NCBI GenBank assembly: GCA_019637105.1 | Contig: JAHBWF010000001.1 | Location: 124,001 to 188,000 of the forward strand | Direction of reading: 5' to 3' | Source: Labilithrix sp. | Lineage (GTDB): Bacteria > Myxococcota_A > Polyangia > Polyangiales > Polyangiaceae | Length of the DNA: 64,000 nucleotides | Shown here: positions 1 to 64,000 of the stretch, in pieces | Position numbering within the stretch: position 1 is the stretch's first letter | How the letters are laid out: each line of letters starts with the position of its first letter | Notes under the pieces: generated by a model | Databases searched by the model: none | Told to the model about the DNA's origin: nothing | Seen by the model: only the letters and a program-made list of their open reading frames with translations | Position numbers and translations under genes: made by a program

Positions 1-1
1 G

Positions 2-655
2 ATCGCCGCGAGCCGCGGCGAGGACGGGCTCTACGGCGTCGTCAACAACGCCGGGATCGGCTCCGGCGCGGGCGCGGACCTCGCGACCGTCTTCGAGGTC
101 AACACGCTCGGCGTCCGTCGCGTCTGCGAGACGTTCCTGCGGTCGATCGATCCGCGGGAGGGGCGGATCGTCAACGTGACGTCGGCGTCCGGGCCGAGCT
201 TCGTCGCCACGTGCAGCGCCGAGCGGCGGAGGTTCTTCCTCGACGACCGCATGACCTGGGACACGCTCCGCGCGTTCATCGACGAGTGCGTCGCGATCGA
301 CGGCGACGAGGCCGCGTTCGCCGCGCGAGGGCTGGGGGACGGCTCCGCCTACGGTCTCTCGAAGGCGTGCGCCAACACGTACACGATGCTCTTCGCTCGC
401 GAGCACCCGAACCTGCGCGTGAACGCGTGCACTCCGGGGTTCATCGCCACGGACATGACGCGCCACTACGCGGAGTCGGAAGGCAAGTCGCCCGCGGAGC
501 TCGGGATGAAGCCGCCCTCCGAAGGAGCGAGGGCGCCGATGTTCCTCCTGTTCGGTTCTCCCGAGGGCAACGGGCGCTTCTACGGGAGCGACGCGAAGCG
601 CAGCCCGCTCGATCGCTACCGGGCGCCGGGCAGCCCTCCGTACACCGGCGCCTGA
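2..655 (+). CDS. SDR-family NAD(P)-dependent oxidoreductase, 5' end cut by window
   Basis: The frame is open from the window edge, so the N-terminal part of the Rossmann fold with its glycine-rich cofactor loop lies outside. What remains shows the NNAG motif of short-chain dehydrogenases near residue 15, a conserved 'IVNVTSASG' strand carrying the usual Ser, the catalytic YxxxK as 'YGLSK', and the downstream 'NACTPGFIATDM' segment typical of classical SDRs. An insertion of roughly 40 residues sits between the Ser strand and YxxxK, as in carbonyl-reductase-like members. These enzymes interconvert alcohols and carbonyls using NAD(P)H in the cytoplasm; the substrate cannot be read from this fragment. 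It converges on the following lipoprotein gene, with a strong palindrome between them. Confidence 0.88.
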   Translation: MAASRGEDGLYGVVNNAGIGSGAGADLATVFEVNTLGVRRVCETFLRSIDPREGRIVNVTSASGPSFVATCSAERRRFFLDDRMTWDTLRAFIDECVAIDGDEAAFAARGLGDGSAYGLSKACANTYTMLFAREHPNLRVNACTPGFIATDMTRHYAESEGKSPAELGMKPPSEGARAPMFLLFGSPEGNGRFYGSDAKRSPLDRYRAPGSPPYTGA

Positions 656-657
656 GC

Positions 658-679
658 GGCCGCCCGCGCGCGGGCGGCC
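658..679. terminator. Perfect 22-nt palindrome between convergent genes
   Basis: GGCCGCCCG and CGGGCGGCC flank a CGCG loop and begin 3 nt after the stop of the SDR gene. It lies between convergent genes and so could serve as a bidirectional terminator. There is no T-run, so an intrinsic (Rho-independent) role is only inferred. Confidence 0.5.
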
Positions 680-725
680 CGAGCGTCGCCGCGCGGAGAG
701 AGCGCGCGAGCGACGGCGGCGTGGA

Positions 726-1199
726 TCAGGGCGCGGTCACCATGTTGAAGCCGCCGAGGACGCAGAGCGGCGTCCGCTCCTGGAGCGCGTAGGCGTCGAG
801 CCGGTACGTGGTGCCCGAGACCTTCTCGCCGGCCTTGACGACGGTCTCGGCCTGGACGCGCTCGACCATCTTCTCGCTGGGGAGCGCGTCGCTGCCGGCC
901 GGACCCTTCGCGAGCCGCACGGCGTAGTGCGTCGTCTCGGCCGGCGCGCCGCTCAGCGTGAACTCGACGTCGTTCGCGGAGACGCCCGGCGTGATCCGAC
1001 CGCACGCCTCCAGCGCGACCGGCATCGCGATCCCGTCGATCACGTCGAGCGTGTCGGATCCGCCGGAGCTCGACGCGGAGCCGCTCGCGCCGCCGGAGCT
1101 CGAAGAGGAGCCGCTCGAGTCGTCTTCGCCGCTGCAGGCCGTCGAGGCGCAGACGATCGAGGCGGCGACGAGGAGCGAGCGAAGGCGAGCGAAGGGCAT
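726..1199 (-). CDS. Small secreted lipoprotein, function unknown
   Basis: The 157-aa product begins with a short basic region, a hydrophobic stretch and a lipobox (STAC, Cys about residue 22), so it should be lipid-anchored in the envelope. A Ser/Gly-rich linker of about 25 residues follows, then a compact domain of about 100 residues with several beta-like segments (for example 'VEFTLSGAPAETTHYAVRL') and a single pair of later Cys residues. I recognise no enzymatic motif. Low-complexity linkers after the lipobox are common in myxobacterial surface lipoproteins. It is followed on the opposite side by a tandem repeat and another lipoprotein gene on the same strand, possibly co-transcribed. Confidence 0.75.
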   Translation of the reverse strand: MPFARLRSLLVAASIVCASTACSGEDDSSGSSSSSGGASGSASSSGGSDTLDVIDGIAMPVALEACGRITPGVSANDVEFTLSGAPAETTHYAVRLAKGPAGSDALPSEKMVERVQAETVVKAGEKVSGTTYRLDAYALQERTPLCVLGGFNMVTAP

Positions 1200-1255
1200 G
1201 GCGAACCGAGCCTACCGAGGCGGCGCGCCGCGTCTCCTGCATGAACATGCGATGC

Positions 1256-1315
1256 GCGCTCGCCGACGAGAGCTCGCGCTCGCCGACGAGAGCTCGCGCT
1301 CGCCGACGGGAGCTC
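1256..1315. repeat. 20-bp tandem repeat, three copies
   Basis: Three head-to-tail copies of GCGCTCGCCGACGAGAGCTC (the third has one A-to-G change) fill the gap between two minus-strand lipoprotein genes. Each copy contains the palindrome GAGCTC, so the transcript can form small hairpins. It ends only 3 nt before the stop of the peptidase gene. Confidence 0.85.
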
Positions 1316-1318
1316 GCG

Positions 1319-2320
1319 TCAGGGGACGACGCAGTTCTTCCCGATGTACGGGCTCGGATCCTCTCCGCACGCGACGCGGCCGTCGGTCCGCTCCGCGCAG
1401 TCGACGCGGCGGTAGGCGCCGCTCGCGCACCACTCGAGCACGCTGCCCGTGCAGCGGCCCTCGAAGGGCACCGCGCTGCAGTCGGGCGCCGCGGGAGCGC
1501 CGCCTCCTCCGCTCGCGCCGGCGTCCGGCCCGGCGCTCGCGGGCTCCGAGGCGTCCTCGGGCTCGTCCGAGAGCTCGAGCGACTCGCGCTCGCTCGCCGA
1601 GAGGCTCGCGACGAACACGGGCACCGCGAGGCGGAGGCCGCCGGCGAGCCGAGCTTCGCGCGCCTTGAGCTCGGCCGCGGCGCGTACCCCGATGTACCGG
1701 TAGTGCCACGGCTCGTGGACGTAGCCGTCGTTGTGCCGTCGATCGGCGTTGGGGTACGAGCACGCGAAGCCGTGCTCGTGCGCGTGCGCGCGCAGCCACA
1801 GGTCCGCGGCTCCGCCCGCCGCGATGAACGAGCTGCCGGCGCCCGCGAGGGCCACGTCGCAGACCGTGCCGAGCTGGTGCTCCGAGTGCCCGGCGTTCGC
1901 CGCGTACGTGTTGGCCGCCTCGCATCCGTCGCGGTCGGCGTAGCTCCGGAAGAGCGCGCACTGCGTCTGGAAGGAGCGATACCCGGAGAGGCACGCGAGG
2001 TTCACGCCGTCGCCTCGCGCCGCGTCGACGAGCGCCACGAACCGCGCGCGCGCGTCCTCGCGCAACGACTGGACGCCGAGGGCGTAGCCCGCCGGCAGCG
2101 CGCTCGTGAGCGGCGCCCAGGTCGACCTGAGCGCCGAGCCGCGATCCACGCGCGCGAGCAGCGCGTCTCCGTCGAGCGTGCCGCTCGTGCACTCGGTCGT
2201 GCAGAGCGCGTCCTCGCTCGACGCGGTCGGCTCGTCGCGCTCGGAGGCGCAGCCGGCGACGACGGCGACCGAGGCGGCGAGGGCGGGGAGGGCGGGGAGG
2301 AGCGCGCGGGCGGCGATCAT
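1319..2320 (-). CDS. M15-family (VanY/DacA-type) D-Ala carboxypeptidase-like lipoprotein
   Basis: This 333-aa protein starts with a signal sequence ending in a lipobox (VAGC), so it should act in the periplasm or on the outer membrane. The middle carries the M15B metallopeptidase pattern: 'LACLSGYRSFQTQ', then SxHxxGxxxD as 'SEHQLGTVCD' (two zinc ligands), and 'EPWHYRYIG' (catalytic Glu plus third zinc His). This family trims D-Ala or cleaves peptide stems of peptidoglycan. After the domain comes a Ser/Gly/Ala-rich linker and a Cys-rich C-terminal module (about residues 265-333) with at least six cysteines. It transcribes away from flhA; the divergent gap contains an unusually AT-rich patch near 2361-2378 that could hold promoters. 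Confidence 0.85.
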   Translation of the reverse strand: MIAARALLPALPALAASVAVVAGCASERDEPTASSEDALCTTECTSGTLDGDALLARVDRGSALRSTWAPLTSALPAGYALGVQSLREDARARFVALVDAARGDGVNLACLSGYRSFQTQCALFRSYADRDGCEAANTYAANAGHSEHQLGTVCDVALAGAGSSFIAAGGAADLWLRAHAHEHGFACSYPNADRRHNDGYVHEPWHYRYIGVRAAAELKAREARLAGGLRLAVPVFVASLSASERESLELSDEPEDASEPASAGPDAGASGGGGAPAAPDCSAVPFEGRCTGSVLEWCASGAYRRVDCAERTDGRVACGEDPSPYIGKNCVVP

Positions 2321-2543
2321 GTGCGCGCTTCCAGCACCTGGTGTGCCGATCTACAGGCGCATGAATTTATTGTTGTTGCGGCCCGACCGCGCGCGGATTC
2401 GGTGTGGACGCCCGTCCTCGCCCGATCCGCCCGGGGCCCGGCGGCTCGCGGCGAGGCGGCGTCATCGGCTTGACGCTCGTCCTCCGGCGCGCGCCGAACG
2501 CCCGAAAATCGAGGGCGGCACGTGACGTGCTCGACGCTGGCCC

Positions 2544-4628
2544 GTGATGAACCCGGGCGTCAACGCCGCGGCGAGCGGCAAGAGGTCGGACGCGCTCGTC
2601 CCCATCGCCATCATCGGCATCATCCTCATGATGGTGCTGCCGATGCCGGCGTGGCTCCTCGACGGCATGATCGCCCTCTCGATGGCGATCTCGATCGGCG
2701 TCTTCCTGACGGCGCTCTTCATCGAGAACGCGCTCGAGTTCTCGGCCTTCCCGGCGTTCGTCCTCGTCGGGACGCTCCTCCGCCTCAGCCTCAACGTGGC
2801 GACGACGCGGCTCATCCTGCTGCACGGCGGCGAGGGGCAGGGGTCGGCGGGCTCGGTCGTCGAGGCGTTCGGGCGGTTCGTCGTCGAGGGCAACGTCGTC
2901 GTCGGCCTCGTCGTCTTCCTGATCCTGACGGTCATCAACTTCGTCGTCATCACGAAGGGCGCCGGGCGCGTGGCCGAGGTCGCCGCGCGCTTCACGCTCG
3001 ACGCCCTCCCGGGCAAGCAGATGGCCATCGACGCCGATCTGTCGACCGGGACGATCACGAACGACGTCGCCCGGACGCGCCGGCGTGACCTCGAGCGCGA
3101 GGCGGACTTCTACGGCGCGATGGACGGCGCGAGCAAGTTCGTCCACGGCGACGCCATCGCCGGCCTCCTCATCATGGCGATCAACCTGATCGGCGGCCTC
3201 GTCCTCGGGATCGCCCGCGGGATGGACATCGGGCGGGCGGCCGAGACGTTCTCGATCCTCAGCGTCGGCGACGCGCTGGCCTCGCAGCTCCCGGCGCTCC
3301 TCATGTCGGCCGCCTCCGGCATCGTCGTGACCCGCAGCGCCACCGGCGACCAGCTCGGCCGCGCGCTCTCGCAGCAGTTCTTCGGCCGTCGGCGCGCCGT
3401 CGCGATCACCGCCGGGATCTTGACGGTCCTCGGCCTGATGCCCGGGATGCCGGCGCTCCCCTGCTTCGGGCTCGCCGCCGCGCTCGTCGTCATCTCCCGA
3501 AAGGTGGGCGCCGCCCCGGCGTCCGGCGCCCTCGGCGTCTCCGAGGGCGGCGCCGGCAAGCCGTCGGCGGACGATCCGAAGCGCTCGTCCGCCGAGGACG
3601 TCGACGCGGCGCTCACGGTCCACGTCCTCTCGATCGAGGTCGGCTACGAGCTGGTCGGCGTCGTCGACGGCGCGCGCGGCGGGACGCTGCTCGACCGCGT
3701 CGCCAAGCTCCGCACGGAGATCGCGCGCGAGCTCGGCGTGGTCGTCCCGCCGGTCCACGTGACCGACGACCTGTCGCTCTCCGCCGGGTCGTACCGCATC
3801 AACCTCCTCGGGACCGAGGTGGGCCGGGGCGAGTGCGCCGCCGGCCGGCTGCTCGCGATCGACCCGAGCGGCGGGGCGCCTCCGATCGAGGGGGAATCCA
3901 CGACCGATCCCACGTTCGGGATGCCGGCGGTGTGGATCGCCGAGCGCGACCGTGAGCTCGCCGAGGCGCTCGGCTACACGGTCGTCGACCACGCGACGAT
4001 CCTCGCGACGCACCTCGGCGAGGTGGTCCGCGCCCAGGCCCCTCGCCTGATCGGCCGGCAGGAGGCGCAGCACCTGCTCGACGTCCTCGCGCGCACGAGC
4101 CCCAAGCTGGTCGACGACGTGGTCCCCAACCTGCTCTCGCTCGGCGAGGTGGTCCGGGTGCTGCGAAACCTCGTCAAGGAGGGCATCTCGGTCCGCGACA
4201 TGCGCTCGATCCTCGAGGCGCTCGGCGAGCTCGCCGCGCACACGAAGGATCCGGAGCAGCTGACCGAGCTCGTTCGCGAGCGGCTCGCCCCGCAGATCAC
4301 GGCGCGCTTCCGGGCGGACGGCGTCGTCAACGCCTTGACGCTGGACGGACGCCTCGAGCAGGTGCTCCGGACGTCGCTCTCCGAAATCGCCAAGGGAACC
4401 GGCGGCGCGCTCGATCCCGAGATGCTCCGCGCCCTCGGCGCGTCGGCGGAGCGCGCGCTCGCCGCCTTTGGCGCGCATGGTGCATCTCCGCTCGTCGTGA
4501 CCGCTCCGGATCTCCGCCGCTACGTCAGGGCGATCCTCGAGCGGAAGCTGCCCCAGCTCCCCGTCGTGTCTTTCCGAGAGATCGAGTCGAACGCGCCGCT
4601 GCGCGTGATCGATCGCCTCGCTGCGTGA
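2544..4628 (+). CDS. flhA: Flagellar export apparatus protein FlhA
   Basis: The 694-aa product has the FHIPEP-family layout: about eight hydrophobic segments in residues 1-330 and a large cytoplasmic domain after a Pro/Ala-rich linker. The hallmark region is clear: 'VINFVVITKGAGRVAEVAARF', 'DALPGKQMAIDADL' and 'EADFYGAMDGASKFVHGDAIAG'. FlhA forms the ring of the flagellar type III export gate, where its cytoplasmic domain docks substrates and chaperones. The injectisome homologue SctV is the alternative, but flhF and fliA follow directly, which favours the flagellar assignment. GTG at 2544 or ATG at 2547 could be the start. It probably heads the flhA-flhF-fliA-flgF-hydrolase operon. Confidence 0.95.
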   Translation: MMNPGVNAAASGKRSDALVPIAIIGIILMMVLPMPAWLLDGMIALSMAISIGVFLTALFIENALEFSAFPAFVLVGTLLRLSLNVATTRLILLHGGEGQGSAGSVVEAFGRFVVEGNVVVGLVVFLILTVINFVVITKGAGRVAEVAARFTLDALPGKQMAIDADLSTGTITNDVARTRRRDLEREADFYGAMDGASKFVHGDAIAGLLIMAINLIGGLVLGIARGMDIGRAAETFSILSVGDALASQLPALLMSAASGIVVTRSATGDQLGRALSQQFFGRRRAVAITAGILTVLGLMPGMPALPCFGLAAALVVISRKVGAAPASGALGVSEGGAGKPSADDPKRSSAEDVDAALTVHVLSIEVGYELVGVVDGARGGTLLDRVAKLRTEIARELGVVVPPVHVTDDLSLSAGSYRINLLGTEVGRGECAAGRLLAIDPSGGAPPIEGESTTDPTFGMPAVWIAERDRELAEALGYTVVDHATILATHLGEVVRAQAPRLIGRQEAQHLLDVLARTSPKLVDDVVPNLLSLGEVVRVLRNLVKEGISVRDMRSILEALGELAAHTKDPEQLTELVRERLAPQITARFRADGVVNALTLDGRLEQVLRTSLSEIAKGTGGALDPEMLRALGASAERALAAFGAHGASPLVVTAPDLRRYVRAILERKLPQLPVVSFREIESNAPLRVIDRLAA

Positions 4629-4647
4629 GTGTCCGAAGGAGGTCTCG

Positions 4648-5742
4648 ATGAATCCGCGTTACGTCTCCAGGGAAAGCGTCTCGAAGCCGAAGCCCGAAGC
4701 CCTCTTCGCCGCCGAGGTCTATCGCGACGAGGAGGAGCCGGAGCCTCGAGACGCGGCGTCGGAGGAGATCGCGCGGCTCCGCACCGAGCTCCGCGGCGAG
4801 GCGCGCGCGCTCCGCGTCGCGCTCTCGCGTCCGGCGAAGGTCCCCGCCGAGCTCCTCGCCGAGCTGGCGACGCTCCGCGCCGAGGTGAGCGAGCTCTTGG
4901 CCGCGCCCAAGCGCGGCGACGCGGCCGCCGCCGCGATCCGCGCGCGCGGGATCGAGGGCGCGGCCGCCTCGACGCTCGCGCGCCTCGCGAAGGAGAGCGA
5001 CAAGGCGAACGGGCGCGACAAGGCCTCGGCGCCGAAGAGGTCTCCGTCGACGAACGCCCGCCTCCGCGCCGCGTGCGCCTCGCTGGTCCGCGTCGCGCCT
5101 TCGCCGCAGGCGCTCGCGAACGAGGGGCGCACGCTGATCGCGCTCGTCGGCCCCGCGGGCGTCGGGAAGACGACGACGGCCGCCAAGCTCGCGGCGCACG
5201 CGCGCATGGCGCGGAGGTCCGTGGCGCTCGTCTCGTGCGACGGCTTCCGCGTCGGCGCGATGGACCAGCTCGGCAAGTACGCCGAGCTGATGGACGCGCG
5301 CTTCCACACGGCGACCTCGGGTGACGAGCTGGCGGAGATCCTCCGGAGCGAGGACGCGGACGTCGTCATCGTCGACACGTCGGGCCGCGCCGTCGAGCCC
5401 GACGCGACCGAGGCGCGGCTCGGAGCCGCCGAGCTCCGGAGCGGGGGGCGCCTCGGCCGCCGCGTCGAGGTCCTCCTCTGCGTGCCCGCGTCGCTCCGCG
5501 CCGCCGACGCGGCGCGCGTCCACCGCGACTTCGTCGCGACGAGGCCGACCGCGCTCGCGATCACGAAGCTCGACGAGACCGACGCGCCCGCGGGGATCGC
5601 GCACGCGGCGTTCGCGACGCGCCTACCGGTCAGCACGCTCACCGCCGGGCAGCGCGTCCCCGAGGACATCGCGGAGGCCAGCGCCGAGGCGATCGCGGAC
5701 TACCTCTTCCCCGCCGCGATCGAGGCGAAGACGGACCGATGA
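4648..5742 (+). CDS. flhF: Flagellar biosynthesis GTPase FlhF
   Basis: The 364-aa product is an SRP-type GTPase. After a charged N-terminal region (about 160 residues) comes the NG domain with P-loop 'GPAGVGKTTTAAKLAA', the 'VSCDGFRVGAMDQL' and 'VIVDTSGR' motifs, and 'ITKLDET' as the guanine-specificity loop. FlhF places the flagellar export gate, commonly at a cell pole. A strong ribosome-binding site AAGGAGG (4636-4642) supports the ATG chosen; the gene follows flhA by 19 nt and its stop overlaps fliA. The MinD-like partner FlhG, normally encoded next to flhF, is not between flhF and fliA here. Confidence 0.93.
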   Translation: MNPRYVSRESVSKPKPEALFAAEVYRDEEEPEPRDAASEEIARLRTELRGEARALRVALSRPAKVPAELLAELATLRAEVSELLAAPKRGDAAAAAIRARGIEGAAASTLARLAKESDKANGRDKASAPKRSPSTNARLRAACASLVRVAPSPQALANEGRTLIALVGPAGVGKTTTAAKLAAHARMARRSVALVSCDGFRVGAMDQLGKYAELMDARFHTATSGDELAEILRSEDADVVIVDTSGRAVEPDATEARLGAAELRSGGRLGRRVEVLLCVPASLRAADAARVHRDFVATRPTALAITKLDETDAPAGIAHAAFATRLPVSTLTAGQRVPEDIAEASAEAIADYLFPAAIEAKTDR

Positions 5743-6455
5743 GCGCCGTCGCGGTCCAGGAAGCGCGCGCCAGGCGCACGCTCTCGCGAGAGGAGTACGA
5801 GCGGTTCCTCCCGCTCGTGCGGCGCACCGCGATGAAGCTGGCCCGACGTCTGCCGAGTCACGTCACCGTCGCGGACCTCGTCAGCTACGGCTGGGTCGGG
5901 TTGCTCGACGCCTTCGAGCGGGCGAGCCCGGAGATGGACGCCGACCAGTTCGAGGCCTACGCCGTCTACCGCGTCCGCGGCGCCGCGCTCGACCACCTGC
6001 GGACGCTCGACCCCGCGTCCCGCGCCGCGCGCGCCCTCTCTCGCAAGCTCGCGCGGGCCGTCGCCGAGCTCACGAGCGAGCGCGGCGGGGAGCCGCCGGA
6101 GGAGGAGCAGATCGCGGCTCGCCTCGAGATGAGCGTCCTCGAGTACCGCGCCGCGCTCGAGCGCCTCGGCCGCGCGGGCATGGACCGCCTCGAGATGCTC
6201 GACATCGACGAGCTCGAGGTGGGCGGCAAGGAGGAGGGGCCCGACGAGCGCGCCACGCAGAAGGAGCTCTCCGGCGTGGTCGCGGCGGCGATCGACGCCC
6301 TGCCCGAGCGTCATCGCCTCGTGCTCGCCCTCTACTACCAAGAGGAGCGGACGATGCGCGAGATCGGGAGCATCCTCGACGTCTCCGAGTCACGCGTCTG
6401 CCAGATCCACACCGAAGCCATCCACCGCCTCCGCGCGGCCGCAGGGAGGGAGTGA
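5739..6455 (+). CDS. fliA: Flagellar sigma factor sigma-28 (FliA)
   Basis: The 238-aa product has the sigma-70 family layout of FliA: region 2 ('ADLVSYGWVGLLDAFERA' followed by 'YAVYRVRGAALDHLR'), region 3, and region 4 with 'LPERHRLVLALYYQEERTM' and 'GSILDVSESRVCQIHTEAI' forming the -35 binding helix-turn-helix. FliA directs late flagellar genes such as flagellin. Its ATG overlaps the flhF stop (ATGA), so translation is probably coupled. Region 2 is preceded by only about 15 residues, typical of FliA and unlike housekeeping sigma factors. No anti-sigma factor FlgM was recognised in the window. A possible FliA target promoter is at 10124-10150. Confidence 0.93.
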   Translation: MSAVAVQEARARRTLSREEYERFLPLVRRTAMKLARRLPSHVTVADLVSYGWVGLLDAFERASPEMDADQFEAYAVYRVRGAALDHLRTLDPASRAARALSRKLARAVAELTSERGGEPPEEEQIAARLEMSVLEYRAALERLGRAGMDRLEMLDIDELEVGGKEEGPDERATQKELSGVVAAAIDALPERHRLVLALYYQEERTMREIGSILDVSESRVCQIHTEAIHRLRAAAGRE

Positions 6456-6456
6456 C

Positions 6457-7179
6457 ATGTCCCGTGGAGTCTACGTCGCGCTGAGCGGCGCGGTCGCGCA
6501 GGAGCACGCGCTCGAGACCACGGCGACGAACCTCGCCAACGCGGCGACGCCCGGCTACCAGCGCCTGCGCCCGGTGTTCCGCGAGGTGCTCGCGGGCGCG
6601 TCGAAGAAGGAGAACCTCCGGTACGCCGAGGTCGGAGGGACCGCGGTCGACGGCTCGCGCGGCGCCGTCCGCGCGACCGGGCGCGCGCTCGACGTCGCGC
6701 TGCCGGAGGGCCAGTACCTCGCGGTCTCGACGCCGCGCGGCGAGCGCTACACGCGGGCCGGCGCGCTCTCGCTGGGGCCGGACGGGGCGCTGAGGACGGC
6801 CTCGGGGACGCCGCTCGCGCGGGAGGACGGTCGGCCGATCCAGCTCTCGGTCGCGGAGGGCGAGCCGTCGATCAACCCGGACGGCGCGGTCGTGCAGAAC
6901 GGAGAGATCGTGGCGCGGCTCAAGATCGTGAAGGCCGCGGAGGGGACGACGTTCGGCCACGAGGGCGGCGGCCTGCTCGCGGCGCGCGGTCCGGCGCCGA
7001 CGCCGACGGCGACGACGCTCGACGTCGGCGCGCTCGAGGACTCGAACTCGACCGCCGTCGCGGCGATGACCGACCTCGTGACGGCGTCGCGTACGTTCGA
7101 GGCCTTCCAGCGGATGCTCGAGACGTTCGGCGAGTGTGACCGCAAGGTCCTCACGACGACGCCGGGCGCGACGGAGTGA
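6457..7179 (+). CDS. flgF: Flagellar proximal/distal rod protein, FlgF-like
   Basis: The 240-aa product starts with the conserved N-terminal rod/hook signature: 'MSRGVYVALSGAVAQEHALE' followed by 'ATNLANAATPGYQRLR'. The centre has 'YTRAGALSLGPDGALRTASG', shared by FlgF, FlgG and FlgE, and the C-terminus has the amphipathic 'EDSNSTAVAAMTDLVTASR' that packs in the rod core. Its length is nearer FlgF than FlgG (about 260 aa), so FlgF is preferred. It is exported through the FlhA apparatus and assembles into the rod in the periplasm. It starts 1 nt after fliA and precedes a peptidoglycan hydrolase by 4 nt. Confidence 0.87.
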   Translation: MSRGVYVALSGAVAQEHALETTATNLANAATPGYQRLRPVFREVLAGASKKENLRYAEVGGTAVDGSRGAVRATGRALDVALPEGQYLAVSTPRGERYTRAGALSLGPDGALRTASGTPLAREDGRPIQLSVAEGEPSINPDGAVVQNGEIVARLKIVKAAEGTTFGHEGGGLLAARGPAPTPTATTLDVGALEDSNSTAVAAMTDLVTASRTFEAFQRMLETFGECDRKVLTTTPGATE

Positions 7180-7183
7180 CGCG

Positions 7184-7849
7184 ATGAGGGTCGGCGCCGG
7201 CGCCGCCTCGGCGGCGGGGATCGAGCGAGGGCGGCGGATCGAGGTCGAGCCGCAGCGCACCTCCGTCACGCGCGCGGACCTCCGGGGGGCGATCGGCCGC
7301 GCGCACCAGAGGCTGACCGGCCGCGCGCCGAGCGCCGAGATGCTCGACGTCTTGACCGCGCACGCGTCGCTCGAGACGGGCAGCGGCGCGAAGATGTACA
7401 ACTACAACTTCGGAGGCATCAAGGGCGCGGGCCCGAACGGCGAGACGGCGCGGTGCCGGACGAAGGAGGTGATCGACGGCCGCGAGGTCGAGATCCGTGA
7501 CGGCTTCCGCGCGTACCGCTCGCTCGACGAGGGCGCGCTCGACTACGTGCGCCTCATGCGCGATCGCTTCGGCGGCGCGGTCGCGCGCGCCGAGGCGGGG
7601 GACGTCGACGGCTTCGCGCGCGCGCTGAAGCAGGCGCGCTACTACACGGCGGACGAGTCGAAGTACGCGAGCGCCCTCCGCGGCCTCGCCGGCGTGCCCG
7701 ACGGCGCGCCCGGTCCGGCGGTCCACGCGGGGCCGGCGGCGTCGTCCGCGGCGGCGGTCTTCCCCGACTCGTTCGAGCTCGGGCGGGTGCTCGACGCCAT
7801 CGCCCGCCATCCTCGCGTCGTCGAGGAGGCCGATCCCGACGACGGCTGA
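7184..7849 (+). CDS. FlgJ-like peptidoglycan hydrolase (glucosaminidase fold)
   Basis: The 221-aa product matches the C-terminal muramidase/glucosaminidase half of FlgJ-type proteins: 'LTAHASLETGSGAKMYNYNF' holds the candidate catalytic Glu, followed by 'GGIKG', the 'FRAYRSLDEGALDYVRLM' motif and 'ARYYTADESKYASALRGL', all typical of GH73-like enzymes. Such enzymes open the peptidoglycan so that the flagellar rod can pass. There is no obvious signal peptide, which fits export through the flagellar apparatus; the usual N-terminal rod-scaffold domain of enterobacterial FlgJ is missing. The ATG at 7184, 4 nt after flgF, is preferred over an earlier in-frame start inside flgF. Confidence 0.82.
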   Translation: MRVGAGAASAAGIERGRRIEVEPQRTSVTRADLRGAIGRAHQRLTGRAPSAEMLDVLTAHASLETGSGAKMYNYNFGGIKGAGPNGETARCRTKEVIDGREVEIRDGFRAYRSLDEGALDYVRLMRDRFGGAVARAEAGDVDGFARALKQARYYTADESKYASALRGLAGVPDGAPGPAVHAGPAASSAAAVFPDSFELGRVLDAIARHPRVVEEADPDDG

Positions 7850-7945
7850 GCTCACGTCATTTCTCTGACAGCCGCCCTTCAGGAGGTCGCGCCCCGTGCC
7901 GTTACAACGAGTGACGAGCCGAACGCGGGCGCGTCTGGAGGTGAG

Positions 7946-8986
7946 ATGGACGGTTCTGTGGCAAGCGAGGCGCCGGCCTCGCTGGGCGGTCGCTACGACT
8001 CGAGGACCAGCGCGCGGCCCTCGGTGGACGACACGCCGAAGACGATGGCCGAGCTCGAGGACCAAAGGCGGCGCCTCGAGCAGGCGCTGTCGGACCTGAA
8101 GAGCACGCAGGCGCGCCTGCTCCAGGCCCACAAGCTCGAGGCCATCGGGCAGCTCGCCGCCGGGATCGCGCACGAGATCAACACGCCGACGCAGTACGTG
8201 ACGGACAACGTCGAGTTCCTCTCGCGCGCGTTCGAGCGCCTCTGCGACCTGGTCGCCGCCTCACGCGAGCTCCTGGCGAGCGCGCGGGAGGGCGCGCCTC
8301 CCCCCGAGGTGATCGCGCGCGCCGAGGCGAGCTTCGCGAACGGGCGGATCGACTACATCCTCCAGGAGTCGCCGAAGGCCATCCAGCAATCGGTCGACGG
8401 GCTCCACCGCGTCGCGAGCATCGTGTCGGCGATGAAGGACTTCTCGCACCCGAGCGGAGGGGAGAAGGCACCGTGCGACCTCAACGAGGCGATCGCGTCC
8501 ACGATCGTCGTCGCGACGAACGAGTGGAAGTACGTCGCCGATCTCGAGACGGTCTTCGATCCGGATCTGCCGCTCGTGCGGTGCCTCCGCGACGAGGTCA
8601 ACCAGGTCGTCCTCAACCTGATCGTCAACGCGGCCCACGCGATCGACGCGGTCGTGCTCGGCGGCGCCAGCGGCAAGGGGACGATCCGGGTGGAGACGAT
8701 CCACGACGACGGCTGGGCGGAGATCCGCGTCTCCGACACGGGGACGGGGATCCCCGAGAGGGCGCGCGAGCGGGTGTTCGATCCGTTCTTCACGACGAAG
8801 CCCGTCGGGAAGGGGACCGGGCAGGGCCTCGCCATCGCCTACTCCGTCGTCGTCGAGAAGCACGGGGGCGAGATCTCGTTCGAGACCGAGACCGGCCGCG
8901 GCACCACGTTCATCGTTCGGCTCCCCGTCAACGTTCACGAGGAGCGTCTGTCAACCTTCTGCGCACCCTTGAGGCCAATGGCATGA
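7946..8986 (+). CDS. Cytoplasmic sensor histidine kinase
   Basis: The 346-aa product has no membrane segment. A predicted coiled coil (residues about 33-63) leads into the H-box 'LAAGIAHEINTPTQY' (His76), an N-box 'NQVVLNLIVNAAHAID', and G-boxes 'DTGTGIPERARERVFDPFFTTK' region and 'GTGQGLAIAYSVV'. It should autophosphorylate His76 and pass phosphate to a response regulator; the next gene overlaps its stop codon by 4 nt and encodes one. GGAGGTG (7938-7944) supports the ATG. Its position between rod and filament genes suggests a role in motility control. The HEIN-TP type H-box is common in myxobacterial kinases. Confidence 0.9.
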   Translation: MDGSVASEAPASLGGRYDSRTSARPSVDDTPKTMAELEDQRRRLEQALSDLKSTQARLLQAHKLEAIGQLAAGIAHEINTPTQYVTDNVEFLSRAFERLCDLVAASRELLASAREGAPPPEVIARAEASFANGRIDYILQESPKAIQQSVDGLHRVASIVSAMKDFSHPSGGEKAPCDLNEAIASTIVVATNEWKYVADLETVFDPDLPLVRCLRDEVNQVVLNLIVNAAHAIDAVVLGGASGKGTIRVETIHDDGWAEIRVSDTGTGIPERARERVFDPFFTTKPVGKGTGQGLAIAYSVVVEKHGGEISFETETGRGTTFIVRLPVNVHEERLSTFCAPLRPMA

Positions 8987-10113
8987 AAGTCCTGTTCGTA
9001 GACGACGAGCCCCGAGTCCTCGAAGCGATCCAGCGGATGCTGTCCGACGCGGCCGGCTCCTGGGAGGTCATCACCGCGAGCAGCGGCCCCGAGGCGCTCG
9101 CGATGCTCGAGGAGTCCCGCTTCGACGTCATCGTCACGGACATCCGCATGCCCGGGATGGACGGCGCCGCGCTCCTCAGCAAGGTGCACGAGCGCTGGCC
9201 GTCGATGACGCGCATCGTCCTGTCCGGGCACACGGACCAGGAGCACGCGATGCGCGCGATAGGGAGCGCGCATCAGTTCCTGAGCAAGCCGTGCAGCCCG
9301 AAGAAGCTCACCGAGGTCGTCGAGAACGCGTTCTACCTGAGCGCGCTCACGCCGAACTCGCGCATCCGCGAGCTCGCCGCCGCGGTCCACCGCCTCCCGG
9401 CGATGCCCAAGGTCCACGAGCGGATCCTCACGTTGATCGACGGGTCGAACGCGAGCGTGCGCGACGCGGCCGATCTCGTGTCGCAGGACCCCGGGCTCTG
9501 CGCGAAGATCTTGCGCGTCGTCAACTCCGCGTTCTTCGCGCGCGGGCAGGTCGTCCGCGACGTCCGCACCGCGACGGCGCGGGTCGGGCTCGATCTCCTC
9601 CGAGCGCTCGTGCTCTCGGAGCGCGCGTCGTGCGGGCTGTCCGGCAAGCGCGTCGAGCAGATCCAGCGCGACGCGCTCGACGCCGCCGCGGTGACGATGC
9701 GGATCGTCTCGCCCGACGACCAGCGGACGGCGTTCACCGCGGCCCTGCTCTGCGACGTCGGCACGCTCGTGCTCGAACAAGGCGCGCCCGACGAGATCGC
9801 CGCCGTGCGCGCGCACGCCGCCGAGAGCCTGCTCCCGCTCCACGTGGCGGAGAAGGAGCTCCTCGGCTCGAGCCACGCCGACGTGGGCGGCTACGTCCTC
9901 GGCCTCTGGGGGGTGCCGCCGGTGATCGTCGACGCCGTGCTCGGTCACCACGACCTCGGCCGCGATCCGTCGGCGCTCTCGGCGGCGGTGTACGTCGCCC
10001 ACTGCATCGTCGCGGGCGACGTCGTCTCGGCGGAGGCCGCGGAGCGCGCCGGCGTGGCGTCGCGGCTCGCGGAGATCCGCCAGGCTTACATCGAGGACAA
10101 GTACGCCGCGTGA
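8983..10113 (+). CDS. Response regulator with HDOD output domain
   Basis: The 376-aa product has an N-terminal receiver domain with acidic pair 'DDE' (residues 7-9), phospho-acceptor Asp53 in 'IVTDIRMPGMDG' and conserved Lys in 'FLSKPCSP'. From about residue 130 an HDOD domain follows ('LPAMPKVHERILTLI', 'LVSQDPGLCAKILRVVNSAF', 'YVLGLWGVPPVIVDAVLGHH'). HDOD domains resemble HD phosphohydrolases but usually lack metal-binding residues and act in signalling, including polar flagellum regulation in other proteobacteria. The start ATG overlaps the kinase stop (ATGA), so the pair is very likely a two-component system. The same RR-HDOD arrangement is frequent in deltaproteobacteria. Confidence 0.9.
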   Translation: MKVLFVDDEPRVLEAIQRMLSDAAGSWEVITASSGPEALAMLEESRFDVIVTDIRMPGMDGAALLSKVHERWPSMTRIVLSGHTDQEHAMRAIGSAHQFLSKPCSPKKLTEVVENAFYLSALTPNSRIRELAAAVHRLPAMPKVHERILTLIDGSNASVRDAADLVSQDPGLCAKILRVVNSAFFARGQVVRDVRTATARVGLDLLRALVLSERASCGLSGKRVEQIQRDALDAAAVTMRIVSPDDQRTAFTAALLCDVGTLVLEQGAPDEIAAVRAHAAESLLPLHVAEKELLGSSHADVGGYVLGLWGVPPVIVDAVLGHHDLGRDPSALSAAVYVAHCIVAGDVVSAEAAERAGVASRLAEIRQAYIEDKYAA

Positions 10114-10123
10114 GGGGTCCGTC

Positions 10124-10150
10124 GAAAATCGACTCAAGGATCGCCGAGAC
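10124..10150 (+). promoter_or_regulatory. Candidate sigma-28 promoter for flagellin
   Basis: GAAAATCG (10124-10131), then exactly 11 nt, then GCCGAGAC (10143-10150), compared with the FliA consensus TAAAGTTT-N11-GCCGATAA: 4/8 and 6/8 matches with correct spacing. It lies about 95 nt upstream of the flagellin ATG and fliA is encoded in the same cluster. The match could be chance in GC-rich DNA. Confidence 0.42.
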
Positions 10151-10244
10151 CAACCGTTCCCGAGAGTGAGGGGACGAGGCAGCCGAGAGAAGGCAGCCGG
10201 TCCCGAAACCCTCCCTCAACGAACGAAGATCAGGAGAAGTCACC

Positions 10245-11072
10245 ATGGCACTCAGCGTGAACACCAACGTCACCTCGATGAACGCGTACAACCAGCTCTC
10301 GAAGACCCAGGACGCGCTCAAGACGTCCTTCGCGCGGCTCGCGAGCGGTATGCGGATCAACAGCTCGGCGGACGACGCCGCCGGTCTCGGCGTCAGCAAG
10401 TCGATGAACGCGCAGATCCGCTCGTACGCGGTCGCCGAGCGCAACACGAACGACGGCATCAGCATGCTGCAGACGGCCGACGGCGGCGCCGAGCAGATCC
10501 ACGGGCTCTTGACGCGTATGCGCGAGCTCGCGGTGCAGGCGTCGAACGGCTCGCTCAGCGCGAACGACTACTCGAACATCGACGCGGAGTTCCAGCAGAA
10601 CCTCTCGGAGATCGACCGCGTCGCGGGCTCGGTTCAGTTCAACGGCATCAACCTGCTCCAGGGCACCGCCGCGGACAGGACCTTCCAGGTCGGGATCGGC
10701 ACGGCGGCCACCGACCAAATCGCGGTCAGCTTCGGCGGCGCGGACACGACGGAGCTGGCCGTCGCCGGCACGAGCGTGACGTCCTTCGCCAACGCGCAGT
10801 CGGCGATCACGAACCTCGACGCCGCCATCCAGACGCTCAGCGGCGTGCGCGCCGGCTTCGGCGCGAGCATGAACCGCTTCAGCGCCACGGTCTCGAACCT
10901 CCAGTCGATGCAGACGAACACGGCCGCCTCGCTGAGCCGCATCCAGGACACGGACGTCGCGTCGGAGACCGCGGCCCTCTCGAAGCACCAGGTCCTCTCC
11001 CAGGCGGGCGCGGCGATCCTCTCGCAGGCCAACCAGACCCCGCAGCTCGCGCTCAGCCTCCTCCGCGGCTGA
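10245..11072 (+). CDS. fliC: Flagellin
   Basis: The 275-aa product has the flagellin N-terminal D0/D1 helices ('ALSVNTNVTSMNAYNQLSKT', then 'LASGMRINSSADDAAGLG', 'GISMLQTADGGAEQIHGLL', 'ELAVQASNG') and the C-terminal helix region ending '...TPQLALSLLRG'. The variable centre is only about 60 residues, so the filament should be smooth with D0-D1 domains and little or no D2/D3. Flagellin is exported by the FlhA gate and polymerises under the FliD cap. A purine-rich ribosome-binding site (AGGAGA, about 10232) precedes the ATG. A candidate sigma-28 promoter lies upstream and a GC hairpin follows the stop. Confidence 0.96.
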   Translation: MALSVNTNVTSMNAYNQLSKTQDALKTSFARLASGMRINSSADDAAGLGVSKSMNAQIRSYAVAERNTNDGISMLQTADGGAEQIHGLLTRMRELAVQASNGSLSANDYSNIDAEFQQNLSEIDRVAGSVQFNGINLLQGTAADRTFQVGIGTAATDQIAVSFGGADTTELAVAGTSVTSFANAQSAITNLDAAIQTLSGVRAGFGASMNRFSATVSNLQSMQTNTAASLSRIQDTDVASETAALSKHQVLSQAGAAILSQANQTPQLALSLLRG

Positions 11073-11076
11073 TCCC

Positions 11077-11095
11077 GCCGGGGCGTCCCCCCGGC
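11077..11095 (+). terminator. GC-rich hairpin after flagellin
   Basis: GCCGGGG (11077-11083) pairs with CCCCGGC (11089-11095) around a 5-nt loop, 4 nt after the flagellin stop. No T-run follows, so it may attenuate or protect the flagellin transcript rather than end it fully. Confidence 0.4.
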
Positions 11096-11182
11096 ACGGA
11101 GGGTGCTGGGGGACGCGGCCGGCCACGACCCTCCTCGACGAGCCGCTCGCGGCGATTCGGATTCGGAAGAGAGAAGCGACTC

Positions 11183-12529
11183 ATGGCAATTCAGCTCACC
11201 GGGCTCGGCGGCTTCGACTCAGGCAGCGTCATCTCGCAGCTCGTCGATCTGGCGAGGCAGCCGCTCCGCGACATCGACACGAAGAAGACCCAGGTCGACG
11301 TCGCGACCTCGACGCTCTCGAGCTTCTCGGCCAAGCTGACCGCGCTCAAGAACGCGGCCACCGCGCTCGCGACGCTCAGCGGCTTCACGTCGATGGCCGC
11401 CTCGTCGACGGACTCCGGCGTCGTGGCCACGGTCACGGGCTCGGCCGTCGCGTCGTCCTTCTCCGTCGAGGTGACGCAGCTCGCGCGGGCGCAGAAGACG
11501 CGCAGCGACGCGCAGAGCTCGGCGACCGCCCCGCTCGGCCAAGCCGGCGATCTCGAGATCGCGACCGACGGCGGCACCGTCACCGTCTCGATCCTGCCGA
11601 CCGACTCGCTCGCCGACATCGCGTCGAAGATCGGCCAGAGCGGCGCGCGCGTGAGCGCGGCCGTCGTCAACGCCGGGGGCTCGTACAGGCTGAACGTCCA
11701 GGGGCTCGATACGGGCGCCGCGAAGGCGTTCACGTTCACCGAGACCGGCGGCCTCTCCCTCGGGCTCTCGACGCCCGCGAACACGTACGAGACGGCCGAG
11801 GACGCGGCGCTGACGATCGACGGGCTCGCCGTCTCGCGGCCGACCAACTCGATCGCCGACGCGATCCCGGGCGTCACGCTCGCGCTGACCAAGACGACCA
11901 CCGAGGCGGCGACGGTGCGCGTCGCCGGGGACTCGTCCGCGTTGAAGGCGAAGCTGAGCTCGTTCGTCTCTCTCTACAACGACATCGTGAACACCGGCCA
12001 CAACGTCGCCGGCTACGGCACGACCAAGGCGCAGAACCCGGTGCTCGCCGCCGACTCCGGGATCCGCCGCGCCCTGGATCAGATCTCGTCGATCGTGACC
12101 GGCGCGGTCCCGAACGCGACGGGGGACTACCGATCGCTGTCCGCCGTCGGGATCAGCCTCTCGCGCGACGGCCTGATGTCGTTCGACGCGTCGAAGCTGG
12201 ACGCCGCGCTCGAGAGGGACCCCGAGTCGGTGCGTCGCCTCTTCGTCACCGACGCCCAGTCCGGAGCGACCGGGGTCATGAAGACGCTGAGCGACGCCAT
12301 CACCAACCTCGTCACCGGCGACAGCGGCGCGGTGAAGAGCCGGATCGACGCGCTCTCGGCGCAGAGCCGGCGGCTGGTGGAGTCGCGCTCGAAGAAGGAG
12401 GAGCGCGTGCTCGCCTACGAGCAGCAGCTCCGCCGTCAGTTCGCGAGCCTCGACCAGGCGATGAGCCGGTACCAGGCGATGTCCAACGCGCTCGGATCGA
12501 TCACGTCACTCACCAACAAGTCGGGCTGA
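11183..12529 (+). CDS. fliD: Flagellar hook-associated protein 2 / filament cap FliD
   Basis: The 448-aa product begins '[20 protein letters not shown]' followed by '[19 protein letters not shown]', the FliD N-terminal signature, and ends with the FliD C-terminal coiled-coil region ('[25 protein letters not shown]' region, then '[12 protein letters not shown]'). Ser/Thr/Ala-rich beta domains lie between. FliD caps the growing filament and guides flagellin insertion. The ATG at 11183 is chosen because the conserved N-terminus starts there; the frame stays open far upstream only because of GC bias. It is followed by its usual neighbour fliS, 41 nt downstream. Confidence 0.94.
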
Positions 12530-12570
12530 GCGCGCCGCTCGTCCTCGACGCGTCGACAGGAACCACCTCG

Positions 12571-12957
12571 ATGAACGCCCTCATGTCCGTCGCCGCCGCC
12601 GCCTCCCGTTACCGCGGCGTCCAGCTCAACACCGCGTCGCCCGCCCAGCTCGTCGTGATGCTCTACGACGGCATGCTCCGCTTCGTGAGCGAGGCCGACG
12701 ACGCCCTCGTGCGCGGCGATCGCGCGCGCGCGGGCGAGCGCATCGGGCGGGCGATCGCCATCGTCGACGAGCTCGCCGCGACGCTCGATCCGACGCACGC
12801 GCCGGAGCTCGCCGAGAACCTGATCGCGCTCTACGGCTTCTGCAAGCGTCGCCTCTTCGAGGCCAACCTCAACCGCGACCGCGACGCGCTCGCCGACGTC
12901 GTGACCTCGCTCACGCCGCTCCGCGAGGCCTGGGCGAGCGTCGCCGGGGGCCGCTGA
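12571..12957 (+). CDS. fliS: Flagellin export chaperone FliS
   Basis: The 128-aa, mostly helical product matches FliS: '[20 protein letters not shown]' followed by '[12 protein letters not shown]' is the family's best-conserved stretch. FliS binds the C-terminus of flagellin in the cytoplasm, prevents premature polymerisation and hands it to FlhA. Length is normal (about 125-130 aa). It follows fliD as in most bacteria, and a very strong hairpin begins 25 nt after its stop, consistent with the end of this transcription unit. Confidence 0.93.
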
Positions 12958-12981
12958 TCTCCTACACCGTCGCCGCTCGGG

Positions 12982-13062
12982 CGTGATCGCCCGCCGTGAG
13001 CCTCCGCTTCGGGCGCCCGTTCGGGCGAGCGCCCGAAGCGGAGGCTCGGCGCGTCGATCACG
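12982..13062. terminator. Long hairpin with 19-bp perfect stem after fliS
   Basis: GAGCCTCCGCTTCGGGCGC (12998-13016) is perfectly complementary to 13029-13047 around a 12-nt loop. An outer stem CGTGATCG (12982-12989) pairs with CGATCACG (13055-13062) across a small internal loop. It separates fliS from the sigma-54 activator gene. A terminator role is inferred from position; there is no T-run. Confidence 0.55.
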
Positions 13063-13105
13063 GATCCGCGTCCTCGGTGTCCGGGCTCGGCGCGATCGCG
13101 TCTTA

Positions 13106-14167
13106 ATGCGCGCGGCGGCGGGCCGTTCCTTCTCCTCGCGGGAGACGGAAGCGATGGCGTCGGGGTTCGTGGCGAGCAGCGGGGCAATGCGTGAAGCGCT
13201 CGACGTGCTCGCGCGCGTCGCGCCGTCGGGGTGCACGGTGCTCGTCACCGGGGAGAGCGGCACGGGCAAGGAGGTCGTGGTCCGCGCGCTCCACGAGATG
13301 AGCCCGCTCCGAGACGGGCCGTTCGTCGCCGTCAACTGCGGGGCGATCGCGGACAACCTCGTCGAGAGCGAGCTGTTCGGCCACGCGCGCGGCGCGTTCA
13401 CGGGGGCGATGACGGCGCGCCGCGGCTACGTCGCGGCGGCCGAGGGAGGCACGCTCTTCCTCGACGAGGTCGGTGAGCTCTCGCCGGCCGCGCAGGTGAA
13501 GCTCTTGCGGCTCCTCCAGCAGCGCGAGTACACGCCCCTCGGCGAGACGAGGCCGGTGCGTTGCAACGTGCGCGTCGTCGCCGCGACCAACCGCGACCTC
13601 CAGGCGGAGGTCCGCGCGGGGCGCTTCCGCGAAGATCTCTACTTCCGGCTCGACGTCGTGCACGTGCACCTGCCGCCGCTCCGCGATCGCCGCGAGGAGG
13701 TGCGCCCGCTGGCGGCTCACTTCTTGCGGCTCTCGGCCGAGCGTGCGGGGCGCGCCGACGTCATCGGCTTCGCGCCGGGGGTGCTCGAGCTGCTCGAGGC
13801 GGACGACTGGCCCGGGAACGTGCGCGCCCTCGAGAACACGATCGAGCGCGCGGTGCTCCTCTCCGCGGGGACGGAGATCTCCGTGGACGATCTCCCCGCG
13901 CGCTTCCTCTCCCGCGCGGCGGCCGCGGCGCCGCCGCTCCCGAAGAGCCCGCGCGCGCCGTCGCGGAGCGACGGTCGCCTCACGCTCCCGCCGAGCGCCG
14001 GCGACGGGATGATCGATCTCCGCGCCGCGGTCGACGCGCTCGAGAGCCGCCTCATCCGCGACGCGCTCGAGAGGTCGAAGAACAACAAGCAGCGCGCCGC
14101 GGATCTCCTCGGGATCAAGCGGACGACGCTGATCGACATGATGAAGCGCAAGGGCCTCGCCGCGTAG
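13106..14167 (+). CDS. Sigma-54-dependent activator without receiver domain
   Basis: The 353-aa product is almost entirely an AAA+ sigma-54 interaction domain: Walker A 'GESGTGKE', the sigma-54 contact loop 'GAFTGA', Walker B '[12 protein letters not shown]', an R-finger region and '[18 protein letters not shown]'. The C-terminus is a Fis-type helix-turn-helix ('[20 protein letters not shown]'). It should remodel RNA polymerase-sigma-54 at enhancer-dependent promoters, plausibly flagellar genes as FleQ or FlrC do, but it has no N-terminal sensory domain. ATG at 13106 is chosen; ATG at 13154 is a good alternative because homology starts just after it. Upstream starts would fall inside the hairpin. 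Confidence 0.9.
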
Positions 14168-14236
14168 CGCCGCGCGCGCGCCGCGGCTCGCGGACCGGGA
14201 GGAGGCGAAGAGCGAAAGGAAGAGGAGGGGGCGTCG

Positions 14237-14268
14237 CCGAGCGCCTGAACGGGAGAACGGGCGCTCGG
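14237..14268. terminator. Hairpin between convergent genes
   Basis: CCGAGCGCC (14237-14245) pairs with GGCGCTCGG (14260-14268) around a 14-nt loop. It lies between the convergent sigma-54 activator and membrane-protein genes, so it probably ends one or both transcripts. Confidence 0.45.
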
Positions 14269-14270
14269 AG

Positions 14271-15290
14271 CTAGAGGAGGCGCGCCGCGAACGCGAGGGC
14301 GATCGCCGAGACGACCAGCGGGAGCAGCGGGCGCGCGAGCGCCGAACCGCCGCGGCGGAGCAGCGCCCCGCCGGGCGCGACCCCCGCCGGGGCCGCGAAG
14401 ACGAGGAGCGCGTCGACGCCGTCCGCGCAGAGGACGACGCGGCCTCCACGGCGCGTCATGCGCCCGAGCATGCGCAGGCCGTCGCCGGGGGCGATCCGAT
14501 CGCGGACGACGACGTGCGCCGTGGGGATGTCCGGCTCGACGTAGGCGCTGGCCGCCACGTGCACGGAGGCGTCCCCGAGCTCGAGCCGGGCGGGCCGACC
14601 GAAGACCGTGAGCGCGATCTCCGCCGCCGACTCGCCGCGCGCGACGGCGACGAGCCGCGACGTCGTCTCCGTGTGCGCGACGACGTAGCCGCGAGCGTCC
14701 TGGAGCGTGCCGGGGTGGCTCGACGTCTCCTCGAAGACGCGCGTCTTCCGGTCGAAGATCGGGCCGTCCAGGTCCGGCGCGACGCCGTCGACGTAGCCCC
14801 ACGCGCCGTCGGGCGAGCTCGCGGAGAGCCGGCGCGCGCCGGCGAAGCGGAGCGCCCCGCGGAGGAAGGGCCACACCTGCCAGAGCGTGAGGCCGGACGC
14901 GAGGACGCCGAGCGCCGCGACGCCGGCGAAGATCCCCGCCGACGCGCGCGGGCCCGGCTCGACGACGAGCAGCACCGCGGGCCCGAGGCCGAACAGCGAC
15001 AGGAAGCCGAAGAACGTCGCGCCGTACCAGGGGGTCCGCCCCGACGGGACGAGGCTCTCGCGCGCTTCGAACCCGAGGATCGGCGCGCGGCGCGCGAAGC
15101 CGTGCGCCGCGAGCTGGAGGAAGAGGAGGGCGGCGGCGAGCGCGTAGGTGAACGCGCCGCGCCCCTCGATCGCGCGCGCGCCGTAGAGCCCGGCGATCGC
15201 CACGACGCCGAGGAGCGCCCCGACGACGGCGAAGACGTGCGGCCAGGGACCGAACGGGACGGGCGCGCGCGTCGCCTCCCGCGCCCTCAT
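14271..15290 (-). CDS. Multi-pass membrane protein of unknown function
   Basis: The 339-aa product has three or four hydrophobic segments in its first 170 residues, a hydrophilic region of about 150 residues ('WGYVDGVAPDLDGPIFDRKT', 'RLVAVARGESAAEIALTVFG', 'VHVAASAYVEPDIP') and a final hydrophobic segment at the C-terminus. I recognise no enzyme motif. The pattern of membrane anchors around a beta-rich domain that begins with 'G.V' is reminiscent of GIDE/MUL1-type membrane proteins, but weakly. The start at 15290 is 28 nt after the zinc-ribbon gene's stop, so the two are probably one operon. Confidence 0.6.
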   Translation of the reverse strand: MRAREATRAPVPFGPWPHVFAVVGALLGVVAIAGLYGARAIEGRGAFTYALAAALLFLQLAAHGFARRAPILGFEARESLVPSGRTPWYGATFFGFLSLFGLGPAVLLVVEPGPRASAGIFAGVAALGVLASGLTLWQVWPFLRGALRFAGARRLSASSPDGAWGYVDGVAPDLDGPIFDRKTRVFEETSSHPGTLQDARGYVVAHTETTSRLVAVARGESAAEIALTVFGRPARLELGDASVHVAASAYVEPDIPTAHVVVRDRIAPGDGLRMLGRMTRRGGRVVLCADGVDALLVFAAPAGVAPGGALLRRGGSALARPLLPLVVSAIALAFAARLL

Positions 15291-15318
15291 CGCGCGTCTC
15301 GCGCTCCGCGGCGAGCGA

Positions 15319-15978
15319 TCATCGCGGGCCGTGGCCGCGCATGAGGGCGCCGATCGACGCGAAGAGGTCGGAGAAGAAGCCACCGCCGCCTTCCCTCGGG
15401 GACGCGGCGGGGAGCCCCGCGTTCTTCAGGTCGTCCTCCGTCAAGGCGCCGGCGCGCCGATCGCGGAACGCGGCCGCGAACATGGCGAGCTCGTCGCGAT
15501 CGAACCAGGTCCCGTGCTCGTCGCAGACGTCGACCGAGTAGACCGTGTCCGGGATCGCCACCCGGCGCATCGTCGTGGCGCACGCGGGGCACGCGAGCTC
15601 CGCCACGCGTTGCTCGTGCGGGACCGGCGTCGCGATGACGCGCGTGAGCTCGCGGGCGAGCGCCTCGACGTCGGAGTCCGTGCGTTCGCGGAGGGCGTCG
15701 ACGGTCGCGTTGTCGACCCACAGCCCCGCGCAGCGGAGGCAGCCGCGGAGGTGAGCGTCGCGCACGCGCCCCTCCCGGAGCTCGCCCGCGCAGCGCGGGC
15801 ACCGCGCGCCGCCGGACCCGACGTCGGCGACGACCACGCGTTGCACGACGCGCTCGACGACCTCGACGGCAGGCGGCGGCGCGACGGCGGCGCCGCAGAA
15901 CGGGCACGTCGCCGAACGCCGCGCCGCCGGCGCAGGCATGGGACCACCGCAGCGAGGGCAGGAGATTTCGCGAGGCAT
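15319..15978 (-). CDS. Zinc-ribbon protein (TFIIB-type zinc finger repeats)
   Basis: The 219-aa product opens with 'CPRCGGPMP...CPFCGAAV', a Cys4 zinc ribbon. A second ribbon follows ('CPRCAGELREG...CLRCAGLWVD', with the GLW(V/I)D tail typical of the zf-TFIIB family) and a third ('CPACATTMRR...CDEHGTWFDRDEL', where His replaces one Cys). The C-terminus is Gly-rich and ends in 'HGPR'. Such proteins are common in myxobacteria; their role is unknown. The start at 15978 is chosen because the first ribbon begins right there; in-frame upstream sequence is low-quality. It precedes a membrane-protein gene on the same strand. Confidence 0.8.
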   Translation of the reverse strand: MPREISCPRCGGPMPAPAARRSATCPFCGAAVAPPPAVEVVERVVQRVVVADVGSGGARCPRCAGELREGRVRDAHLRGCLRCAGLWVDNATVDALRERTDSDVEALARELTRVIATPVPHEQRVAELACPACATTMRRVAIPDTVYSVDVCDEHGTWFDRDELAMFAAAFRDRRAGALTEDDLKNAGLPAASPREGGGGFFSDLFASIGALMRGHGPR

Positions 15979-16169
15979 CCGGCGAGCGAAGCGAGCGGAC
16001 TCTTCGAGGTCAAGGGGCGGCTCGATGCGCCGAATTTCGGGGACCGAAGGGAAGATCGGAAGATCGGCGCGACGAGCTCCCGTTTCGGGCGGGCGCCCGA
16101 GACGGCGGCTCACGCCGAGCGATCCTAGCCATAGCTCGATCTCGGCCCCCCGAGGGGCTCACCCTCGGG

Positions 16170-18212
16170 TCAACTGTGGCTCACGCCCTCGGGCGCCGGG
16201 CCGTGCGCCGCGCTGGAGGCCGCCGCCGCGGCGAGCTTCGCCCTGGCGCGGACGACGAGGTGATCGATGCCCGAACGGCGATGGCGCTTCAGGGTGCTCT
16301 CGCTCATGCGCGCGGCGCGGGCGGCCTCGGCGTTCGAGCGATCGACGCCGAAGCTCGCGCGGATGGCCGTCACGATCGCGGACCCGCGCGGCAGCGTCTC
16401 CAGCGTGCCCAGGGTCGCGACGAGCCAGGCCTCGAGCGCCTCTCCGCGCGCCGTCCCCGGCGTCTCGGGGAAGAGGCGGCGCCCGAGCGCGCATTGTCCG
16501 AGCAAGAGCGGATCGCGGAGGTGGCGGAGCGCGTCGACGATCTCGTCGCGGAGCAGGTCGTCGGCGACCGACGTGGGGCGAGCGGACGGCGGGGGCCGGT
16601 CGAGCGTCACGTTCCACGCGCTGGCCGCTCCGTCGACGAAGATCCGCACCGGATCCGCGGGGATCCGCATGAAGGTCGGATGTTCGTCGTCCTCCTCGAA
16701 CCCGGGCATCGGCGCGTACCCGATCGCGGGGAGCGACGACACCCACGGAGCGAGCTCGCCGAGGAACACGAGGCCGAGGAACGCTTGGCGGAACATGAGC
16801 GTCGTGCTGTTGGCCGCGCCGACGAGCCGTCCGAACGTCGGAGACGGCGCGTCTCCGTCGTCGCGGCTGACGACGATACGTAGGGCGCGGACGGGCTCTC
16901 CGGGACGCCACAGGCGATCGGCCTCGGCTCTCTCGAGCGTGCGAACGAGGACGTCGTCGCCGACCGAGCGCGGCGTGGCGTCGTCGTGGAGGTCGAGGAG
17001 AAGGAGAATCCCTTCTATCTCTTCGCTGGCCTCGCTCCGAGCGACGATCGCCGACCGCGGCGCGGCGGCGAACCAGCGCGCGACGAGGTCGCGCATCGCC
17101 GCGCCGCGGTGGCGCTGGACGATGCCGAGGGCAGCCTCCAGCTCACGCTCGGCGAGCATACCGACGAGCGGATCATGGCGTTGGAAGAGCGAGCTGACCT
17201 CGGCCGAGGGGGAGTGCCTCCCGAGCGCGAAGAGTCGCTCGAGCGCGCGCGCGCGTGTGGGGCCACCGCGCGCGAGCTGCGGGACGAGCGCGTGGAGCAC
17301 GCGCTCCACGTAGCCCGACGCGCGGACGACGTCGCGGAGCACCAGGTCCCTGGCCACGATGTCCGAGACGACGTCGTGCACGCGCACCCCGTAGTGGCCC
17401 GGCTGCGCGATCGACAGCCCGCGCAGCCAGATGAAGAGACGCCTCGCGTCCCCCGGCGAGAGCTCCAGCGCGACCTCGAGATCCGACTCGTCCACCTGCT
17501 GGAGCAGGCTCGCGACCTCGAGGGTGGTGGCGCGCTCGCGATCGTCGACGCTCCGGAAGAAGCTCTCGACCACGGTGCGGGTGACCTCGGCGTCGGGCTG
17601 CCCCCCGGGCAACAGAGGGCGCGGCGCTCTCCCGCTCGCCGCCGCCTGCTCGGCGCGCAGCTTGAGCAGGAGCGGAGAGCCTCTGGCCTCGGCGACCGTC
17701 GCGCTCACCTGCGCCTCGGTCAGATCGAGGTTCGAACGCGTGAGCAGCTCGTAGCTCGCGTCGGGGGTGAGCGGACCGAGCTCGAGCTCGAGCCATCGAG
17801 CCGGGAAGAAGGCGCTCTGACGGAAGAGGTGGTGGCTCCGCGAGCGGGAGGCGAACAGCACCAGCTTCCGTCCGCGCGCGCGCTCGATGCGCTCGGCGAT
17901 CGGGCCCTCGTCGCCGTCGATCTCGTGCCAGTCGTCGACCAGCACGGCGACGCGGCCCCGTCGTCCGAGGCCGGCCTCGATCGCGCGCAGCGCCGCGCCG
18001 CGCTCGACGCGGCCGTCGGGCACGCGCTCGACGAGCCACCCCGCGCGGCGGAGGCGTCGCTCGAGCGCGCGCACGAGCGCGGACTTCCCGATGCCCGGCG
18101 GCCCGTGGACGTACGCGCAGGCGCCGCCCGTCGGGAGCCCGCCCAGCCACGACATGAAGGTGCGCGTCTCGCGCGTCCGTCCGATGAGCCCCCCGAAGCC
18201 GCGTCCCGGCAT
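16170..18212 (-). CDS. STAND-type ATPase transcriptional regulator
   Basis: The 680-aa product has a P-loop 'GPPGIGKSALVRAL' (residues 38-51) and Walker B-like 'VAVLVDDWHEI', an NTPase fold like that of MalT/STAND or AAA_16 ATPases. A long helical middle region follows, and a C-terminal helix-turn-helix candidate ('AEAARAARMSESTLKRHRRS', about residue 635) suggests DNA binding. The protein probably integrates a signal through ATP-driven oligomerisation, but no ligand domain is recognisable. It lies 62 nt downstream of the propeller-protein gene on the same strand and may be co-expressed. The ATG at 18212 is chosen; the frame continues upstream only as shadow sequence antisense to nothing known. 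Confidence 0.75.
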   Translation of the reverse strand: MPGRGFGGLIGRTRETRTFMSWLGGLPTGGACAYVHGPPGIGKSALVRALERRLRRAGWLVERVPDGRVERGAALRAIEAGLGRRGRVAVLVDDWHEIDGDEGPIAERIERARGRKLVLFASRSRSHHLFRQSAFFPARWLELELGPLTPDASYELLTRSNLDLTEAQVSATVAEARGSPLLLKLRAEQAAASGRAPRPLLPGGQPDAEVTRTVVESFFRSVDDRERATTLEVASLLQQVDESDLEVALELSPGDARRLFIWLRGLSIAQPGHYGVRVHDVVSDIVARDLVLRDVVRASGYVERVLHALVPQLARGGPTRARALERLFALGRHSPSAEVSSLFQRHDPLVGMLAERELEAALGIVQRHRGAAMRDLVARWFAAAPRSAIVARSEASEEIEGILLLLDLHDDATPRSVGDDVLVRTLERAEADRLWRPGEPVRALRIVVSRDDGDAPSPTFGRLVGAANSTTLMFRQAFLGLVFLGELAPWVSSLPAIGYAPMPGFEEDDEHPTFMRIPADPVRIFVDGAASAWNVTLDRPPPSARPTSVADDLLRDEIVDALRHLRDPLLLGQCALGRRLFPETPGTARGEALEAWLVATLGTLETLPRGSAIVTAIRASFGVDRSNAEAARAARMSESTLKRHRRSGIDHLVVRARAKLAAAAASSAAHGPAPEGVSHS

Positions 18213-18274
18213 CAAGCGCTGGCGAATATATACCGCCGCGGGCGGAGCGCTCTTGGATTCGAGCGCACGCGCGG

Positions 18275-19879
18275 TCACCGGTGGGCGCCGACCTCCTGCC
18301 CCTCCCGGAGCGTGAGGACGACCAGCGCGTCCCTCGACCGAGCGACGACGTAGCCGGAGTCGATCGAGTGCGCGAGGTACGTCCCGACTCTCCTCGACCA
18401 GAGCCTGAACCCGGCGGCGGCGTCGACGGCGACCAGCTCGCAAGCGTCGGCGTCGTCCGTCGGGCTCGCCACGTAGACGACCGTGTGACCGTCGGTGACC
18501 ATGGCGCGCGCCGTGACGTCGTCCGGCTCCGTCCCCACCTCGCCGCAGTCGAAGCGCATCGCGAGCGTCGCGGCGTCGAGGCCGACGATGCGGCGGCGCC
18601 CGGAGCCGCGCTTCGCGAGCAGGGCGAAGACCGTGGGCCCCGCGACGAGGAACGCCTTCAGGGACGAGCCCGCGACCGGCGACGGGATCCGGCGACCCCG
18701 CGGTCCCACCCAGATGGACCTCTCGTCCTCGGTCGCGAAGAGCACCGCCGAGGGCGTCGCGGCGGGCGTCACCTCCTCGGAGAGCTCCTCGACCTCCTCG
18801 AAGAAGTGGCGGCGTCCCGTGATCGCGTCGAAGACGAGCACTCCTTCCTGGTCGGCGTCGGGGCCGAAGCTCTCCACGCGGGTCACGACGGAGCGGCCGA
18901 GGAGCGAGCACGCGCCGAGGCTCGTGCTCCAGTCTCCGTCGGCGTCGCCGCCGTGCGTGGAGAGCGACCTCGGCTGCGCCGGGTCGATCCGATCGCAGCG
19001 CGTGTACGGAGCGCCGTAGGTGACGAGCGCGACGGACGCGTTCGGGATCGCGCGGACCTCGAAGTCCGATCGGCCCTCGCCGAAGGTCCGCGTATGAAGC
19101 GGGCGCCCGGAGTCGCGGTCGAACGCCGCGAGCGTGTGGTCCACGCACTTGACGAGGACGACGCCCGGCTGCCCCGGAGGGTACGCGTCCTCGACGACGA
19201 GGCGGCGCTCGACGCCGCGCTCCTCCGGCGTGCGCGCGACGGCGTCCGAGAGCTGCGCGACCCAGCGCTGGCGCCCCGAGGCGAGGTCGAGCGCGACGAG
19301 CGCGGCGCGGTTCGCGACGTAGACGGTGTCGCGGTGGACCCGGAAGGAGCTCGCGGAGAGCGCGGCGACCCAAGGCTGTCCCTCGAAGGCCTCCCAGAGC
19401 GGCTGCTCGCGGCGGAGGTCGAAGGCCAGGAGCCGGGGCGGCGCGCCGAGCGGAGCGCGCTTGGAGAGGACCACGGGGCCCAGGCTCGGGGAGACGGCGA
19501 CGACGGTGTCCTCGAGCTGCGCCGGGTCGGGGCCCGTCGCGACCGGCGTCGGCGGAGGACGGCGCGGCGCGTCGGATCGGCCGGCGCCGTCCGTCCGCGC
19601 CGCGCCGCCGCCCTGGAGCGCGCCCGCGACGACGGTGAGCGCGTAGGCGATCGCTTGCTCGCGCGCTTCGGCGGTCCGCTTCTCCGGCGGGATCCTCGCC
19701 ATGATCTCCTCGACCGCCGCGTCGACCGCCGCGTTCCCCGTCGACGTGCTCGTCGGCGCCGCGGCGGCCGGGGCGCGCGCGACGACGCGCGCGTGACAGA
19801 AGCGACACTCCACGACGGAGCCGTGGGGGCCGTCGAGCCTTACACCGCAGTGCGAGCACGGGAACGAGACGACGTTCAC
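18275..19879 (-). CDS. Zinc-ribbon protein with PQQ-like beta-propeller
   Basis: The 534-aa product begins with a zinc ribbon ('FPCSHCGVRLDG...VECRFCHARVV'), then an Ala/Pro-rich linker to about residue 115, then a repeated beta-propeller of PQQ/WD type: blades of the form 'LLAFDLRREQPLWE', 'LVALDLASGRQRWVAQL', 'LAAFDRDSGRPLHTRTF', 'VLVFDAITGRRHFFE', 'LVAVDAAAGFRLWSRRV'. There is no signal peptide, so it is likely cytoplasmic, unlike BamB or PQQ dehydrogenases. Proteins of this design are repeatedly found in myxobacteria with no known role. It precedes the STAND ATPase gene and may act as its sensor partner; that is inference. Confidence 0.82.
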   Translation of the reverse strand: MNVVSFPCSHCGVRLDGPHGSVVECRFCHARVVARAPAAAAPTSTSTGNAAVDAAVEEIMARIPPEKRTAEAREQAIAYALTVVAGALQGGGAARTDGAGRSDAPRRPPPTPVATGPDPAQLEDTVVAVSPSLGPVVLSKRAPLGAPPRLLAFDLRREQPLWEAFEGQPWVAALSASSFRVHRDTVYVANRAALVALDLASGRQRWVAQLSDAVARTPEERGVERRLVVEDAYPPGQPGVVLVKCVDHTLAAFDRDSGRPLHTRTFGEGRSDFEVRAIPNASVALVTYGAPYTRCDRIDPAQPRSLSTHGGDADGDWSTSLGACSLLGRSVVTRVESFGPDADQEGVLVFDAITGRRHFFEEVEELSEEVTPAATPSAVLFATEDERSIWVGPRGRRIPSPVAGSSLKAFLVAGPTVFALLAKRGSGRRRIVGLDAATLAMRFDCGEVGTEPDDVTARAMVTDGHTVVYVASPTDDADACELVAVDAAAGFRLWSRRVGTYLAHSIDSGYVVARSRDALVVLTLREGQEVGAHR

Positions 19880-19996
19880 GCGTCCGAACGTATCGACCGA
19901 GCGCGGCCCCGCGCGGGCCGTTCGCGGCTCAAGAACGGCTCGCGTTCGGCTCGACGCCTCGAGGCCCCCGAGCGCCGCGCCGCCGCGCGCCGATCG

Positions 19997-20887
19997 TCAA
20001 TCGGCGCCGCGTACGCGCGCGAAGGCGCCGTCCACGCGGACCAACGTGGTGACGTCTTCGTACGCGACGTGCACCTCGCGCGCCGCGCACTCGTAGCTCG
20101 GCGTCGCGTCGTACTCGGCGCGCTGGAAATGGAGCGTGAGCCCGCGCTCGTCGAGGGTGAACCGGACGTCCTTCCCGAGCGCCGGCATCGACCAGGTCGG
20201 GCAAGGGAGCTCGTCGTCGCGCTCGAGCGCGCGCCGCGCGATCGCCGGCAGCGCCGACAGAGCGCGGGCCGAGCTCGCGAAGACGTCGTCGAGCGTCGCC
20301 GTCCTGACCGCGCCGTCGTCGACCAAGTAGACGAACGCGTGGAGCGTCTCCTCGGCGGGAGCTCCCCCGATCCCCTCGTTCAGCTCCGCCCTCGTCGACC
20401 GTGTCGCCATCGAGGCGCAGACGAAGCTGACCAGCGACCGGGTCGCTGCCGTGACTCGACAGTCGAGGGTCGCCCCGCCGACCTCGTCCTCTGCCACCTC
20501 GAAGTGGAGCGTCTCCCCGAGGTCGTGCTCGATCTTCTCCGCGAGCGCGGCCCGCGCCCGCGGATCGGGGTGCTCGAAGGCGGGCACGGAGCACTCGCAG
20601 CGCTCGGACGAGGCGGCCTCGTCGTGCCAGCGGATCGGCTCGCGATCGGGCGCGGAGGGACGGGCCTCCGGCGTCGACCTCACCGCCGCGACCGAGACCG
20701 TCGACGGCCGCGCCCGGGGCGTCGTCGCGCACGACGGGCAGGCGAGGGGCAGGAGGAGGGCCGCCGCGCGCGCGGATCGCGGACCCCACGCGCGTGCTCG
20801 CCCGGCGCCGGGCGCGAGCGAAGGGCGTCGGCCGCGCCGGGCGACGCCGGCGGTGGCACGTCGAAGAACGTCGGTCGTCCGCGGCAT
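19997..20887 (-). CDS. Envelope protein with DUF3298/RsiV-like domain
   Basis: The 296-aa product has an Arg-rich N-terminus of about 40 residues, a hydrophobic stretch 'AAALLLPLACPSCATT' and then a mature domain of about 230 residues. 'LVSFVCASMATRSTRAELNE' and 'HAFVYLVDDGAVRTATLDDV' resemble the substrate-binding DUF3298 fold of anti-sigma factor RsiV and related proteins; this is pattern recognition, not proven. A shorter start may be the true one, since the n-region is long for a signal peptide; the lipobox is imperfect. It is divergent from the secreted-protein gene at 21056, with 168 nt between them, so both promoters must lie there. Confidence 0.62.
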   Translation of the reverse strand: MPRTTDVLRRATAGVARRGRRPSLAPGAGRARAWGPRSARAAALLLPLACPSCATTPRARPSTVSVAAVRSTPEARPSAPDREPIRWHDEAASSERCECSVPAFEHPDPRARAALAEKIEHDLGETLHFEVAEDEVGGATLDCRVTAATRSLVSFVCASMATRSTRAELNEGIGGAPAEETLHAFVYLVDDGAVRTATLDDVFASSARALSALPAIARRALERDDELPCPTWSMPALGKDVRFTLDERGLTLHFQRAEYDATPSYECAAREVHVAYEDVTTLVRVDGAFARVRGAD

Positions 20888-21055
20888 GGGGGCCGAGATA
20901 TCACGGAGCGCGGCCGTCGGCGCGCCGCTCCCGTCGAGGTTCGATCGCGGCGCGCGTCGTCTCTCGTGATCTGCAGAGCGAGCCGCGGACGCGTGACCCG
21001 GAGATGAGCCGACGTTGGTCCGAGGCCGCGCCGTCGCGGCTCCTAGGCTCCGATC

Positions 21056-23887
21056 ATGTTCGGTCGATCTCCGGCACGTCCCGCCGCCGGCTGCGGTGCG
21101 CTCGTCGTCGCCCTCCTCTTCGCTTCGGACGTGGGCGCCCAGATCCAGTGGAACGACAACAAGCTGGCGCCGGCGAGCCCGCCGGCGACGCCGCTCGGCG
21201 TCGCGCCCGCGGTGGCGTTGCCCGCCGGCTGTCCCTCGATCAGCGCGAACCAGTGCGGCGGCCTCGATCCCGCCGCGCCGGCGTGCACCGCGGACATGAA
21301 CAAGTTCCGCGCCTACTGCGCGCAGCTCGGGCGCCAGCAGTGGGGGGCGCTCGGCGCGGTCGCGCGCAAGCTCGTGATCCCCGTCGACGCGCCGAACGAG
21401 CTCTTCAAGCCCATACGCCCGGGGCAAGAGGTCGCGCGGAGCAAGTACGCGACGGCGTCGGCGATGAACCGGCCGGCGGCGCGCACGAGCATCTCGGGGA
21501 CGGCGCAGCGCAAGCCGGCGACGCCGGCGGCGGCGGTGACGTCGCTCTCGATCACGCAGGCGGCGGGCGGCGGCGGATCGATGGCGACGGTGAAGCTCGC
21601 CGACCGCGTGGCGACGATCCAGAGGGTGAGCTCCGCGGTCTCGCAGCTCGCCGCGACGCCCACGGGCGCCGCGGGCGTCGCGAAGAAGCTCGAGCGCGTC
21701 GATCCCGACTTCGTCACGTTGGGCTTCGGCGTCGCCACGTGCGAAGACTACGTCTACAAACGCTGGGGCGACTACGCGCGCTGGAAGTACGGCGCGAGCA
21801 AGATGGGCACGAACTACCGCGCCGTCGCCGCCGCGACGCTCGACTCCAACGGCCCGCTCTTCGCGGACCGGCCGCAGCTGTTCGCGCACGAGCCGGCGCA
21901 GCTCCGAGAGACGATCCCCTCCCCGACGGGAGGATGGCCCGATCCGCTCATGCAGACGAACATCTTCGTCCGCAGGCCGATCGGCGTCGGTTGGGGCACG
22001 ACCGCGCTGACGCTCTCGCCCGTCGAACGGATGATGCTCGGCATCCCGCCGGCGACCGGCATCTCGAGCCAGTCGTTCCCGGCGGTCGCCACCTACGCCG
22101 AGGTCACCGCGGCGCTCGCGGCGAACAAACTGACGCGCCTTCTCGTCCCGAGCGGGCCGGCCGGGCTCCGGATCCCGCGCGCCGGTAGGGCGATGCTCCA
22201 GCGCGTCGGCAATCCCTCCGACGAGGTCCTCGCCGACGACCAGAAGCGCATGGCCCAGTACGCGGCGCTCTGGGAGCAGTACGACGCGGTCCCGATGAAG
22301 GTCACGTGCAAGCCCGTGACCGGCAGCCCGAACCCCAACTGCGTCAGCGCGCCGGCCACGCTGACGGGCGCGGCGCAGCGCAAGCTGTTCGAGCGCCAGC
22401 TCGCGGCGCTCTGGATGCACGAGTGGCGCCTCGGCAAGGCAGGGTGCCTCGCGGATCCCGCCGTCGTCGATCCGCAGCAGCGCTGGGGCAATCGCTGCGA
22501 CTGGAACTACGAAGCCTTCGTCCAGGAGGCGTCGTCCGTCTTCGACAAGCAGATCGAGGGCGATCTCGCCGCTTGCCGCGCGCACGTCGCCAACAACGCC
22601 GCGCGCGCCCAGGTCGCGCCCTCGTTCACGGCCGTCCTGAGCGATCCCGCGAAGCAGGCGCTCGTCTACCCGTGCGGCGAGCGGAAGAACTTCACCGCGA
22701 ATGCCTTCGACGCCGCGACGTTCTTCTGGCTCTCGTCGCACGAGACGGCCGGGCGCACCTGCGAGGCCGCGCGCGTCAATCAGTCGCTCGAGGAGGCGCG
22801 CGCCGCGGTCCGCAACAAGCTCGGTGACGTCCAGTTCGACGGCTCGCGCATCTACGACGAGGAGGGCGACAGCGCCACGCTGGGGAGCACCAAGTCCTTC
22901 GGCGCGGACTTCGGCTACTCGGCGAAGTGGGAGCTCCGGAAGAACGCCGGCGGGAGCGATCCGCTCGTCGCGTGCAACTTCACCGGCAACACGCACCAGG
23001 ACCTGCGCGCGAGCGTCTATTTCTTCGGCGCGACGGTGCCGCTCGTCAACCTCGTCGGCAACGGCGAGTCGGTGACGTCGCCCGTCGCGGACTACGACTT
23101 CAAGATCCTCGACTTCGACCACCTGCCGCCGCAGCGCGTGGTCTCGAGCAACGGCAAGAAGCCCGCGCGCGACGGCGCGCCGCTCACGATGGTCAACAGC
23201 TACCTCCTGGGCGGGCAGGAGTACGCGATGTGGTTCATGCTCGGCCCCATCCCGGTGAAGGTCACCTTCGGGTTCGCGGCGACCGCGGGGATCGACTACT
23301 CGTACGGCGGGAAGGCGGGCAACAACTGCAGCTCGCCGGCCGCCCCCAACGGCGTCATCATGCGCTCGCGCATCGCGCCGTGGGTCCGAGCCGACGCGTA
23401 CGCCACCGCCGACGTGAACCTCGGCGTCGCGAGCGCCGGTCTGCGCCTCGACCTCAACCTCCTGACGGTGAGCGTCCCGCTCGACGTGAGCGTGACCGCG
23501 GAGACGAAGGACTTCCGCTTCAAGAACGGCGGCGACCTCGCGTTCGAGCTCCTGCGCGGCAAGGTGAGCGCCTACGTCTCGGTGGGCGTCAGCCCGTTCG
23601 ACGTGACGTACGACGCCACGCTCTTCGGCTGGCCGGGCATCGGGACGAGCGCGCGGCTCTTCGGCTACGAGAAGAACGTCTCGCAGGCCGACATCGGCAT
23701 CGCGCTGGCGAGCAACGTCGGTCCGAACGACGTGATCTGCTCGAAGCTGAACGGCGAGTGGTGCGGCACGATCAAGGACTCGGAGAACAAGGACATCAAC
23801 AGCTGCGGACGCGCGAGCCAAGGGACCGGCGCCTGCAGCCCGGCGTTCCCGTGCCGCAACGCGGGCTCGAAGTGGAGCTGCCATTGA
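21056..23887 (+). CDS. Large secreted protein, copy A of a duplicated module
   Basis: The 943-aa product has a clear signal peptide ending near 'FASDVGA' and no lipobox. I recognise no domain. Its features are a Cys-containing N-terminal part ('PAGCPSISANQCGGLDP'), 'CEDYVYKRWGDYARWKYGAS', 'GCLADPAVVD...GNRCDWNYEAF', 'DPAKQALVYPCGERKNF', and a C-terminal third rich in beta strands with 'LRGKVSAYVSVGVSPFDVTY'. Each of these segments has a clear counterpart, in the same order, in the product at 41232-44456, so the two are diverged paralogues. The stop codon overlaps the TTG start of the next gene, as in the other copy the partner follows by 8 nt, so the two proteins are probably made and used together in the envelope. 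Confidence 0.85.
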   Translation: MFGRSPARPAAGCGALVVALLFASDVGAQIQWNDNKLAPASPPATPLGVAPAVALPAGCPSISANQCGGLDPAAPACTADMNKFRAYCAQLGRQQWGALGAVARKLVIPVDAPNELFKPIRPGQEVARSKYATASAMNRPAARTSISGTAQRKPATPAAAVTSLSITQAAGGGGSMATVKLADRVATIQRVSSAVSQLAATPTGAAGVAKKLERVDPDFVTLGFGVATCEDYVYKRWGDYARWKYGASKMGTNYRAVAAATLDSNGPLFADRPQLFAHEPAQLRETIPSPTGGWPDPLMQTNIFVRRPIGVGWGTTALTLSPVERMMLGIPPATGISSQSFPAVATYAEVTAALAANKLTRLLVPSGPAGLRIPRAGRAMLQRVGNPSDEVLADDQKRMAQYAALWEQYDAVPMKVTCKPVTGSPNPNCVSAPATLTGAAQRKLFERQLAALWMHEWRLGKAGCLADPAVVDPQQRWGNRCDWNYEAFVQEASSVFDKQIEGDLAACRAHVANNAARAQVAPSFTAVLSDPAKQALVYPCGERKNFTANAFDAATFFWLSSHETAGRTCEAARVNQSLEEARAAVRNKLGDVQFDGSRIYDEEGDSATLGSTKSFGADFGYSAKWELRKNAGGSDPLVACNFTGNTHQDLRASVYFFGATVPLVNLVGNGESVTSPVADYDFKILDFDHLPPQRVVSSNGKKPARDGAPLTMVNSYLLGGQEYAMWFMLGPIPVKVTFGFAATAGIDYSYGGKAGNNCSSPAAPNGVIMRSRIAPWVRADAYATADVNLGVASAGLRLDLNLLTVSVPLDVSVTAETKDFRFKNGGDLAFELLRGKVSAYVSVGVSPFDVTYDATLFGWPGIGTSARLFGYEKNVSQADIGIALASNVGPNDVICSKLNGEWCGTIKDSENKDINSCGRASQGTGACSPAFPCRNAGSKWSCH

Positions 23888-25752
23888 GGCGGTGGATCGG
23901 CGCGGGGCTCGGGCTCCTCCTCCTCGGTGTCGTCGGCGCCGCCTACGTCAGGAGGGCGGCGCCGGCTCCGCCGTCCGCGGCAGCCGTCGAGGCGCCGCTG
24001 CCTCGTACCTCGCTGCGCGAGGCGCGATCCGCCACGTACGCCTTCACCTACGAGTCGACGTCCTCGCGCAGCTTCGGCGTGGGCGACGAGTCGCCGCTCG
24101 AGGCGAGGGTCGAGCTCGGCGGCGATCTCGTCGTCGAGACGTTCCCCGGCGCGGGGCAGGGCGCCGTGACGGTCGTGATGCACCTCGCGCGCGTCGCGCG
24201 CGCCGAGGTCGTCGCGCTCGGACGCCCGACGCTCTCCACCTCCGACGCGGCGGCCCGGACGCTGGAGGCGACGACGGTGCGCGTCGACTTGAAGGACGCG
24301 GAGGTCCAGCGCGTCACCGCGAGCGGCGGCGCGACCCTCGAGGCGCGCCTCGTCCAGGAGGTCGCGACGGATTTCGTCGCCCGCGTGCTCGCGGGCAGCG
24401 GTCTTCCCACGGCGACGAGCGAGGGCGCGGGCGGCGTCGCCATGCGCGTGCTCGTTCGCGATCCGAAGGAGCGCCACGTGGTGCACACGGAGCTCGTCGG
24501 CTTCATGCCGTTCGAGGACGGCGTCGGGGCCCCCGAGGCGCGCGGCGAGGTCGCGGCGCGCGACGCGAGCGAGGCCGGCGGCTCCGGGCGCGTGCGCGTC
24601 GGAGCGGACGGCGCGATGCTCGAGGCGAGCGCCGAGGAGCGCGTCCGCGATCGCGCGCGGGCGTCTGCGACCTCGCTCCGTGTGCGCTTCGAGCTCCGTC
24701 ACCTGGGGCCCGCCCTCCGCGAGGCGCCGCCCGATCCGGCGGAGGCCGACGACGACGGCGAGCTCGCCGACGACGTCGAGTCCCGGCGCCGTCAGCTCGA
24801 GCGCCGCGCGAGCGCCGTCACGATGGCGGACGTCGTCACGCAGATCCACGCGTCGATCGCGCTCCCGGGGAGGAGCGACCAGACGTGGATCGCGAGCGCG
24901 GCCGCGTACCTCGCGGTCCACGAGCCCGAGGCCGAGGCGCTCGTCGCCTCGGCGCGCACCGCGGAGCTCGCGTTCCAGACGCGCGCGTTCGACCTCGTCG
25001 TCATCGCGGGGCACCCGCGCGGCCAGCGCGCGATGGTCTCCGCGCTCGCGCGCGGAGGCTGGGCGGAGGCCGCGCCGGACGACGTCTACACCGAGCTCGT
25101 GCAGCGCCTCGGGCACCTCGAGCTGCCGACCGTCGAGACGCTCGCGTTCGTCGAGCGCGAGCGAAGGGCCGCGGCGCGCCGGGCTCCGCGTTCGCCGCGG
25201 AGCCTCGCGCTCGCGTACACGCTCGGCGCCGTCGCGCGCGCGCGGGGAGAGGTCGACCGGCCGGCGGCGCGCCGCGCGATGACGGAGCTCGTCGGCGATC
25301 TGCGCGTCGCGAAGACCGCGGAGGAGCAGGCCGCGCTGCTCCGCGCCGTCGGTAACGGGAGCTTCTCCGAGGACGCGGCGGAGGTGCTCGCGTTCGCGTC
25401 GAGCCCGGACCCCGGGGTGCGGGCGGCCGTCGCCTCGGCGCTCCGGAACATGCGCGCGCCGGACGGCGCGCCGCTCGCCGCGATCGTCGGCCTGCTCTCC
25501 GACGCGGAGGGCACGGTCGCGCGCTCCGCGGCCCAGTCGTTCGCGCGGCGCGACGTCTCCGAGCTCGAGGCCCTCGACTGGACGCTCCTCGGCTCGGTCC
25601 ACCCCGACGCGCGCGGTCCGCTCGCGGACTTCCTCCTCACCCGACGCGGAGACCTCCGCGCCGCCGACGCCGTGCTCGAGCGCCTGGCCGCCGATCCCGA
25701 CACGGACGGGAAGCTCCGCCAGCGGATCGCGTCGGCGCTCCGCGGAGCTTGA
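23884..25752 (+). CDS. Membrane-anchored HEAT-like protein resembling large lipid transfer proteins, copy A
   Basis: The 622-aa product starts at TTG (23884), overlapping the upstream stop, and opens with a hydrophobic anchor ('GAGLGLLLLGVVGAAYV'). A beta-rich region follows ('ATYAFTYESTSSRSFG', 'VELGGDLVVETFPG', 'VVMHLARVARAEVVALG'), then a helical part from about residue 310 with HEAT-like repeats ('LLRAVGNGSFSEDAAEVLAF', 'PGVRAAVASALRNM'). A beta-barrel followed by helical HEAT-like arrays, with 'LGN' and 'ALR' turns, is the layout of the N-terminal module of vitellogenin/MTP lipid transfer proteins. The lipid role is inference. The product at 39340-41223 is a paralogue. Confidence 0.78.
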   Translation: MRRWIGAGLGLLLLGVVGAAYVRRAAPAPPSAAAVEAPLPRTSLREARSATYAFTYESTSSRSFGVGDESPLEARVELGGDLVVETFPGAGQGAVTVVMHLARVARAEVVALGRPTLSTSDAAARTLEATTVRVDLKDAEVQRVTASGGATLEARLVQEVATDFVARVLAGSGLPTATSEGAGGVAMRVLVRDPKERHVVHTELVGFMPFEDGVGAPEARGEVAARDASEAGGSGRVRVGADGAMLEASAEERVRDRARASATSLRVRFELRHLGPALREAPPDPAEADDDGELADDVESRRRQLERRASAVTMADVVTQIHASIALPGRSDQTWIASAAAYLAVHEPEAEALVASARTAELAFQTRAFDLVVIAGHPRGQRAMVSALARGGWAEAAPDDVYTELVQRLGHLELPTVETLAFVERERRAAARRAPRSPRSLALAYTLGAVARARGEVDRPAARRAMTELVGDLRVAKTAEEQAALLRAVGNGSFSEDAAEVLAFASSPDPGVRAAVASALRNMRAPDGAPLAAIVGLLSDAEGTVARSAAQSFARRDVSELEALDWTLLGSVHPDARGPLADFLLTRRGDLRAADAVLERLAADPDTDGKLRQRIASALRGA

Positions 25753-25786
25753 CCGCCCGCGGCGTCGCGGTCCCGAGCACGGGCGG
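25753..25786 (+). terminator. Hairpin after the module A genes
   Basis: CCGCCCG (25753-25759) pairs with CGGGCGG (25780-25786) immediately after the stop of the HEAT-like gene, with a 20-nt loop. No T-run; a terminator role is inferred from position only. Confidence 0.3.
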
Positions 25787-25924
25787 CGTCGAGATCGGCG
25801 GCCGGTCCCGCCTCGCCGCGCGCCGCCGCGCTCGAAGCGATGGCCAGCCTCCGGCTCGGCGCCACCCGCACGGCGCCGAGGCGCCGCCGGCGCGCGCGAG
25901 GTCCCCTCCGTATCCTCTCGGCGT

Positions 25925-25939
25925 TCGCGGCGTGAAAAG
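25925..25939 (+). repeat. 15-bp element upstream of TonB receptor gene, copy 1
   Basis: TCGCGGCGTGAAAAG occurs here, ending 58 nt before the GTG of the receptor gene, and again at 30243-30257, ending 60 nt before the GTG of ribF. Equal orientation and near-equal distance to start codons suggest a shared regulatory or promoter element. Confidence 0.4.
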
Positions 25940-25997
25940 CCCCCTCCGCAGATTGTGCTCCCACCCCGCGCGTGAGGCCGTCTAACCTTCCGGCCCG

Positions 25998-28481
25998 GTG
26001 TCTCCGCGCCTACGCGCCGCCGGCGCGCTCATCGTCCTCGCGCTCGCGACGTTCGTCGCGCGCCCCGCGCTGGCGGACGCGCGCACGGAGGCCCGCGCGC
26101 ACTTCAAGAAGGGGATGGATGCCATCTCCGCCGGCAAATACGACGACGGCATCTCCGAGCTGGAGAAGGCCTACGAGATCCTCCCGCACCCGAACGTCCT
26201 CTACAACATCGCGCGCGCCCACGCCGAGGCGGGCAACCTCGAGAAGGCGGTCGAGAACTTCAAGAAGTACCTCGAGACGAACCCGCCGGACCGCGACGAG
26301 ACGCTCGCGATCCTCAAGGGCCTCGAGGCGAAGATCCGGGAGCGGGAGAAGGCGCAGCCCGAGCCGCCGCGCCCGGCGCCGGAGAAGCCGGCGCCCGACA
26401 AGCCCTCGGGCACGCCGACGACGCCGCCGGTCACGCCGCCGCCGGCGACGCCGTCGGGCGGCCCCGCGGGTGACATCGGCGCGGCGCGCACGGAGGACGT
26501 GTTCGCCGAGAGCATCGTCACCGCGTCGAAGGGGGCGCAGAGCCCGCTCGACGCGCCGAGCTCCACCGCCGTCATCACGGAGCAGGACATCCGCCTCTCG
26601 GGCATCACGAAGATCCCGGAGCTGCTCCGGCGCCTCGCCGGCGTCGACATCATGCAGGTGACCGGCGGACAGACCGAGGTGTCGATCCGCGGGTTCAACC
26701 AGCGCCTCGCGAACAAGACGCTGGTGCTCGTCGACGGGCGCTCGGTCTACGCCGACATCCTCGGCGCCACGATCTGGCAGACGCTCTCGATCGGCGTGGA
26801 GGACATCCAGCGCATCGAGATCGTGCGCGGCCCCGGCTCGGCGCTCTACGGCGCGGACGCGTTCAACGGCGTCGTCAACATCATCACGAAGAAGCCGGGC
26901 GAGGGGAAGAGCGGCCTCGCCGGCGCCTACGGCAGCCAGGCGACGACGCACGGGAGCCTCTGGGCGGCGGGCCGCGAGGGCGAGCTCGGCTGGCGCATGG
27001 CCGCCGGCTACGACTACCTCCCGCGCTGGTCGCGCGAGGTCCCGAACGGCCGCGCCGACGTGCGCACCGGCGTCGGCGATCAGGTCGAGAGCTCGCGCAC
27101 GATCCGCCTCGACGCGCGCGGCGCGCGGCGCTTCGGCAAGGCCGGGACGCTCTCGTTCGGCGGCGGCCTCGCGCAGGGCTCGCTCGAGATCCTCGGCATC
27201 GGCACGCTCCAGGACATCGTCCTGCCGTCGTTCGCCGCGACCGACGTGACGACCTCGTGGAGCTCGGAGCACCTCGACGCGCGCGTCTTCTGGAACCGGC
27301 TCCGCGGCGACTCGAGCCTCAACGTGAACTACGTCGGGCAGTCGCTCCTGCCGACGCGCGTCGAGCAGAACATCGTCGACGGCGAGGTCGTCTACAAGGG
27401 GCGGCTCGAGGTCTCGGCCGACTTCGTCAACGACCTCCGGATCGGCGCGGCGTACCGCTACAAGGACGTCGTCTGGACGTACCTCGATCAAGATCGCTTC
27501 GAGCACCACTACGCGCTCTTCCTCCACGACGAGCTCAAGATCGCCAAGCCGATCTCGCTCGTCGCGGACTACCGCCTCGACTGGGTGCCGTACCTCGAGC
27601 GCTTCCAGCAGTCGCCGCGCGGCGCGGTGCTCCTCCACCCGTCGGCGCAGTCGACGATCCGCGGCTCCGTCGCCACCGCGTTCCGCAAGCCCACGTTCCT
27701 CGAGTCGTACCTCCGCCTGCCGATCCAGCTGCCGGTCACCGGCGCCGGCCAGTTCTCCGAGGGCGTCCGCCGCGACGACCCGAGCTTCATCGTCAACGCG
27801 GAGCGCATCCTCAGCGCCGAGCTCGGCTACCTGAACCAGGAGAGCGACGTCTTCACGGTCGACACGGCGCTCTACTTCAACCGCGTCTCGAGCCTGATCC
27901 AGCTCGCCGCGACGAGGCCGCTCACCGTCGCCGACTTCCCGACCGCCGGGCAGCAGGACATCGCGACGGGGCTCTTCCCCGTGGGCTTCGGCGGCTGGGA
28001 CAACCAGTGCCAGGCGTACAACGTGTACGGCGGCGAGGCGAGCCTGCGCACCTACCCGACCGAGGGCCTCGACCTCTACGCCAACTACACGCTGAACCTC
28101 GTGCAGCAGGACAACTCGGGCTGCACCGCGGACGAGCTCTCGCGCATCGTCGCGGACCAGCGCACGAGCCGGCACAAGGTCAACGCGGGCGTCCAGCTCC
28201 GCACCCAGGCGGGCTTCGACGGCTCGGTCGACTTCCACTTCATCGCCGACCAGCAGTGGGCCGAGCAGGTGACCAACTTCGTGCGGCAGCAGATCGAGCA
28301 GGAGCGCTTCCGCCTCTCCGAGTACGCGCTCGTCAACGCCCGCGTCGGCTATCGTTTCCTCTCGAACCAGGCCGACGTCGGCGTCGTGGGCTTCAACGTG
28401 CTCGGGCTCGAGCACCGGCAGCACCCGTTCGGCCAGCTCCTCGGCCGGCGTGTCATGCTCCAGTTCGGTTACCGGTTCTGA
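25998..28481 (+). CDS. TonB-dependent receptor with N-terminal TPR domain
   Basis: The 827-aa product has a signal peptide (residues 1-26), a tetratricopeptide region (about 30-120; 'EKAYEILPHPNVLYNIARAH'), a Pro-rich linker (about 115-160), a TonB plug domain ('ESIVTASKGAQSPLDAPSST', 'RRLAGVDIMQV', 'VSIRGFNQR', 'IEIVRGPGSALYGADAFNGV') and a 22-strand-type barrel ending in the outer-membrane signature '...VMLQFGYRF'. TonB receptors import iron chelates, cobalamin or other scarce ligands across the outer membrane using TonB energy. TPR fusion in the periplasm is unusual and largely myxobacterial. GTG start is preferred. The next gene overlaps by one base and encodes a lipoprotein that is probably its partner. 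No TonB or ExbBD is in the window. Confidence 0.92.
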   Translation: MSPRLRAAGALIVLALATFVARPALADARTEARAHFKKGMDAISAGKYDDGISELEKAYEILPHPNVLYNIARAHAEAGNLEKAVENFKKYLETNPPDRDETLAILKGLEAKIREREKAQPEPPRPAPEKPAPDKPSGTPTTPPVTPPPATPSGGPAGDIGAARTEDVFAESIVTASKGAQSPLDAPSSTAVITEQDIRLSGITKIPELLRRLAGVDIMQVTGGQTEVSIRGFNQRLANKTLVLVDGRSVYADILGATIWQTLSIGVEDIQRIEIVRGPGSALYGADAFNGVVNIITKKPGEGKSGLAGAYGSQATTHGSLWAAGREGELGWRMAAGYDYLPRWSREVPNGRADVRTGVGDQVESSRTIRLDARGARRFGKAGTLSFGGGLAQGSLEILGIGTLQDIVLPSFAATDVTTSWSSEHLDARVFWNRLRGDSSLNVNYVGQSLLPTRVEQNIVDGEVVYKGRLEVSADFVNDLRIGAAYRYKDVVWTYLDQDRFEHHYALFLHDELKIAKPISLVADYRLDWVPYLERFQQSPRGAVLLHPSAQSTIRGSVATAFRKPTFLESYLRLPIQLPVTGAGQFSEGVRRDDPSFIVNAERILSAELGYLNQESDVFTVDTALYFNRVSSLIQLAATRPLTVADFPTAGQQDIATGLFPVGFGGWDNQCQAYNVYGGEASLRTYPTEGLDLYANYTLNLVQQDNSGCTADELSRIVADQRTSRHKVNAGVQLRTQAGFDGSVDFHFIADQQWAEQVTNFVRQQIEQERFRLSEYALVNARVGYRFLSNQADVGVVGFNVLGLEHRQHPFGQLLGRRVMLQFGYRF

Positions 28482-30196
28482 TGCTCCGCCGTCTCCTCCT
28501 CCTCCTGACCCTGCTCACGCTCGCGGTGACGGCGTGCGGCGACGTGCCGATCGACGACCAGCGCAACGACCAGCGGCTCTTCCCGCCCCGGGGCGTGATC
28601 CGCGGGACCGTGACCTACGTGGGGCCTCCGCCGTGCTCCCGCGCCGGGCACATCGTCGGCAACGCGGTGGTGCTCGTCTTCGACCGGCGGAACCCGCCGC
28701 CGCCGAGCGGCCTCGCGACGGGCGCGGTGAACTTCGTCGCGGTGCCCGGCGACGTCCTCTTCGCCAACCAGCCGCGGACCGTCGCCGACGAGCTGTTCTG
28801 TCCGCCCGCCACGACGAACGTCGAGGCGTCGGCGCCGTTCGCGGTGGCGCCGGTCGAGCCGGGCTCGTACGTCGTCTCGGCGTTCTACGACCGCCGCGGT
28901 CGCTTCTGGCCGACGTTCAAGTTCAGGAACCTCCCCGAGGCGGGCGATCTCGTGGGCGGCTACATCGACGTCGAAGACGCGCGCGTGAACGCGGGCAACC
29001 TCGCGTACCAGCCGATCTACCGGCCCGTCGACGTCGGCATCCGCCAGCCGGCGCCCCCGGACGAGATCCCCGACTTCACGATGGGGCCGAACGGCTACGT
29101 CGCCGACAACGTCCCGGTCTCGATCGGGCGCGTCGTCCCGTTCACGCGCCCGTACTTCCATCCGCGCCACATCGATCCGGTCACGAAGACGGAGACGAGC
29201 GCCGAGGAGATCGGCGAGCCGCTGCGATCGCCGGCGAACACCGTGGCCGATCCGCTCGCCGTGCCGATCCTCGCGATGACCCAGGACGTCCACGTGCTCG
29301 CGCCGCCGTCGAACCCGACGCCGCAGACGCTCGCCGCGTACCAGGAGGGCTTCCAGAGCCTCAAGCTCGTCTGGGGCGTCGCGCGGAACGAGGTCGACGA
29401 CGCGACCGATCCGCGTCAGCCCTTCGGCTTCCAGCTCCCCGCGCTCCCGCCGAACGGCAAGGGCGGGCTGCTCGTCTTCGCGCGCGGCGGCTCGATCCCG
29501 GAGAACCCCTCGGTGCCCGCGCTCTGGCCGCAGGTGGCGCTCGTGAAGCTCGCGAGCGATCCCGAGCGCAAGACCGACCTCCAGTCGCTCGTGGTGCAGG
29601 GGACGCGCGAGGAGACGCTGGTCACGGGCAAGCCGCCCGGGCCGCTCGTCGTCATCCAGGGCATCACGCTCTTCGACGACAGCCTCGCGCGGACGATCGC
29701 CGGGCCCGTGCCCGCGGCGCCGACGACGGCGGCGCTGCGCGATCACCTGACGGCGCTCGTGAGGCCGGCGGCGCTCTGCTTCGACCCGCGCCGCGTCGAC
29801 CTCGGCGGCGTGCTCGTCACCCCGCACCTCACCGGCCGGAGCGCGGACGGCAGCGAGACCGGCCAGCGCCCGCTCTTCGACGCCAAGGCGGTGGCCGCGG
29901 AGCCGATGGTGCGTGAGGTCCGCCGCGGCTGCCTCCCGACGGGCCGCTACGCCATCTCGCTCGTCTACCCGACGGGGCAGGCGTGGACGGTGCCGAACGA
30001 GAGCGGCGGCTGCTCGGCGCTCGAGGGCTCGGTCCGGGTCGGGGAGCGCGTGGGGAGCTGCACCGGCAAGCCGCGCACGGTCCTCCTCTCGCAGGGCTCG
30101 CGCGGCGTCGTCGAGATCATCGGCCCGAGCCAGGAGGGGATCGACTCCGGGATCTGCGCGGAGTTCCCCGTGCCGCCCGAGTGTCAGGCTCCCTGA
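28481..30196 (+). CDS. Outer-membrane lipoprotein partner of the TonB receptor
   Basis: The 571-aa product has a signal peptide with lipobox ('AVTAC', Cys about residue 19). The N-terminal part looks like a carboxypeptidase-regulatory or transthyretin-like beta sandwich ('RGVIRGTVTYVGPPPCSRAG', 'PFAVAPVEPGSYVVSAFYDR'); the rest is beta-rich with Cys pairs near the C-terminus, and no catalytic motif was found. It overlaps the receptor stop (TGATG), so translation is coupled; it may sit on the receptor at the cell surface and capture ligand, as SusD-like proteins do, although it is not SusD-like in sequence. A pair of hairpins overlaps and follows its stop codon. Confidence 0.8.
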   Translation: MLRRLLLLLTLLTLAVTACGDVPIDDQRNDQRLFPPRGVIRGTVTYVGPPPCSRAGHIVGNAVVLVFDRRNPPPPSGLATGAVNFVAVPGDVLFANQPRTVADELFCPPATTNVEASAPFAVAPVEPGSYVVSAFYDRRGRFWPTFKFRNLPEAGDLVGGYIDVEDARVNAGNLAYQPIYRPVDVGIRQPAPPDEIPDFTMGPNGYVADNVPVSIGRVVPFTRPYFHPRHIDPVTKTETSAEEIGEPLRSPANTVADPLAVPILAMTQDVHVLAPPSNPTPQTLAAYQEGFQSLKLVWGVARNEVDDATDPRQPFGFQLPALPPNGKGGLLVFARGGSIPENPSVPALWPQVALVKLASDPERKTDLQSLVVQGTREETLVTGKPPGPLVVIQGITLFDDSLARTIAGPVPAAPTTAALRDHLTALVRPAALCFDPRRVDLGGVLVTPHLTGRSADGSETGQRPLFDAKAVAAEPMVREVRRGCLPTGRYAISLVYPTGQAWTVPNESGGCSALEGSVRVGERVGSCTGKPRTVLLSQGSRGVVEIIGPSQEGIDSGICAEFPVPPECQAP

Positions 30197-30223
30197 CGGC
30201 GCCGCGCGTGCCGCGCGAGCGCC
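30183..30223 (+). terminator. Tandem hairpins at the end of the TonB receptor operon
   Basis: GTCAGG (30183-30188) pairs with CCTGAC (30192-30197) across a 3-nt loop, overlapping the TGA stop. A second imperfect GC hairpin lies at 30198-30223 (GGCGCCGCGCG against CGCGCGAGCGCC). Together they are a plausible operon end. Confidence 0.45.
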
Positions 30224-30242
30224 CCCCTGCTGAGCTTCGCGC

Positions 30243-30257
30243 TCGCGGCGTGAAAAG
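30243..30257 (+). repeat. 15-bp element upstream of ribF, copy 2
   Basis: Identical to 25925-25939 (TCGCGGCGTGAAAAG) and ending 60 nt before the ribF GTG. A -10-like TATCCT (30305-30310) lies about 8 nt before the same start codon, hinting at a short-leader transcript. Confidence 0.4.
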
Positions 30258-30317
30258 AGCGGGGACGCGCCAAAGGAGCCGGACCCGGAGGCGTCGAGCT
30301 GTTCTATCCTGGTCTTC

Positions 30318-31205
30318 GTGCAGTCTGCCGTCATCATCGGCAACCTCGACGGCGTTCACCGTGGTCATCAAGCCGTGCTCCGCCAGGCGCGCGCGCTCGC
30401 GGACGCGCGCGGTCTCTGCACGGTGGTGCTGACCTTCGATCCTCACCCGAGCCAGGTGCTGCGCGGGTTCACGCCGCCGCGGCTCGCGACGCTCGAGCGC
30501 CGCGTGGAGCTCCTCCGCCGTCACGGGGCCGACGACGTCGTCGTCGAGCCGTTCACCCTCGACTTCGCGGCGCTCACGCCGTCGCGGTTCGCGAAGGAGC
30601 TGCTCGTCGAGCGGCTCGGCGCGCGCGCCGTGGTCGTGGGCGAGAACTTCCGCTTCGGCGCCAAGCGCGCGGGCGATCTCGAGGCGCTGCGCGGCTTCGG
30701 ACGCGAGCTCGGCTTCGAGGTCGCCGCCGCCGAGGTCGCCGGCGACGAGCGCGGCCCGTTCTCGAGCACGCGCGTGCGCGACGCGATCGCCGGCGGCGAT
30801 CTCGACGAGGCGACCCGTCTGCTCGGTCGCCGCCACTCGATCTCCGGAGTCGTCGAGGGCGGAGACCGCCGCGGCCGCACGATCGGCTTCCCGACCGCGA
30901 ACCTCGGCGGCGTCCCGGAGGTGCTGCCGCCGCGCGGGGTGTACGCGGTGTTCGCCGACGACCGGCCGGGCGTGATGAACCTCGGCGTGCGCCCGACGGT
31001 CGACGGCGCGAACCTGCGCGTCGAGGTCCACCTGTTCGACTTCGACGGCGATCTCTACGGGCAGTCGATGCGCGTCCACCTCGTGAGCCGGATCCGCGAC
31101 GAGAAGAAGTTCTCCGGGCTCGACGAGCTCCGCGCGCAGATCGCCCTCGACGCCGAGGCCGCGCGGCGGTCGCTCGCGACCGCGCCGCCCGGCGACGGCG
31201 GCTGA
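30318..31205 (+). CDS. ribF: Bifunctional riboflavin kinase / FAD synthetase RibF
   Basis: The 295-aa product matches RibF along its length: the N-terminal adenylyltransferase has 'IIGNLDGVHRGHQAVLRQA' (HxGH nucleotide site) and 'LTFDPHPSQVL', and 'FSSTRVRDAIAGGD'; the C-terminal riboflavin kinase has 'GDRRGRTIGFPTANL' and 'PPRGVYAVF', 'MNLGVRPTVDG', 'LYGQSMRVHLV'. It phosphorylates riboflavin to FMN and adenylates FMN to FAD in the cytoplasm, supplying flavin to enzymes such as the acyl-CoA dehydrogenase encoded at 46.1 kb. GTG at 30318 is the only start that fits the family's N-terminus. Confidence 0.95.
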   Translation: MQSAVIIGNLDGVHRGHQAVLRQARALADARGLCTVVLTFDPHPSQVLRGFTPPRLATLERRVELLRRHGADDVVVEPFTLDFAALTPSRFAKELLVERLGARAVVVGENFRFGAKRAGDLEALRGFGRELGFEVAAAEVAGDERGPFSSTRVRDAIAGGDLDEATRLLGRRHSISGVVEGGDRRGRTIGFPTANLGGVPEVLPPRGVYAVFADDRPGVMNLGVRPTVDGANLRVEVHLFDFDGDLYGQSMRVHLVSRIRDEKKFSGLDELRAQIALDAEAARRSLATAPPGDGG

Positions 31206-31257
31206 ACGACCGGGCGCGGGTGGCGGGCCGGCGCGTTCGTGTCTACGTTGTCGAGAA

Positions 31258-32769
31258 GTGAGCCGCTCGGACCGATCGCTGTCGTGGCTCGGGCTCGCCT
31301 TCAAGGCCGCGGCCGTCGCGTTGATGATCGCCGCGCCGCTCGCGGGCGTCTGGCTCGCGTCGTCGCTCGCCGCGTTCGCGAACCGCGCCGCGTGGCTGCC
31401 CGTCCTCGCGGGCTTCTTCTTGTTCCCCGGGCTCCCGCTCGCGTGGGAGGGCGTCGGCGCGCTGCGGGCGCGCAAGCAGCGAGGGAAGCGACGCTTCCTC
31501 ACGTTCTCCGACCGGCTCATCCTCCGGACCCTCGCGATCAACGTCGTCTTCCTCGTCGTCCTGCTCGGCCTCTTCCCCTCGCGCGCGTTCGTCGCGGCCT
31601 CGACGCGCGGCGACTGGATGCTCGACGGCCAGCACGGACCGGCGGCGGAGCGCGCGCGCGCGCTGCTCCTCGACTGCGCCGGCGCGGTCGAGTGGGTCTA
31701 CCGCGCCTCGAACGACAACCCGTACCGCGAGGAGGGCGGCTCGCGCGACGGCAAGGACGTCGCTCCGACGCCCGCGCCGACGGGCGGCTCGAGCGCGGCG
31801 GGAGACGCGAACGGAGGGGACGGCGCGAGCGAGGGGGGAGGCTCGAGCGGGCCGGCGCCTTCGGCCGCGCGCCCGGCGAAGAGCTATCCGTGGCCCGCGC
31901 AGCTCCACCCCGCGGTCGTCGACATGCCGCGCGAGGTCGAGGTGAGCGTCGAGAGCGTCGGCAAGTACATCGCGGAGCACGAGACCGATCCGATGCTCCG
32001 CGTGAAGGCCCTCCACGACTGGGTCGCCGACCGCATCGCCTACGACGTCCCGGCCTACTTCGCCGGCGCCGTCCCGCATCACGACGGCGATCCCGACCAC
32101 GTCTTCCGCTCGCGGGTGGGCGTCTGCGCCGGCTACGCGCGCCTGCTCGCCGATCTCGGGAAGGCGACCGGCGACGAGATCCTCTACGTCACGGGCGACG
32201 TGCGCTCGAGGACGTCGCCGATGGAGGGCGAGCACCACGCCTGGAACGCCGCCAAGATCGACGGCGCCTGGTACCTCATCGACCCGACCTGGAACGCCGG
32301 GCACCCGAAGGACGGCGCCTTCGAGAAGGCTTACAAGACCGAGTACCTGTTCACGCCCCCGAGCCAGTTCATCCTGTCGCACTTCCCGGACGACGAGAAA
32401 TGGCAGCTCCTCGAGCGGCCGGTCTCGCGCGCCGAGTTCTTCCGGCGGCCGGTCGTCACCCCGACGTTCATCGCCCACGGCCTCGAGCTCCTCTCGCCCG
32501 ATCGGTCGCAGGTCTCGACCGGCGGATCGCTCGACCTCACGATCGGCAACCCCAAGAACGTGTTCCTCCTCGTGGACTTCGAGCCGAGCGCGGGCGGCCG
32601 CGCCGAGCGCCGCGGCGGGGCGCGGGTCCGGTGCGAGACCGACGCCCACACCCGGGCGCGCTGCGACTTCCCCGCGACCGGCACCTACGACGTCCACCTC
32701 TTCGCCAACCCAAAGGAGAGCGGCACCTACGACTACGTCGCGTCGGTTCAGGTGAACGCGCGACGCTGA
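31258..32769 (+). CDS. Membrane transglutaminase-like protein
   Basis: The 503-aa product (GTG start) has three hydrophobic segments in residues 1-110, a Ser/Gly/Ala-rich linker, and a transglutaminase-like domain from about residue 220: catalytic Cys in 'GVCAGYARLLADLG', His in 'EHHAWNAAKIDG', Asp in 'YLIDPTWNAG'. The last 90 residues form a beta sandwich. Such proteins cleave or cross-link peptides outside the membrane; the substrate is unknown. The domain's order C-H-D is intact, so it is probably active. Downstream genes on the same strand (DUF4912-like, ankyrin) start within about 80 nt and 3 nt and may share the transcript. Confidence 0.85.
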   Translation: MSRSDRSLSWLGLAFKAAAVALMIAAPLAGVWLASSLAAFANRAAWLPVLAGFFLFPGLPLAWEGVGALRARKQRGKRRFLTFSDRLILRTLAINVVFLVVLLGLFPSRAFVAASTRGDWMLDGQHGPAAERARALLLDCAGAVEWVYRASNDNPYREEGGSRDGKDVAPTPAPTGGSSAAGDANGGDGASEGGGSSGPAPSAARPAKSYPWPAQLHPAVVDMPREVEVSVESVGKYIAEHETDPMLRVKALHDWVADRIAYDVPAYFAGAVPHHDGDPDHVFRSRVGVCAGYARLLADLGKATGDEILYVTGDVRSRTSPMEGEHHAWNAAKIDGAWYLIDPTWNAGHPKDGAFEKAYKTEYLFTPPSQFILSHFPDDEKWQLLERPVSRAEFFRRPVVTPTFIAHGLELLSPDRSQVSTGGSLDLTIGNPKNVFLLVDFEPSAGGRAERRGGARVRCETDAHTRARCDFPATGTYDVHLFANPKESGTYDYVASVQVNARR

Positions 32770-32849
32770 CGGAGAGGCGCGACGCCGCGGGCCGGCCGCG
32801 GTTCGGGGTGGTTCGGGCTCGACAAACCGGGTACGACGAAGGGATCCCG

Positions 32850-33974
32850 ATGGACCGCGCAGAGCTCGAGCGTCTCGATCGCGAAGGCCTGGTCACGCGC
32901 GCGCAAGCGGCCGGCGTCCGGCGCGCGCGCGTCCTCACGCGCCCCGAGCTGATCGACGAGCTGCTCCGGCTCGATCCGGCGATCGATCCCGCGCAGCTCA
33001 AGAAGAGCCGAGGGTTCTTCGGCATCGCGCGCGACCTGCTCTCCCGTGTCGTCGAGCGCGGTCTTCACCTGCCGGACGCGGCCGATCGGCTCCGCGCGGC
33101 GCTCGGGAGCCCGCTCCCGCAGGTGCCGCGGCCCGAGCCCCAGGCCGTGCCGACGGTCACGCTCGCGGAGATCTACGCCGCCCAGGGGCACAAGCTCCGC
33201 GCCGTCGAGACGCTCGCGCGCGTGCTCGAGGCCGAGCCGGAGCACGGCGCCGCGCGCGCGCTCCTCGAGAAGCTCGAGGCGAGCAGCTACGTCGGTCCCC
33301 GGTCGCCGCTCCCGCCCGAGCCCGACGAGCTCGCGGCCGACGAGATCGGCGCCCACCTCGGCGTCGCCCCGGCGCCGCCGCCCGAGGCGGAGCCGGCGGC
33401 GTTCGCGTCGTCGCCCGCGCGGTCGTCGCCCGAAGAAGAGGCGCCGGCGTCGCCGCCCGAGGTGGAGCCGGCGTCGTCGCCCGACTCCGAGGCCCAGACG
33501 CCGCGCATCGAAGACCCGGCGACGTTGCCGCGCGCGTCGGTCCAGACCGAGTGCGTCGCGATCCCGCTCGACGCGGGGAGCTCGTACGTCTGGTGGCGGC
33601 TCGGTCCGCACGCGCGGCGCCTCGCCGAGGAGGCGTTCTTCTTCGTCCGCGCGGTCGCCTTCGCGCCGTCCTGGGACGGACCGCGGCGCGTGACGCGCGA
33701 CGTCGCCTGCGATCCCGCCGCCGGCGAGCTCGTCCTCCGGGATCTCCCCCCGGGCGCGATCGTACGGATCGCGATCGGGATCATGGACGGCGGCGAGCTC
33801 GTGCCGCTCGCGCACTCGCCGGCCCTCGAGGTGACTCCGGCGCGCGGGCTCGTCGAGTGGACGCCCGCCGGCGCCCTGCCGGTCACGCTCGACGATCCGG
33901 GCGCCGCGTCGATCGCGCGCGCCGCCGAGGGCGCAGCGCGCGCCGCGGCCGCGGTTCGTCCCGGACCGGGCTGA
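32850..33974 (+). CDS. DUF4912-like protein with Rho-N-like N-terminus
   Basis: The 374-aa product has a helical N-terminal region reminiscent of SAP/Rho-N modules ('EGLVTRAQAAGVRRARVLTR'), a TPR-like segment ('IYAAQGHKLRAVETLARVLE'), a Pro/Ala/Glu-rich linker with repeated 'SPPEVEPASS'-type units (about residues 165-235), and a beta-rich C-terminal domain with 'SSYVWWRLGPHARRLAEEAF' that resembles DUF4912. No catalytic residues are recognised. It lies 80 nt after the transglutaminase gene and 2 nt before the ankyrin gene, suggesting one operon. The DUF assignment is from memory of the pattern and needs a profile search. Confidence 0.65.
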   Translation: MDRAELERLDREGLVTRAQAAGVRRARVLTRPELIDELLRLDPAIDPAQLKKSRGFFGIARDLLSRVVERGLHLPDAADRLRAALGSPLPQVPRPEPQAVPTVTLAEIYAAQGHKLRAVETLARVLEAEPEHGAARALLEKLEASSYVGPRSPLPPEPDELAADEIGAHLGVAPAPPPEAEPAAFASSPARSSPEEEAPASPPEVEPASSPDSEAQTPRIEDPATLPRASVQTECVAIPLDAGSSYVWWRLGPHARRLAEEAFFFVRAVAFAPSWDGPRRVTRDVACDPAAGELVLRDLPPGAIVRIAIGIMDGGELVPLAHSPALEVTPARGLVEWTPAGALPVTLDDPGAASIARAAEGAARAAAAVRPGPG

Positions 33975-33976
33975 CC

Positions 33977-35035
33977 ATGTCCGAGGACCTGCTGCTCTAC
34001 GCGCAGCTCGGCAGGGCGGACCACATCTCCCGGCTCGTCGCCGAAGGCGCCGACCCCGACTGGCGCCGCGAGGACGGCGTGACGACCCTCATGATGGCCG
34101 CGATGACCGGCCGAGTCGAGGTGATGGCGTCGCTCATCGACTGCGGCGCCACGATCGATCTCCCGGCGCCCGACGGGATGACGGCGCTCCTCGCGGCGTG
34201 CGCCTTCGCCCGGACGACCCGCGACATCGGCGGCGTCGAGCTCCTGGTCGCGCGCGGCGCCGATCCGAAGCTCGCCAACAAGGAAGGGAACGACGCGCTG
34301 ATGCTGTGTGCGCGTCACGGCCTGGTCGAGGCCGTGATCGTCCTCCTCAAGGCGGGCGCCGATCCGCTCGCCGCCAACCGGTACGGCACGACCGCGCTGA
34401 TGCAGGCCGCGCGGGGGCACCTCGTGGAGACGGTGCGGGTGCTCCTCCGCGCCGGCGCCGACCGGTCGCAGGTCGACGAGAACGGCCTGAACGCGAGCCG
34501 CTACGCGCGCGAGCTCGGGCCGCCGCCGCCCGAGCTCACGGCGATCCTCGCGCCGAGCGATCTCGGATCGCTCGAGCTGTCGCGCCGCGTCTCGCGGTTC
34601 GGCCGGCCGGACTTCAAGATCGCGCTCCTCGGCTCCTGGAACGAGAGCGAGCTCGGTCCGAACGATTTCGAGTTCCTCGAGGTGACGGGGGAGCGTCAGA
34701 TCCTCGTCTCCGTCATCCACCTGCCCGACGAGCTCGACGCCGACGAGCGTCAGGACGCCATCGGCCGGAAGGTCCAGGAGCAGATGGCGGAGGTCCGGAG
34801 GGAGGCGGGGGACGACTGCCGGTTCACCGAGGTGCGCTTCTTCGAGGCCGATCACACGCTGCAGGCGCGGTGGAGCGGCTCGTCGCCGTCGGGAGCGTTC
34901 TTCGTCGCCGCGTGCATCTACGCGACGCCGATGCGCTTCGTGACGATGTCGTACCGGGATTTCCGCCCGAACCTGACGGACGAGACGCGCGGGCGTCAGG
35001 CTGGAGAGAGCGTCGCGTCGTTCCGCGTGAAGTAG
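33977..35035 (+). CDS. Ankyrin-repeat protein
   Basis: The 352-aa product has five ankyrin-like repeats in residues 1-185 ('EDGVTTLMMAAMTGRVEVMA', 'DGMTALLAACAFARTTRDIG', 'EGNDALMLCARHGLVEAVIV', 'YGTTALMQAARGHLVETVRV', 'NGLNASRYARELG'). The C-terminal 165 residues form a separate domain with mixed alpha/beta pattern ('LLGSWNESELGPNDFEFLEV') that I do not recognise. Ankyrin repeats mediate protein-protein contacts; bacterial examples act inside the cell or as effectors. No signal peptide. It starts 2 nt after the preceding gene, implying translational coupling. Confidence 0.85.
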   Translation: MSEDLLLYAQLGRADHISRLVAEGADPDWRREDGVTTLMMAAMTGRVEVMASLIDCGATIDLPAPDGMTALLAACAFARTTRDIGGVELLVARGADPKLANKEGNDALMLCARHGLVEAVIVLLKAGADPLAANRYGTTALMQAARGHLVETVRVLLRAGADRSQVDENGLNASRYARELGPPPPELTAILAPSDLGSLELSRRVSRFGRPDFKIALLGSWNESELGPNDFEFLEVTGERQILVSVIHLPDELDADERQDAIGRKVQEQMAEVRREAGDDCRFTEVRFFEADHTLQARWSGSSPSGAFFVAACIYATPMRFVTMSYRDFRPNLTDETRGRQAGESVASFRVK

Positions 35036-35169
35036 CCCGCGGCTCGGCGCGCCGCCTCCGGCAGAGCTCGTCGCGGGGCGCCGGGGATCGCCGCCTCCCC
35101 GCGCGATTTCCCCTCGACGGACGCCCGTTCGCGAGCCACGTTTGAAGGAAGAGAAGAGGCCGTCGTCAC

Positions 35170-35787
35170 GTGAGCAGGTTCGGTTCGAGCGTTGCAGTTC
35201 TGGCGCTCAAGACGGCGGTCGCCGTCGGCGCGATCCTCTGCGCCGCGGGGTGCGCGCCTGGAGCGAGCGGACGCGTGAACCGTCACGTCGTCCCGACGTC
35301 GCTCGTCCACGTCGCGCTCGAGGACTTCGACGTCGTCTCGTTCCTCGACGTCGACCTCCACACGGCCGTCCAGACGCGCGAGGCGGTCGAGAGCGAGTTC
35401 TCCAAGGCCTACGGTCGCGCCGGGCACCCGCGCTGGTTCTTCCACGCGTTCGACGGCGCGAACCTCGACTTCGTCGTCGCGCGGTACGAGCCGACGAGCG
35501 CCCACGCGCCGCGCTACGTGGCGCAGCGCCGCTTGCGGGTGAAGCGATCGCGCGAGGCGGAGCGGGCGCTCGGCGTCACCGACGTCGTCCGCGAGTACGA
35601 GGTCGGCACGCGCGGGGTGAAGGCCGGCATGTCCCGCCGCGAGGTGACCGCGGTCGCGGGGCGCCCGCAGTCGTGGATCCCCCGCTCGGAGAAGGGCTCG
35701 TTCGACCTCTTCTACCCGACGTTCTGCGTGCGCTTCACCGCGGGCAAGGTCGCGCACGTCTGGCGGCGCGACCAGTGCTCGTACTGA
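35170..35787 (+). CDS. BamE/SmpA-like lipoprotein
   Basis: The 205-aa product (GTG start) has a signal peptide with lipobox 'CAAGC' (Cys about residue 28). The last 60 residues, 'GTRGVKAGMSRREVTAVAGR' and following, look like the BamE/OmlA fold (GM-x-R/K-x-EV-x-x-x-x-G-x-P). BamE-like lipoproteins help stabilise outer-membrane assembly, but many paralogues in myxobacteria have unknown roles. It is not next to bam genes here. Downstream sequence is a gene remnant, so it is probably monocistronic. Confidence 0.65.
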   Translation: MSRFGSSVAVLALKTAVAVGAILCAAGCAPGASGRVNRHVVPTSLVHVALEDFDVVSFLDVDLHTAVQTREAVESEFSKAYGRAGHPRWFFHAFDGANLDFVVARYEPTSAHAPRYVAQRRLRVKRSREAERALGVTDVVREYEVGTRGVKAGMSRREVTAVAGRPQSWIPRSEKGSFDLFYPTFCVRFTAGKVAHVWRRDQCSY

Positions 35788-35799
35788 GCGCGCCGCGCC

Positions 35800-36119
35800 G
35801 AGCGCGTTCGGCCGCGAGCAGATCGATCTCGCGCCGGGCGCCCTTGACGGCGGAGCGCCTGGTGGAGGCTCCGGGCAACGAGAGCTGCTCGAGATGGCGC
35901 GCCTTGGGGCACGACTCGCCGAGGCGCTCGCGGGCTCGCCGAGCCCACCAGTCTCGCGCGCTGGCCGACCTGGGGAGCCTGGTGTTCCGACGCGCGTTCG
36001 AGCGCTGGGTGCATACGACGAAGGGCCCGGATCTCGCTCGGCACATCCAGGAGCTACTCACCGAGCTGCGCGTCGCGATCGCGGAGCGAGCCGCTTCTCG
36101 ACGCGCATCCCCCGCGGGC
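35800..36119 (+). pseudogene. Remnant of a helical, TetR-C-terminus-like gene
   Basis: Two adjoining frames read as good high-GC coding sequence: 'GREQIDLAPGALDGGAPGG' through 'ELLEMARLGARLAEALAGS' in one, then 'ALADLGSLVFRRAFERWVHT' and 'DLARHIQELLTELRVAIAER' in another, with the switch near 35945-35958. The helical character and 'FRRAFERWV' resemble the ligand-binding end of TetR-type regulators. There is no clear start and no N-terminal helix-turn-helix, so it looks like a decayed, frameshifted fragment. The remaining sequence to 36415 shows nothing I can support. Confidence 0.35.
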
Positions 36120-36415
36120 CGCGCACCTGAGCCGACGCTCCGAAAGGGCTCGGCGTTGCCAACCACGGTCCGCCCCGGCCGTCCTCTCACGTGGTGCGGC
36201 TTCAGGTGCCCCGGCGAGGTCGAACGTTGCCGCGCTCGAGGACGATATGGGCACATCCCTCATCGCCCGCACGACCCGCAGGATGGCGGTCACGCCGGCG
36301 GGGTGACGACTACCTCGAGCAGCTGCGCGCGGCTCTCGGTCCCAAGCAAAGGGCGCCGTCGGGCCGCCGGCGCCTCGCCCTGGTCTGCGAGGCGAACTTG
36401 GGAGAGACTCGCGCG

Positions 36416-37885
36416 ATGCCGGATCCGGTCTTCGTACGCGGGAAGGTCCGTTCCGGCGGAGCATCGGTCGCATGGCTTCACGGCGTGACGAAGACTCCGC
36501 TCTTTCGCCGCCGAGGCGAGCCACGGCTCGTCCTGGAGCTCGAGGACGGCGCCGAGCTGTCGGTCGACATCGCGTCAGGGCAGCCTACGCTGACAGGTCG
36601 TGAGAGGCGCGCGCGCGGAGCCTGGAGCACGATCCACGAGCTGCCGGCCGCGGCTGCGTACGAGCGCGACGTCGCTCCGCCGTTCACCGAGGTCGAGCTC
36701 GTGTGGATCTCGGTCGCCGCGGGCGACGACGTCGTCGTGGGAGGCTCCGTCTCGGAGGAGGCCTTCGCCGCGGACGGCGGGCCACGGGCTGCGCCCACGA
36801 CGCGTCCGTCCGCGATGAGCGCGCGCGTCATCGCCGTCGGGGAGGACGCCAACGCGCGCGCCGTCGCAGAGCTCGAACGCGAGCGCGCGGCGGTGAAGCG
36901 AGAGGCGCCACCACGAAAGAAGGCGCCGACGGACGCTGGAGACCCGCGGACCCGACCGCCGCTCGCGGCCTACGCCCCCGCGGCGCTCGTGCTCGTGATC
37001 GCCGTAGCCTTCGGGATCGCGCTCTCCCTCGGATGGCACCGCGACCACGAGGCGTGGAGCCTCCTCGTCCTGCTCGGCGCGATGGCGTTCGCGCTACGAC
37101 CCGCGCGATTCGTGCCGGACTTTCACGCCCGGACACGGTCGATCGAGACCGTTGGCTACGGGACCATGATGGTCACGCGGATGGTGCTCGGTGTGATCCC
37201 CGTTGCCCTCGTCTTGCAGGCGATCGGGACCGACCTCTCGCTGTCGGAGCGCGCGGCGAGCCTTCTCGCGGCCTCCTTCCTCCTGGCGTGGGCGGTCACC
37301 GTCGGGCTCGTGGATCTGCACCCGCACCGCACGCTCGTCGGCCTGTCGACCGCGCCGCGATGGTCGCCCGGCTCCGGCGCCACCGCGTGGGCCGGGATCG
37401 AAGGCGTCGTCCGCGATCCGACCCCCATCGAGATCGCCGGCACGCGCGCGGCGATCGGGCTCGTCATCCGGATGAGCAAGGGGCGCGGCTCGAACCCGGA
37501 CGAGGAGGAGGGACGGACCTTGCTTCGCCAGGGCACCTACGTGATCGACGTCGGGAGCGCGCCGATCGTCGTCGATCCGGAGGAGACGATCTGGGCGAGC
37601 ACGGCGCGGCGGCATCCAGAAGACTCGGCGTCGCGCTACGACATCGAGGAGTGGATCCCGGTCGGAGGGCGGGTCCTGGCGTGCGGTCGAATCGAGGAGG
37701 AGAACGGAGAGCTGCACCTGCGCGCCGAGGGGACGCGGCCCGCCGCCGTCTTCGCGACCAGCGCTGCCGGCGATCCCGCCGCCTTCGCGCGTGCCGTCCG
37801 GCGCCACCGCCTGACGACGATCGCCGCGCTGGTCGGCGCAGCGGCCGCCGAGCTCCTGCTGCGAGGCCCTCGCGGGTGGTCGTAG
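36416..37885 (+). CDS. Multi-pass membrane protein, possibly GIDE-like
   Basis: The 489-aa product has a soluble N-terminal half (about 190 residues), four hydrophobic segments in about residues 185-310, another soluble domain ('GIEGVVRDPTPIEIAGTRAA') and a short hydrophobic C-terminus. The 'RGKVRSGGASVAWLHGV' and 'GVVRDPTPIEIAG' segments resemble the repeated domain of GIDE/MUL1 membrane proteins, where small modified residues are added in eukaryotes; in bacteria this family's role is unknown. ATG at 36416 is supported by a purine-rich GGGAGA (36400-36405). It ends 24 nt before the stop of the convergent SUKH-HEAT gene. Confidence 0.6.
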   Translation: MPDPVFVRGKVRSGGASVAWLHGVTKTPLFRRRGEPRLVLELEDGAELSVDIASGQPTLTGRERRARGAWSTIHELPAAAAYERDVAPPFTEVELVWISVAAGDDVVVGGSVSEEAFAADGGPRAAPTTRPSAMSARVIAVGEDANARAVAELERERAAVKREAPPRKKAPTDAGDPRTRPPLAAYAPAALVLVIAVAFGIALSLGWHRDHEAWSLLVLLGAMAFALRPARFVPDFHARTRSIETVGYGTMMVTRMVLGVIPVALVLQAIGTDLSLSERAASLLAASFLLAWAVTVGLVDLHPHRTLVGLSTAPRWSPGSGATAWAGIEGVVRDPTPIEIAGTRAAIGLVIRMSKGRGSNPDEEEGRTLLRQGTYVIDVGSAPIVVDPEETIWASTARRHPEDSASRYDIEEWIPVGGRVLACGRIEEENGELHLRAEGTRPAAVFATSAAGDPAAFARAVRRHRLTTIAALVGAAAAELLLRGPRGWS

Positions 37886-37909
37886 CGCGCTCGAGGATCG
37901 TCGTGTGGG

Positions 37910-39250
37910 TCAGCGGTTCTTTCGCTTCGAATCTTCGACGCCTCGCTCGGCGACCGCGCTCACCGCGCTGTCCTTGCTCTTCGCTGCCTTCCGCAGCGCC
38001 TCGACGTGCGGCGTCCAATCTCCGGTGATGCTCGCGAGCGCGTGACGCGCGAGCGACGAGAAGTAGAGGTCGTCGTGCAAGACGGCCTTCTCGAGCGCCG
38101 GCACCGCTGCCTTTGCCTTCGGTCCGAGCGCGATGAGCGACTCGAACGCATGGAGCGCAGCGTACCTCTCCTTCGGCGCGAGGTTCTTCGCCAGCGTGTC
38201 GACGACCGTGGCGAGCTCCTCCCCCGCCGCCTTCGCGCCGACCTTCGCGAGCGTCTCGTAGATCGTCCCGGCGGCGACGCCGAACTCCCAGCGCTCCTTC
38301 TTCTGGACCGTCGCGAGCGCCGCGACGAGGGGCTTCACCATCGAGGGCGCGGCGTAGTCTCCTAACTTCTCCGCCGCCGCGTAGATGACGCCGTCGTCGT
38401 CGTCGTCGAGGCACGCGAGCAGGGTGGGGACCACGTGCTCCGCGTCGAGCTTCTGCTCACCGAGCGCCCGGATCGCCTCCTCGCGCGCAGGTCCCTTCCG
38501 CGCGTGGTGCTGGAGCGCGGTGATGGCCCTCGCGTCCTCCGTGAGGCGTCCGAGCGCGAACATGAGCTCGGTCTGGCTGTCGTCTCGGGCGAGCCGCTTC
38601 CCGACGAGCTCGATGACGGCACCGCGGACGGCCGGCGTCTCCTTCATGAGCTCCGGGACCGCGCGGTGGTAGGTATCGAGGTCGGCGATCTTGTCGAGCC
38701 ACTCGTCTTCCGGCGACTCGGGTGACGCGGGCGTGACTTCGGGTGACTCCTGGGCGAGCTGCACCTTGTCCTCGGCGAGCGTCTTCAGCCACTCGTCGAG
38801 CACGACGAAGAGGCTCTTCGCCTCGATCGCGGACGGCTCTTCGCCGCTCGCCCACGTGAAGAGCTTGCCCTTCGCGTCGTAGCCGACCGTGCTCCCGCAG
38901 CTCCGGCCGAGCGCCGCGACGAGGCCCTTCGGCGCCCTCGCCTTCGTCTGCTTCACGGCGTCGAGGGGCGCCTCCGCGGAGACGCCGAACACCTCGAAGC
39001 CCCATTGATGCTTCCAGAGCGGAGCGATCGAGTAGAGCTCGGGGCGCGGCCACACCTTCTCGTCGGCTACCACCGCACACGCGCCGAGCCTCTCGATGAG
39101 CGCGCGGTGCGCCGGCGCGAGCGGCTTGTCCAGCTTCCTCTCGAGCGCGTCGATGGCGGCGGCCTCGGGAGGCTCGTCCTGCGAAGAGAAGAACGAAAAA
39201 TCGTCATCGAGCGCCTCGATGCGCGCCAGCACCTCGTCGAGTGTCGTCAT
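37910..39250 (-). CDS. SUKH (SMI1/KNR4-like) protein with HEAT repeats
   Basis: The 446-aa product has no signal peptide. Residues 1-165 resemble a SUKH domain: 'AIDALERKLDKPLAPAHRAL' then 'IERLGACAVVADEKVWPRPE' and 'VGYDAKGKLFTW'. Residues from about 190 onward form HEAT/armadillo-like helical repeats ('HVVPTLLACLDDDDDGVIYA', 'YAALHAFESLIALGPKAKAA'). SUKH domains are common in bacterial toxin-immunity proteins, but this one carries a long scaffold and may instead bind other proteins. It lies 89 nt downstream of the lipid-transfer-like gene of module B, on the same strand, so it may belong to that operon. A good purine-rich ribosome-binding site precedes the ATG. Confidence 0.7.
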   Translation of the reverse strand: MTTLDEVLARIEALDDDFSFFSSQDEPPEAAAIDALERKLDKPLAPAHRALIERLGACAVVADEKVWPRPELYSIAPLWKHQWGFEVFGVSAEAPLDAVKQTKARAPKGLVAALGRSCGSTVGYDAKGKLFTWASGEEPSAIEAKSLFVVLDEWLKTLAEDKVQLAQESPEVTPASPESPEDEWLDKIADLDTYHRAVPELMKETPAVRGAVIELVGKRLARDDSQTELMFALGRLTEDARAITALQHHARKGPAREEAIRALGEQKLDAEHVVPTLLACLDDDDDGVIYAAAEKLGDYAAPSMVKPLVAALATVQKKERWEFGVAAGTIYETLAKVGAKAAGEELATVVDTLAKNLAPKERYAALHAFESLIALGPKAKAAVPALEKAVLHDDLYFSSLARHALASITGDWTPHVEALRKAAKSKDSAVSAVAERGVEDSKRKNR

Positions 39251-39339
39251 GCTTCAGCTCCTCCCTCTGCGCTCCTTGGCAAAGGCGTCATGTGCTCATG
39301 GTCGACGGCACCCGGCCCGAACCCGGGATGCCGGTTCTC

Positions 39340-41223
39340 CTACGCGCCGTCGCGAATGCGGATGATCCTCGCGCGCGTCTGTGGGTCGAGGTCGTCCTGC
39401 TCCGCCAGCGTGTCGAGGATCGCGCGCCCCATCGGAGAGTCCTTTCGCTTCACCATGAAGTTCGCGAGAGCCTGCACGTTCGTCGGGTGGATCTTCTTCT
39501 TCTCGACGTAGCCGAGGAGCGCCTGGAGCTCTTGCTCGCTGACGTCCTTCCGATCGAGGGACGCGAGCGCCTGCAGCTGCACGCCCAGACGCTCGTCGCC
39601 GATCAGCTCCATGAGCGTCCGGCGCACCTCCGGCGAATCGAAGCGCCGAAGCGCGCCGGCGACCGCCACGCGGACGTCGTGCTCCGGATCGCGGCTCTGG
39701 AGGCGGATCGCGAGCGCGTCCTCCTCGAGCGCGGCGTTCCCGAGCGCCTGGATCAAGACGACGCGGTCCCGGAAGCTCTTCGCGGCGTAGAGATCGAGCA
39801 CCAGCGCGTCATCGAGCTCTCTCGCGTACAGGCGGTCGGTCTTGGCCACCGCCGAGATCAGATCGCCGAGCGCGATCGCCGACGCGCGGCGCATCGGTGT
39901 GTCGTCTTCCTCCTTCGCCCTCGCGTAGCGAGCGGCGACGAAGTCGGTGAGCTCCTTCATCGGCAGCGAGAAGTAGCCGAGGCGCATGAAGAGGATCGCC
40001 TCCTCGGGGCTCCCTCTGCGGAGGACGCCGGCGTCGGGGTCGAACGCCCGCATCGCGGCGGCCTGCGCCTGCTCGTGCCCCGTGGAGGAGAGGAGGTCGA
40101 TCGTGAGCGCCTGAGCGTCGATGTCGAGCTCCTTCATCCGATCGACGAGCTCGTCGCACTTGTCGGGGTGGAGCTCGAGGTACCCCATCGCGACCCATCC
40201 CCAGCGGGTGCTGCCTCTCTTGGGCACCGCGGCGGCGAGCCGGATGTCGTCGACGATGCTCTCGATCGTCACGCCGGCGGTTCGCTGCTCGAGCCTCGCG
40301 CGCCTGGCCTCCTCCGTCTCACCGCCGTCGGCTGCGAGCGGCGAGAGCGGAACGTCGACGAAGCCCGCGCGCGCCGTCGTCACGTCGAAGTCGCGGGTCG
40401 CCTTCTTCTTCAGCGTGAACGAGGTGCTCGACGTGAGGTCCTTCTGCTCGGGAGAACGGGCCGCCTCGAGCTTCTCCGTCTCGACCACTTCATCGATCGT
40501 CCCGTCGGCGGGATCGATCGCGACGTGCCCATTGCTCTCGAGCGTCTGCGGGGGCGGCTCTCCGACCGGCCAAGCCCCGAGCACGTCGTACCGCTCCCTC
40601 GTCCGCGTGATCAGGCGCGGTCGCCGTGGATCGCGCGCGAAGCGAACGGGCCCACGTCCGCTCGGCCCGTCGAGATCGGCCGACGCCGAGGCCCCCGGAG
40701 CGATGACCCGCACGCCGAGCTCGGTCACGACGGCCTGCATCAGGTAGCGAAACAGCGCAGGATCGGCTGGCCGAAACCGCACGCGCGAGATCTCGCCGCT
40801 CGGCTTGACGACGAGCTCGACGGACCTTCCTTCCAGCACCTCGCGCGCGACGTCCATCGACGGGAGCAGCGGCTTTCCGAGGGCGTTCACCTCGGCGCGC
40901 GTGAGGTGCTCGAAGCGCGCCCCGAGCACGACGTCGTCACCTTCGCGGCCGTACGACGACACGACGAGATCGCCGTCGAGCGCGACCTTCGTCTCGATGC
41001 CGCCACCACCACCTTCGGTCGGCGTCGTGCCAGCCATCATCACCTTGGACGAGGTCGTGGTGGTCCACGTGAGCGCGTAGACTTCTTCTTTTCCCGCGGG
41101 CCACTCCAAAGTCGTACGAGCCTCCCCGCGCGCGACCGAACCCAGCGGCGCTCGGGTGAGCGCCGCGCCGGCGAGGACGGCCGCGACGACGGCGACCAGA
41201 ATGCGCAGCCGCTGACGGGTCAT
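39340..41223 (-). CDS. HEAT-like protein resembling large lipid transfer proteins, copy B
   Basis: The 627-aa product starts with a hydrophobic signal/anchor ('LRILVAVVAAVLAGAALTRA'), then beta-rich sequence ('EVYALTWTTTTSSKVMMAGT', 'VALDGDLVVSSYG', 'FEHLTRAEVNALGKPLL'), then helical repeats ('LIQALGNAALEEDALAIRLQ', 'VRVAVAGALRRFDSPEVRRT', 'LGVQLQALASLDRKDVSE'). The beta part followed by HEAT-like helices with 'LGN' and 'ALRRF' turns is the layout of vitellogenin-N type lipid transfer modules. Copy A is at 23884-25752; corresponding segments align in order. It lies 8 nt downstream of the secreted protein's stop, so the two should be co-translated. Confidence 0.78.
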   Translation of the reverse strand: MTRQRLRILVAVVAAVLAGAALTRAPLGSVARGEARTTLEWPAGKEEVYALTWTTTTSSKVMMAGTTPTEGGGGGIETKVALDGDLVVSSYGREGDDVVLGARFEHLTRAEVNALGKPLLPSMDVAREVLEGRSVELVVKPSGEISRVRFRPADPALFRYLMQAVVTELGVRVIAPGASASADLDGPSGRGPVRFARDPRRPRLITRTRERYDVLGAWPVGEPPPQTLESNGHVAIDPADGTIDEVVETEKLEAARSPEQKDLTSSTSFTLKKKATRDFDVTTARAGFVDVPLSPLAADGGETEEARRARLEQRTAGVTIESIVDDIRLAAAVPKRGSTRWGWVAMGYLELHPDKCDELVDRMKELDIDAQALTIDLLSSTGHEQAQAAAMRAFDPDAGVLRRGSPEEAILFMRLGYFSLPMKELTDFVAARYARAKEEDDTPMRRASAIALGDLISAVAKTDRLYARELDDALVLDLYAAKSFRDRVVLIQALGNAALEEDALAIRLQSRDPEHDVRVAVAGALRRFDSPEVRRTLMELIGDERLGVQLQALASLDRKDVSEQELQALLGYVEKKKIHPTNVQALANFMVKRKDSPMGRAILDTLAEQDDLDPQTRARIIRIRDGA

Positions 41224-41231
41224 GGATCCGA

Positions 41232-44200
41232 TCAGGGCGTGCCGCGAAGCTTGTACGGCCTGATGGCCGCGTTGCAGTAGGTCTCCTCGGGGTAGGGGGA
41301 GCATGTCTTGCTGGCGTCGACGACATGCTTCAAGCAGTACGGACGCTGGATGTTGATCGTCGGGTTCTGCCCGGCGATGCACTTGATCTGGTCCGTGTCG
41401 ACGGTCTTGTCCGATGCCCAGCTCAACAGCTTGACCGGCGCCGTCGCATCGGAGCCCCAGAGCTTCACGGACTCGTGGATGCCGTCCCACGCGAAGAGCG
41501 TCGTCTCGTAGGTCACTGCGAGCGGAGGCAAGCCGGCGCGGACGTAGGCCGATATCCGTCCCGACAGAGCGTCGACGGTGAGGTTGCTCCCCGACAGCAT
41601 GGCCGCTTGACCGCCGGTGGGGATGGTCACCATCGATCCCGTCGGCAGCCCGAGCCGCACGAGGAGGAGATCGATGTGGAGGCCGGCGGCGGCGACGCCG
41701 ACGTCGAGCGACGCGTCGCCGAAGGCGTCGGCGCGCGTGAACGGTACGAACTGAGCGCCGCTCTGGAAGCCGTAGACCACGCCCTCGCTCGCCTTCGTCC
41801 TGTCCGCGCAGGCGGCGGGACCGTTGACGGTCCCGACGTCTTTCATGATGGCGCCGGCCATCGCGGCTCCGCCGAAGAAGATGTGGAGCGGGACGGGGCC
41901 GACCATCGTCCAGAAGTCCGCGCGCGCGCCGCCGAGAAAGGCGATGGGAGCCGGGAGCTGGAGCACCGGCGTGGTGCCTCGGACGCGGTCGCGCTTCTCG
42001 AAGAGCGGGACCCAGCTCGTCGGGTGCTCGAAGTCCCTGTAGCGTCCTATCGCCGTGTACCAGACGCCGTCGCCGGTCGTCTCTGCGGTCGCGTTGCCGT
42101 CGATGACCTCGAGGCGGGAGCCGAAGAAGTTGAAGCCGGCGGACGCCTTCAAGGTCGACGAGCCGACGGGCTTGCACCACGCGCCGTCGCTCATCTCGGC
42201 CCCGCCGCTCTTGATCTCCCAGCCGAGGTTGAAGTCGAGGAAGGCTCCGAACGTGGAGGTGTCTCCGATCGACCACCTGTCACCGGACGACTCGCCGACG
42301 ACGCCCTGCGACTTGATCGGGATCTGTCTGACCTTCTCGGCGTTCGCTCGGAGGTAGCTCTCGACGTCTCGAGCGGCGCGCTTGCCTTCACACGCGAAGC
42401 GCTGACCCTTCTGCGGCGTCGCCTCGATGTAGAGCCCGACGTCGTGCTGGTCCGCCGAGAAGTCGTGACGCAGCTCGCACGGGTAGATGAACGTCTGCTT
42501 GGCCGGGTCCTTCAGCGTGGTGAAGGTGCCCTGCGTCGCGGTGTTGCACTTGTCGAAGTCCGTCTGCACCTCTTCGTCGAAGTACGACATCACGAAGTGA
42601 GAGAACTTCTCGTAGGACCAGTCGCAGCTGTTGCCGAGGTCGCCGCCGACGGGCTCGGCCAAGCAGCCCTCCGCGCCGAGATCGTATTCCTTGATCACGA
42701 GATCGGTGAGCTGCTTGGCGACGGCGTCCATCGCCGCTTCGAGGGAGGCCTTCTTCGCGGCCCAGTTCGCCTCGCACGATTGCCCGCCGAGGCCCGTCGT
42801 GACCTGCGCGCTCGTGTACGTCGACTTGCCGCCGATGCCCTTCATCGCCGGCGGCGCCGTCTGGGAGTACTGGGATGCCTGACCGCCCGCCACCTTCTGT
42901 TTGAACTGTGCTCCCTGAGCGACGGGGGCGCGAACCTTGCCGGTGAGCCCGGAGGGGCTGCCCTTCAGCGCTCGCACCGCGCCCGCGATGAGGCCCTGCT
43001 CGACGCCGATCCACGAGTCGTAGACCTGCGGAGTGCCGACGTCGACGCCCCACCCCGCGAACTTCGTCGGATCCGGGTTGATGACCGCCCAACCCTGGAT
43101 CTTCATCAAGAGCTCGTGGAGCTGGTTCGGCGTGTTCGTCGGCGGGGCGCTGCAGCAGACGTGCGGGGTTCGCGCGCAGACGAGCTCCTCCTGGATCGTG
43201 TCCCGCGAGAGGATCATCTCCAGGTAGCGGTCCTGTCGCGCCTGGCGCTCGGCGTATTGGTCGTCCGAGAGGCCGTAGCGCGACTCGATCTGCTGCTTGA
43301 GGACCTTGTGGAGGTTGAAGCGCGTGCCGCCCGGCGCGCTCATGTACTTCTTGTTGGTCGGCGGGCCGTCCCCATACTTCGCGATCCGCGCGAGGACCGC
43401 CGTCGCTTTCGCCTCGTTGCTCGCGTTCGTGACGATCGTGGGCGGCAGGAAGAACGGGTTGTGCGGGAGCACGCGGGTGTGATCGTAGGTGGCGCTCTGC
43501 GGCCGCGGCCACGCGGAGGGCATCGTGGCGCCGCCGAACTGCGTCAGCGTCGCCTTCTCGAGGTTCACCGGGGAGCCGGGATCGGTCGCGAGCGCGAAGA
43601 CGCCCCGGTAGTCGCGTGAGAGTTGCTTCGCGGCGTACTTGAACCGCAAATAGTCGTACCAACGCTGGTACGAGTATTCGGCGCAGGAGTTGATGGCCAT
43701 GTTCGCCGCGGTCGGTTGACCGTTTCCGACCCACATGCCCTCGACGGTCATCTGGCTGAAGAGGTCGTTGGTCGCCTGTTCGACCTGCGGGGTGGAGCTT
43801 CCACCCGAGAGCACCAGTCCTTGGTGAACGCCGTAGAGGCTCCCGCGACTCCTGTTCATCTTCGGGAGCCATTGCCCGACGCTGATCGTCCCGAACGTTC
43901 CGGAGCCGGAGCCCGAGAGCACGATGTTCGTCCCGCCGACGCCCGCCGAGAGGGCGGTCGCGCCGTTCGGCGGCGGCGCCGGCGGCTTCGACGCCGGCAC
44001 CGGCCTCGTCTTCGTGAGGCCGAGGTACGGCACCTGCCGGCCGCCCATCGCCGTGCCCGGCGGGATGTGAAGCGCGGTCGGCGTCGCGGGGCTTATCGCG
44101 TGCGGCGGCGCGAACTTCGGGTTCGCCGCGGGGAAGACGAGCTCCTCTTCTCTTCCTCCGCCGACCTTGCAATAGTCGTCGAAGAGCAGCTTCGTGCAGT

Positions 44201-44456
44201 AGCTCTTCTGGATCGCGTCGGTCTTGCCGCACGCCCCCGCGAGGAACGTCGGATCGAGGCACTGCGCGAGGGTGGGCGCCTTGCCCGCGCACGCGGCGGG
44301 CAGCGCCGGGAGGGTCCCGGTCCACTCGCACTTCGGTCGCGCGTTCGTCACGAACTTCTTCGGTTGGGCCATGGCGGTCGGCTTGACCGGCGCGGCGTCG
44401 GCGGTCACCGCCACCGCGAGACCGAAGAGACCGACGAGAAATGCCGCCGCGCGCAC
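41232..44456 (-). CDS. Large secreted protein, copy B of a duplicated module
   Basis: The 1,074-aa product has signal sequence 'RAAAFLVGLFGLAVAVTADA' and no lipobox. Segments with ordered counterparts in copy A (21056-23887) include 'CAEYSYQRWYDYLRFKYAAK', 'GCLAEPVGGDLGNSCDWSYE', 'DPAKQTFIYPCELRHDF', 'WTMVGPVPLHIFFGGAAMAG' and 'LSGRISAYVRAGLPPLAVTY'. It is about 130 residues longer, with extra Cys-rich sequence near the N-terminus and in the middle. The GTG at 44456 is chosen because the signal sequence begins there; an ATG at 44639 in the same frame would add about 60 Arg-rich residues, part of them made by the inverted repeat at 44588-44618, so it is doubtful. Confidence 0.8.
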   Translation of the reverse strand: MRAAAFLVGLFGLAVAVTADAAPVKPTAMAQPKKFVTNARPKCEWTGTLPALPAACAGKAPTLAQCLDPTFLAGACGKTDAIQKSYCTKLLFDDYCKVGGGREEELVFPAANPKFAPPHAISPATPTALHIPPGTAMGGRQVPYLGLTKTRPVPASKPPAPPPNGATALSAGVGGTNIVLSGSGSGTFGTISVGQWLPKMNRSRGSLYGVHQGLVLSGGSSTPQVEQATNDLFSQMTVEGMWVGNGQPTAANMAINSCAEYSYQRWYDYLRFKYAAKQLSRDYRGVFALATDPGSPVNLEKATLTQFGGATMPSAWPRPQSATYDHTRVLPHNPFFLPPTIVTNASNEAKATAVLARIAKYGDGPPTNKKYMSAPGGTRFNLHKVLKQQIESRYGLSDDQYAERQARQDRYLEMILSRDTIQEELVCARTPHVCCSAPPTNTPNQLHELLMKIQGWAVINPDPTKFAGWGVDVGTPQVYDSWIGVEQGLIAGAVRALKGSPSGLTGKVRAPVAQGAQFKQKVAGGQASQYSQTAPPAMKGIGGKSTYTSAQVTTGLGGQSCEANWAAKKASLEAAMDAVAKQLTDLVIKEYDLGAEGCLAEPVGGDLGNSCDWSYEKFSHFVMSYFDEEVQTDFDKCNTATQGTFTTLKDPAKQTFIYPCELRHDFSADQHDVGLYIEATPQKGQRFACEGKRAARDVESYLRANAEKVRQIPIKSQGVVGESSGDRWSIGDTSTFGAFLDFNLGWEIKSGGAEMSDGAWCKPVGSSTLKASAGFNFFGSRLEVIDGNATAETTGDGVWYTAIGRYRDFEHPTSWVPLFEKRDRVRGTTPVLQLPAPIAFLGGARADFWTMVGPVPLHIFFGGAAMAGAIMKDVGTVNGPAACADRTKASEGVVYGFQSGAQFVPFTRADAFGDASLDVGVAAAGLHIDLLLVRLGLPTGSMVTIPTGGQAAMLSGSNLTVDALSGRISAYVRAGLPPLAVTYETTLFAWDGIHESVKLWGSDATAPVKLLSWASDKTVDTDQIKCIAGQNPTINIQRPYCLKHVVDASKTCSPYPEETYCNAAIRPYKLRGTP

Positions 44457-44587
44457 GGCGCGCGCCGAACCGATGAGGTGACCCTCCGCTCGCGGCGTCC
44501 TCGTCGCTGCCGGCGCTCGTCGCGGGCCTCGCTGACGCTCCTCACGAGCATCACCGCTGCGCCGAGGGCGACCGTCGCGAGAGAGAC

Positions 44588-44618
44588 CGACGCTCGCCGT
44601 CGTCACGTTGATGCCGGC
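44588..44618 (-). repeat. 31-bp inverted repeat, left arm
   Basis: This segment is the exact reverse complement of 44846-44876, and weaker similarity extends a few bases on both sides of each arm. The right arm is in the reading frame of a gene remnant ('GINVTTASV'); the left arm places the same peptide in the antisense frame upstream of the secreted-protein gene. Confidence 0.88.
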
Positions 44619-44726
44619 ACCCGTCGTGCGCTTTCCCATGCGGCGGATGATACTCACCGCCCGCGCGGTCGAAATCGCGGAGGCGCTTACGTCACGCTTG
44701 TAAGCGCCGCGCTTCCGCATCGCACG

Positions 44727-44941
44727 GTGAGCCCGAAAGCCAAAGCCATCGACACGGGCGACCGGAGGTCGGCGCCCCCGGGCTCGATGCTCACCGTCAC
44801 GTGGACGGTCGATCTGGCCCACGCCGAGTCGTTCCGCGCGACGGGGCCGGCATCAACGTGACGACGGCGAGCGTCGATACTCTCGGGGCGCCGTACGAAC
44901 GCGGCTCCTGTCCGCTCACCGCCGCGGATCTCGAGAAGTGA
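44727..44941 (+). pseudogene. Small frameshifted gene remnant
   Basis: From GTG at 44727 the frame reads 'SPKAKAIDTGDRRSAPPG' and 'MLTVTWTVDLAHAESFRA'; after about 44838 the next codons only make sense one frame over ('DGAGINVTTASVDTLGAPYE', 'RGSCPLTAADLEK' then TGA). One missing base would join the two into about 71 residues. I recognise no family. It lies in the 569-nt gap between the secreted-protein and LuxR genes, next to a 31-bp inverted repeat, so the locus looks rearranged. Confidence 0.4.
44846..44876 (+). repeat. 31-bp inverted repeat, right arm
   Basis: Exact reverse complement of 44588-44618, 227 nt away. It encodes part of the small remnant ('GINVTTASV'). Confidence 0.88.
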
Positions 44942-45055
44942 ATCAAGCCCGGTTCGGACGGGCTCCAGCGGAGGGCATCGGACGCAGCCGACTCGAGGAG
45001 CGAAGGTCGTCGCCTTCTCAGCGCGATGCCGGTGCGCTATCCTCGACCCTACACG

Positions 45056-46051
45056 ATGGGGGCCGCGATGGGTCCAGATCTGGTCAGCGTTCTCGAAGCG
45101 GCCTACGCGGTCGACCGTCCCGAGCGAGAATGGCTGCAGGGGCTCATCGACGCGATCAGGCCGTCGGTCGACGCGGGGCTGGGGATCGCGGCCTACGTCT
45201 ATGACACGAACGATCGCCCCTTCCGGGTGAAGAGCCTTCTGGTCGACGGCTGCCCGGTCGACGAAGCCGGCATCGCGATGCTGAACCACGAGTCGAACGA
45301 CTCCTTCGTGCGCGACTCGTGGATCGCGCGCTCGGCGATGATGGCGAGCGAGACGCCGGGCTACGCGAACCACCCGGGCGTGCGAGGTGTCCTTCATCCC
45401 GCGGGGATTCGCGACATCATGGTCGTGAACGCGATCGATCCGATCGGGGTCGGCTGTTGGATTGGCGCGCCGCTCCCTCAGCTGTCCACGCTGGAAGGGA
45501 CCGAGCGCGAACGTTGGAATCGTGTGGCGGCGCACTTGAGGTCGAGTCTCCGGCTACGCCTTCGCCTCGCAGCGCGCGAGACCTCCGAGGAGGTCGGTCC
45601 GGCAGAGGCGGAAGCGATCCTGACTCCGGCAGGCAAGGTCGAGCATCTGGAGCGCGCGGCGGAGCCGGAGCGCGACGCGCTGCGCGACGCGGCGCTGGGC
45701 ATCGTACGCGCGCGGACGGAGTATCGGAGCGAGCCGGAGCGGTCGCTCCCTTCGTGGAAAGCGATGGTGCGCGCGCGCTGGACGCTCGTGGACGAGTTTC
45801 GGAGGGACGGGGAGCACTACATCGTCGCGCGCGTCAACGCGATGACGACGAAGCCGATGTCGCGGCTGTCGGAGCGAGAGCGACAGGTGGTCGCGTGCTT
45901 GTCGATGGGACAGACCAACAAGGAGGCCGCCTACGAGCTGGGCCTGTCTCATTCGACGGTCCGGGTCCTCGTCGCGCGCGCCTTCGCGAAGCTGGGCGTC
46001 GACACGCGCGCCGCGCTGGTCGCGAAGTACCGGCAAGACTCGCTGACGTGA
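45056..46051 (+). CDS. LuxR-family transcriptional regulator
   Basis: The product (331 aa from ATG 45056) has an N-terminal part of about 200 residues with GAF-like features, a hydrophilic middle, and a C-terminal LuxR/GerE helix-turn-helix: 'LSERERQVVACLSMGQTNKE' followed by 'AAYELGLSHSTVRVLVARAF' and 'AKLGV'. It should bind DNA through the GerE domain; the signal is unknown. An in-frame ATG at 45026 is possible, but a -10-like TATCCT (45038-45043) lies between the two starts and the recognisable protein begins after 45056. A hairpin overlaps its stop, and the next gene is convergent. Confidence 0.88.
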   Translation: MGAAMGPDLVSVLEAAYAVDRPEREWLQGLIDAIRPSVDAGLGIAAYVYDTNDRPFRVKSLLVDGCPVDEAGIAMLNHESNDSFVRDSWIARSAMMASETPGYANHPGVRGVLHPAGIRDIMVVNAIDPIGVGCWIGAPLPQLSTLEGTERERWNRVAAHLRSSLRLRLRLAARETSEEVGPAEAEAILTPAGKVEHLERAAEPERDALRDAALGIVRARTEYRSEPERSLPSWKAMVRARWTLVDEFRRDGEHYIVARVNAMTTKPMSRLSERERQVVACLSMGQTNKEAAYELGLSHSTVRVLVARAFAKLGVDTRAALVAKYRQDSLT

Positions 46052-46067
46052 GCCCCCGGCTTCACGT
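46046..46067 (+). terminator. Hairpin overlapping the LuxR stop codon
   Basis: ACGTGAGCC (46046-46054) pairs with GGCTTCACGT (46058-46067) with one bulged base and a 3-nt loop. It lies at the end of the LuxR gene, facing the convergent acyl-CoA dehydrogenase gene. Confidence 0.4.
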
Positions 46068-46115
46068 CGACGGCGTGAGGCGCGTCACTCTCGGCTGGCG
46101 CGAAGACAGGGGCTC

Positions 46116-47912
46116 TCAGAGGATGTCGAGCGGGTAGCCGCCGTCGGCGCACGCCTTGTGGGCGATCGCCTTGCGGAGCTCGTCGTCGTTGTCCTCGAAC
46201 GCCGCGACGTTCTCGGCGAGGCGCTTCTCGGCCGCGCGCGCGAACACCGTGAGCAGATCGATCTCGCGCCGCGCCCCCTCCTCGCCGCGCTTCTCGATCG
46301 CGCGCGTGGTCCGCGTGAGGCAGCTCGAGATCGCGTAGAGATCGATCGCGATGTCCGCCGCGCGCTTCTGCGTGTACTGCATCTCGGCGATGTTCTTGCC
46401 GTGGCGGCGGAGCGCCTGGTCGACGCTCCGCGCGAGGTGCTGCGCGTAGGTGATGACGGTCGCGGCCTCGCGCGCCAGCGTCGGGTGCACGCGCGTGAGC
46501 CGATCGCGCATCAGCACGCTCCTGGCCTTCCGCAGCGCGAGATCGCTGAGGAGGCCGAACCCCTTGATCGGCTCGCGCATCGCCTTCGACACGTCCTCGA
46601 GGAGGCCCGACCCCGACAGCGCGAGCCCGGGGCCCTGCATCCCCGAGAGCGCGATGAAGCAGCGAAGGATCTCGTTGGTGCCCTCGAACACCATCGCCGC
46701 GCGGGCGTCGCGGATCATCCGCTCCCAGGGTCCTCGCCGGGTGTAGCCGAGCGCGCCGGCGATCTGCGCCGACTCGTTGGCGACGCGCCAGAGCGTCTCC
46801 GAGCCGAAGACCTTGCAGATCGCGCTCTCGACCGAGAAGTCCGTCCGACCGGCGTCGACCAGGCCCGTCGTCAGGTACGTCATGCTCTCGAGGGCGAAGA
46901 TCTCCGCCGACATCGCCGCGATCTTGTCCTTCACGAGCGGGAACTCGGCGATGGTCCGACCGAACGTCTTGCGCTCGGTGGCGCGCTCGACCGCGAGGCG
47001 GACGAGGCGCTTCGACGCGCCGATGCAGCTCGAGGCCAGGGCGAGGCGCGCGCTCGTCAGCACCTCCATCGCGACCTTGAAGCCGCGCCCGACGTCGCCG
47101 AGCACCTGGGTCGCGGGCACGCGGACGGACGAGAGCCTGAGGCTCGTCGTCGAGGCGCCGCGCACGCCGAGGGTCGGCTCCTCGGGGCCGCTCGTCACGC
47201 CCGCGCCGCGCTCGACGACGAACGCGGTGAGGCGAGGCTTGGCGCCGTCCTCGGCGGGCGACGTCCGCGCGAAGACGGTGAAGACGTCGGCGACGCCGCC
47301 GTTCGTGACCCAGATCTTCTCGCCGTCGATCACGTAGCTGTCGCCGTCGCGATCGGCGCGCGTCTGGATCGAGCCGGCGTCGCTCCCCGCGCCGACCTCG
47401 ACCAGGGCGAAGGCGGCGAGCGACTCGCCGCGGGCGCAGCGTGGCAGGTACTTCGCCTTGAGTTCTTCGGTCCCGAAGTAGAGCAGCGCGGCGAGGCCGA
47501 GCGACTGGTGCGCGCTGACGGTCATCGCGAGCGAGCCGTCGTGCGCGGCGAGCTCCTGCACGACGCGCGCGTACGCGGTGAGCCCGAACCCCGAGCCGCC
47601 GTGCGCCTTCGGGACCAGGAGCCCGAAGAGGCCGAGCTCGCGCAGGCCCGCGAGGACCTCGAGAGGGATGGCCTCCTCGCGGTCGATGCGCGACGCGTCG
47701 ACGTTCCTCGGGGCGAACCGGCGGATGCCGTCGAGGACCCCGTTGATCTCGTCCACCTCGGCGCGCGTGGGCTCGGGGTACGGGAAGATCAGGCCCTCGG
47801 CGGGCGATCCGACGAACAAGCTCTTGGCGAAGGACTCGTCACCCGTGCCCGACGCGGTCGGCGTCGGGACCGAGCCGGGGCTCGAGGGCGGGAGCGCTGG
47901 AGGCGGCGGCAT
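46116..47912 (-). CDS. Acyl-CoA dehydrogenase (VLCAD/ACAD9-like)
   Basis: The 598-aa product matches very-long-chain-type acyl-CoA dehydrogenases: N-terminal helical domain ('LFGLLVPKAHGGSGFGLTAY'), FAD-binding beta domain ('AFALVEVGAGSDAGSIQTRA', 'GEKIWVTNGGVADVFTVFAR'), and C-terminal helices with the catalytic Glu in 'FEGTNEILRCF', plus a further helical extension of about 150 residues seen in VLCAD/ACAD9. It oxidises fatty acyl-CoA to enoyl-CoA using FAD and passes electrons to ETF. An excellent ribosome-binding site (AGGAGAG) just before ATG 47912 fixes the start. No other beta-oxidation genes are in the window. Confidence 0.92.
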   Translation of the reverse strand: MPPPPALPPSSPGSVPTPTASGTGDESFAKSLFVGSPAEGLIFPYPEPTRAEVDEINGVLDGIRRFAPRNVDASRIDREEAIPLEVLAGLRELGLFGLLVPKAHGGSGFGLTAYARVVQELAAHDGSLAMTVSAHQSLGLAALLYFGTEELKAKYLPRCARGESLAAFALVEVGAGSDAGSIQTRADRDGDSYVIDGEKIWVTNGGVADVFTVFARTSPAEDGAKPRLTAFVVERGAGVTSGPEEPTLGVRGASTTSLRLSSVRVPATQVLGDVGRGFKVAMEVLTSARLALASSCIGASKRLVRLAVERATERKTFGRTIAEFPLVKDKIAAMSAEIFALESMTYLTTGLVDAGRTDFSVESAICKVFGSETLWRVANESAQIAGALGYTRRGPWERMIRDARAAMVFEGTNEILRCFIALSGMQGPGLALSGSGLLEDVSKAMREPIKGFGLLSDLALRKARSVLMRDRLTRVHPTLAREAATVITYAQHLARSVDQALRRHGKNIAEMQYTQKRAADIAIDLYAISSCLTRTTRAIEKRGEEGARREIDLLTVFARAAEKRLAENVAAFEDNDDELRKAIAHKACADGGYPLDIL

Positions 47913-48307
47913 CTCTCCTAGAATCGCACAAAGCGGGGCGATCCCGCGCGCCCCGTCGCCCCGAGGCCGCCGCGCGGCGCGATTTGCCTCCTGCGCCCGC
48001 GCAAATACGGCTGGGCCTCGGGAAGGGCGCGGCGCGACGCTGCTCGAGCGATCGTCGCGCTCCAGGCGCCTCGCGGCGCTCGAGCGCCTCGGCTTCGAGC
48101 GCGCGGCCGGAGAGGCGGACCGTCGCGAGCGCGTCGTGAGCCTCACCGCGGAGCGCGGCGCGCTCGCCCGCGGCGAGCCCGCCCGACCCGCCGCCGCCGC
48201 CCGGCCTGCTCCAGCCGGCCCGATCGTGCCCAATCGTGCCCAATCGTAACAGATTAACAATGTGGCCCTGAGGGGTTGCCCGTCGGCGCACGTCTTGCTA
48301 CGGGTTC
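47913..48307. other. Intergenic region between divergent acyl-CoA dehydrogenase and folP genes
   Basis: I see no gene. The left part is GC-rich. Near folP there are two tandem copies of the decamer TCGTGCCCAA (48224-48243 region) and then an AT-rich stretch ('AATCGTAACAGATTAACAAT', 48243-48262) unusual for this genome, a likely promoter region for folP or for both divergent genes. Confidence 0.5.
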
Positions 48308-49240
48308 ATGTTGGTCATGACGCGAAGCTCGAGATTCGCTGGCGTCGTGAGAGGGGCCGTGGCTCGCCGCGGTGCAGCCCTGATGGGGATCTGCAACGTC
48401 ACGCCCGACTCCTTCAGCGACGGCGGCCGGTTCTTCGATCGCGATGCCGCACGTGCCCGCGTGGACGAGCTCATCGCGGCGGGAGCCGACATCATCGATG
48501 TCGGCGGCGAATCGACGCGTCCCGGGAGCAAGGCCGTGCCCGCGCGCGAGCAGATCGCCCGCGTCCTCCACGTCGTCCAGTACGCCGCGGAGCGCGGAGC
48601 GTGCGTCTCGATCGACACCACCAGCGCCGAGGTCGCGGCCGCCTGCCTCGACGTCGGGGCGCATGCGGTCAACGACGTCTCGCTGCTCGCCGACCCGGAC
48701 CTTGCGCGCGTCGTCGCGGGCAGCGGCGGCTGCCTCGTCCTCTCGCACGCGCGCGGCCCCCAGGAGCGGATGAGCGGCTACGGCGGCTGGCCCCTGGGCG
48801 CCTACGACGACGTCGTCGTGGACGTGGTCGCCGAGTGGGAGCGCGCCGCAGCTCGCGCGAACGAGCTCGGCGTTCCGCGCGCCTCCCTCGTCATGGATCC
48901 CGGGCTCGGCTTCTCGAAGGCGTCGCGCCACAGCTTCGAGCTCCTCCGTCGCGCGAGCCAGCTGGTCGCGGCGGTCTCGGCGAACGGCGCGGTGCCGGTC
49001 CTCTTCGGCGCGAGCCGCAAGTCGTTCCTCACGCTGGTCGATCCGCAGCGGCCGCACGCCGAGGCCGGGGAAGCCCAGGCGCCGAGGAGCGAGCCCGCCG
49101 ATCGCGAGGGCGCGTCGATCGCCGCGGCGCTCCACGCCGTGCGCGCCGGCGTCCACATCTTGCGGGTCCACGACGTCCGCGCCACGCGTCAGGCCATCGA
49201 CATGGAGATCGTCCTCGGGACACCCCGGAGGAAGATCTGA
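48308..49240 (+). CDS. folP: Dihydropteroate synthase FolP
   Basis: The 310-aa product has the full DHPS motif set: 'MGICNVTPDSFSDGGRFFD', 'DIIDVGGESTRPGSKAV', 'VNDVSLLADPDLARVV', 'MDPGLGFSK', 'LFGASRKSFL' and 'LRVHDVRATRQAI'. It condenses 6-hydroxymethyl-dihydropterin pyrophosphate with p-aminobenzoate to make dihydropteroate in folate synthesis, in the cytoplasm. It carries a slightly long N-terminus and an insertion after 'LTLVDPQRPH'. ATG at 48308 (or 48317) could start. The stop overlaps the next gene's ATG (TGATG), the usual folP-cdaA arrangement. Confidence 0.95.
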   Translation: MLVMTRSSRFAGVVRGAVARRGAALMGICNVTPDSFSDGGRFFDRDAARARVDELIAAGADIIDVGGESTRPGSKAVPAREQIARVLHVVQYAAERGACVSIDTTSAEVAAACLDVGAHAVNDVSLLADPDLARVVAGSGGCLVLSHARGPQERMSGYGGWPLGAYDDVVVDVVAEWERAAARANELGVPRASLVMDPGLGFSKASRHSFELLRRASQLVAAVSANGAVPVLFGASRKSFLTLVDPQRPHAEAGEAQAPRSEPADREGASIAAALHAVRAGVHILRVHDVRATRQAIDMEIVLGTPRRKI

Positions 49241-50382
49241 TGCTCGAGGGTATCCGCTACCTCTTCGCAGCGCGTCCGCTCCTCCAGATCCTCGTCGACG
49301 TCGCAGACGTCCTCATCGTCACCTACGTCGTCTATCGCGCGCTCCTCGTCCTCCGCGGGACGCGCGCGATGCAGATGGGCACGGGGCTGGGGGTCATCTT
49401 CCTCATCTACGTCGTCGCGAAGTGGGCCGGGCTCGTCACCCTGTTCAACCTCCTCTCTTCGCTGCTCTCGTCGGTCATCCTCATCGTCGTCGTCGTCTTC
49501 CAGAACGACATCCGACGCGGGCTGATGCGCGTGGGATCGCGCGCGTTCTTCGCCGGGATGGCGCGCCAGCAGGAGACCCGCGTGATCGACGAGGTGGTCG
49601 GAGCCTCGACCGAGCTCGCGCGTCATCGCATCGGCGCGCTCATCTGCTTCGAGCAGGACGCCAACCTCGACGAGTTCGTCGTCGGACAGGGGACCACCGT
49701 CGACGCGCAGGTCCAGCGCGAGCTGCTCGTCAGCATGTTCATCCCGGAGAGTTTGAACAAGCTGCACGACGGCGCGGTCGTCATCCGCAACCTCCGCATC
49801 GCGAAGGCCGGCGTCTTCTTCCCGATGCCGGACCTCAAGCTCCTCGACAAGTCGCTCGGCTCGCGCCACCGCGCGGCGCTCGGCATCACCGAAGAGACCG
49901 ACGCCGTGGTCGTGGTCGTGTCGGAGGAGCGCGGCACCATCAGCTTCTGCTTCAACGGCAACATCGCCCCGAACCTCGACGGCGCCCAGCTCAAGCAGGC
50001 GCTCCTCGGGCTCTTCGGCCAGCGCGCGCGCGCGAAGAAGAAGGGCGCCAAGGGGCGCAGCTCGCTCAGCCCGAACACCGGGTCGTTCCGGCTCACGGTC
50101 CCGCCGCAGGCCCCGACCATCGCGGAGCGCGAGAAGGGCGCCGCGACCAACCTCGACACGCCGAGCGCCGGCCGGCGCTCCGCGATCCCGCTCGCCGAGG
50201 ACTCGGTGCCGGCGCAGCGCGTCACCGATCCGATGGCGACGCGCCCGATGCAGCCGTCGCCCACCCTCGCCACGCCGCTGCCCACCTCGGTGCCGATGCA
50301 GTCGATCGCGACGCCGCTCCCGACCCCGGTGCCGATGCCGCGGAGCTCGTCGACGCCTACGCCGAAGGACGGCGGCGACTGA
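49240..50382 (+). CDS. cdaA: Diadenylate cyclase CdaA
   Basis: The 380-aa product has three N-terminal hydrophobic segments (within residues 1-95) followed by the DAC domain: DGA motif in 'LNKLHDGAVVIRNL' (about residue 177) and RHR motif in 'GSRHRAALGITEETDAVVVV' (about residue 209). It makes cyclic di-AMP from two ATP. After the domain there is an unusual Pro/Thr-rich tail of about 110 residues with 'PTSVPMQSIATPLPTPVPMP'-type repeats, not present in typical CdaA (about 275 aa). It overlaps folP and is followed by the YbbR-like regulator gene, the standard partner. Confidence 0.94.
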   Translation: MLEGIRYLFAARPLLQILVDVADVLIVTYVVYRALLVLRGTRAMQMGTGLGVIFLIYVVAKWAGLVTLFNLLSSLLSSVILIVVVVFQNDIRRGLMRVGSRAFFAGMARQQETRVIDEVVGASTELARHRIGALICFEQDANLDEFVVGQGTTVDAQVQRELLVSMFIPESLNKLHDGAVVIRNLRIAKAGVFFPMPDLKLLDKSLGSRHRAALGITEETDAVVVVVSEERGTISFCFNGNIAPNLDGAQLKQALLGLFGQRARAKKKGAKGRSSLSPNTGSFRLTVPPQAPTIAEREKGAATNLDTPSAGRRSAIPLAEDSVPAQRVTDPMATRPMQPSPTLATPLPTSVPMQSIATPLPTPVPMPRSSSTPTPKDGGD

Positions 50383-50475
50383 AGAGGTGCCCGAGGTCGC
50401 GGCGGCGCAGCCCGCGGACGTGGGGCGCACTCGCGCTGGATGAATCGTTCGACCGTCGTATCGATCGGGGAGTAA

Positions 50476-51402
50476 GTGAACGCCATGTGGGACCGCATCA
50501 AGGCGATGCTCACGGAGAACCTGAACCTGAAGCTTTTGAGCTTCGCGTTCGCGCTCGTCCTCTACTCGCTCGTCCACGGCGGGCAGGACGCGCGCGGCTC
50601 GATCTCCGTCGATCTCGAGGTCAACCTCCCGCCCGAGAGCGGCGACAAGGTCTTCATCGGCACCATCCCGCGCGACGTTCGCATCTTCGTGCGCGGCTCG
50701 GCGCAGACGATCGAGAACCTCCGCGGCGGCGCCGTCCACATGATCCTCGACCTCACCAACTCGCCCGAGCGCGTCGTCTTCAACGAGAAGATGGTGCGCC
50801 TGCCGGAGGGCGTCCGGGTGGAGATCGAACAGTTCGAGCCGCCGTCGATCGACCTCAAATGGGAGCAGCGCGTGACGCGCGACGTGCCGGTGCAGTTGAG
50901 CGTCGTCGGATCGCCGGCCGACGGCTACGTGGTCAAGGGGCCGCTCGTCGCCGAGCCGAAGACGGTGAAGGTGCGCGGGCCGCAGAGCGACGTCATGGTG
51001 CTCCAGCATTTGCGCGCCGAGGCGTTCGACGTCCGCACGATCACCTCGGAGGGTCAGTACCCGAGGCAGCTCGCGATCGAGCGGCCCAACCCTCGGCTGA
51101 AGGTCGACCCGCAGAGCGTCGTCGTCACGGCCGAGATCACCCGCGAGGTCTCCACGCGAGACTTCCAGAAGCTGCCGGTCGCGGTCGTCGGCACGCCGAA
51201 GGGCAAGTCCCAGCCGCCGGACGTGGACGTCCGCCTCGTCTGCCCGCCCGAGATCGCGCGGAGCTTGAGGCCGGAGCAGATCGTCCCGCAGGTCGAGGTG
51301 ACGTCGAAGGAGCCCACCGGGAGCATGCGGTTGCCCGTGGTGGTGCAAATGGACAAGTGCGAGGCGTACATCACGCCGCGCGACGTCGTCGTCAAATGGT
51401 GA
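50476..51402 (+). CDS. cdaR: YbbR-domain protein, CdaA regulator CdaR
   Basis: The 308-aa product (GTG 50476, or ATG 50485) has one N-terminal membrane helix ('NLNLKLLSFAFALVLYSLV') and then two or three YbbR repeats in the periplasm ('VFIGTIPRDVRIFVRGSAQT', 'DVPVQLSVVGSPADGYVV', 'KLPVAVVGTPKGKSQPPDVD'). CdaR binds CdaA and tunes c-di-AMP synthesis. Its position directly after cdaA is conserved in many bacteria. Here glmM, which often follows, is absent; a Ser/Thr kinase gene follows instead after a 319-nt gap. Confidence 0.9.
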   Translation: MNAMWDRIKAMLTENLNLKLLSFAFALVLYSLVHGGQDARGSISVDLEVNLPPESGDKVFIGTIPRDVRIFVRGSAQTIENLRGGAVHMILDLTNSPERVVFNEKMVRLPEGVRVEIEQFEPPSIDLKWEQRVTRDVPVQLSVVGSPADGYVVKGPLVAEPKTVKVRGPQSDVMVLQHLRAEAFDVRTITSEGQYPRQLAIERPNPRLKVDPQSVVVTAEITREVSTRDFQKLPVAVVGTPKGKSQPPDVDVRLVCPPEIARSLRPEQIVPQVEVTSKEPTGSMRLPVVVQMDKCEAYITPRDVVVKW

Positions 51403-51721
51403 CCCGCGGCGAGGGGTGACCCGCGGCCGCCGGCCGTCGCGTGCAAGTGCGACGCCGAGGCGCAACGCGGTCGCGTCGATCCCGGGACGCGCCGAGCCCG
51501 CGAACGGGTCCCTGGAATCGGCGCGAGGAGCCGGAGCGTCGGGGCGATCGCCCGACGGGTGCGCGCGGAGCGTGCGGAGAAGGAGCCCGGCCCCTCCGTC
51601 GTCGCGGGCACGATCTGGCTACGGGACGATCCACGCGAGCCTGTGGTCGAGCTTGGTTCGAGGCGCTCCGCGTTCATCCGCGCTTGATCGATCGCACCGA
51701 GGATGGGACCTTGGATCGTCG
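51403..51721. other. Intergenic region before Ser/Thr kinase gene
   Basis: No gene is supported here. A short direct repeat GGTGACCCGCGGC occurs at 51399-51411 and 51415-51427, overlapping the cdaR stop codon. The rest is GC-rich with no clear promoter. Confidence 0.45.
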
Positions 51722-53944
51722 ATGGCGGAGGAGCTGCCGATCCTCGTCGCGGCGGTCACGGACGAGAAGGGGCGTGAGCTCGCCGAAGCCGCGCGCCTGG
51801 GTCGCACCGTGTGGGTGCCGCTCGAGCGCGAGCCCGCGCGGTCGGGACCGCACCGCCTCGAGGGCTACACCGCGACGGCCGACGCGCCGCTCTGCTTGCT
51901 GGCCGAGCCGCTCGGGACGACGAGCGAGCGCGGGAGCGCCCTCCGCCTCTACCCGTGGGAGGAGCTGCGCCCCGAGACCGCGCCCCCGCCGGCGCCGGCC
52001 GATCCGTTCGTCGGGCGCGCCATCGCCGGCGGGCGCTACGAGATCCTCTCGCGGCTCGGCGAGGGCAGCATCGGCGCGGTCTACAGCGCGCGCCACACGG
52101 GGCTCGGGAACATGGTGGCCGTGAAGGTCCTCCACGTGGCCTTCCAGCGCGACGTCGAGTTCTGCCGTCGCTTCTACGCCGAGGCCCTCGCGCTCTCCCG
52201 CCTCGACCACGCGAACCTCGTCCACATCTACGACTTCGGGCAGGAGCCCGACGGCCTGCTCTACCTCTCGATGGCGTTCGTCGAGGGCGCGACGCTGCGC
52301 GCGATGCAGCGCGTCGAGCGGGTCTTCGAGGTGCCGCGCATCGTGTCCTTGATGCTCGAGATCTCCGCCGGCCTCGGGCACGCGCACGGTCGAGGCCTCA
52401 TCCACCGCGACGTGAAGCCGGACAACGTGATGGTCGTCGCGAAGGAGGACGACGACGGGCACCGCGTGGAGCGCGTGAAGGTCCTCGACTTCGGCTTCGC
52501 CGTGCCGCCGAGCGTCTCCGGCGAGGTCGCGCAGCGCCTGGCGGGGACGCCCGTGTACATGTCCCCCGAGCAGTGCCTGGGCGAGGAGCTCGACGCCCGG
52601 AGCGACGTCTACGCCTGCGGAGTCATGATGTACGAGCTCGCGACGGGGACGGTCCCGTTCCTCGCGTGCGACGCCGAGTCGATCCGCAGGATGCACGTGT
52701 CGATGCCCGCGCCGCTCGTCTCCGCCACGCGGCCCGACGTCGATCCGCGCTTCGACGCGCTCGTTCGACGCGCGCTCTCGAAGTCGAGGCACGAGCGCCA
52801 CCCGAACATGCAGGAGCTCCGCGCCGAGCTGAAGGGCCTGCTCACGCCCGCGGGCGCGCCGTCTCCGTCCAGCGGCCGCGGCCTCTCGGGCTCGCGCGGC
52901 CAGGACAGCCGACCGTCGCTGCCCGTCCCGGCGTCGTCGCCGACGGTCCCGCCGCCGCCGAGCCGCCCCTCCACCGCGGACTGGCTCGAGGACCGCGCCG
53001 AGGGGTTCGCCCGCTTCATGGACGAGGCCCGGACGACCCCGGCGACCGACGCGCTCACGAAGGATCCGCACGGCTGGCTCGGCGAGCTCGCGCGCGAGCG
53101 CGATCGGCGCGCCTTCGTCCGGCGGCTCTCGGAGCTCGACGGCGCGGTGCGCGTCCTCGCTCAACGCGGCGACGCGGCGACGCTCCAGCGCGTGTCCGTC
53201 GTCGTCTCGGGGCTCGCGGATCGCGGCCGGAGCGATCCCGCGGTGCGCGACGCGCTCGCCGGGGTGGCGAGGCTGTTCGTCGATCCCGAGCTGCTCGGCC
53301 CCGTCGCGGAGCGCCTCCTCGCGCCCCAGGACGCGCAGCTCGACCAGGGCAGCGCCGCCGCCGAGCTCATCGCCCGCGCGGGCGTCGCGGGCGCCTACGC
53401 GCTGTACGGCGCCCGCACGCGGCTCACGGCCGACCAGCGCGCGCGCATCGCGTTCGTGAAGACGATGAAGTCGCTCGGCGACTCCGCCTCGCCGGTGATC
53501 CGCGCCGCGCTCGCGCGGCTCTTCGAGCAGGCCACGGGCGGGCAGCACCGCGCGGCGACCGAGCTCGCCGAGGACCTGCTGCTCGGCGTCTCGAAGGCGG
53601 ACGAGGCCACCGGACAGCTCGTGCTCAAGTTCGCGTCGTCGCCCGTCCCGAGCCTCTGCCGCGCCGCCGCGCGCGCGATGACGCGCGCCTGGGGCGAGCG
53701 CGCGCGCCCTTTGCTGCTCCACCTCGTGCAGCACGAGGACGACAGCGTCCTCGTCGCGGCGGTCGTCGGGCTCCGCGAGATCGACGGCGTCGACCTCGAG
53801 GCCGTCGCGCGCATCGGCGCGCAGGTCGCCGCCGGACGGGTCAGGACGCAGCAGCTCCACGCCGTGATCGCCGCGGCGCTCCGGTCGGCGTCCGCGAGCG
53901 CGTCCGCGGAGGCGGCCGGCGTGCTCCAGCGTCTCGGCGCCTGA
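51722..53944 (+). CDS. Ser/Thr protein kinase with helical C-terminal domain
   Basis: The 740-aa product has an unrecognised N-terminal region (about 100 residues), then a protein kinase domain: 'YEILSRLGEGSIGAVYSARH' glycine loop, Lys in 'VAVKVLHVA', 'HRDVKPDN' catalytic loop, 'VLDFGFAVP' DFG and 'MSPEQCLGEELDARSDVYAC' APE-like region (here SPE). After a Pro/Ser-rich linker the C-terminal 300 residues are helical with HEAT-like pattern ('LRLVQHEDDSVLVAAVVGLR' region). Such kinases are abundant in myxobacteria. There is no membrane helix. A PP2C phosphatase gene (frameshifted) lies 1.2 kb downstream and could counteract it. Confidence 0.92.
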   Translation: MAEELPILVAAVTDEKGRELAEAARLGRTVWVPLEREPARSGPHRLEGYTATADAPLCLLAEPLGTTSERGSALRLYPWEELRPETAPPPAPADPFVGRAIAGGRYEILSRLGEGSIGAVYSARHTGLGNMVAVKVLHVAFQRDVEFCRRFYAEALALSRLDHANLVHIYDFGQEPDGLLYLSMAFVEGATLRAMQRVERVFEVPRIVSLMLEISAGLGHAHGRGLIHRDVKPDNVMVVAKEDDDGHRVERVKVLDFGFAVPPSVSGEVAQRLAGTPVYMSPEQCLGEELDARSDVYACGVMMYELATGTVPFLACDAESIRRMHVSMPAPLVSATRPDVDPRFDALVRRALSKSRHERHPNMQELRAELKGLLTPAGAPSPSSGRGLSGSRGQDSRPSLPVPASSPTVPPPPSRPSTADWLEDRAEGFARFMDEARTTPATDALTKDPHGWLGELARERDRRAFVRRLSELDGAVRVLAQRGDAATLQRVSVVVSGLADRGRSDPAVRDALAGVARLFVDPELLGPVAERLLAPQDAQLDQGSAAAELIARAGVAGAYALYGARTRLTADQRARIAFVKTMKSLGDSASPVIRAALARLFEQATGGQHRAATELAEDLLLGVSKADEATGQLVLKFASSPVPSLCRAAARAMTRAWGERARPLLLHLVQHEDDSVLVAAVVGLREIDGVDLEAVARIGAQVAAGRVRTQQLHAVIAAALRSASASASAEAAGVLQRLGA

Positions 53945-53947
53945 GCG

Positions 53948-54005
53948 CGCCGGCCTCCGGCGTCGCCGCGCGCGAGTCACCCGCCGTGGGCGCGAGCGCG
54001 CGGCG
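53948..54005. terminator. Hairpins between convergent kinase and lolD genes
   Basis: CGCCGG/CCGGCG (53948-53962) forms one hairpin; CGCCGCGCG (53964-53972) pairs with CGCGCGGCG (53997-54005) in a second, larger one. They fill the 66-nt gap between convergent genes. Confidence 0.4.
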
Positions 54006-54010
54006 GGGGC

Positions 54011-54757
54011 TCAGACCTCGACCTTGCCGGTCCGCTCGCTCACGTCGGAGGCGGCGTTCGCGCCGCGGGCGCGGCGCTCGTCGCGCTCGACTCGGCCGTC
54101 GCGCAGCGTGACCACGCGAGGCATGCCCGCGGCGAGCGCGGCGTTGTGCGTGACGATCACGATGGTCGTCTTGCGCTGCTCGTTCACCGTGTAAAAGAGC
54201 TGATGGATCTGCTCGCTCGTGCGCGAGTCGAGGTTGCCGGTGGGCTCGTCGGCGAGGAGCAGCTTCGGCTCGAGGACCAGCGCCCGCGCGAGCGCGACGC
54301 GCTGCTGCTCGCCGCCGGAGAGCTCGCCGGGGCGGTGGAGCACGCGCTCCTTCAAGCCCACCTCCTCGAGCAGCGCCCGCGCGCGGGTCTCCATGTCGCG
54401 GCGCGATCGGCCCTGGATGAGGCCCGGCATGACGACGTTCTCGAGCGCGCTGAACTCGGGCAGGAGGTGGTGAAACTGGAAGACGAAGCCGATCGTCCGG
54501 TTGCGGAGCGCGGCCAGGCGGGTGCCCGAGAGCTCGGTCAGCTCGGCGTCGTCGATCTTGAGCGAGCCAGACGTGATGACGTCCAGCGTGCCGATGCAGT
54601 GGAGCAGGGTGGATTTCCCCGCGCCGGACTGGCCGACGATGCCGACCATCTCGCCCTCGTCGATCGTGAGGTCGATCCCGCGAAGGACGTCGAGCGTCCG
54701 CCCCATGTGCTGGAAGGACTTCTTGACGTCCTTGGCGACGACGACTGGACGAGCCAT
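54011..54757 (-). CDS. lolD: ABC transporter ATP-binding protein LolD-like
   Basis: The 248-aa product has Walker A '[18 protein letters not shown]', Q-loop '[19 protein letters not shown]', signature '[17 protein letters not shown]', Walker B '[12 protein letters not shown]' and H-loop 'VTHN'. '[19 protein letters not shown]' is characteristic of LolD, the ATPase that extracts outer-membrane lipoproteins from the inner membrane with LolC/E permeases. No LolC or LolE gene is adjacent, so it could also be a MacB/FtsE-like ATPase. The genome's many lipoproteins make a Lol role sensible. Its 5' leader contains several hairpins. Confidence 0.88.
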
Positions 54758-54780
54758 GATCGTGCCTCTTCTAAATCAAC

Positions 54781-54883
54781 GAGCGCGAAGCTCGATCAAA
54801 ATTCAGCTCGCGAAGCGAGCGCCGCGTGGGGTGGGGTCCCGAAAAAGCGCGCCTTTTCGGGGCGGGGCGGCGCGTGCCGCCCC
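54781..54883. other. Hairpin-rich leader between lolD and the PP2C gene
   Basis: Four possible hairpins lie in 103 nt: GAGC/GCTC near 54781-54792; GCTCGC/GCGAGC (54806-54820); CCCGAAAA/TTTTCGGG (54838-54861); GGGGCGGC/GCCGCCCC (54864-54883). The stretch is AT-richer than its surroundings. On the minus strand it would be the lolD leader; a leader-type regulatory RNA is possible. The remainder of the 394-nt gap to 55151 shows no gene. Confidence 0.4.
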
Positions 54884-55151
54884 GTGATGACAACGAGCCG
54901 AATGGGCCGAGCATGACGTTCGAATCGTGCTCGGTCATGTAGCACACGAGACCCCTCGGCTGTTTCCCTTCGCGAACGACCGGGCTCGGGCGCCCGCGCT
55001 TCGAGGCGGGCTGCCCCAATGGGGAAGGACGGCCACGCGACGCGCGACCCCGCTCGCGCCCGCGGGCCATTGATCTCGCGCAGTTCGGGGGCGCCGCGCC
55101 GCGACGGAATCGGCCAAGCTCGTGCAATACTCAGCGGTAGAGGAGCCCCCG

Positions 55152-56025
55152 ATGCCGTCCGAGAGCCACTACGTGAGCGTCGCCGCCGTCACCCACCTCG
55201 GCCGTGTCCGCGAGAAGAACGAGGACGCGTTCGTCGTCGCGGACCTGACGGGAGGCGGCCTCCTGGACGAGCGCTCCCACGCTCGCTTCGACGTGGGCGA
55301 GCGCGGTGTCCTCCTCGCCGTGTCGGACGGCATGGGCGGCGCTCAGGCCGGCGAGGTGGCGAGCGCCCTCGTCGTCGAGACCATCACGCGGGAGATCGCG
55401 GGGGCTCCGCTCGAGACGCCGCGCGACGCGGCCCTGATGGAGGCCGTCCAGCGCGCCCACGAGGCGGTGCGCGTCCACGGGGAGCGCGTGCAGGCGCGGA
55501 TGGGCGCGACGCTCACGGCCGTGTTCGTCCGCGCCGGTCGCGCGTACATCGCCGAGGTCGGAGACTCGCGCGCGTACCTCCTCCGCGGCGGCGCGATCGC
55601 CCAGGTCACCCACGACCAGAGCATGGTGCAGCTCCTCGTCGACAGCGGGATCCTGAAGCCGGAGGACGCGAGCCAGTCGCCGATGCGCAACGTCATCCTC
55701 CAGGCGATGGGGACACCAGCAGGAGATCGAAGGTGCGCTCAGGCGGATGGTCTGCGATAGAGACTGCCTCATCCTCTGCTCCGACGGGCTGACGGGGCAC
55801 GTGAGCGACGCGGAGATCAAGGACGTCGTCCTCGAGGCGAAGCGGCCGGAGGTCGCCGCGGCGCGGCTCGTCGAGCTCGCGAACGAGCGCGGCGGCAAGG
55901 ACAACATCACGGTCATCGTCGCGGGGATCGGCGGTGACCTCGCGCCCCCGGCCGCCGACGAGAAGCCCGAGAACGCCGTCCAGGTCATCCGGGCGTTCGA
56001 GCCGAAGACGCCGAGCTCGCGCTGA
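55152..56025 (+). pseudogene. PP2C-family Ser/Thr phosphatase interrupted by a +1 frameshift
   Basis: The first part (ATG 55152 to about 55712) reads 'VTHLGRVREKNEDAFVVAD', 'LLAVSDGMGGAQAGEVASAL', 'YIAEVGDSRAYLLR', ending '...NVILQAMGT'. The expected continuation 'QQEIEGALRRMVCDRDCLIL' then 'CSDGLTGHV' and 'GGKDNITVIVAGIGG' is one frame over, so one extra base lies at about 55712-55716 (ACAC). If corrected, a normal 290-aa PP2C with metal-binding Asp residues (SDGMGG, SDGLTG, DN) results. Either the gene is broken or the base is a sequencing error. It would dephosphorylate Ser/Thr kinase targets. Confidence 0.8.
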
Positions 56026-56035
56026 TCCCGCCGCC

Positions 56036-56701
56036 TCAGGGAGGCGGCAGGCACCCGCGGAAGAGGAACGCCTCGGGAGACGGCGGCTCGCGTCGATCGG
56101 CGTCGTCGAGCGTGCAGCGCACCTCCCGGCCCGAGCTGAACGGGACGTCGATCGTCCCGAGGAGCGCCGCGCTCGACGCGTCGACGAGGCTGGCGCGCAG
56201 GTTCACGAAGCCCCAGTCGCCGACGACGGGCTCGAAGTACACGACGCCCTCCCGCGACTCGCCCGGCTCGAGCGCGCCCGAGCGGAGCTCCCTCCGGTGG
56301 AGGTCCGGGCGCGCCCCGGCGAACCGATCCGGCGGGATCGAGCCGAAGCGCGCCGTCCCGGCGACGAGCTCGAAGCTCGCGCGCGAGACGTCGAGCGGGA
56401 CGTCGCCGCCGTTGGCCACGCGCACGAGCACGGGCGTGGCGCGCCCGCCGAGATCGAGCCGCGCGAGCCTCCGCGCGTCCGTGCTGGCCTCGACCGTGAC
56501 GCCGCGCTGGCTCGTCGTCCGGGCCGTGAACGGATCGACCCAAGCGGACGCCGTCGACGGCAGCGCCACCAGCGCGCGCCGCGCGCACGCGGTCGCGGCG
56601 ATCGCGCACGCCGCGAGCGCGGCGACCGCGTGCGCCCTGCGCCCGCGCGGTCGTGAGGCCGGCCTCGTCGAGGACGACCTCGCCGAGCGCGCCGCGGTCA
56701 T
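56036..56701 (-). CDS. Secreted lipoprotein with beta-sandwich domain
   Basis: The 221-aa product has a signal peptide with lipobox ('IAATAC', Cys about residue 41). The mature part looks like an immunoglobulin-like or DUF4352-type sandwich ('TPVLVRVANGGDVPLDVSRA', 'GVVYFEPVVGDWGFVNLRAS'), ending with a Cys near the C-terminus. No enzymatic motif. Its ATG overlaps the stop of the upstream lipoprotein (ATGA), so they are a pair, placed at the end of the respiratory operon. Confidence 0.75.
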   Translation of the reverse strand: MTAARSARSSSTRPASRPRGRRAHAVAALAACAIAATACARRALVALPSTASAWVDPFTARTTSQRGVTVEASTDARRLARLDLGGRATPVLVRVANGGDVPLDVSRASFELVAGTARFGSIPPDRFAGARPDLHRRELRSGALEPGESREGVVYFEPVVGDWGFVNLRASLVDASSAALLGTIDVPFSSGREVRCTLDDADRREPPSPEAFLFRGCLPPP

Positions 56702-57120
56702 CGCCCGATCTTGGCCTTCATCACCGGCTCGTTGGTCGGGCTGGCGACGGCGCCCGTCGGCTCGGGCGTGACGATCAGGTCGAACCGCTCGTACGGCGTC
56801 AGCGTCTTCAACGAGGCCTTGCGGTCCTTGCCCACGACGAACGAGCCGACGTTCTGCGGAGGGAGGTCCTCCGTGAGCGGCTTGGCCCAGACGACGTAGA
56901 CGGTCGCGTCGTTCGCGATCTTCTCCGGCGGAGCCATGTACTCGACCTCGAGGTTGACCTCGGTGTTCTGGTTGGCGGTGCGCCGCGTCTCGACCTCGCC
57001 CTTTGCGGCGGGGTTCTTCGGCGTGGTCGTCAGCGCGGTCGTCTGCGCCCCGGAGCAGGCGGCCAGGGCGACGGCGAACGCGGCCGTGGCGAGGAGTTTG
57101 AGGCTTGGAGCGGTTCGCAT
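56698..57120 (-). CDS. Small lipoprotein at the end of the oxidase operon
   Basis: The 140-aa product has a signal peptide with lipobox ('ALAAC', Cys about residue 22) and a short mature domain with beta pattern ('EVNLEVEYMAPPEKIANDAT', 'VYVVWAKPLTEDLPPQNVGS', 'ERFDLIVTPEPTGAVASPTN'). The phrase 'VVWAKP...VGSFVVGKDRKASLK' hints at an anti-sigma or cohesin-like sandwich but is not enough to name it. It lies 64 nt downstream of ctaF and overlaps the next lipoprotein gene. Oxidase operons often end with small copper or assembly proteins (SCO, CtaG); it does not carry a CxxxC motif. Confidence 0.7.
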   Translation of the reverse strand: MRTAPSLKLLATAAFAVALAACSGAQTTALTTTPKNPAAKGEVETRRTANQNTEVNLEVEYMAPPEKIANDATVYVVWAKPLTEDLPPQNVGSFVVGKDRKASLKTLTPYERFDLIVTPEPTGAVASPTNEPVMKAKIGR

Positions 57121-57184
57121 GCGAGCCCGCGCATGCAATCGAGGCGCCGCGGGCGCGCGGGCTCATGCGCCTCCGCGCTCGCCC

Positions 57185-57511
57185 TCAACGCGGCGGCGCG
57201 TGCGCCTCGCGCGTGGTCGGCGGGAGGAGCGGCGGCGGCTCCCGCGTGGCGACGTCCGCGACCATCAGCCCGACGAGGACGGCCAGGAGGCCGCCCGCCG
57301 CGGCGAGCGTGAGCTTCATCGAGAGGCCCTCGCCGACGAGCTCCATGAAGAACATCACCACGAGCGCGGCCTTCAACGCGGCGATCGCGAGCGCGACGAG
57401 CAGCGAGGCCGCGCCGAGGTGGACGTAGGAGAGCGCGAAGCTCGCCGCCCAGAGCACGAAGAGGGCGATCGCCGTCCGCGTGACGGCCTTCGGGATCGAG
57501 AAGGGGCTCAT
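57185..57511 (-). CDS. ctaF: Cytochrome c oxidase subunit IV (CtaF type)
   Basis: The 108-aa product has three hydrophobic segments ('AIALFVLWAASFALSYVHLG', 'LLVALAIAALKAALVVMFFM', 'LTLAAAGGLLAVLVGLMVAD') and the 'K(A/T)ALVVMFFMEL' motif of the bacterial oxidase subunit IV. It stabilises the oxidase in the inner membrane and has no cofactor. Its ATG overlaps the stop of ctaE (ATGA), fitting the operon pattern actCDEF-ctaCDEF. Confidence 0.85.
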   Translation of the reverse strand: MSPFSIPKAVTRTAIALFVLWAASFALSYVHLGAASLLVALAIAALKAALVVMFFMELVGEGLSMKLTLAAAGGLLAVLVGLMVADVATREPPPLLPPTTREAHAPPR

Positions 57512-58145
57512 GCGAGGTAGAACAGCGGCCAGAGGAAGATCCAGACGACGTCGACGAGGTGCCAGTACAAGGCGCCGATCTCGAGGCGGTAGGCGACTTC
57601 GCGGCCGAGGCGCCCGCGGACGATCCGGATCGCGAGCACGCCGAGGACGACGACGCCGATCGTCACGTGGAGCGCGTGGAGCGCCGTCATGCCGTAGTAG
57701 AGCGTCCAGAACTCGGAGAGGCCTCGCGCGCGGTGCTCGACGAAGTAGCGCCCGACGCCGCCGGGGTAGATGCCCTCGTCGAAGTGCTCGCCGTACTCGA
57801 CGGCCTTGACGGCGAGGAACGCGAGCCCGAGCGCGACGGTGCCGCCGACGAGCCTCGCGGCGAGCCTCGCGTGCCCGTCGCGGAGCGCGTGGACGGCGAT
57901 CGCGGCGAGCGCGCTGCTGAGGAGCAGGACGCCGGTGTTGAGCGTGCCGAGGTACTTGGTGTTGTGGGCGACGCCGGTCGCGCACGCGCGCGAGAACTGC
58001 ACCTGCTACGTCAAGAAGAGCGCGATCGCCGCGCCGAAGAGCAACACCTCGCTCGCGAGGAAGACCCACATGCCGAGCCGCGCGGCGTGAGCCTGGCGCG
58101 CGAGGCTCTCGAAGTGCGCGCCGTGCCGGGCGCCGCCCGCGGCGC

Positions 58146-58149
<4 letters not shown>
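57508..58149 (-). pseudogene. ctaE: Cytochrome c oxidase subunit III interrupted by an in-frame amber codon
   Basis: From GTG 58149 (overlapping the ctaD stop) the frame reads 'HFESLARQAHAARLGMWVFL' and 'ASEVLLFGAAIALFLT', then TAG at 58006-58008 (codon 48), then continues in the same frame 'QVQFSRACATGVAHNTKYLG', 'TLNTGVLLLSSALAAIAVHA', 'YGEHFDEGIYPGG', 'HVTIGVVVLGVLAIRIVRGR', 'YWHLVDVVWIFLWPLFYLA'. All five or six helices of a short COX III are present; only the amber codon, at the position usually Tyr, disrupts it. A separate start at 58002 would lack the first helix. Either TAC/TAT was misread, the codon is read through, or the operon has lost a needed subunit. Confidence 0.85.
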
Positions 58150-59791
<1,642 letters not shown>

Positions 59792-59795
<4 letters not shown>

Positions 59796-60850
59796 GGCGC
59801 GGTCCCTCCGTCTCCGGCCGCCGTCACCTCGAGCCGCGGCAACGTCACCCCGGAGGCACCGGCCGGCGCGTCGCGGAGCGACCGGATCAGCTCGACCAGC
59901 GCCGCCGCCTCGCCGGAGCTCAAGGCGCCGCGGTACGAGGGCATGACCTGGCGGTAGCCCGCGACGACGTCGGCGTTGGGATCCATCATCGACCGCGTGA
60001 GGTACGCGTCGTCGGCGACCACGCGCCGGCCGTCGGCGAGGGCGACCTCGGAGCCGTAGAGCCGGGCCCACGTCGGACCGATGTGCGGCTGTCCGTCGAG
60101 CGTGTGGCAGGCGACGCACTGGCGTCGCTCGGCGACCACGCGGCCCTGCTCGAGCAGGCTGGCCTCCCCGCACGAGCCCGGGCCGCGCCCGCAGTCGGCC
60201 TCGGGGAGCGTCGGGTCGCCGGCGCGCTTCCAGCGCGCGTAGTCCTCGGAGTCGAGCACGCGCACCTCTCCGCGCATCGCCGAGTGGGAGACGCCGCAGT
60301 ACTCGGCGCACCAGATCGGGTAAGAGCCCGCCTCCTTCGCCTCGAACCAGAGCGTGGTGTAGCGCCCCGGCAGGACGTCCTGCTTCACGCGGAAGCCGGG
60401 CACGTAGAAGCTGTGGATGACGTCCCGCGAGATCATCACCAGCTTGATCGGGCGCCCGAGCGGGACGGTGAGGACGTCGTTCGAGACGCGCCCGTCGGCG
60501 TACGCGAACTTCCACATCCACTGCTTCGCGTCGACGTAGACGATCTCGGCGTCCTCGGGCGCGTCGCGTACGTCGACGTACTGCCGGAAGCCGATGACCC
60601 ACCAGAGGAGGAACGTCCCGAGGACCCCGACGACGATCAGCGCCTCGCCCCGGCGGGTCGCGGTCAGCCTCTCGGTGAGCTGGTCGTCGCGCCGCCGGTG
60701 GTAGCGGACCGTGAACCACGCCGCCATGACGAAGACGTAGGTCGACACGAGCATCGTCACGGTGATGACGAAGCCGTGCAAGAGATCGATCCGGTCGGCG
60801 ATCGTCGAGCCCCCGCGCGGGAGCGCCAGGATGAGGCGGAGCGTCTCCAT
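59792..60850 (-). CDS. ctaC: Cytochrome c oxidase subunit II with fused cytochrome c (caa3 type)
   Basis: The 352-aa product has two N-terminal membrane helices (about residues 24-50 and 70-90), a periplasmic cupredoxin domain with the CuA site ('VIHSFYVPGFRVKQDVLPG', 'YPIWCAEYCGVSHSAMRGEV') and a C-terminal cytochrome c domain with heme motif 'QCVACHTLDG' and distal-Met candidate 'VMPSYRG'. It accepts electrons, directly from alternative complex III, and passes them to subunit I. The ATG overlaps the stop of the small anchor protein gene. The fused cytochrome c makes this a caa3-type oxidase. Confidence 0.95.
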
Positions 60851-61278
60851 CAGCGGCCCTCCCCTCGGTCTCCACCTCGGTCGCGCCCGCGCTCGGGCAC
60901 GAGCGGACGGTCCGGCGGGGGCGGAGCCGCGACGAAGAGCTCGATCGCGTCGTCGATCGGGACGCGCGCGAGCCCGGCGTCGCGGTCGATCCAGCCGAAG
61001 GAGCGGAGCTCCGCCCGATGTCGACTCCGGAGGTCGAGGCCGCGCCGCGTGTCGAGGATCGACGTCTGGTCGAGGATCCCGATGGTCTCGGGCGCCGCCG
61101 TCGGCGCCGGCGCGGGGCCCGCGCGGGGCGCTCGCCAGCGGGCGAGGAGGTCGTGGGCGATCAGGAGCGCGGCCGCCATGACGACGACGCTGGCGGCGAT
61201 GACGCGCGCGACGGCGCGTCGATCGACGGCGTCCGGCGCCTGACGCGCCGCCCGCTCGGGGGCGTCCGGCGCGCTCAT
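60850..61278 (-). CDS. Small single-span protein of the alternative complex III/oxidase operon
   Basis: The 142-aa product has one hydrophobic segment ('VIAASVVVMAAALLIAHDLL', about residues 28-47) and a C-terminal region 'ELRSFGWIDRDAGLARVPID' then 'DAIELFVA'. Similar '(F/Y)GW(I/V)D...G..RIPI..A' tails occur in small proteins of actA-F/cta operons, where they may help couple or assemble the complexes; no cofactor site is present. It overlaps actF (ATGA) and ctaC (ATGA), so all are co-translated. Confidence 0.75.
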   Translation of the reverse strand: MSAPDAPERAARQAPDAVDRRAVARVIAASVVVMAAALLIAHDLLARWRAPRAGPAPAPTAAPETIGILDQTSILDTRRGLDLRSRHRAELRSFGWIDRDAGLARVPIDDAIELFVAAPPPPDRPLVPERGRDRGGDRGEGR

Positions 61279-62450
61279 GGCGACCGGTACCTCAGCGCGT
61301 CGCGCCGCACGGCGTCCTCGGCGGCGCCGCGCTCCTCCGGGGCGCGGCCTCGGGTGTAGACGAGGTGCGCCCCGTAGGCCCACGCGAGCGCGAAGACGCA
61401 GACGAACGGCGCGGCGTCGGCGAGCGACGGCGACGCGCCGGCCGCCGGCACCACGAGCCACTCGAAGTCGAGCGCGCTCGTCACGACGAGCCAGCTCCCG
61501 AGCGCGGCGAGGAAGAGCGGCGAGCGCTTCAGCGAGCGCGAGAGGAGCAGGACGAAGGGGAGGGCGAACCGGCCGACCACGAGCACGACGTCGACGGTGC
61601 GCCACGAGCCGCGCGACCGCGCCCAGTAGAACGAGACCTCGGCCGGGAGGTTCGCGATCCAGATCAAGAGGAGCTGGAAGAACGCGATGTACGCCCACAG
61701 GATGACGGCCATCAGCGTCAGCCGCCCCACGGCGTGGAAGTGATCGGCGCCGGCCCCGTCGGTGAGCCCGCGGAGCGACGCCATCCACGAGGCCACGCCG
61801 ATGACGGCGAGGGCCGAGAGGAGGCCGGACGTGAAGACGTACACGCCGAAGACGTTCGAGACCCAGCCGGCCTCCCGCGACATCAACCAGTCGAACGCGG
61901 CGAACGTCAGCGTGAAGGCGACGATCGGCAGGCCCGCCGCCGAGAGCGTGCGCTCCCGCGCCGCGCGCGCCGCCGTCGGCCGCCTCGACATGGCCGCGTC
62001 CGCGCGGCGGAGCAGGACGGAGAGCGCCGTCCAGGTCGCGAGGTAGAGCAGCGACCGGACGAGGAAAAATCGTGGGTCGTGCCACGCCTGTTGGTGGGCG
62101 AGCGCGCGGGCCACCCGCTCCGGCAGATCGGGCGGCGGCGCCGCCCACGGGTAGACGAGCTCGAGCGAGCCCGCGATGGGCAGGAAGAAGAGCGCGAGCA
62201 GCGGCGTGGTCCCGGCGACGGCGACGACGACGCGACGGAGCACGCGCCACCAGCGGGCGCCGGTGACGTGGAGCACCATCACGAGGACCATCGCTCCGAG
62301 CGCCGTCGCGAGGACGAACCCGAAGGCCGCGGTCCACGCGGCGAGCGCGCGGCGCGCGTCGACCAGCGCGTAGACGAGCGTGAGCGCGCCGGCGGCGAGG
62401 CCGATCCCGAGCGGCACGAGGACGCCTCGTCGCATCGCCTCGCGCCTCAT
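61275..62450 (-). CDS. actF: Alternative complex III membrane subunit ActF
   Basis: The 391-aa product has about ten hydrophobic segments and motifs of the quinol-binding NrfD-like subunit F ('YPWAAPPPDLPERVARALAH', 'TFAAFDWLMSREAGWVSNVF', 'LLLIWIANLPAEVSFYWARS'). It anchors alternative complex III in the membrane and contributes to quinol oxidation and possibly proton translocation. The start ATG overlaps the actE stop (ATGA); an ATG 15 nt later is possible. It lies before the small anchor protein. Confidence 0.87.
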   Translation of the reverse strand: MRREAMRRGVLVPLGIGLAAGALTLVYALVDARRALAAWTAAFGFVLATALGAMVLVMVLHVTGARWWRVLRRVVVAVAGTTPLLALFFLPIAGSLELVYPWAAPPPDLPERVARALAHQQAWHDPRFFLVRSLLYLATWTALSVLLRRADAAMSRRPTAARAARERTLSAAGLPIVAFTLTFAAFDWLMSREAGWVSNVFGVYVFTSGLLSALAVIGVASWMASLRGLTDGAGADHFHAVGRLTLMAVILWAYIAFFQLLLIWIANLPAEVSFYWARSRGSWRTVDVVLVVGRFALPFVLLLSRSLKRSPLFLAALGSWLVVTSALDFEWLVVPAAGASPSLADAAPFVCVFALAWAYGAHLVYTRGRAPEERGAAEDAVRRDALRYRSP

Positions 62451-63010
62451 CGCGCCTCGCGCGCGAGGCGATCGCGCAGCTCGGGTGGGAGGTCGGCGAC
62501 GCGCGCGCGCTGGCTGAGCTGGAGCGCCTGGACGTAGGCGACCACCGCCCAGCGCTCCTCGCGCGTCAGCGCGTCGGCGAAGCCGGGCATGAGCCCGTAG
62601 CCGGAGGTCGCGTAGACGAAGAGCTCCTCGCGCGAGCGGGCGAGGTTGTCGGGGGCGAGGAGCGAGGGCGGCGGCCGGAGCGACATCTTCGTCGCGACGA
62701 CGCTGTCGCCGTCCCCTTTGACGCCGTGGCAGACGGCGCACGTCGACTCGAAGCGCCGCTTGCCGAGGGTGACGAGCTCGCGCGTGATCGGCGGCGGCGC
62801 GTCGTCGCCGTCGTCGTCGGTCGGCACCGTCCCGCGCGGCGGCGTGCGCATCACCTTCCCGTCGGGGAACGCGCCCGTCGCCTCGTAGGGATCGGCGCGG
62901 CGCTGCGTCAGCATCCGCGCGAGCGAGGGATCGGGCTCCTGCCACGCCTGCCGGTCGTCGCAGCCGCCGACGGCGACGCCCAGCCACACGGCGATCGCGA
63001 GGCGCGTCAT
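62447..63010 (-). CDS. actE: Alternative complex III monoheme cytochrome c lipoprotein ActE
   Basis: The 187-aa product has a signal peptide with lipobox ('VAVGGC') and a class I cytochrome c domain: heme motif 'CAVCHG' (about residue 91-96), 'LAPDNLARSREELFVYATSG', distal Met in 'YGLMPGFADAL', and 'ERWAVVAYVQALQLSQ'. It carries electrons from the multiheme subunit of alternative complex III towards the oxidase. Overlaps actD stop (ATGA) and actF start. Confidence 0.93.
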   Translation of the reverse strand: MTRLAIAVWLGVAVGGCDDRQAWQEPDPSLARMLTQRRADPYEATGAFPDGKVMRTPPRGTVPTDDDGDDAPPPITRELVTLGKRRFESTCAVCHGVKGDGDSVVATKMSLRPPPSLLAPDNLARSREELFVYATSGYGLMPGFADALTREERWAVVAYVQALQLSQRARVADLPPELRDRLAREAR

Positions 63011-63561
63011 GCGCCGGCCTCGGTGAGCCGCGCGCGCGTGACGACGGCGCCGAGGCGCGCGAGCTCGGCGTCGAGGAGGGCCTGCGCCTCGTCGAGGATC
63101 CCCGCGTCGTCGTCGTAGGCGTCGCGGATGAGGAGCCAGAAGCGATCGAGGCTCGTGCGCTCGAAGCCCGGGAGATCGAAGAGCGGATCGTGGAGCCGCG
63201 GGAGCCTCGAGCCGACGAGCACCGCGGCGAAGGCGGTGATCGCGGCGAACAGGACCGCGCTCTCGAAGACGATCAACACGTCGGTCGGCAGCGAGCTCGT
63301 CGGGCGCCCGCCGACGTCGAGCGGGTAGTCCACGGCGTTCGTCCACCACTGGACGAGCAGCGCCAGCGACGCTCCGCCGAGGCCCGCGACGAACGCGAGC
63401 CGCGGGAGCCGCGTGCGCCGGACGCCGAGGACGTCCTCGAGCTCGGGGATCGGGAAGGGCGTGAACGCCTCGACGCGCGCGTAGCCGAGCGCGCGGACGG
63501 AGCGGGCCGCCTGGACGACTCGCTCGGGCGAATCGAGCTCGGCGATGATGACCTCACCCAT
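63007..63561 (-). CDS. actD: Alternative complex III subunit ActD (DUF3341)
   Basis: The 184-aa product has a cytoplasmic ferredoxin-like N-terminus ('VIIAELDSPERVVQAARSVR', 'VEAFTPFPIPELEDVLGVRR'), two membrane helices ('LAFVAGLGGASLALLVQWWT', 'VFESAVLFAAITAFAAVLVG') and the 'HDPLFDLPGFERTSLDRFWL' motif typical of DUF3341/ActD. It is a structural membrane subunit with no cofactor. Its start overlaps the actC stop by 8 nt and its stop overlaps actE. Confidence 0.92.
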   Translation of the reverse strand: MGEVIIAELDSPERVVQAARSVRALGYARVEAFTPFPIPELEDVLGVRRTRLPRLAFVAGLGGASLALLVQWWTNAVDYPLDVGGRPTSSLPTDVLIVFESAVLFAAITAFAAVLVGSRLPRLHDPLFDLPGFERTSLDRFWLLIRDAYDDDAGILDEAQALLDAELARLGAVVTRARLTEAGA

Positions 63562-64000
63562 GGACGCGCTCCTCGCGCTCCGTCGCGACGCGGTGCTTCA
63601 GCTCCTTCAGCTCGGCGATCGGGATGAACGGGACGAAGCGGAGGAACAGGAGGAACAGGAAGAGGAAGAACGCCATCGTCCCGAAGAGGAGCGCGCCGTC
63701 GATGACCGTCGGCCGATAGAGCCCCCACGACGACGGCAAGAAATCGTGCGCCTGCGACGTGACGATGAGCATGAAGCGCTCGGCCCACATGCCGACCTGA
63801 ACGAGCAGCGAAGCCACCCACAGCGCGGCCGCGCTCCGGCGCGCGCGCCGCCACCAGAAGATCTGCGGCGTCAGGCAGTTGCACGCGATGACGACCCAGT
63901 AGACGAACGCGTACGGCCCGAACGGGCGCATCACCAGCGTCATGTACATCTCGTAGCGCTCGCCCGAGTACCAGGCGGACCACGCCTCGACGGCGTAGCT
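63554..64000 (-). CDS. actC: Alternative complex III subunit ActC (NrfD-like), 5' end cut by window
   Basis: Only the C-terminal part is present; the frame stays open to the window edge, with 'WSAWYSGERYEMYMTLVMRP' and then 'VYWVVIACNCLTPQIFWWRR', 'VQVGMWAERFMLIVTSQAHD', 'DGALLFGTMAFFLFLFLLFL', 'FRFVPFIPIAELKEL' (frame continues to HG stop). This is the end of the NrfD/PsrC-type quinol-binding subunit; 'MWAERFMLIVTS' is a conserved helix motif. It oxidises menaquinol or ubiquinol and passes electrons to the Fe-S subunit ActB, which should be upstream, beyond the window. Confidence 0.93.
   Translation of the reverse strand, partial: SYAVEAWSAWYSGERYEMYMTLVMRPFGPYAFVYWVVIACNCLTPQIFWWRRARRSAAALWVASLLVQVGMWAERFMLIVTSQAHDFLPSSWGLYRPTVIDGALLFGTMAFFLFLFLLFLRFVPFIPIAELKELKHRVATEREERVHG

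Follow-up and report, generated by a model that had tools for sequence, protein, structure and literature searches.

Two gene pairs in a Labilithrix genome

The window, the whole stretch of 64,000 nucleotides that was analysed, comes from the Labilithrix-like (Polyangiaceae) genome of a soil bacterium and contains two paralogous gene pairs 15 kb apart. Each pair encodes a large, predicted secreted protein (A) and a protein with a beta domain and HEAT-like helices (B), the latter resembling the N-terminal module of apoB, MTP and vitellogenin (LLTPs). On the forward strand, A1 (21056..23887, 943 aa), identified by an ORF finder and by BLASTP against A2, has a hydrophobic N-terminus, contains cysteines and carries a conserved C-terminal core (22550..23830, a row of the A-core alignment). 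B1 (23884..25752, 622 aa), on the same strand, has an N-terminal hydrophobic anchor or signal, a barrel-like domain and HEAT-like helices; its N-sheet-like domain (24010..24723) is a row of the N-domain alignments, and its helical domain (24763..25752) was placed by Pfam search and sequence. The second pair lies on the reverse strand. The core of A2 (41232..44456, 1074 aa) spans residues 726-998 (41463..42281) and was recognised from low-confidence AF2 secondary structure and hydrophobicity periodicity. B2 (39340..41223, 627 aa), assigned from B1/B2 BLASTP, an AF2 model and Foldseek, comprises an N-sheet-like domain (residues 40-290, 40354..41106), placed by the model and by N-domain profiles run against the PDB, and a helical horseshoe-like domain (residues 300-627, 39340..40326; HEAT_2 E 6.1e-7).

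All four frames are open at these coordinates and were also chosen by a codon-usage gene caller, which favoured a later start, 21131, for A1. We infer the start codons of B1 (TTG), A2 (GTG) and B2, because their open frames run longer. The original prediction held that the genes of each pair overlap or lie 8 nt apart; the A1 stop overlaps the proposed B1 start by 4 nt and A2 and B2 are separated by 8 nt. The paralogy it claimed is equally clear: A1 and A2 share 30% identity over 463 aa (BLASTP, E 3e-54), with an additional N-terminal stretch at 22% (E 2e-10), and B1 and B2 share 29% over 608 aa (E 5e-45). The motifs quoted for the secreted partners are present in both A translations, whilst the 'LGN' turn ascribed to both B proteins is found in B2 and reads VGN in B1.

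The description of a duplicated module stands as far as the paralogous pairs are concerned, but not as a recent event. In the B tree, B2 groups with G125 and G038, and B1 with G139 and G127, in two well-supported sister clades joined at 100/99. This placement marks B1 and B2 as paralogous lineages of long standing, not the products of a recent duplication. No further copy of A or of B was found elsewhere in the same genome, where two additional places on contig C90 match the HEAT part of the B profile alone.

Protein B and the LLTP N-terminal module

AF2 models of B2 and A2 were built from shallow alignments of five rows. When the B2 model was compared with all PDB chains by Foldseek, the best 11 matches were exclusively LLTPs (MTP, apoB, lipovitellin and bee vitellogenin; MTP at E 9.7e-14), and the top chain of any other kind ranked 12th at E 1.1e-4. 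The 11 alignments cover 376-737 columns, with at least 620 in ten of them for a query of 627 residues, and their TM-scores are only 0.24-0.35. The predicted fold of B2 thus lies closest to that of MTP, apoB, lipovitellin and vitellogenin, in agreement with the proposed layout of a beta barrel followed by HEAT-like helices. Structure prediction of both partners, as originally suggested, was informative for B2 but not for A2, whose model has a pLDDT of 29. The helical domain directly follows the N-sheet-like domain, in keeping with the near-full-length alignments to LLTPs. The helical part of the model has 19 helices starting at residue 304 (pLDDT mostly 80-95); in the N-domain (pLDDT mostly below 75) the order of strands and helix is visible and barrel detail is not resolved. 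The chain ends past the helices, with no C-terminal lipid-cavity beta sheets.

Profile searches point the same way. A profile of 58 B proteins matches lipovitellin in the PDB (E 6.5e-14, profile 338-524 on chain 313-508) and MTP (E 4.5e-10, profile 372-524 on chain 359-514); both matches are collinear, that to lipovitellin lying in the helical part. With a profile made from the first half of the helical part alone, MTP scored E 0.08 and lipovitellin was absent at E<=1. The Pfam family Vitellogenin_N (PF01347) recognises 25 of the 58 members at E<=0.01 (best 1.8e-19) but neither B1 nor B2 when each is searched singly (no match at E<=10), so that this proposed check succeeded for the family and failed for the two proteins of the window. 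Its curated 24-bit cut-off is exceeded in 10 of the 32 members with individual result tables, and the member L170 scores 70 bits over profile positions 314-582. Single-sequence phmmer searches of the PDB found no LLTP with B2 or with the N-domain of L168.

Since HEAT repeats resemble one another widely, B might be an ordinary HEAT scaffold joined to an unrelated beta domain, its LLTP likeness being generic. HEAT_2 indeed matches all 58 members, and designed HEAT repeats (alphaRep) outscore the LLTPs in searches with the full-length B profile. This reading is nevertheless largely refuted, and we regard it as very improbable. Profiles restricted to the HEAT-free N-domain place lipovitellin first, as the better of just two PDB matches at E<=10 in both runs (E 0.018 with 57 rows, 5e-4 with 66 rows) and in the collinear position (85-162 on 81-160). 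The Foldseek ranking, with alignments spanning most of the chain, also argues against it, as does the higher score of Vitellogenin_N (53 bits) over HEAT_2 (35 bits) in the member L134. The evidence supports the B family as a bacterial relative of the LLTP N-terminal module. No earlier account of a bacterial LLTP was found in the literature searched.

Partner A and its linkage to B

Within the 273 residues of the A2 core, the AF2 model (pLDDT 29) predicts ten strands of at least 10 residues. Hydrophobicity in the A core alternates strongly along the chain (lag-1 -0.40, lag-2 +0.42; best shuffle 0.18). The C-terminal domain of A is strongly amphipathic and probably of beta type. Against the PDB, the A-core profile gave no match at E<=10, to LLTPs or to any other chain, and no domain of A could be confidently identified as lipid-binding. 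One of 52 A cores matches Pfam Vit_open_b-sht (PF09172) weakly (E 0.0051, not localised); by elimination, after separate Pfam searches of 17 full-length members and three further sets of 10, the carrier is one of L151, L152, L153, L154 and L159. On this one weak match, the C-terminal domain of A might supply the lipid-cavity sheets that B does without. Across the 52 cores, a single cysteine column reaches 75% conservation; therefore a common disulphide pattern holds only among nearer relatives. The N-terminal part of A is variable, and some members carry surface-type domains there: a C-type lectin domain in L169 (E 1.8e-11) and DUF4215 in 2 of 17 full-length A proteins.

Long alternating strands are also what an outer-membrane beta barrel would offer, in which case the C-terminal domain of A would display the N-terminal part at the surface and B would be a periplasmic partner or targeting factor. 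The number of strands and their strong alternation fit such a barrel. The C-terminal residue of outer-membrane barrels is usually aromatic, and this is so in just one of the 17 full-length A proteins (L059). The cores also match neither a PDB chain nor a Pfam barrel family, and the strands themselves come from the low-confidence model. We consider a barrel unlikely.

With the first B profile, 158 of 282 genomes gave a match. Many of these matches extend over no more than about 50-150 positions of the profile, within its HEAT region; the survey was therefore redone with N-domain profiles, and 158 is not taken as a count of the B family. The original prediction had proposed counting the co-occurrence of the two families, and across the phylum they are mostly neighbours: 51 of 66 B places have an A within 2.5 kb, and 51 of 63 A loci have a B within 3.5 kb. 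The order is reversed in 5 of the 51 linked B places and tail to tail in 1. A further 10 of the 66 B places have room for an A in which none was detected. Divergence of A and of B is correlated over 47 pairs (Spearman 0.51, a value reached in 0 of 1000 permutations). No single ORF with both A and B occurs among the searched loci, and no conserved operon was seen past the two genes. Recurrent kinase and FHA-type genes, named by eye, form the next-largest neighbour clusters. A tblastn search of plasmids with one B member (L170) gave no match, and no relative was found in viral contigs.

A putative lipid carrier and its relation to known systems

We propose, with about an even chance of being right, that B is a relative of the LLTP N-module and that A and B together carry a hydrophobic ligand, likely lipid, or that B loads and folds A with lipid. 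In B, a helical horseshoe would come after a beta-barrel-like N-sheet domain that includes a helix, and the hydrophobic N-terminus of B would probably hold the protein at the inner membrane, facing the periplasm. A, taken as secreted from its N-terminus, would end in long amphipathic strands. The beta core of A may be cradled by the horseshoe of B in the periplasm, giving a joint carrier of hydrophobic ligands. Alternatively, B may load and fold A with lipid before A goes to the cell surface, by analogy with MTP and apoB. The data show the fold family of B, the A-B linkage and the strand-like amphipathic alternation in the A core; physical contact between A and B and the lipid cargo are inferred.

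Common descent with the LLTP module would not by itself imply lipid. B could serve only as a periplasmic scaffold for the assembly and export of A, with A a surface adhesin or structural protein; this is a possibility, albeit a lesser one. The strongest functional signal is the A-B linkage, some A proteins bear the surface-type domains noted above, B stops ahead of any lipid-cavity sheet and the searched loci hold no fused A and B, all of which would suit a scaffold. Against this stand the strongly amphipathic core of A, a property with no obvious use in a plain adhesin, and the lipid-linked role of the module in its animal relatives, as generally known. A bolder extension of the carrier proposal would take the PF09172 match as real. 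A and B would then be a split LLTP, in which B is the N-module and the beta core of A is akin to the lipid-cavity sheets; fusion or transfer of such a bacterial pair would have given rise to the animal apoB/MTP/vitellogenin superfamily. We regard this as doubtful.

Sterol was rejected as a specific cargo. Myxococcota do produce sterols (PMC12004948). Of 184 genomes of the order, however, 53 carry the B N-domain and 53 carry squalene epoxidase (PF08491), and 17 carry both (odds ratio 1.25, p 0.59). The Labilithrix-like genome itself has no PF08491 match.

A diverse bacterial family with the LLTP N-module, in most cases beside a secreted partner, makes two questions directly testable: how the superfamily arose, and how N-module and lipid cavity share the work. 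B and A together offer a bacterial system for structural work and lipid-transfer assays. Should the pair prove to carry lipid, it would be a candidate extra route for hydrophobic molecules across the Gram-negative periplasm.

Among known systems, HEAT-repeat proteins (alphaRep designs, YibA, CpcE/F) have repeats like those of the helical half of B; they rank lower than LLTPs in Foldseek and align with only part of B. The MTP-apoB pair provides an analogy, since it likewise sets a large secreted client beside an LLTP-type protein that is retained. No relation of A to apoB or to any other PDB chain was detected, however, and B lacks the lipid cavity of MTP. In animal LLTPs the chain continues beyond the N-module into the amphipathic beta-sheets of the lipid cavity. 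To our knowledge, apoB, MTP and vitellogenin are usually regarded as an animal superfamily, and Hayward et al. in 2010 reportedly treated LLTPs as proteins 'in metazoans'. B shares the domain order of vitellogenin/lipovitellin (1LSH, 9ENR), the MTP large subunit (6I7S, 8EOJ) and apoB100 (9BD1, 9EA7), at nearly equal residue numbers. It differs in being bacterial, probably membrane-anchored at its N-terminus and usually paired with a separate secreted A, and in a chain that ends after the helical domain, the lipid-cavity sheets being absent from it. This suggests that the animal lipid-carrier module is also present in bacteria, with lipid carriage here as its putative role.

The two gene pairs and their relatives

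Each of the two gene pairs encodes a large, predicted secreted protein (A) and a partner with a beta-rich N-terminal part, the N-domain, followed by HEAT-like helices (B). The predicted positions of all four genes were confirmed from the sequence: A1 (21056-23887) and B1 (23884-25752) lie on the forward strand, A2 (41232-44456) and B2 (39340-41223) on the reverse strand. The module had been described as duplicated. Paralogy holds, with 30% identity between A1 and A2 (463 aa aligned, E 3e-54) and 29% between B1 and B2 (608 aa aligned, E 5e-45), but a fresh duplication does not. A phylogeny of 58 B proteins, whose end branches have a median length of 0.89 changes per column, places B2 in a clade with G125 and G038 and B1 in another with G139 and G127; these clades are sister to each other (support 100/99). 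Judged from this tree, the B1/B2 split is old. Near relatives of B2 occur in Labilithrix sp. MAG ACE_MYX5 (99%), Labilithrix sp. ACE_MYX7 (93%) and Polyangiaceae MAG ACE_MYX1 (38%), which marks the genome of the window as Labilithrix-like. No third copy of B or of A was found in this genome; two extra B-profile matches on its contig C90 are confined to the HEAT part. The window also carries a flagellar-type gene run (2547-12957, named by eye from called ORFs, in a Polyangiaceae-like genome), and a flagellin-like protein, also recognised by eye (10245-11072, N-terminus MALSVNTNVTSMNAYNQ), adjoins FliD/FliS-like genes.

Profiles of the N-domain were matched in 53 of 184 genomes of the order; across the phylum Myxococcota the count is 77 of 377 genomes, from 56 of 233 genera. 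Many genomes have several copies, and since the surveys score only a few candidates in each, these counts are lower bounds. Beyond Myxococcota, one tblastn search with a B member (L170) gave no match on plasmids and one scan found no relative in viral contigs. No paper on a bacterial large lipid transfer protein (LLTP) was among those listed in open-access literature searches, and automatic Vitellogenin_N labels on bacterial proteins may exist elsewhere.

Probable kinship of B with large lipid transfer proteins

Profile, Vitellogenin_N and fold evidence combined make it very likely that B is homologous to the N-module of LLTPs (vitellogenin/lipovitellin, MTP, apoB), an N-sheet barrel followed by a helical horseshoe. 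Searches with B1 or B2 as single sequence recognised HEAT repeats alone, HEAT_2 passing its cut-off in B2 (E 6.1e-7) and staying under it in B1 (E 2.4e-4). The original prediction of a vitellogenin/MTP-type layout was borne out with Vitellogenin_N (PF01347) in 25 of 58 B members scanned singly (E<=0.01, best 1.8e-19) but not in B1 and B2, neither of which gave a match at E<=10. The curated 24-bit cut-off was passed by 10 of the 32 members whose tables were inspected individually (L056, L044, L053, L043, L063, L060, L168, L169, L170 and L134), and protein and profile positions are close, for example 336-582 on 314-582 of 590.

Against the PDB, a 20-protein B profile found lipovitellin (E 5.9e-7) and MTP (E 6.4e-7), both collinear, and a 58-protein profile found them at 6.5e-14 and 4.5e-10. 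Designed HEAT proteins outscore the LLTPs with the B profile (to 4.1e-64), but they do so repeat by repeat, in several short matches, which makes the helical half weak evidence by itself. When the profile was cut to the first half of this helical part, MTP came up at E 0.08 and lipovitellin was absent at E<=1. The N-domain is the independent part of the evidence. With 57 N-domains, a query devoid of HEAT repeats, lipovitellin 84-150 was the top of two PDB matches at E<=10 (E 0.018); with 66, the match was to 81-160 (E 5e-4), plus a sub-threshold stretch at 2-38 in register. The other match of both profiles was prolyl-tRNA synthetase (E 0.12 and 0.054, respectively). The segment aligned to lipovitellin comprises a helix of the B2 model and then a 'W/F-x-x-x-E ... 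G ... Y' stretch. One divergent N-domain as sole query found no LLTP.

The AlphaFold model of B2 (5-row alignment; pLDDT 69, pTM 0.53) has helices from residue 304 mostly at pLDDT 80-95 and an N-domain mostly below 75. As predicted, its closest structures are LLTPs: they fill Foldseek ranks 1-11 among 350,542 PDB chains, namely MTP (E 9.7e-14, 2.8e-13 and 1.5e-10), apoB (8.4e-10), lipovitellin (2.6e-9), bee vitellogenin (1.8e-8) and further apoB and vitellogenin entries, ahead of an alphaRep at rank 12 (1.1e-4). Ten of the eleven alignments span 620-737 columns; the eleventh, an apoB beta-barrel entry, spans 376. Low TM-scores (0.24-0.35) and an rmsd of 21-25 A point, in our reading, to wrong placement of the low-confidence N-domain in the model; the match therefore shows element order, not tight superposition.

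Linkage of A and B

Linkage was counted in a non-random sample of 68 stretches around B or A places, L131-L150 being picked mostly for an A not listed beside B and L151-L170 for an A beside B. The expected co-occurrence was found in Myxococcota from both sides. A lies within 2.5 kb of B at 51 of 66 B places (matches with E<=1e-8 and 200 or more model positions), L054 and L157 included, and the window adds two pairs beyond these 66. At 49 of the 51, A is upstream of B in 43, downstream in 5 and tail to tail in 1. Conversely, B lies within 3.5 kb at 51 of 63 A loci (78 A rows listed in the phylum survey, merged), the B match at G076 and G082 being to the HEAT part only. No conserved neighbour other than A or B was seen in the collected stretches.

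Of the other 15 B places, L131 has an A 11 kb away. Five of the 15 are no more than 210 bases from the end of their contig; the remaining ten (L057:8012-9994 and nine more) have room upstream and no detected A neighbour. Their partner may be encoded elsewhere or may have diverged. At two of the ten, L141 and L144, BLASTP clustering joins the gene upstream of B to the A-bearing gene of L143 and L150. At these four loci, from one family of the phylum (f24), the gene before B forms one cluster of large, secreted-looking proteins; the A core, the conserved part of A, is recognised in two of the four, and the L141 protein is Cys-rich and 2188 aa long.

Loci that resemble each other in A tend also to do so in B (Spearman 0.51 for pairwise identities over 47 pairs, reached by 0 of 1000 permutations; L131 left out for the distance of its A); species relatedness alone would account for part of this correlation. 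In 21 of the 47 pairs, A and B have their closest relative from another genome in one and the same locus. In two genera (L055:5019-10083 and L056:2118-7116) the order is reversed, B before A, with B 59% and the A core 72% identical.

The predicted secreted partner and a working model

Both A1 and A2 translate with a hydrophobic N-terminus. No Pfam family is specific to A, and its conserved core is in the C-terminal part. Among 17 nearer members, Cys is shared by at least 14 at ten alignment columns and by all 17 at eight of these; across 52 cores, one column only keeps it in at least 75%. The N-terminal part varies: DUF4215 occurs there in 2 of 17 members, and the L169 protein (L169:8853-10115, reverse strand), whose gene and B neighbour lie tail to tail, carries a C-type lectin (E 1.8e-11) ahead of the core, which hints at an exchangeable binding domain. 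The AF2 model of A2 is unusable (pLDDT 29); it draws ten strands of at least 10 residues between 726 and 998. Hydrophobicity in the core alignment alternates strongly (lag-1 -0.40, lag-2 +0.42, against at best 0.18 in 2000 shuffles). A profile built from 52 core rows gave no PDB match at E<=10. PF09172, 'Vitellinogen, open beta-sheet', matches 1 of 52 cores (E 0.0051; by elimination one of L151-L154 or L159), a label striking among 24,736 models yet, taken alone, a weak hit.

In 17 of 25 B rows listed, the first 60 residues include a hydrophobic stretch (mean Kyte-Doolittle at least 1.6 over 18 residues), and several of the rest have uncertain starts. This stretch would anchor B in the inner membrane, the remainder lying in the periplasm. 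Sterol as the specific cargo is unsupported.

In animal LLTPs, the helical domain wraps the lipid-cavity sheets. B lacks these sheets. A has a core that is amphipathic and probably beta, and it usually adjoins B. Our working model is therefore that A and B could form a two-chain carrier or, alternatively, that B may act as a loading chaperone for A.
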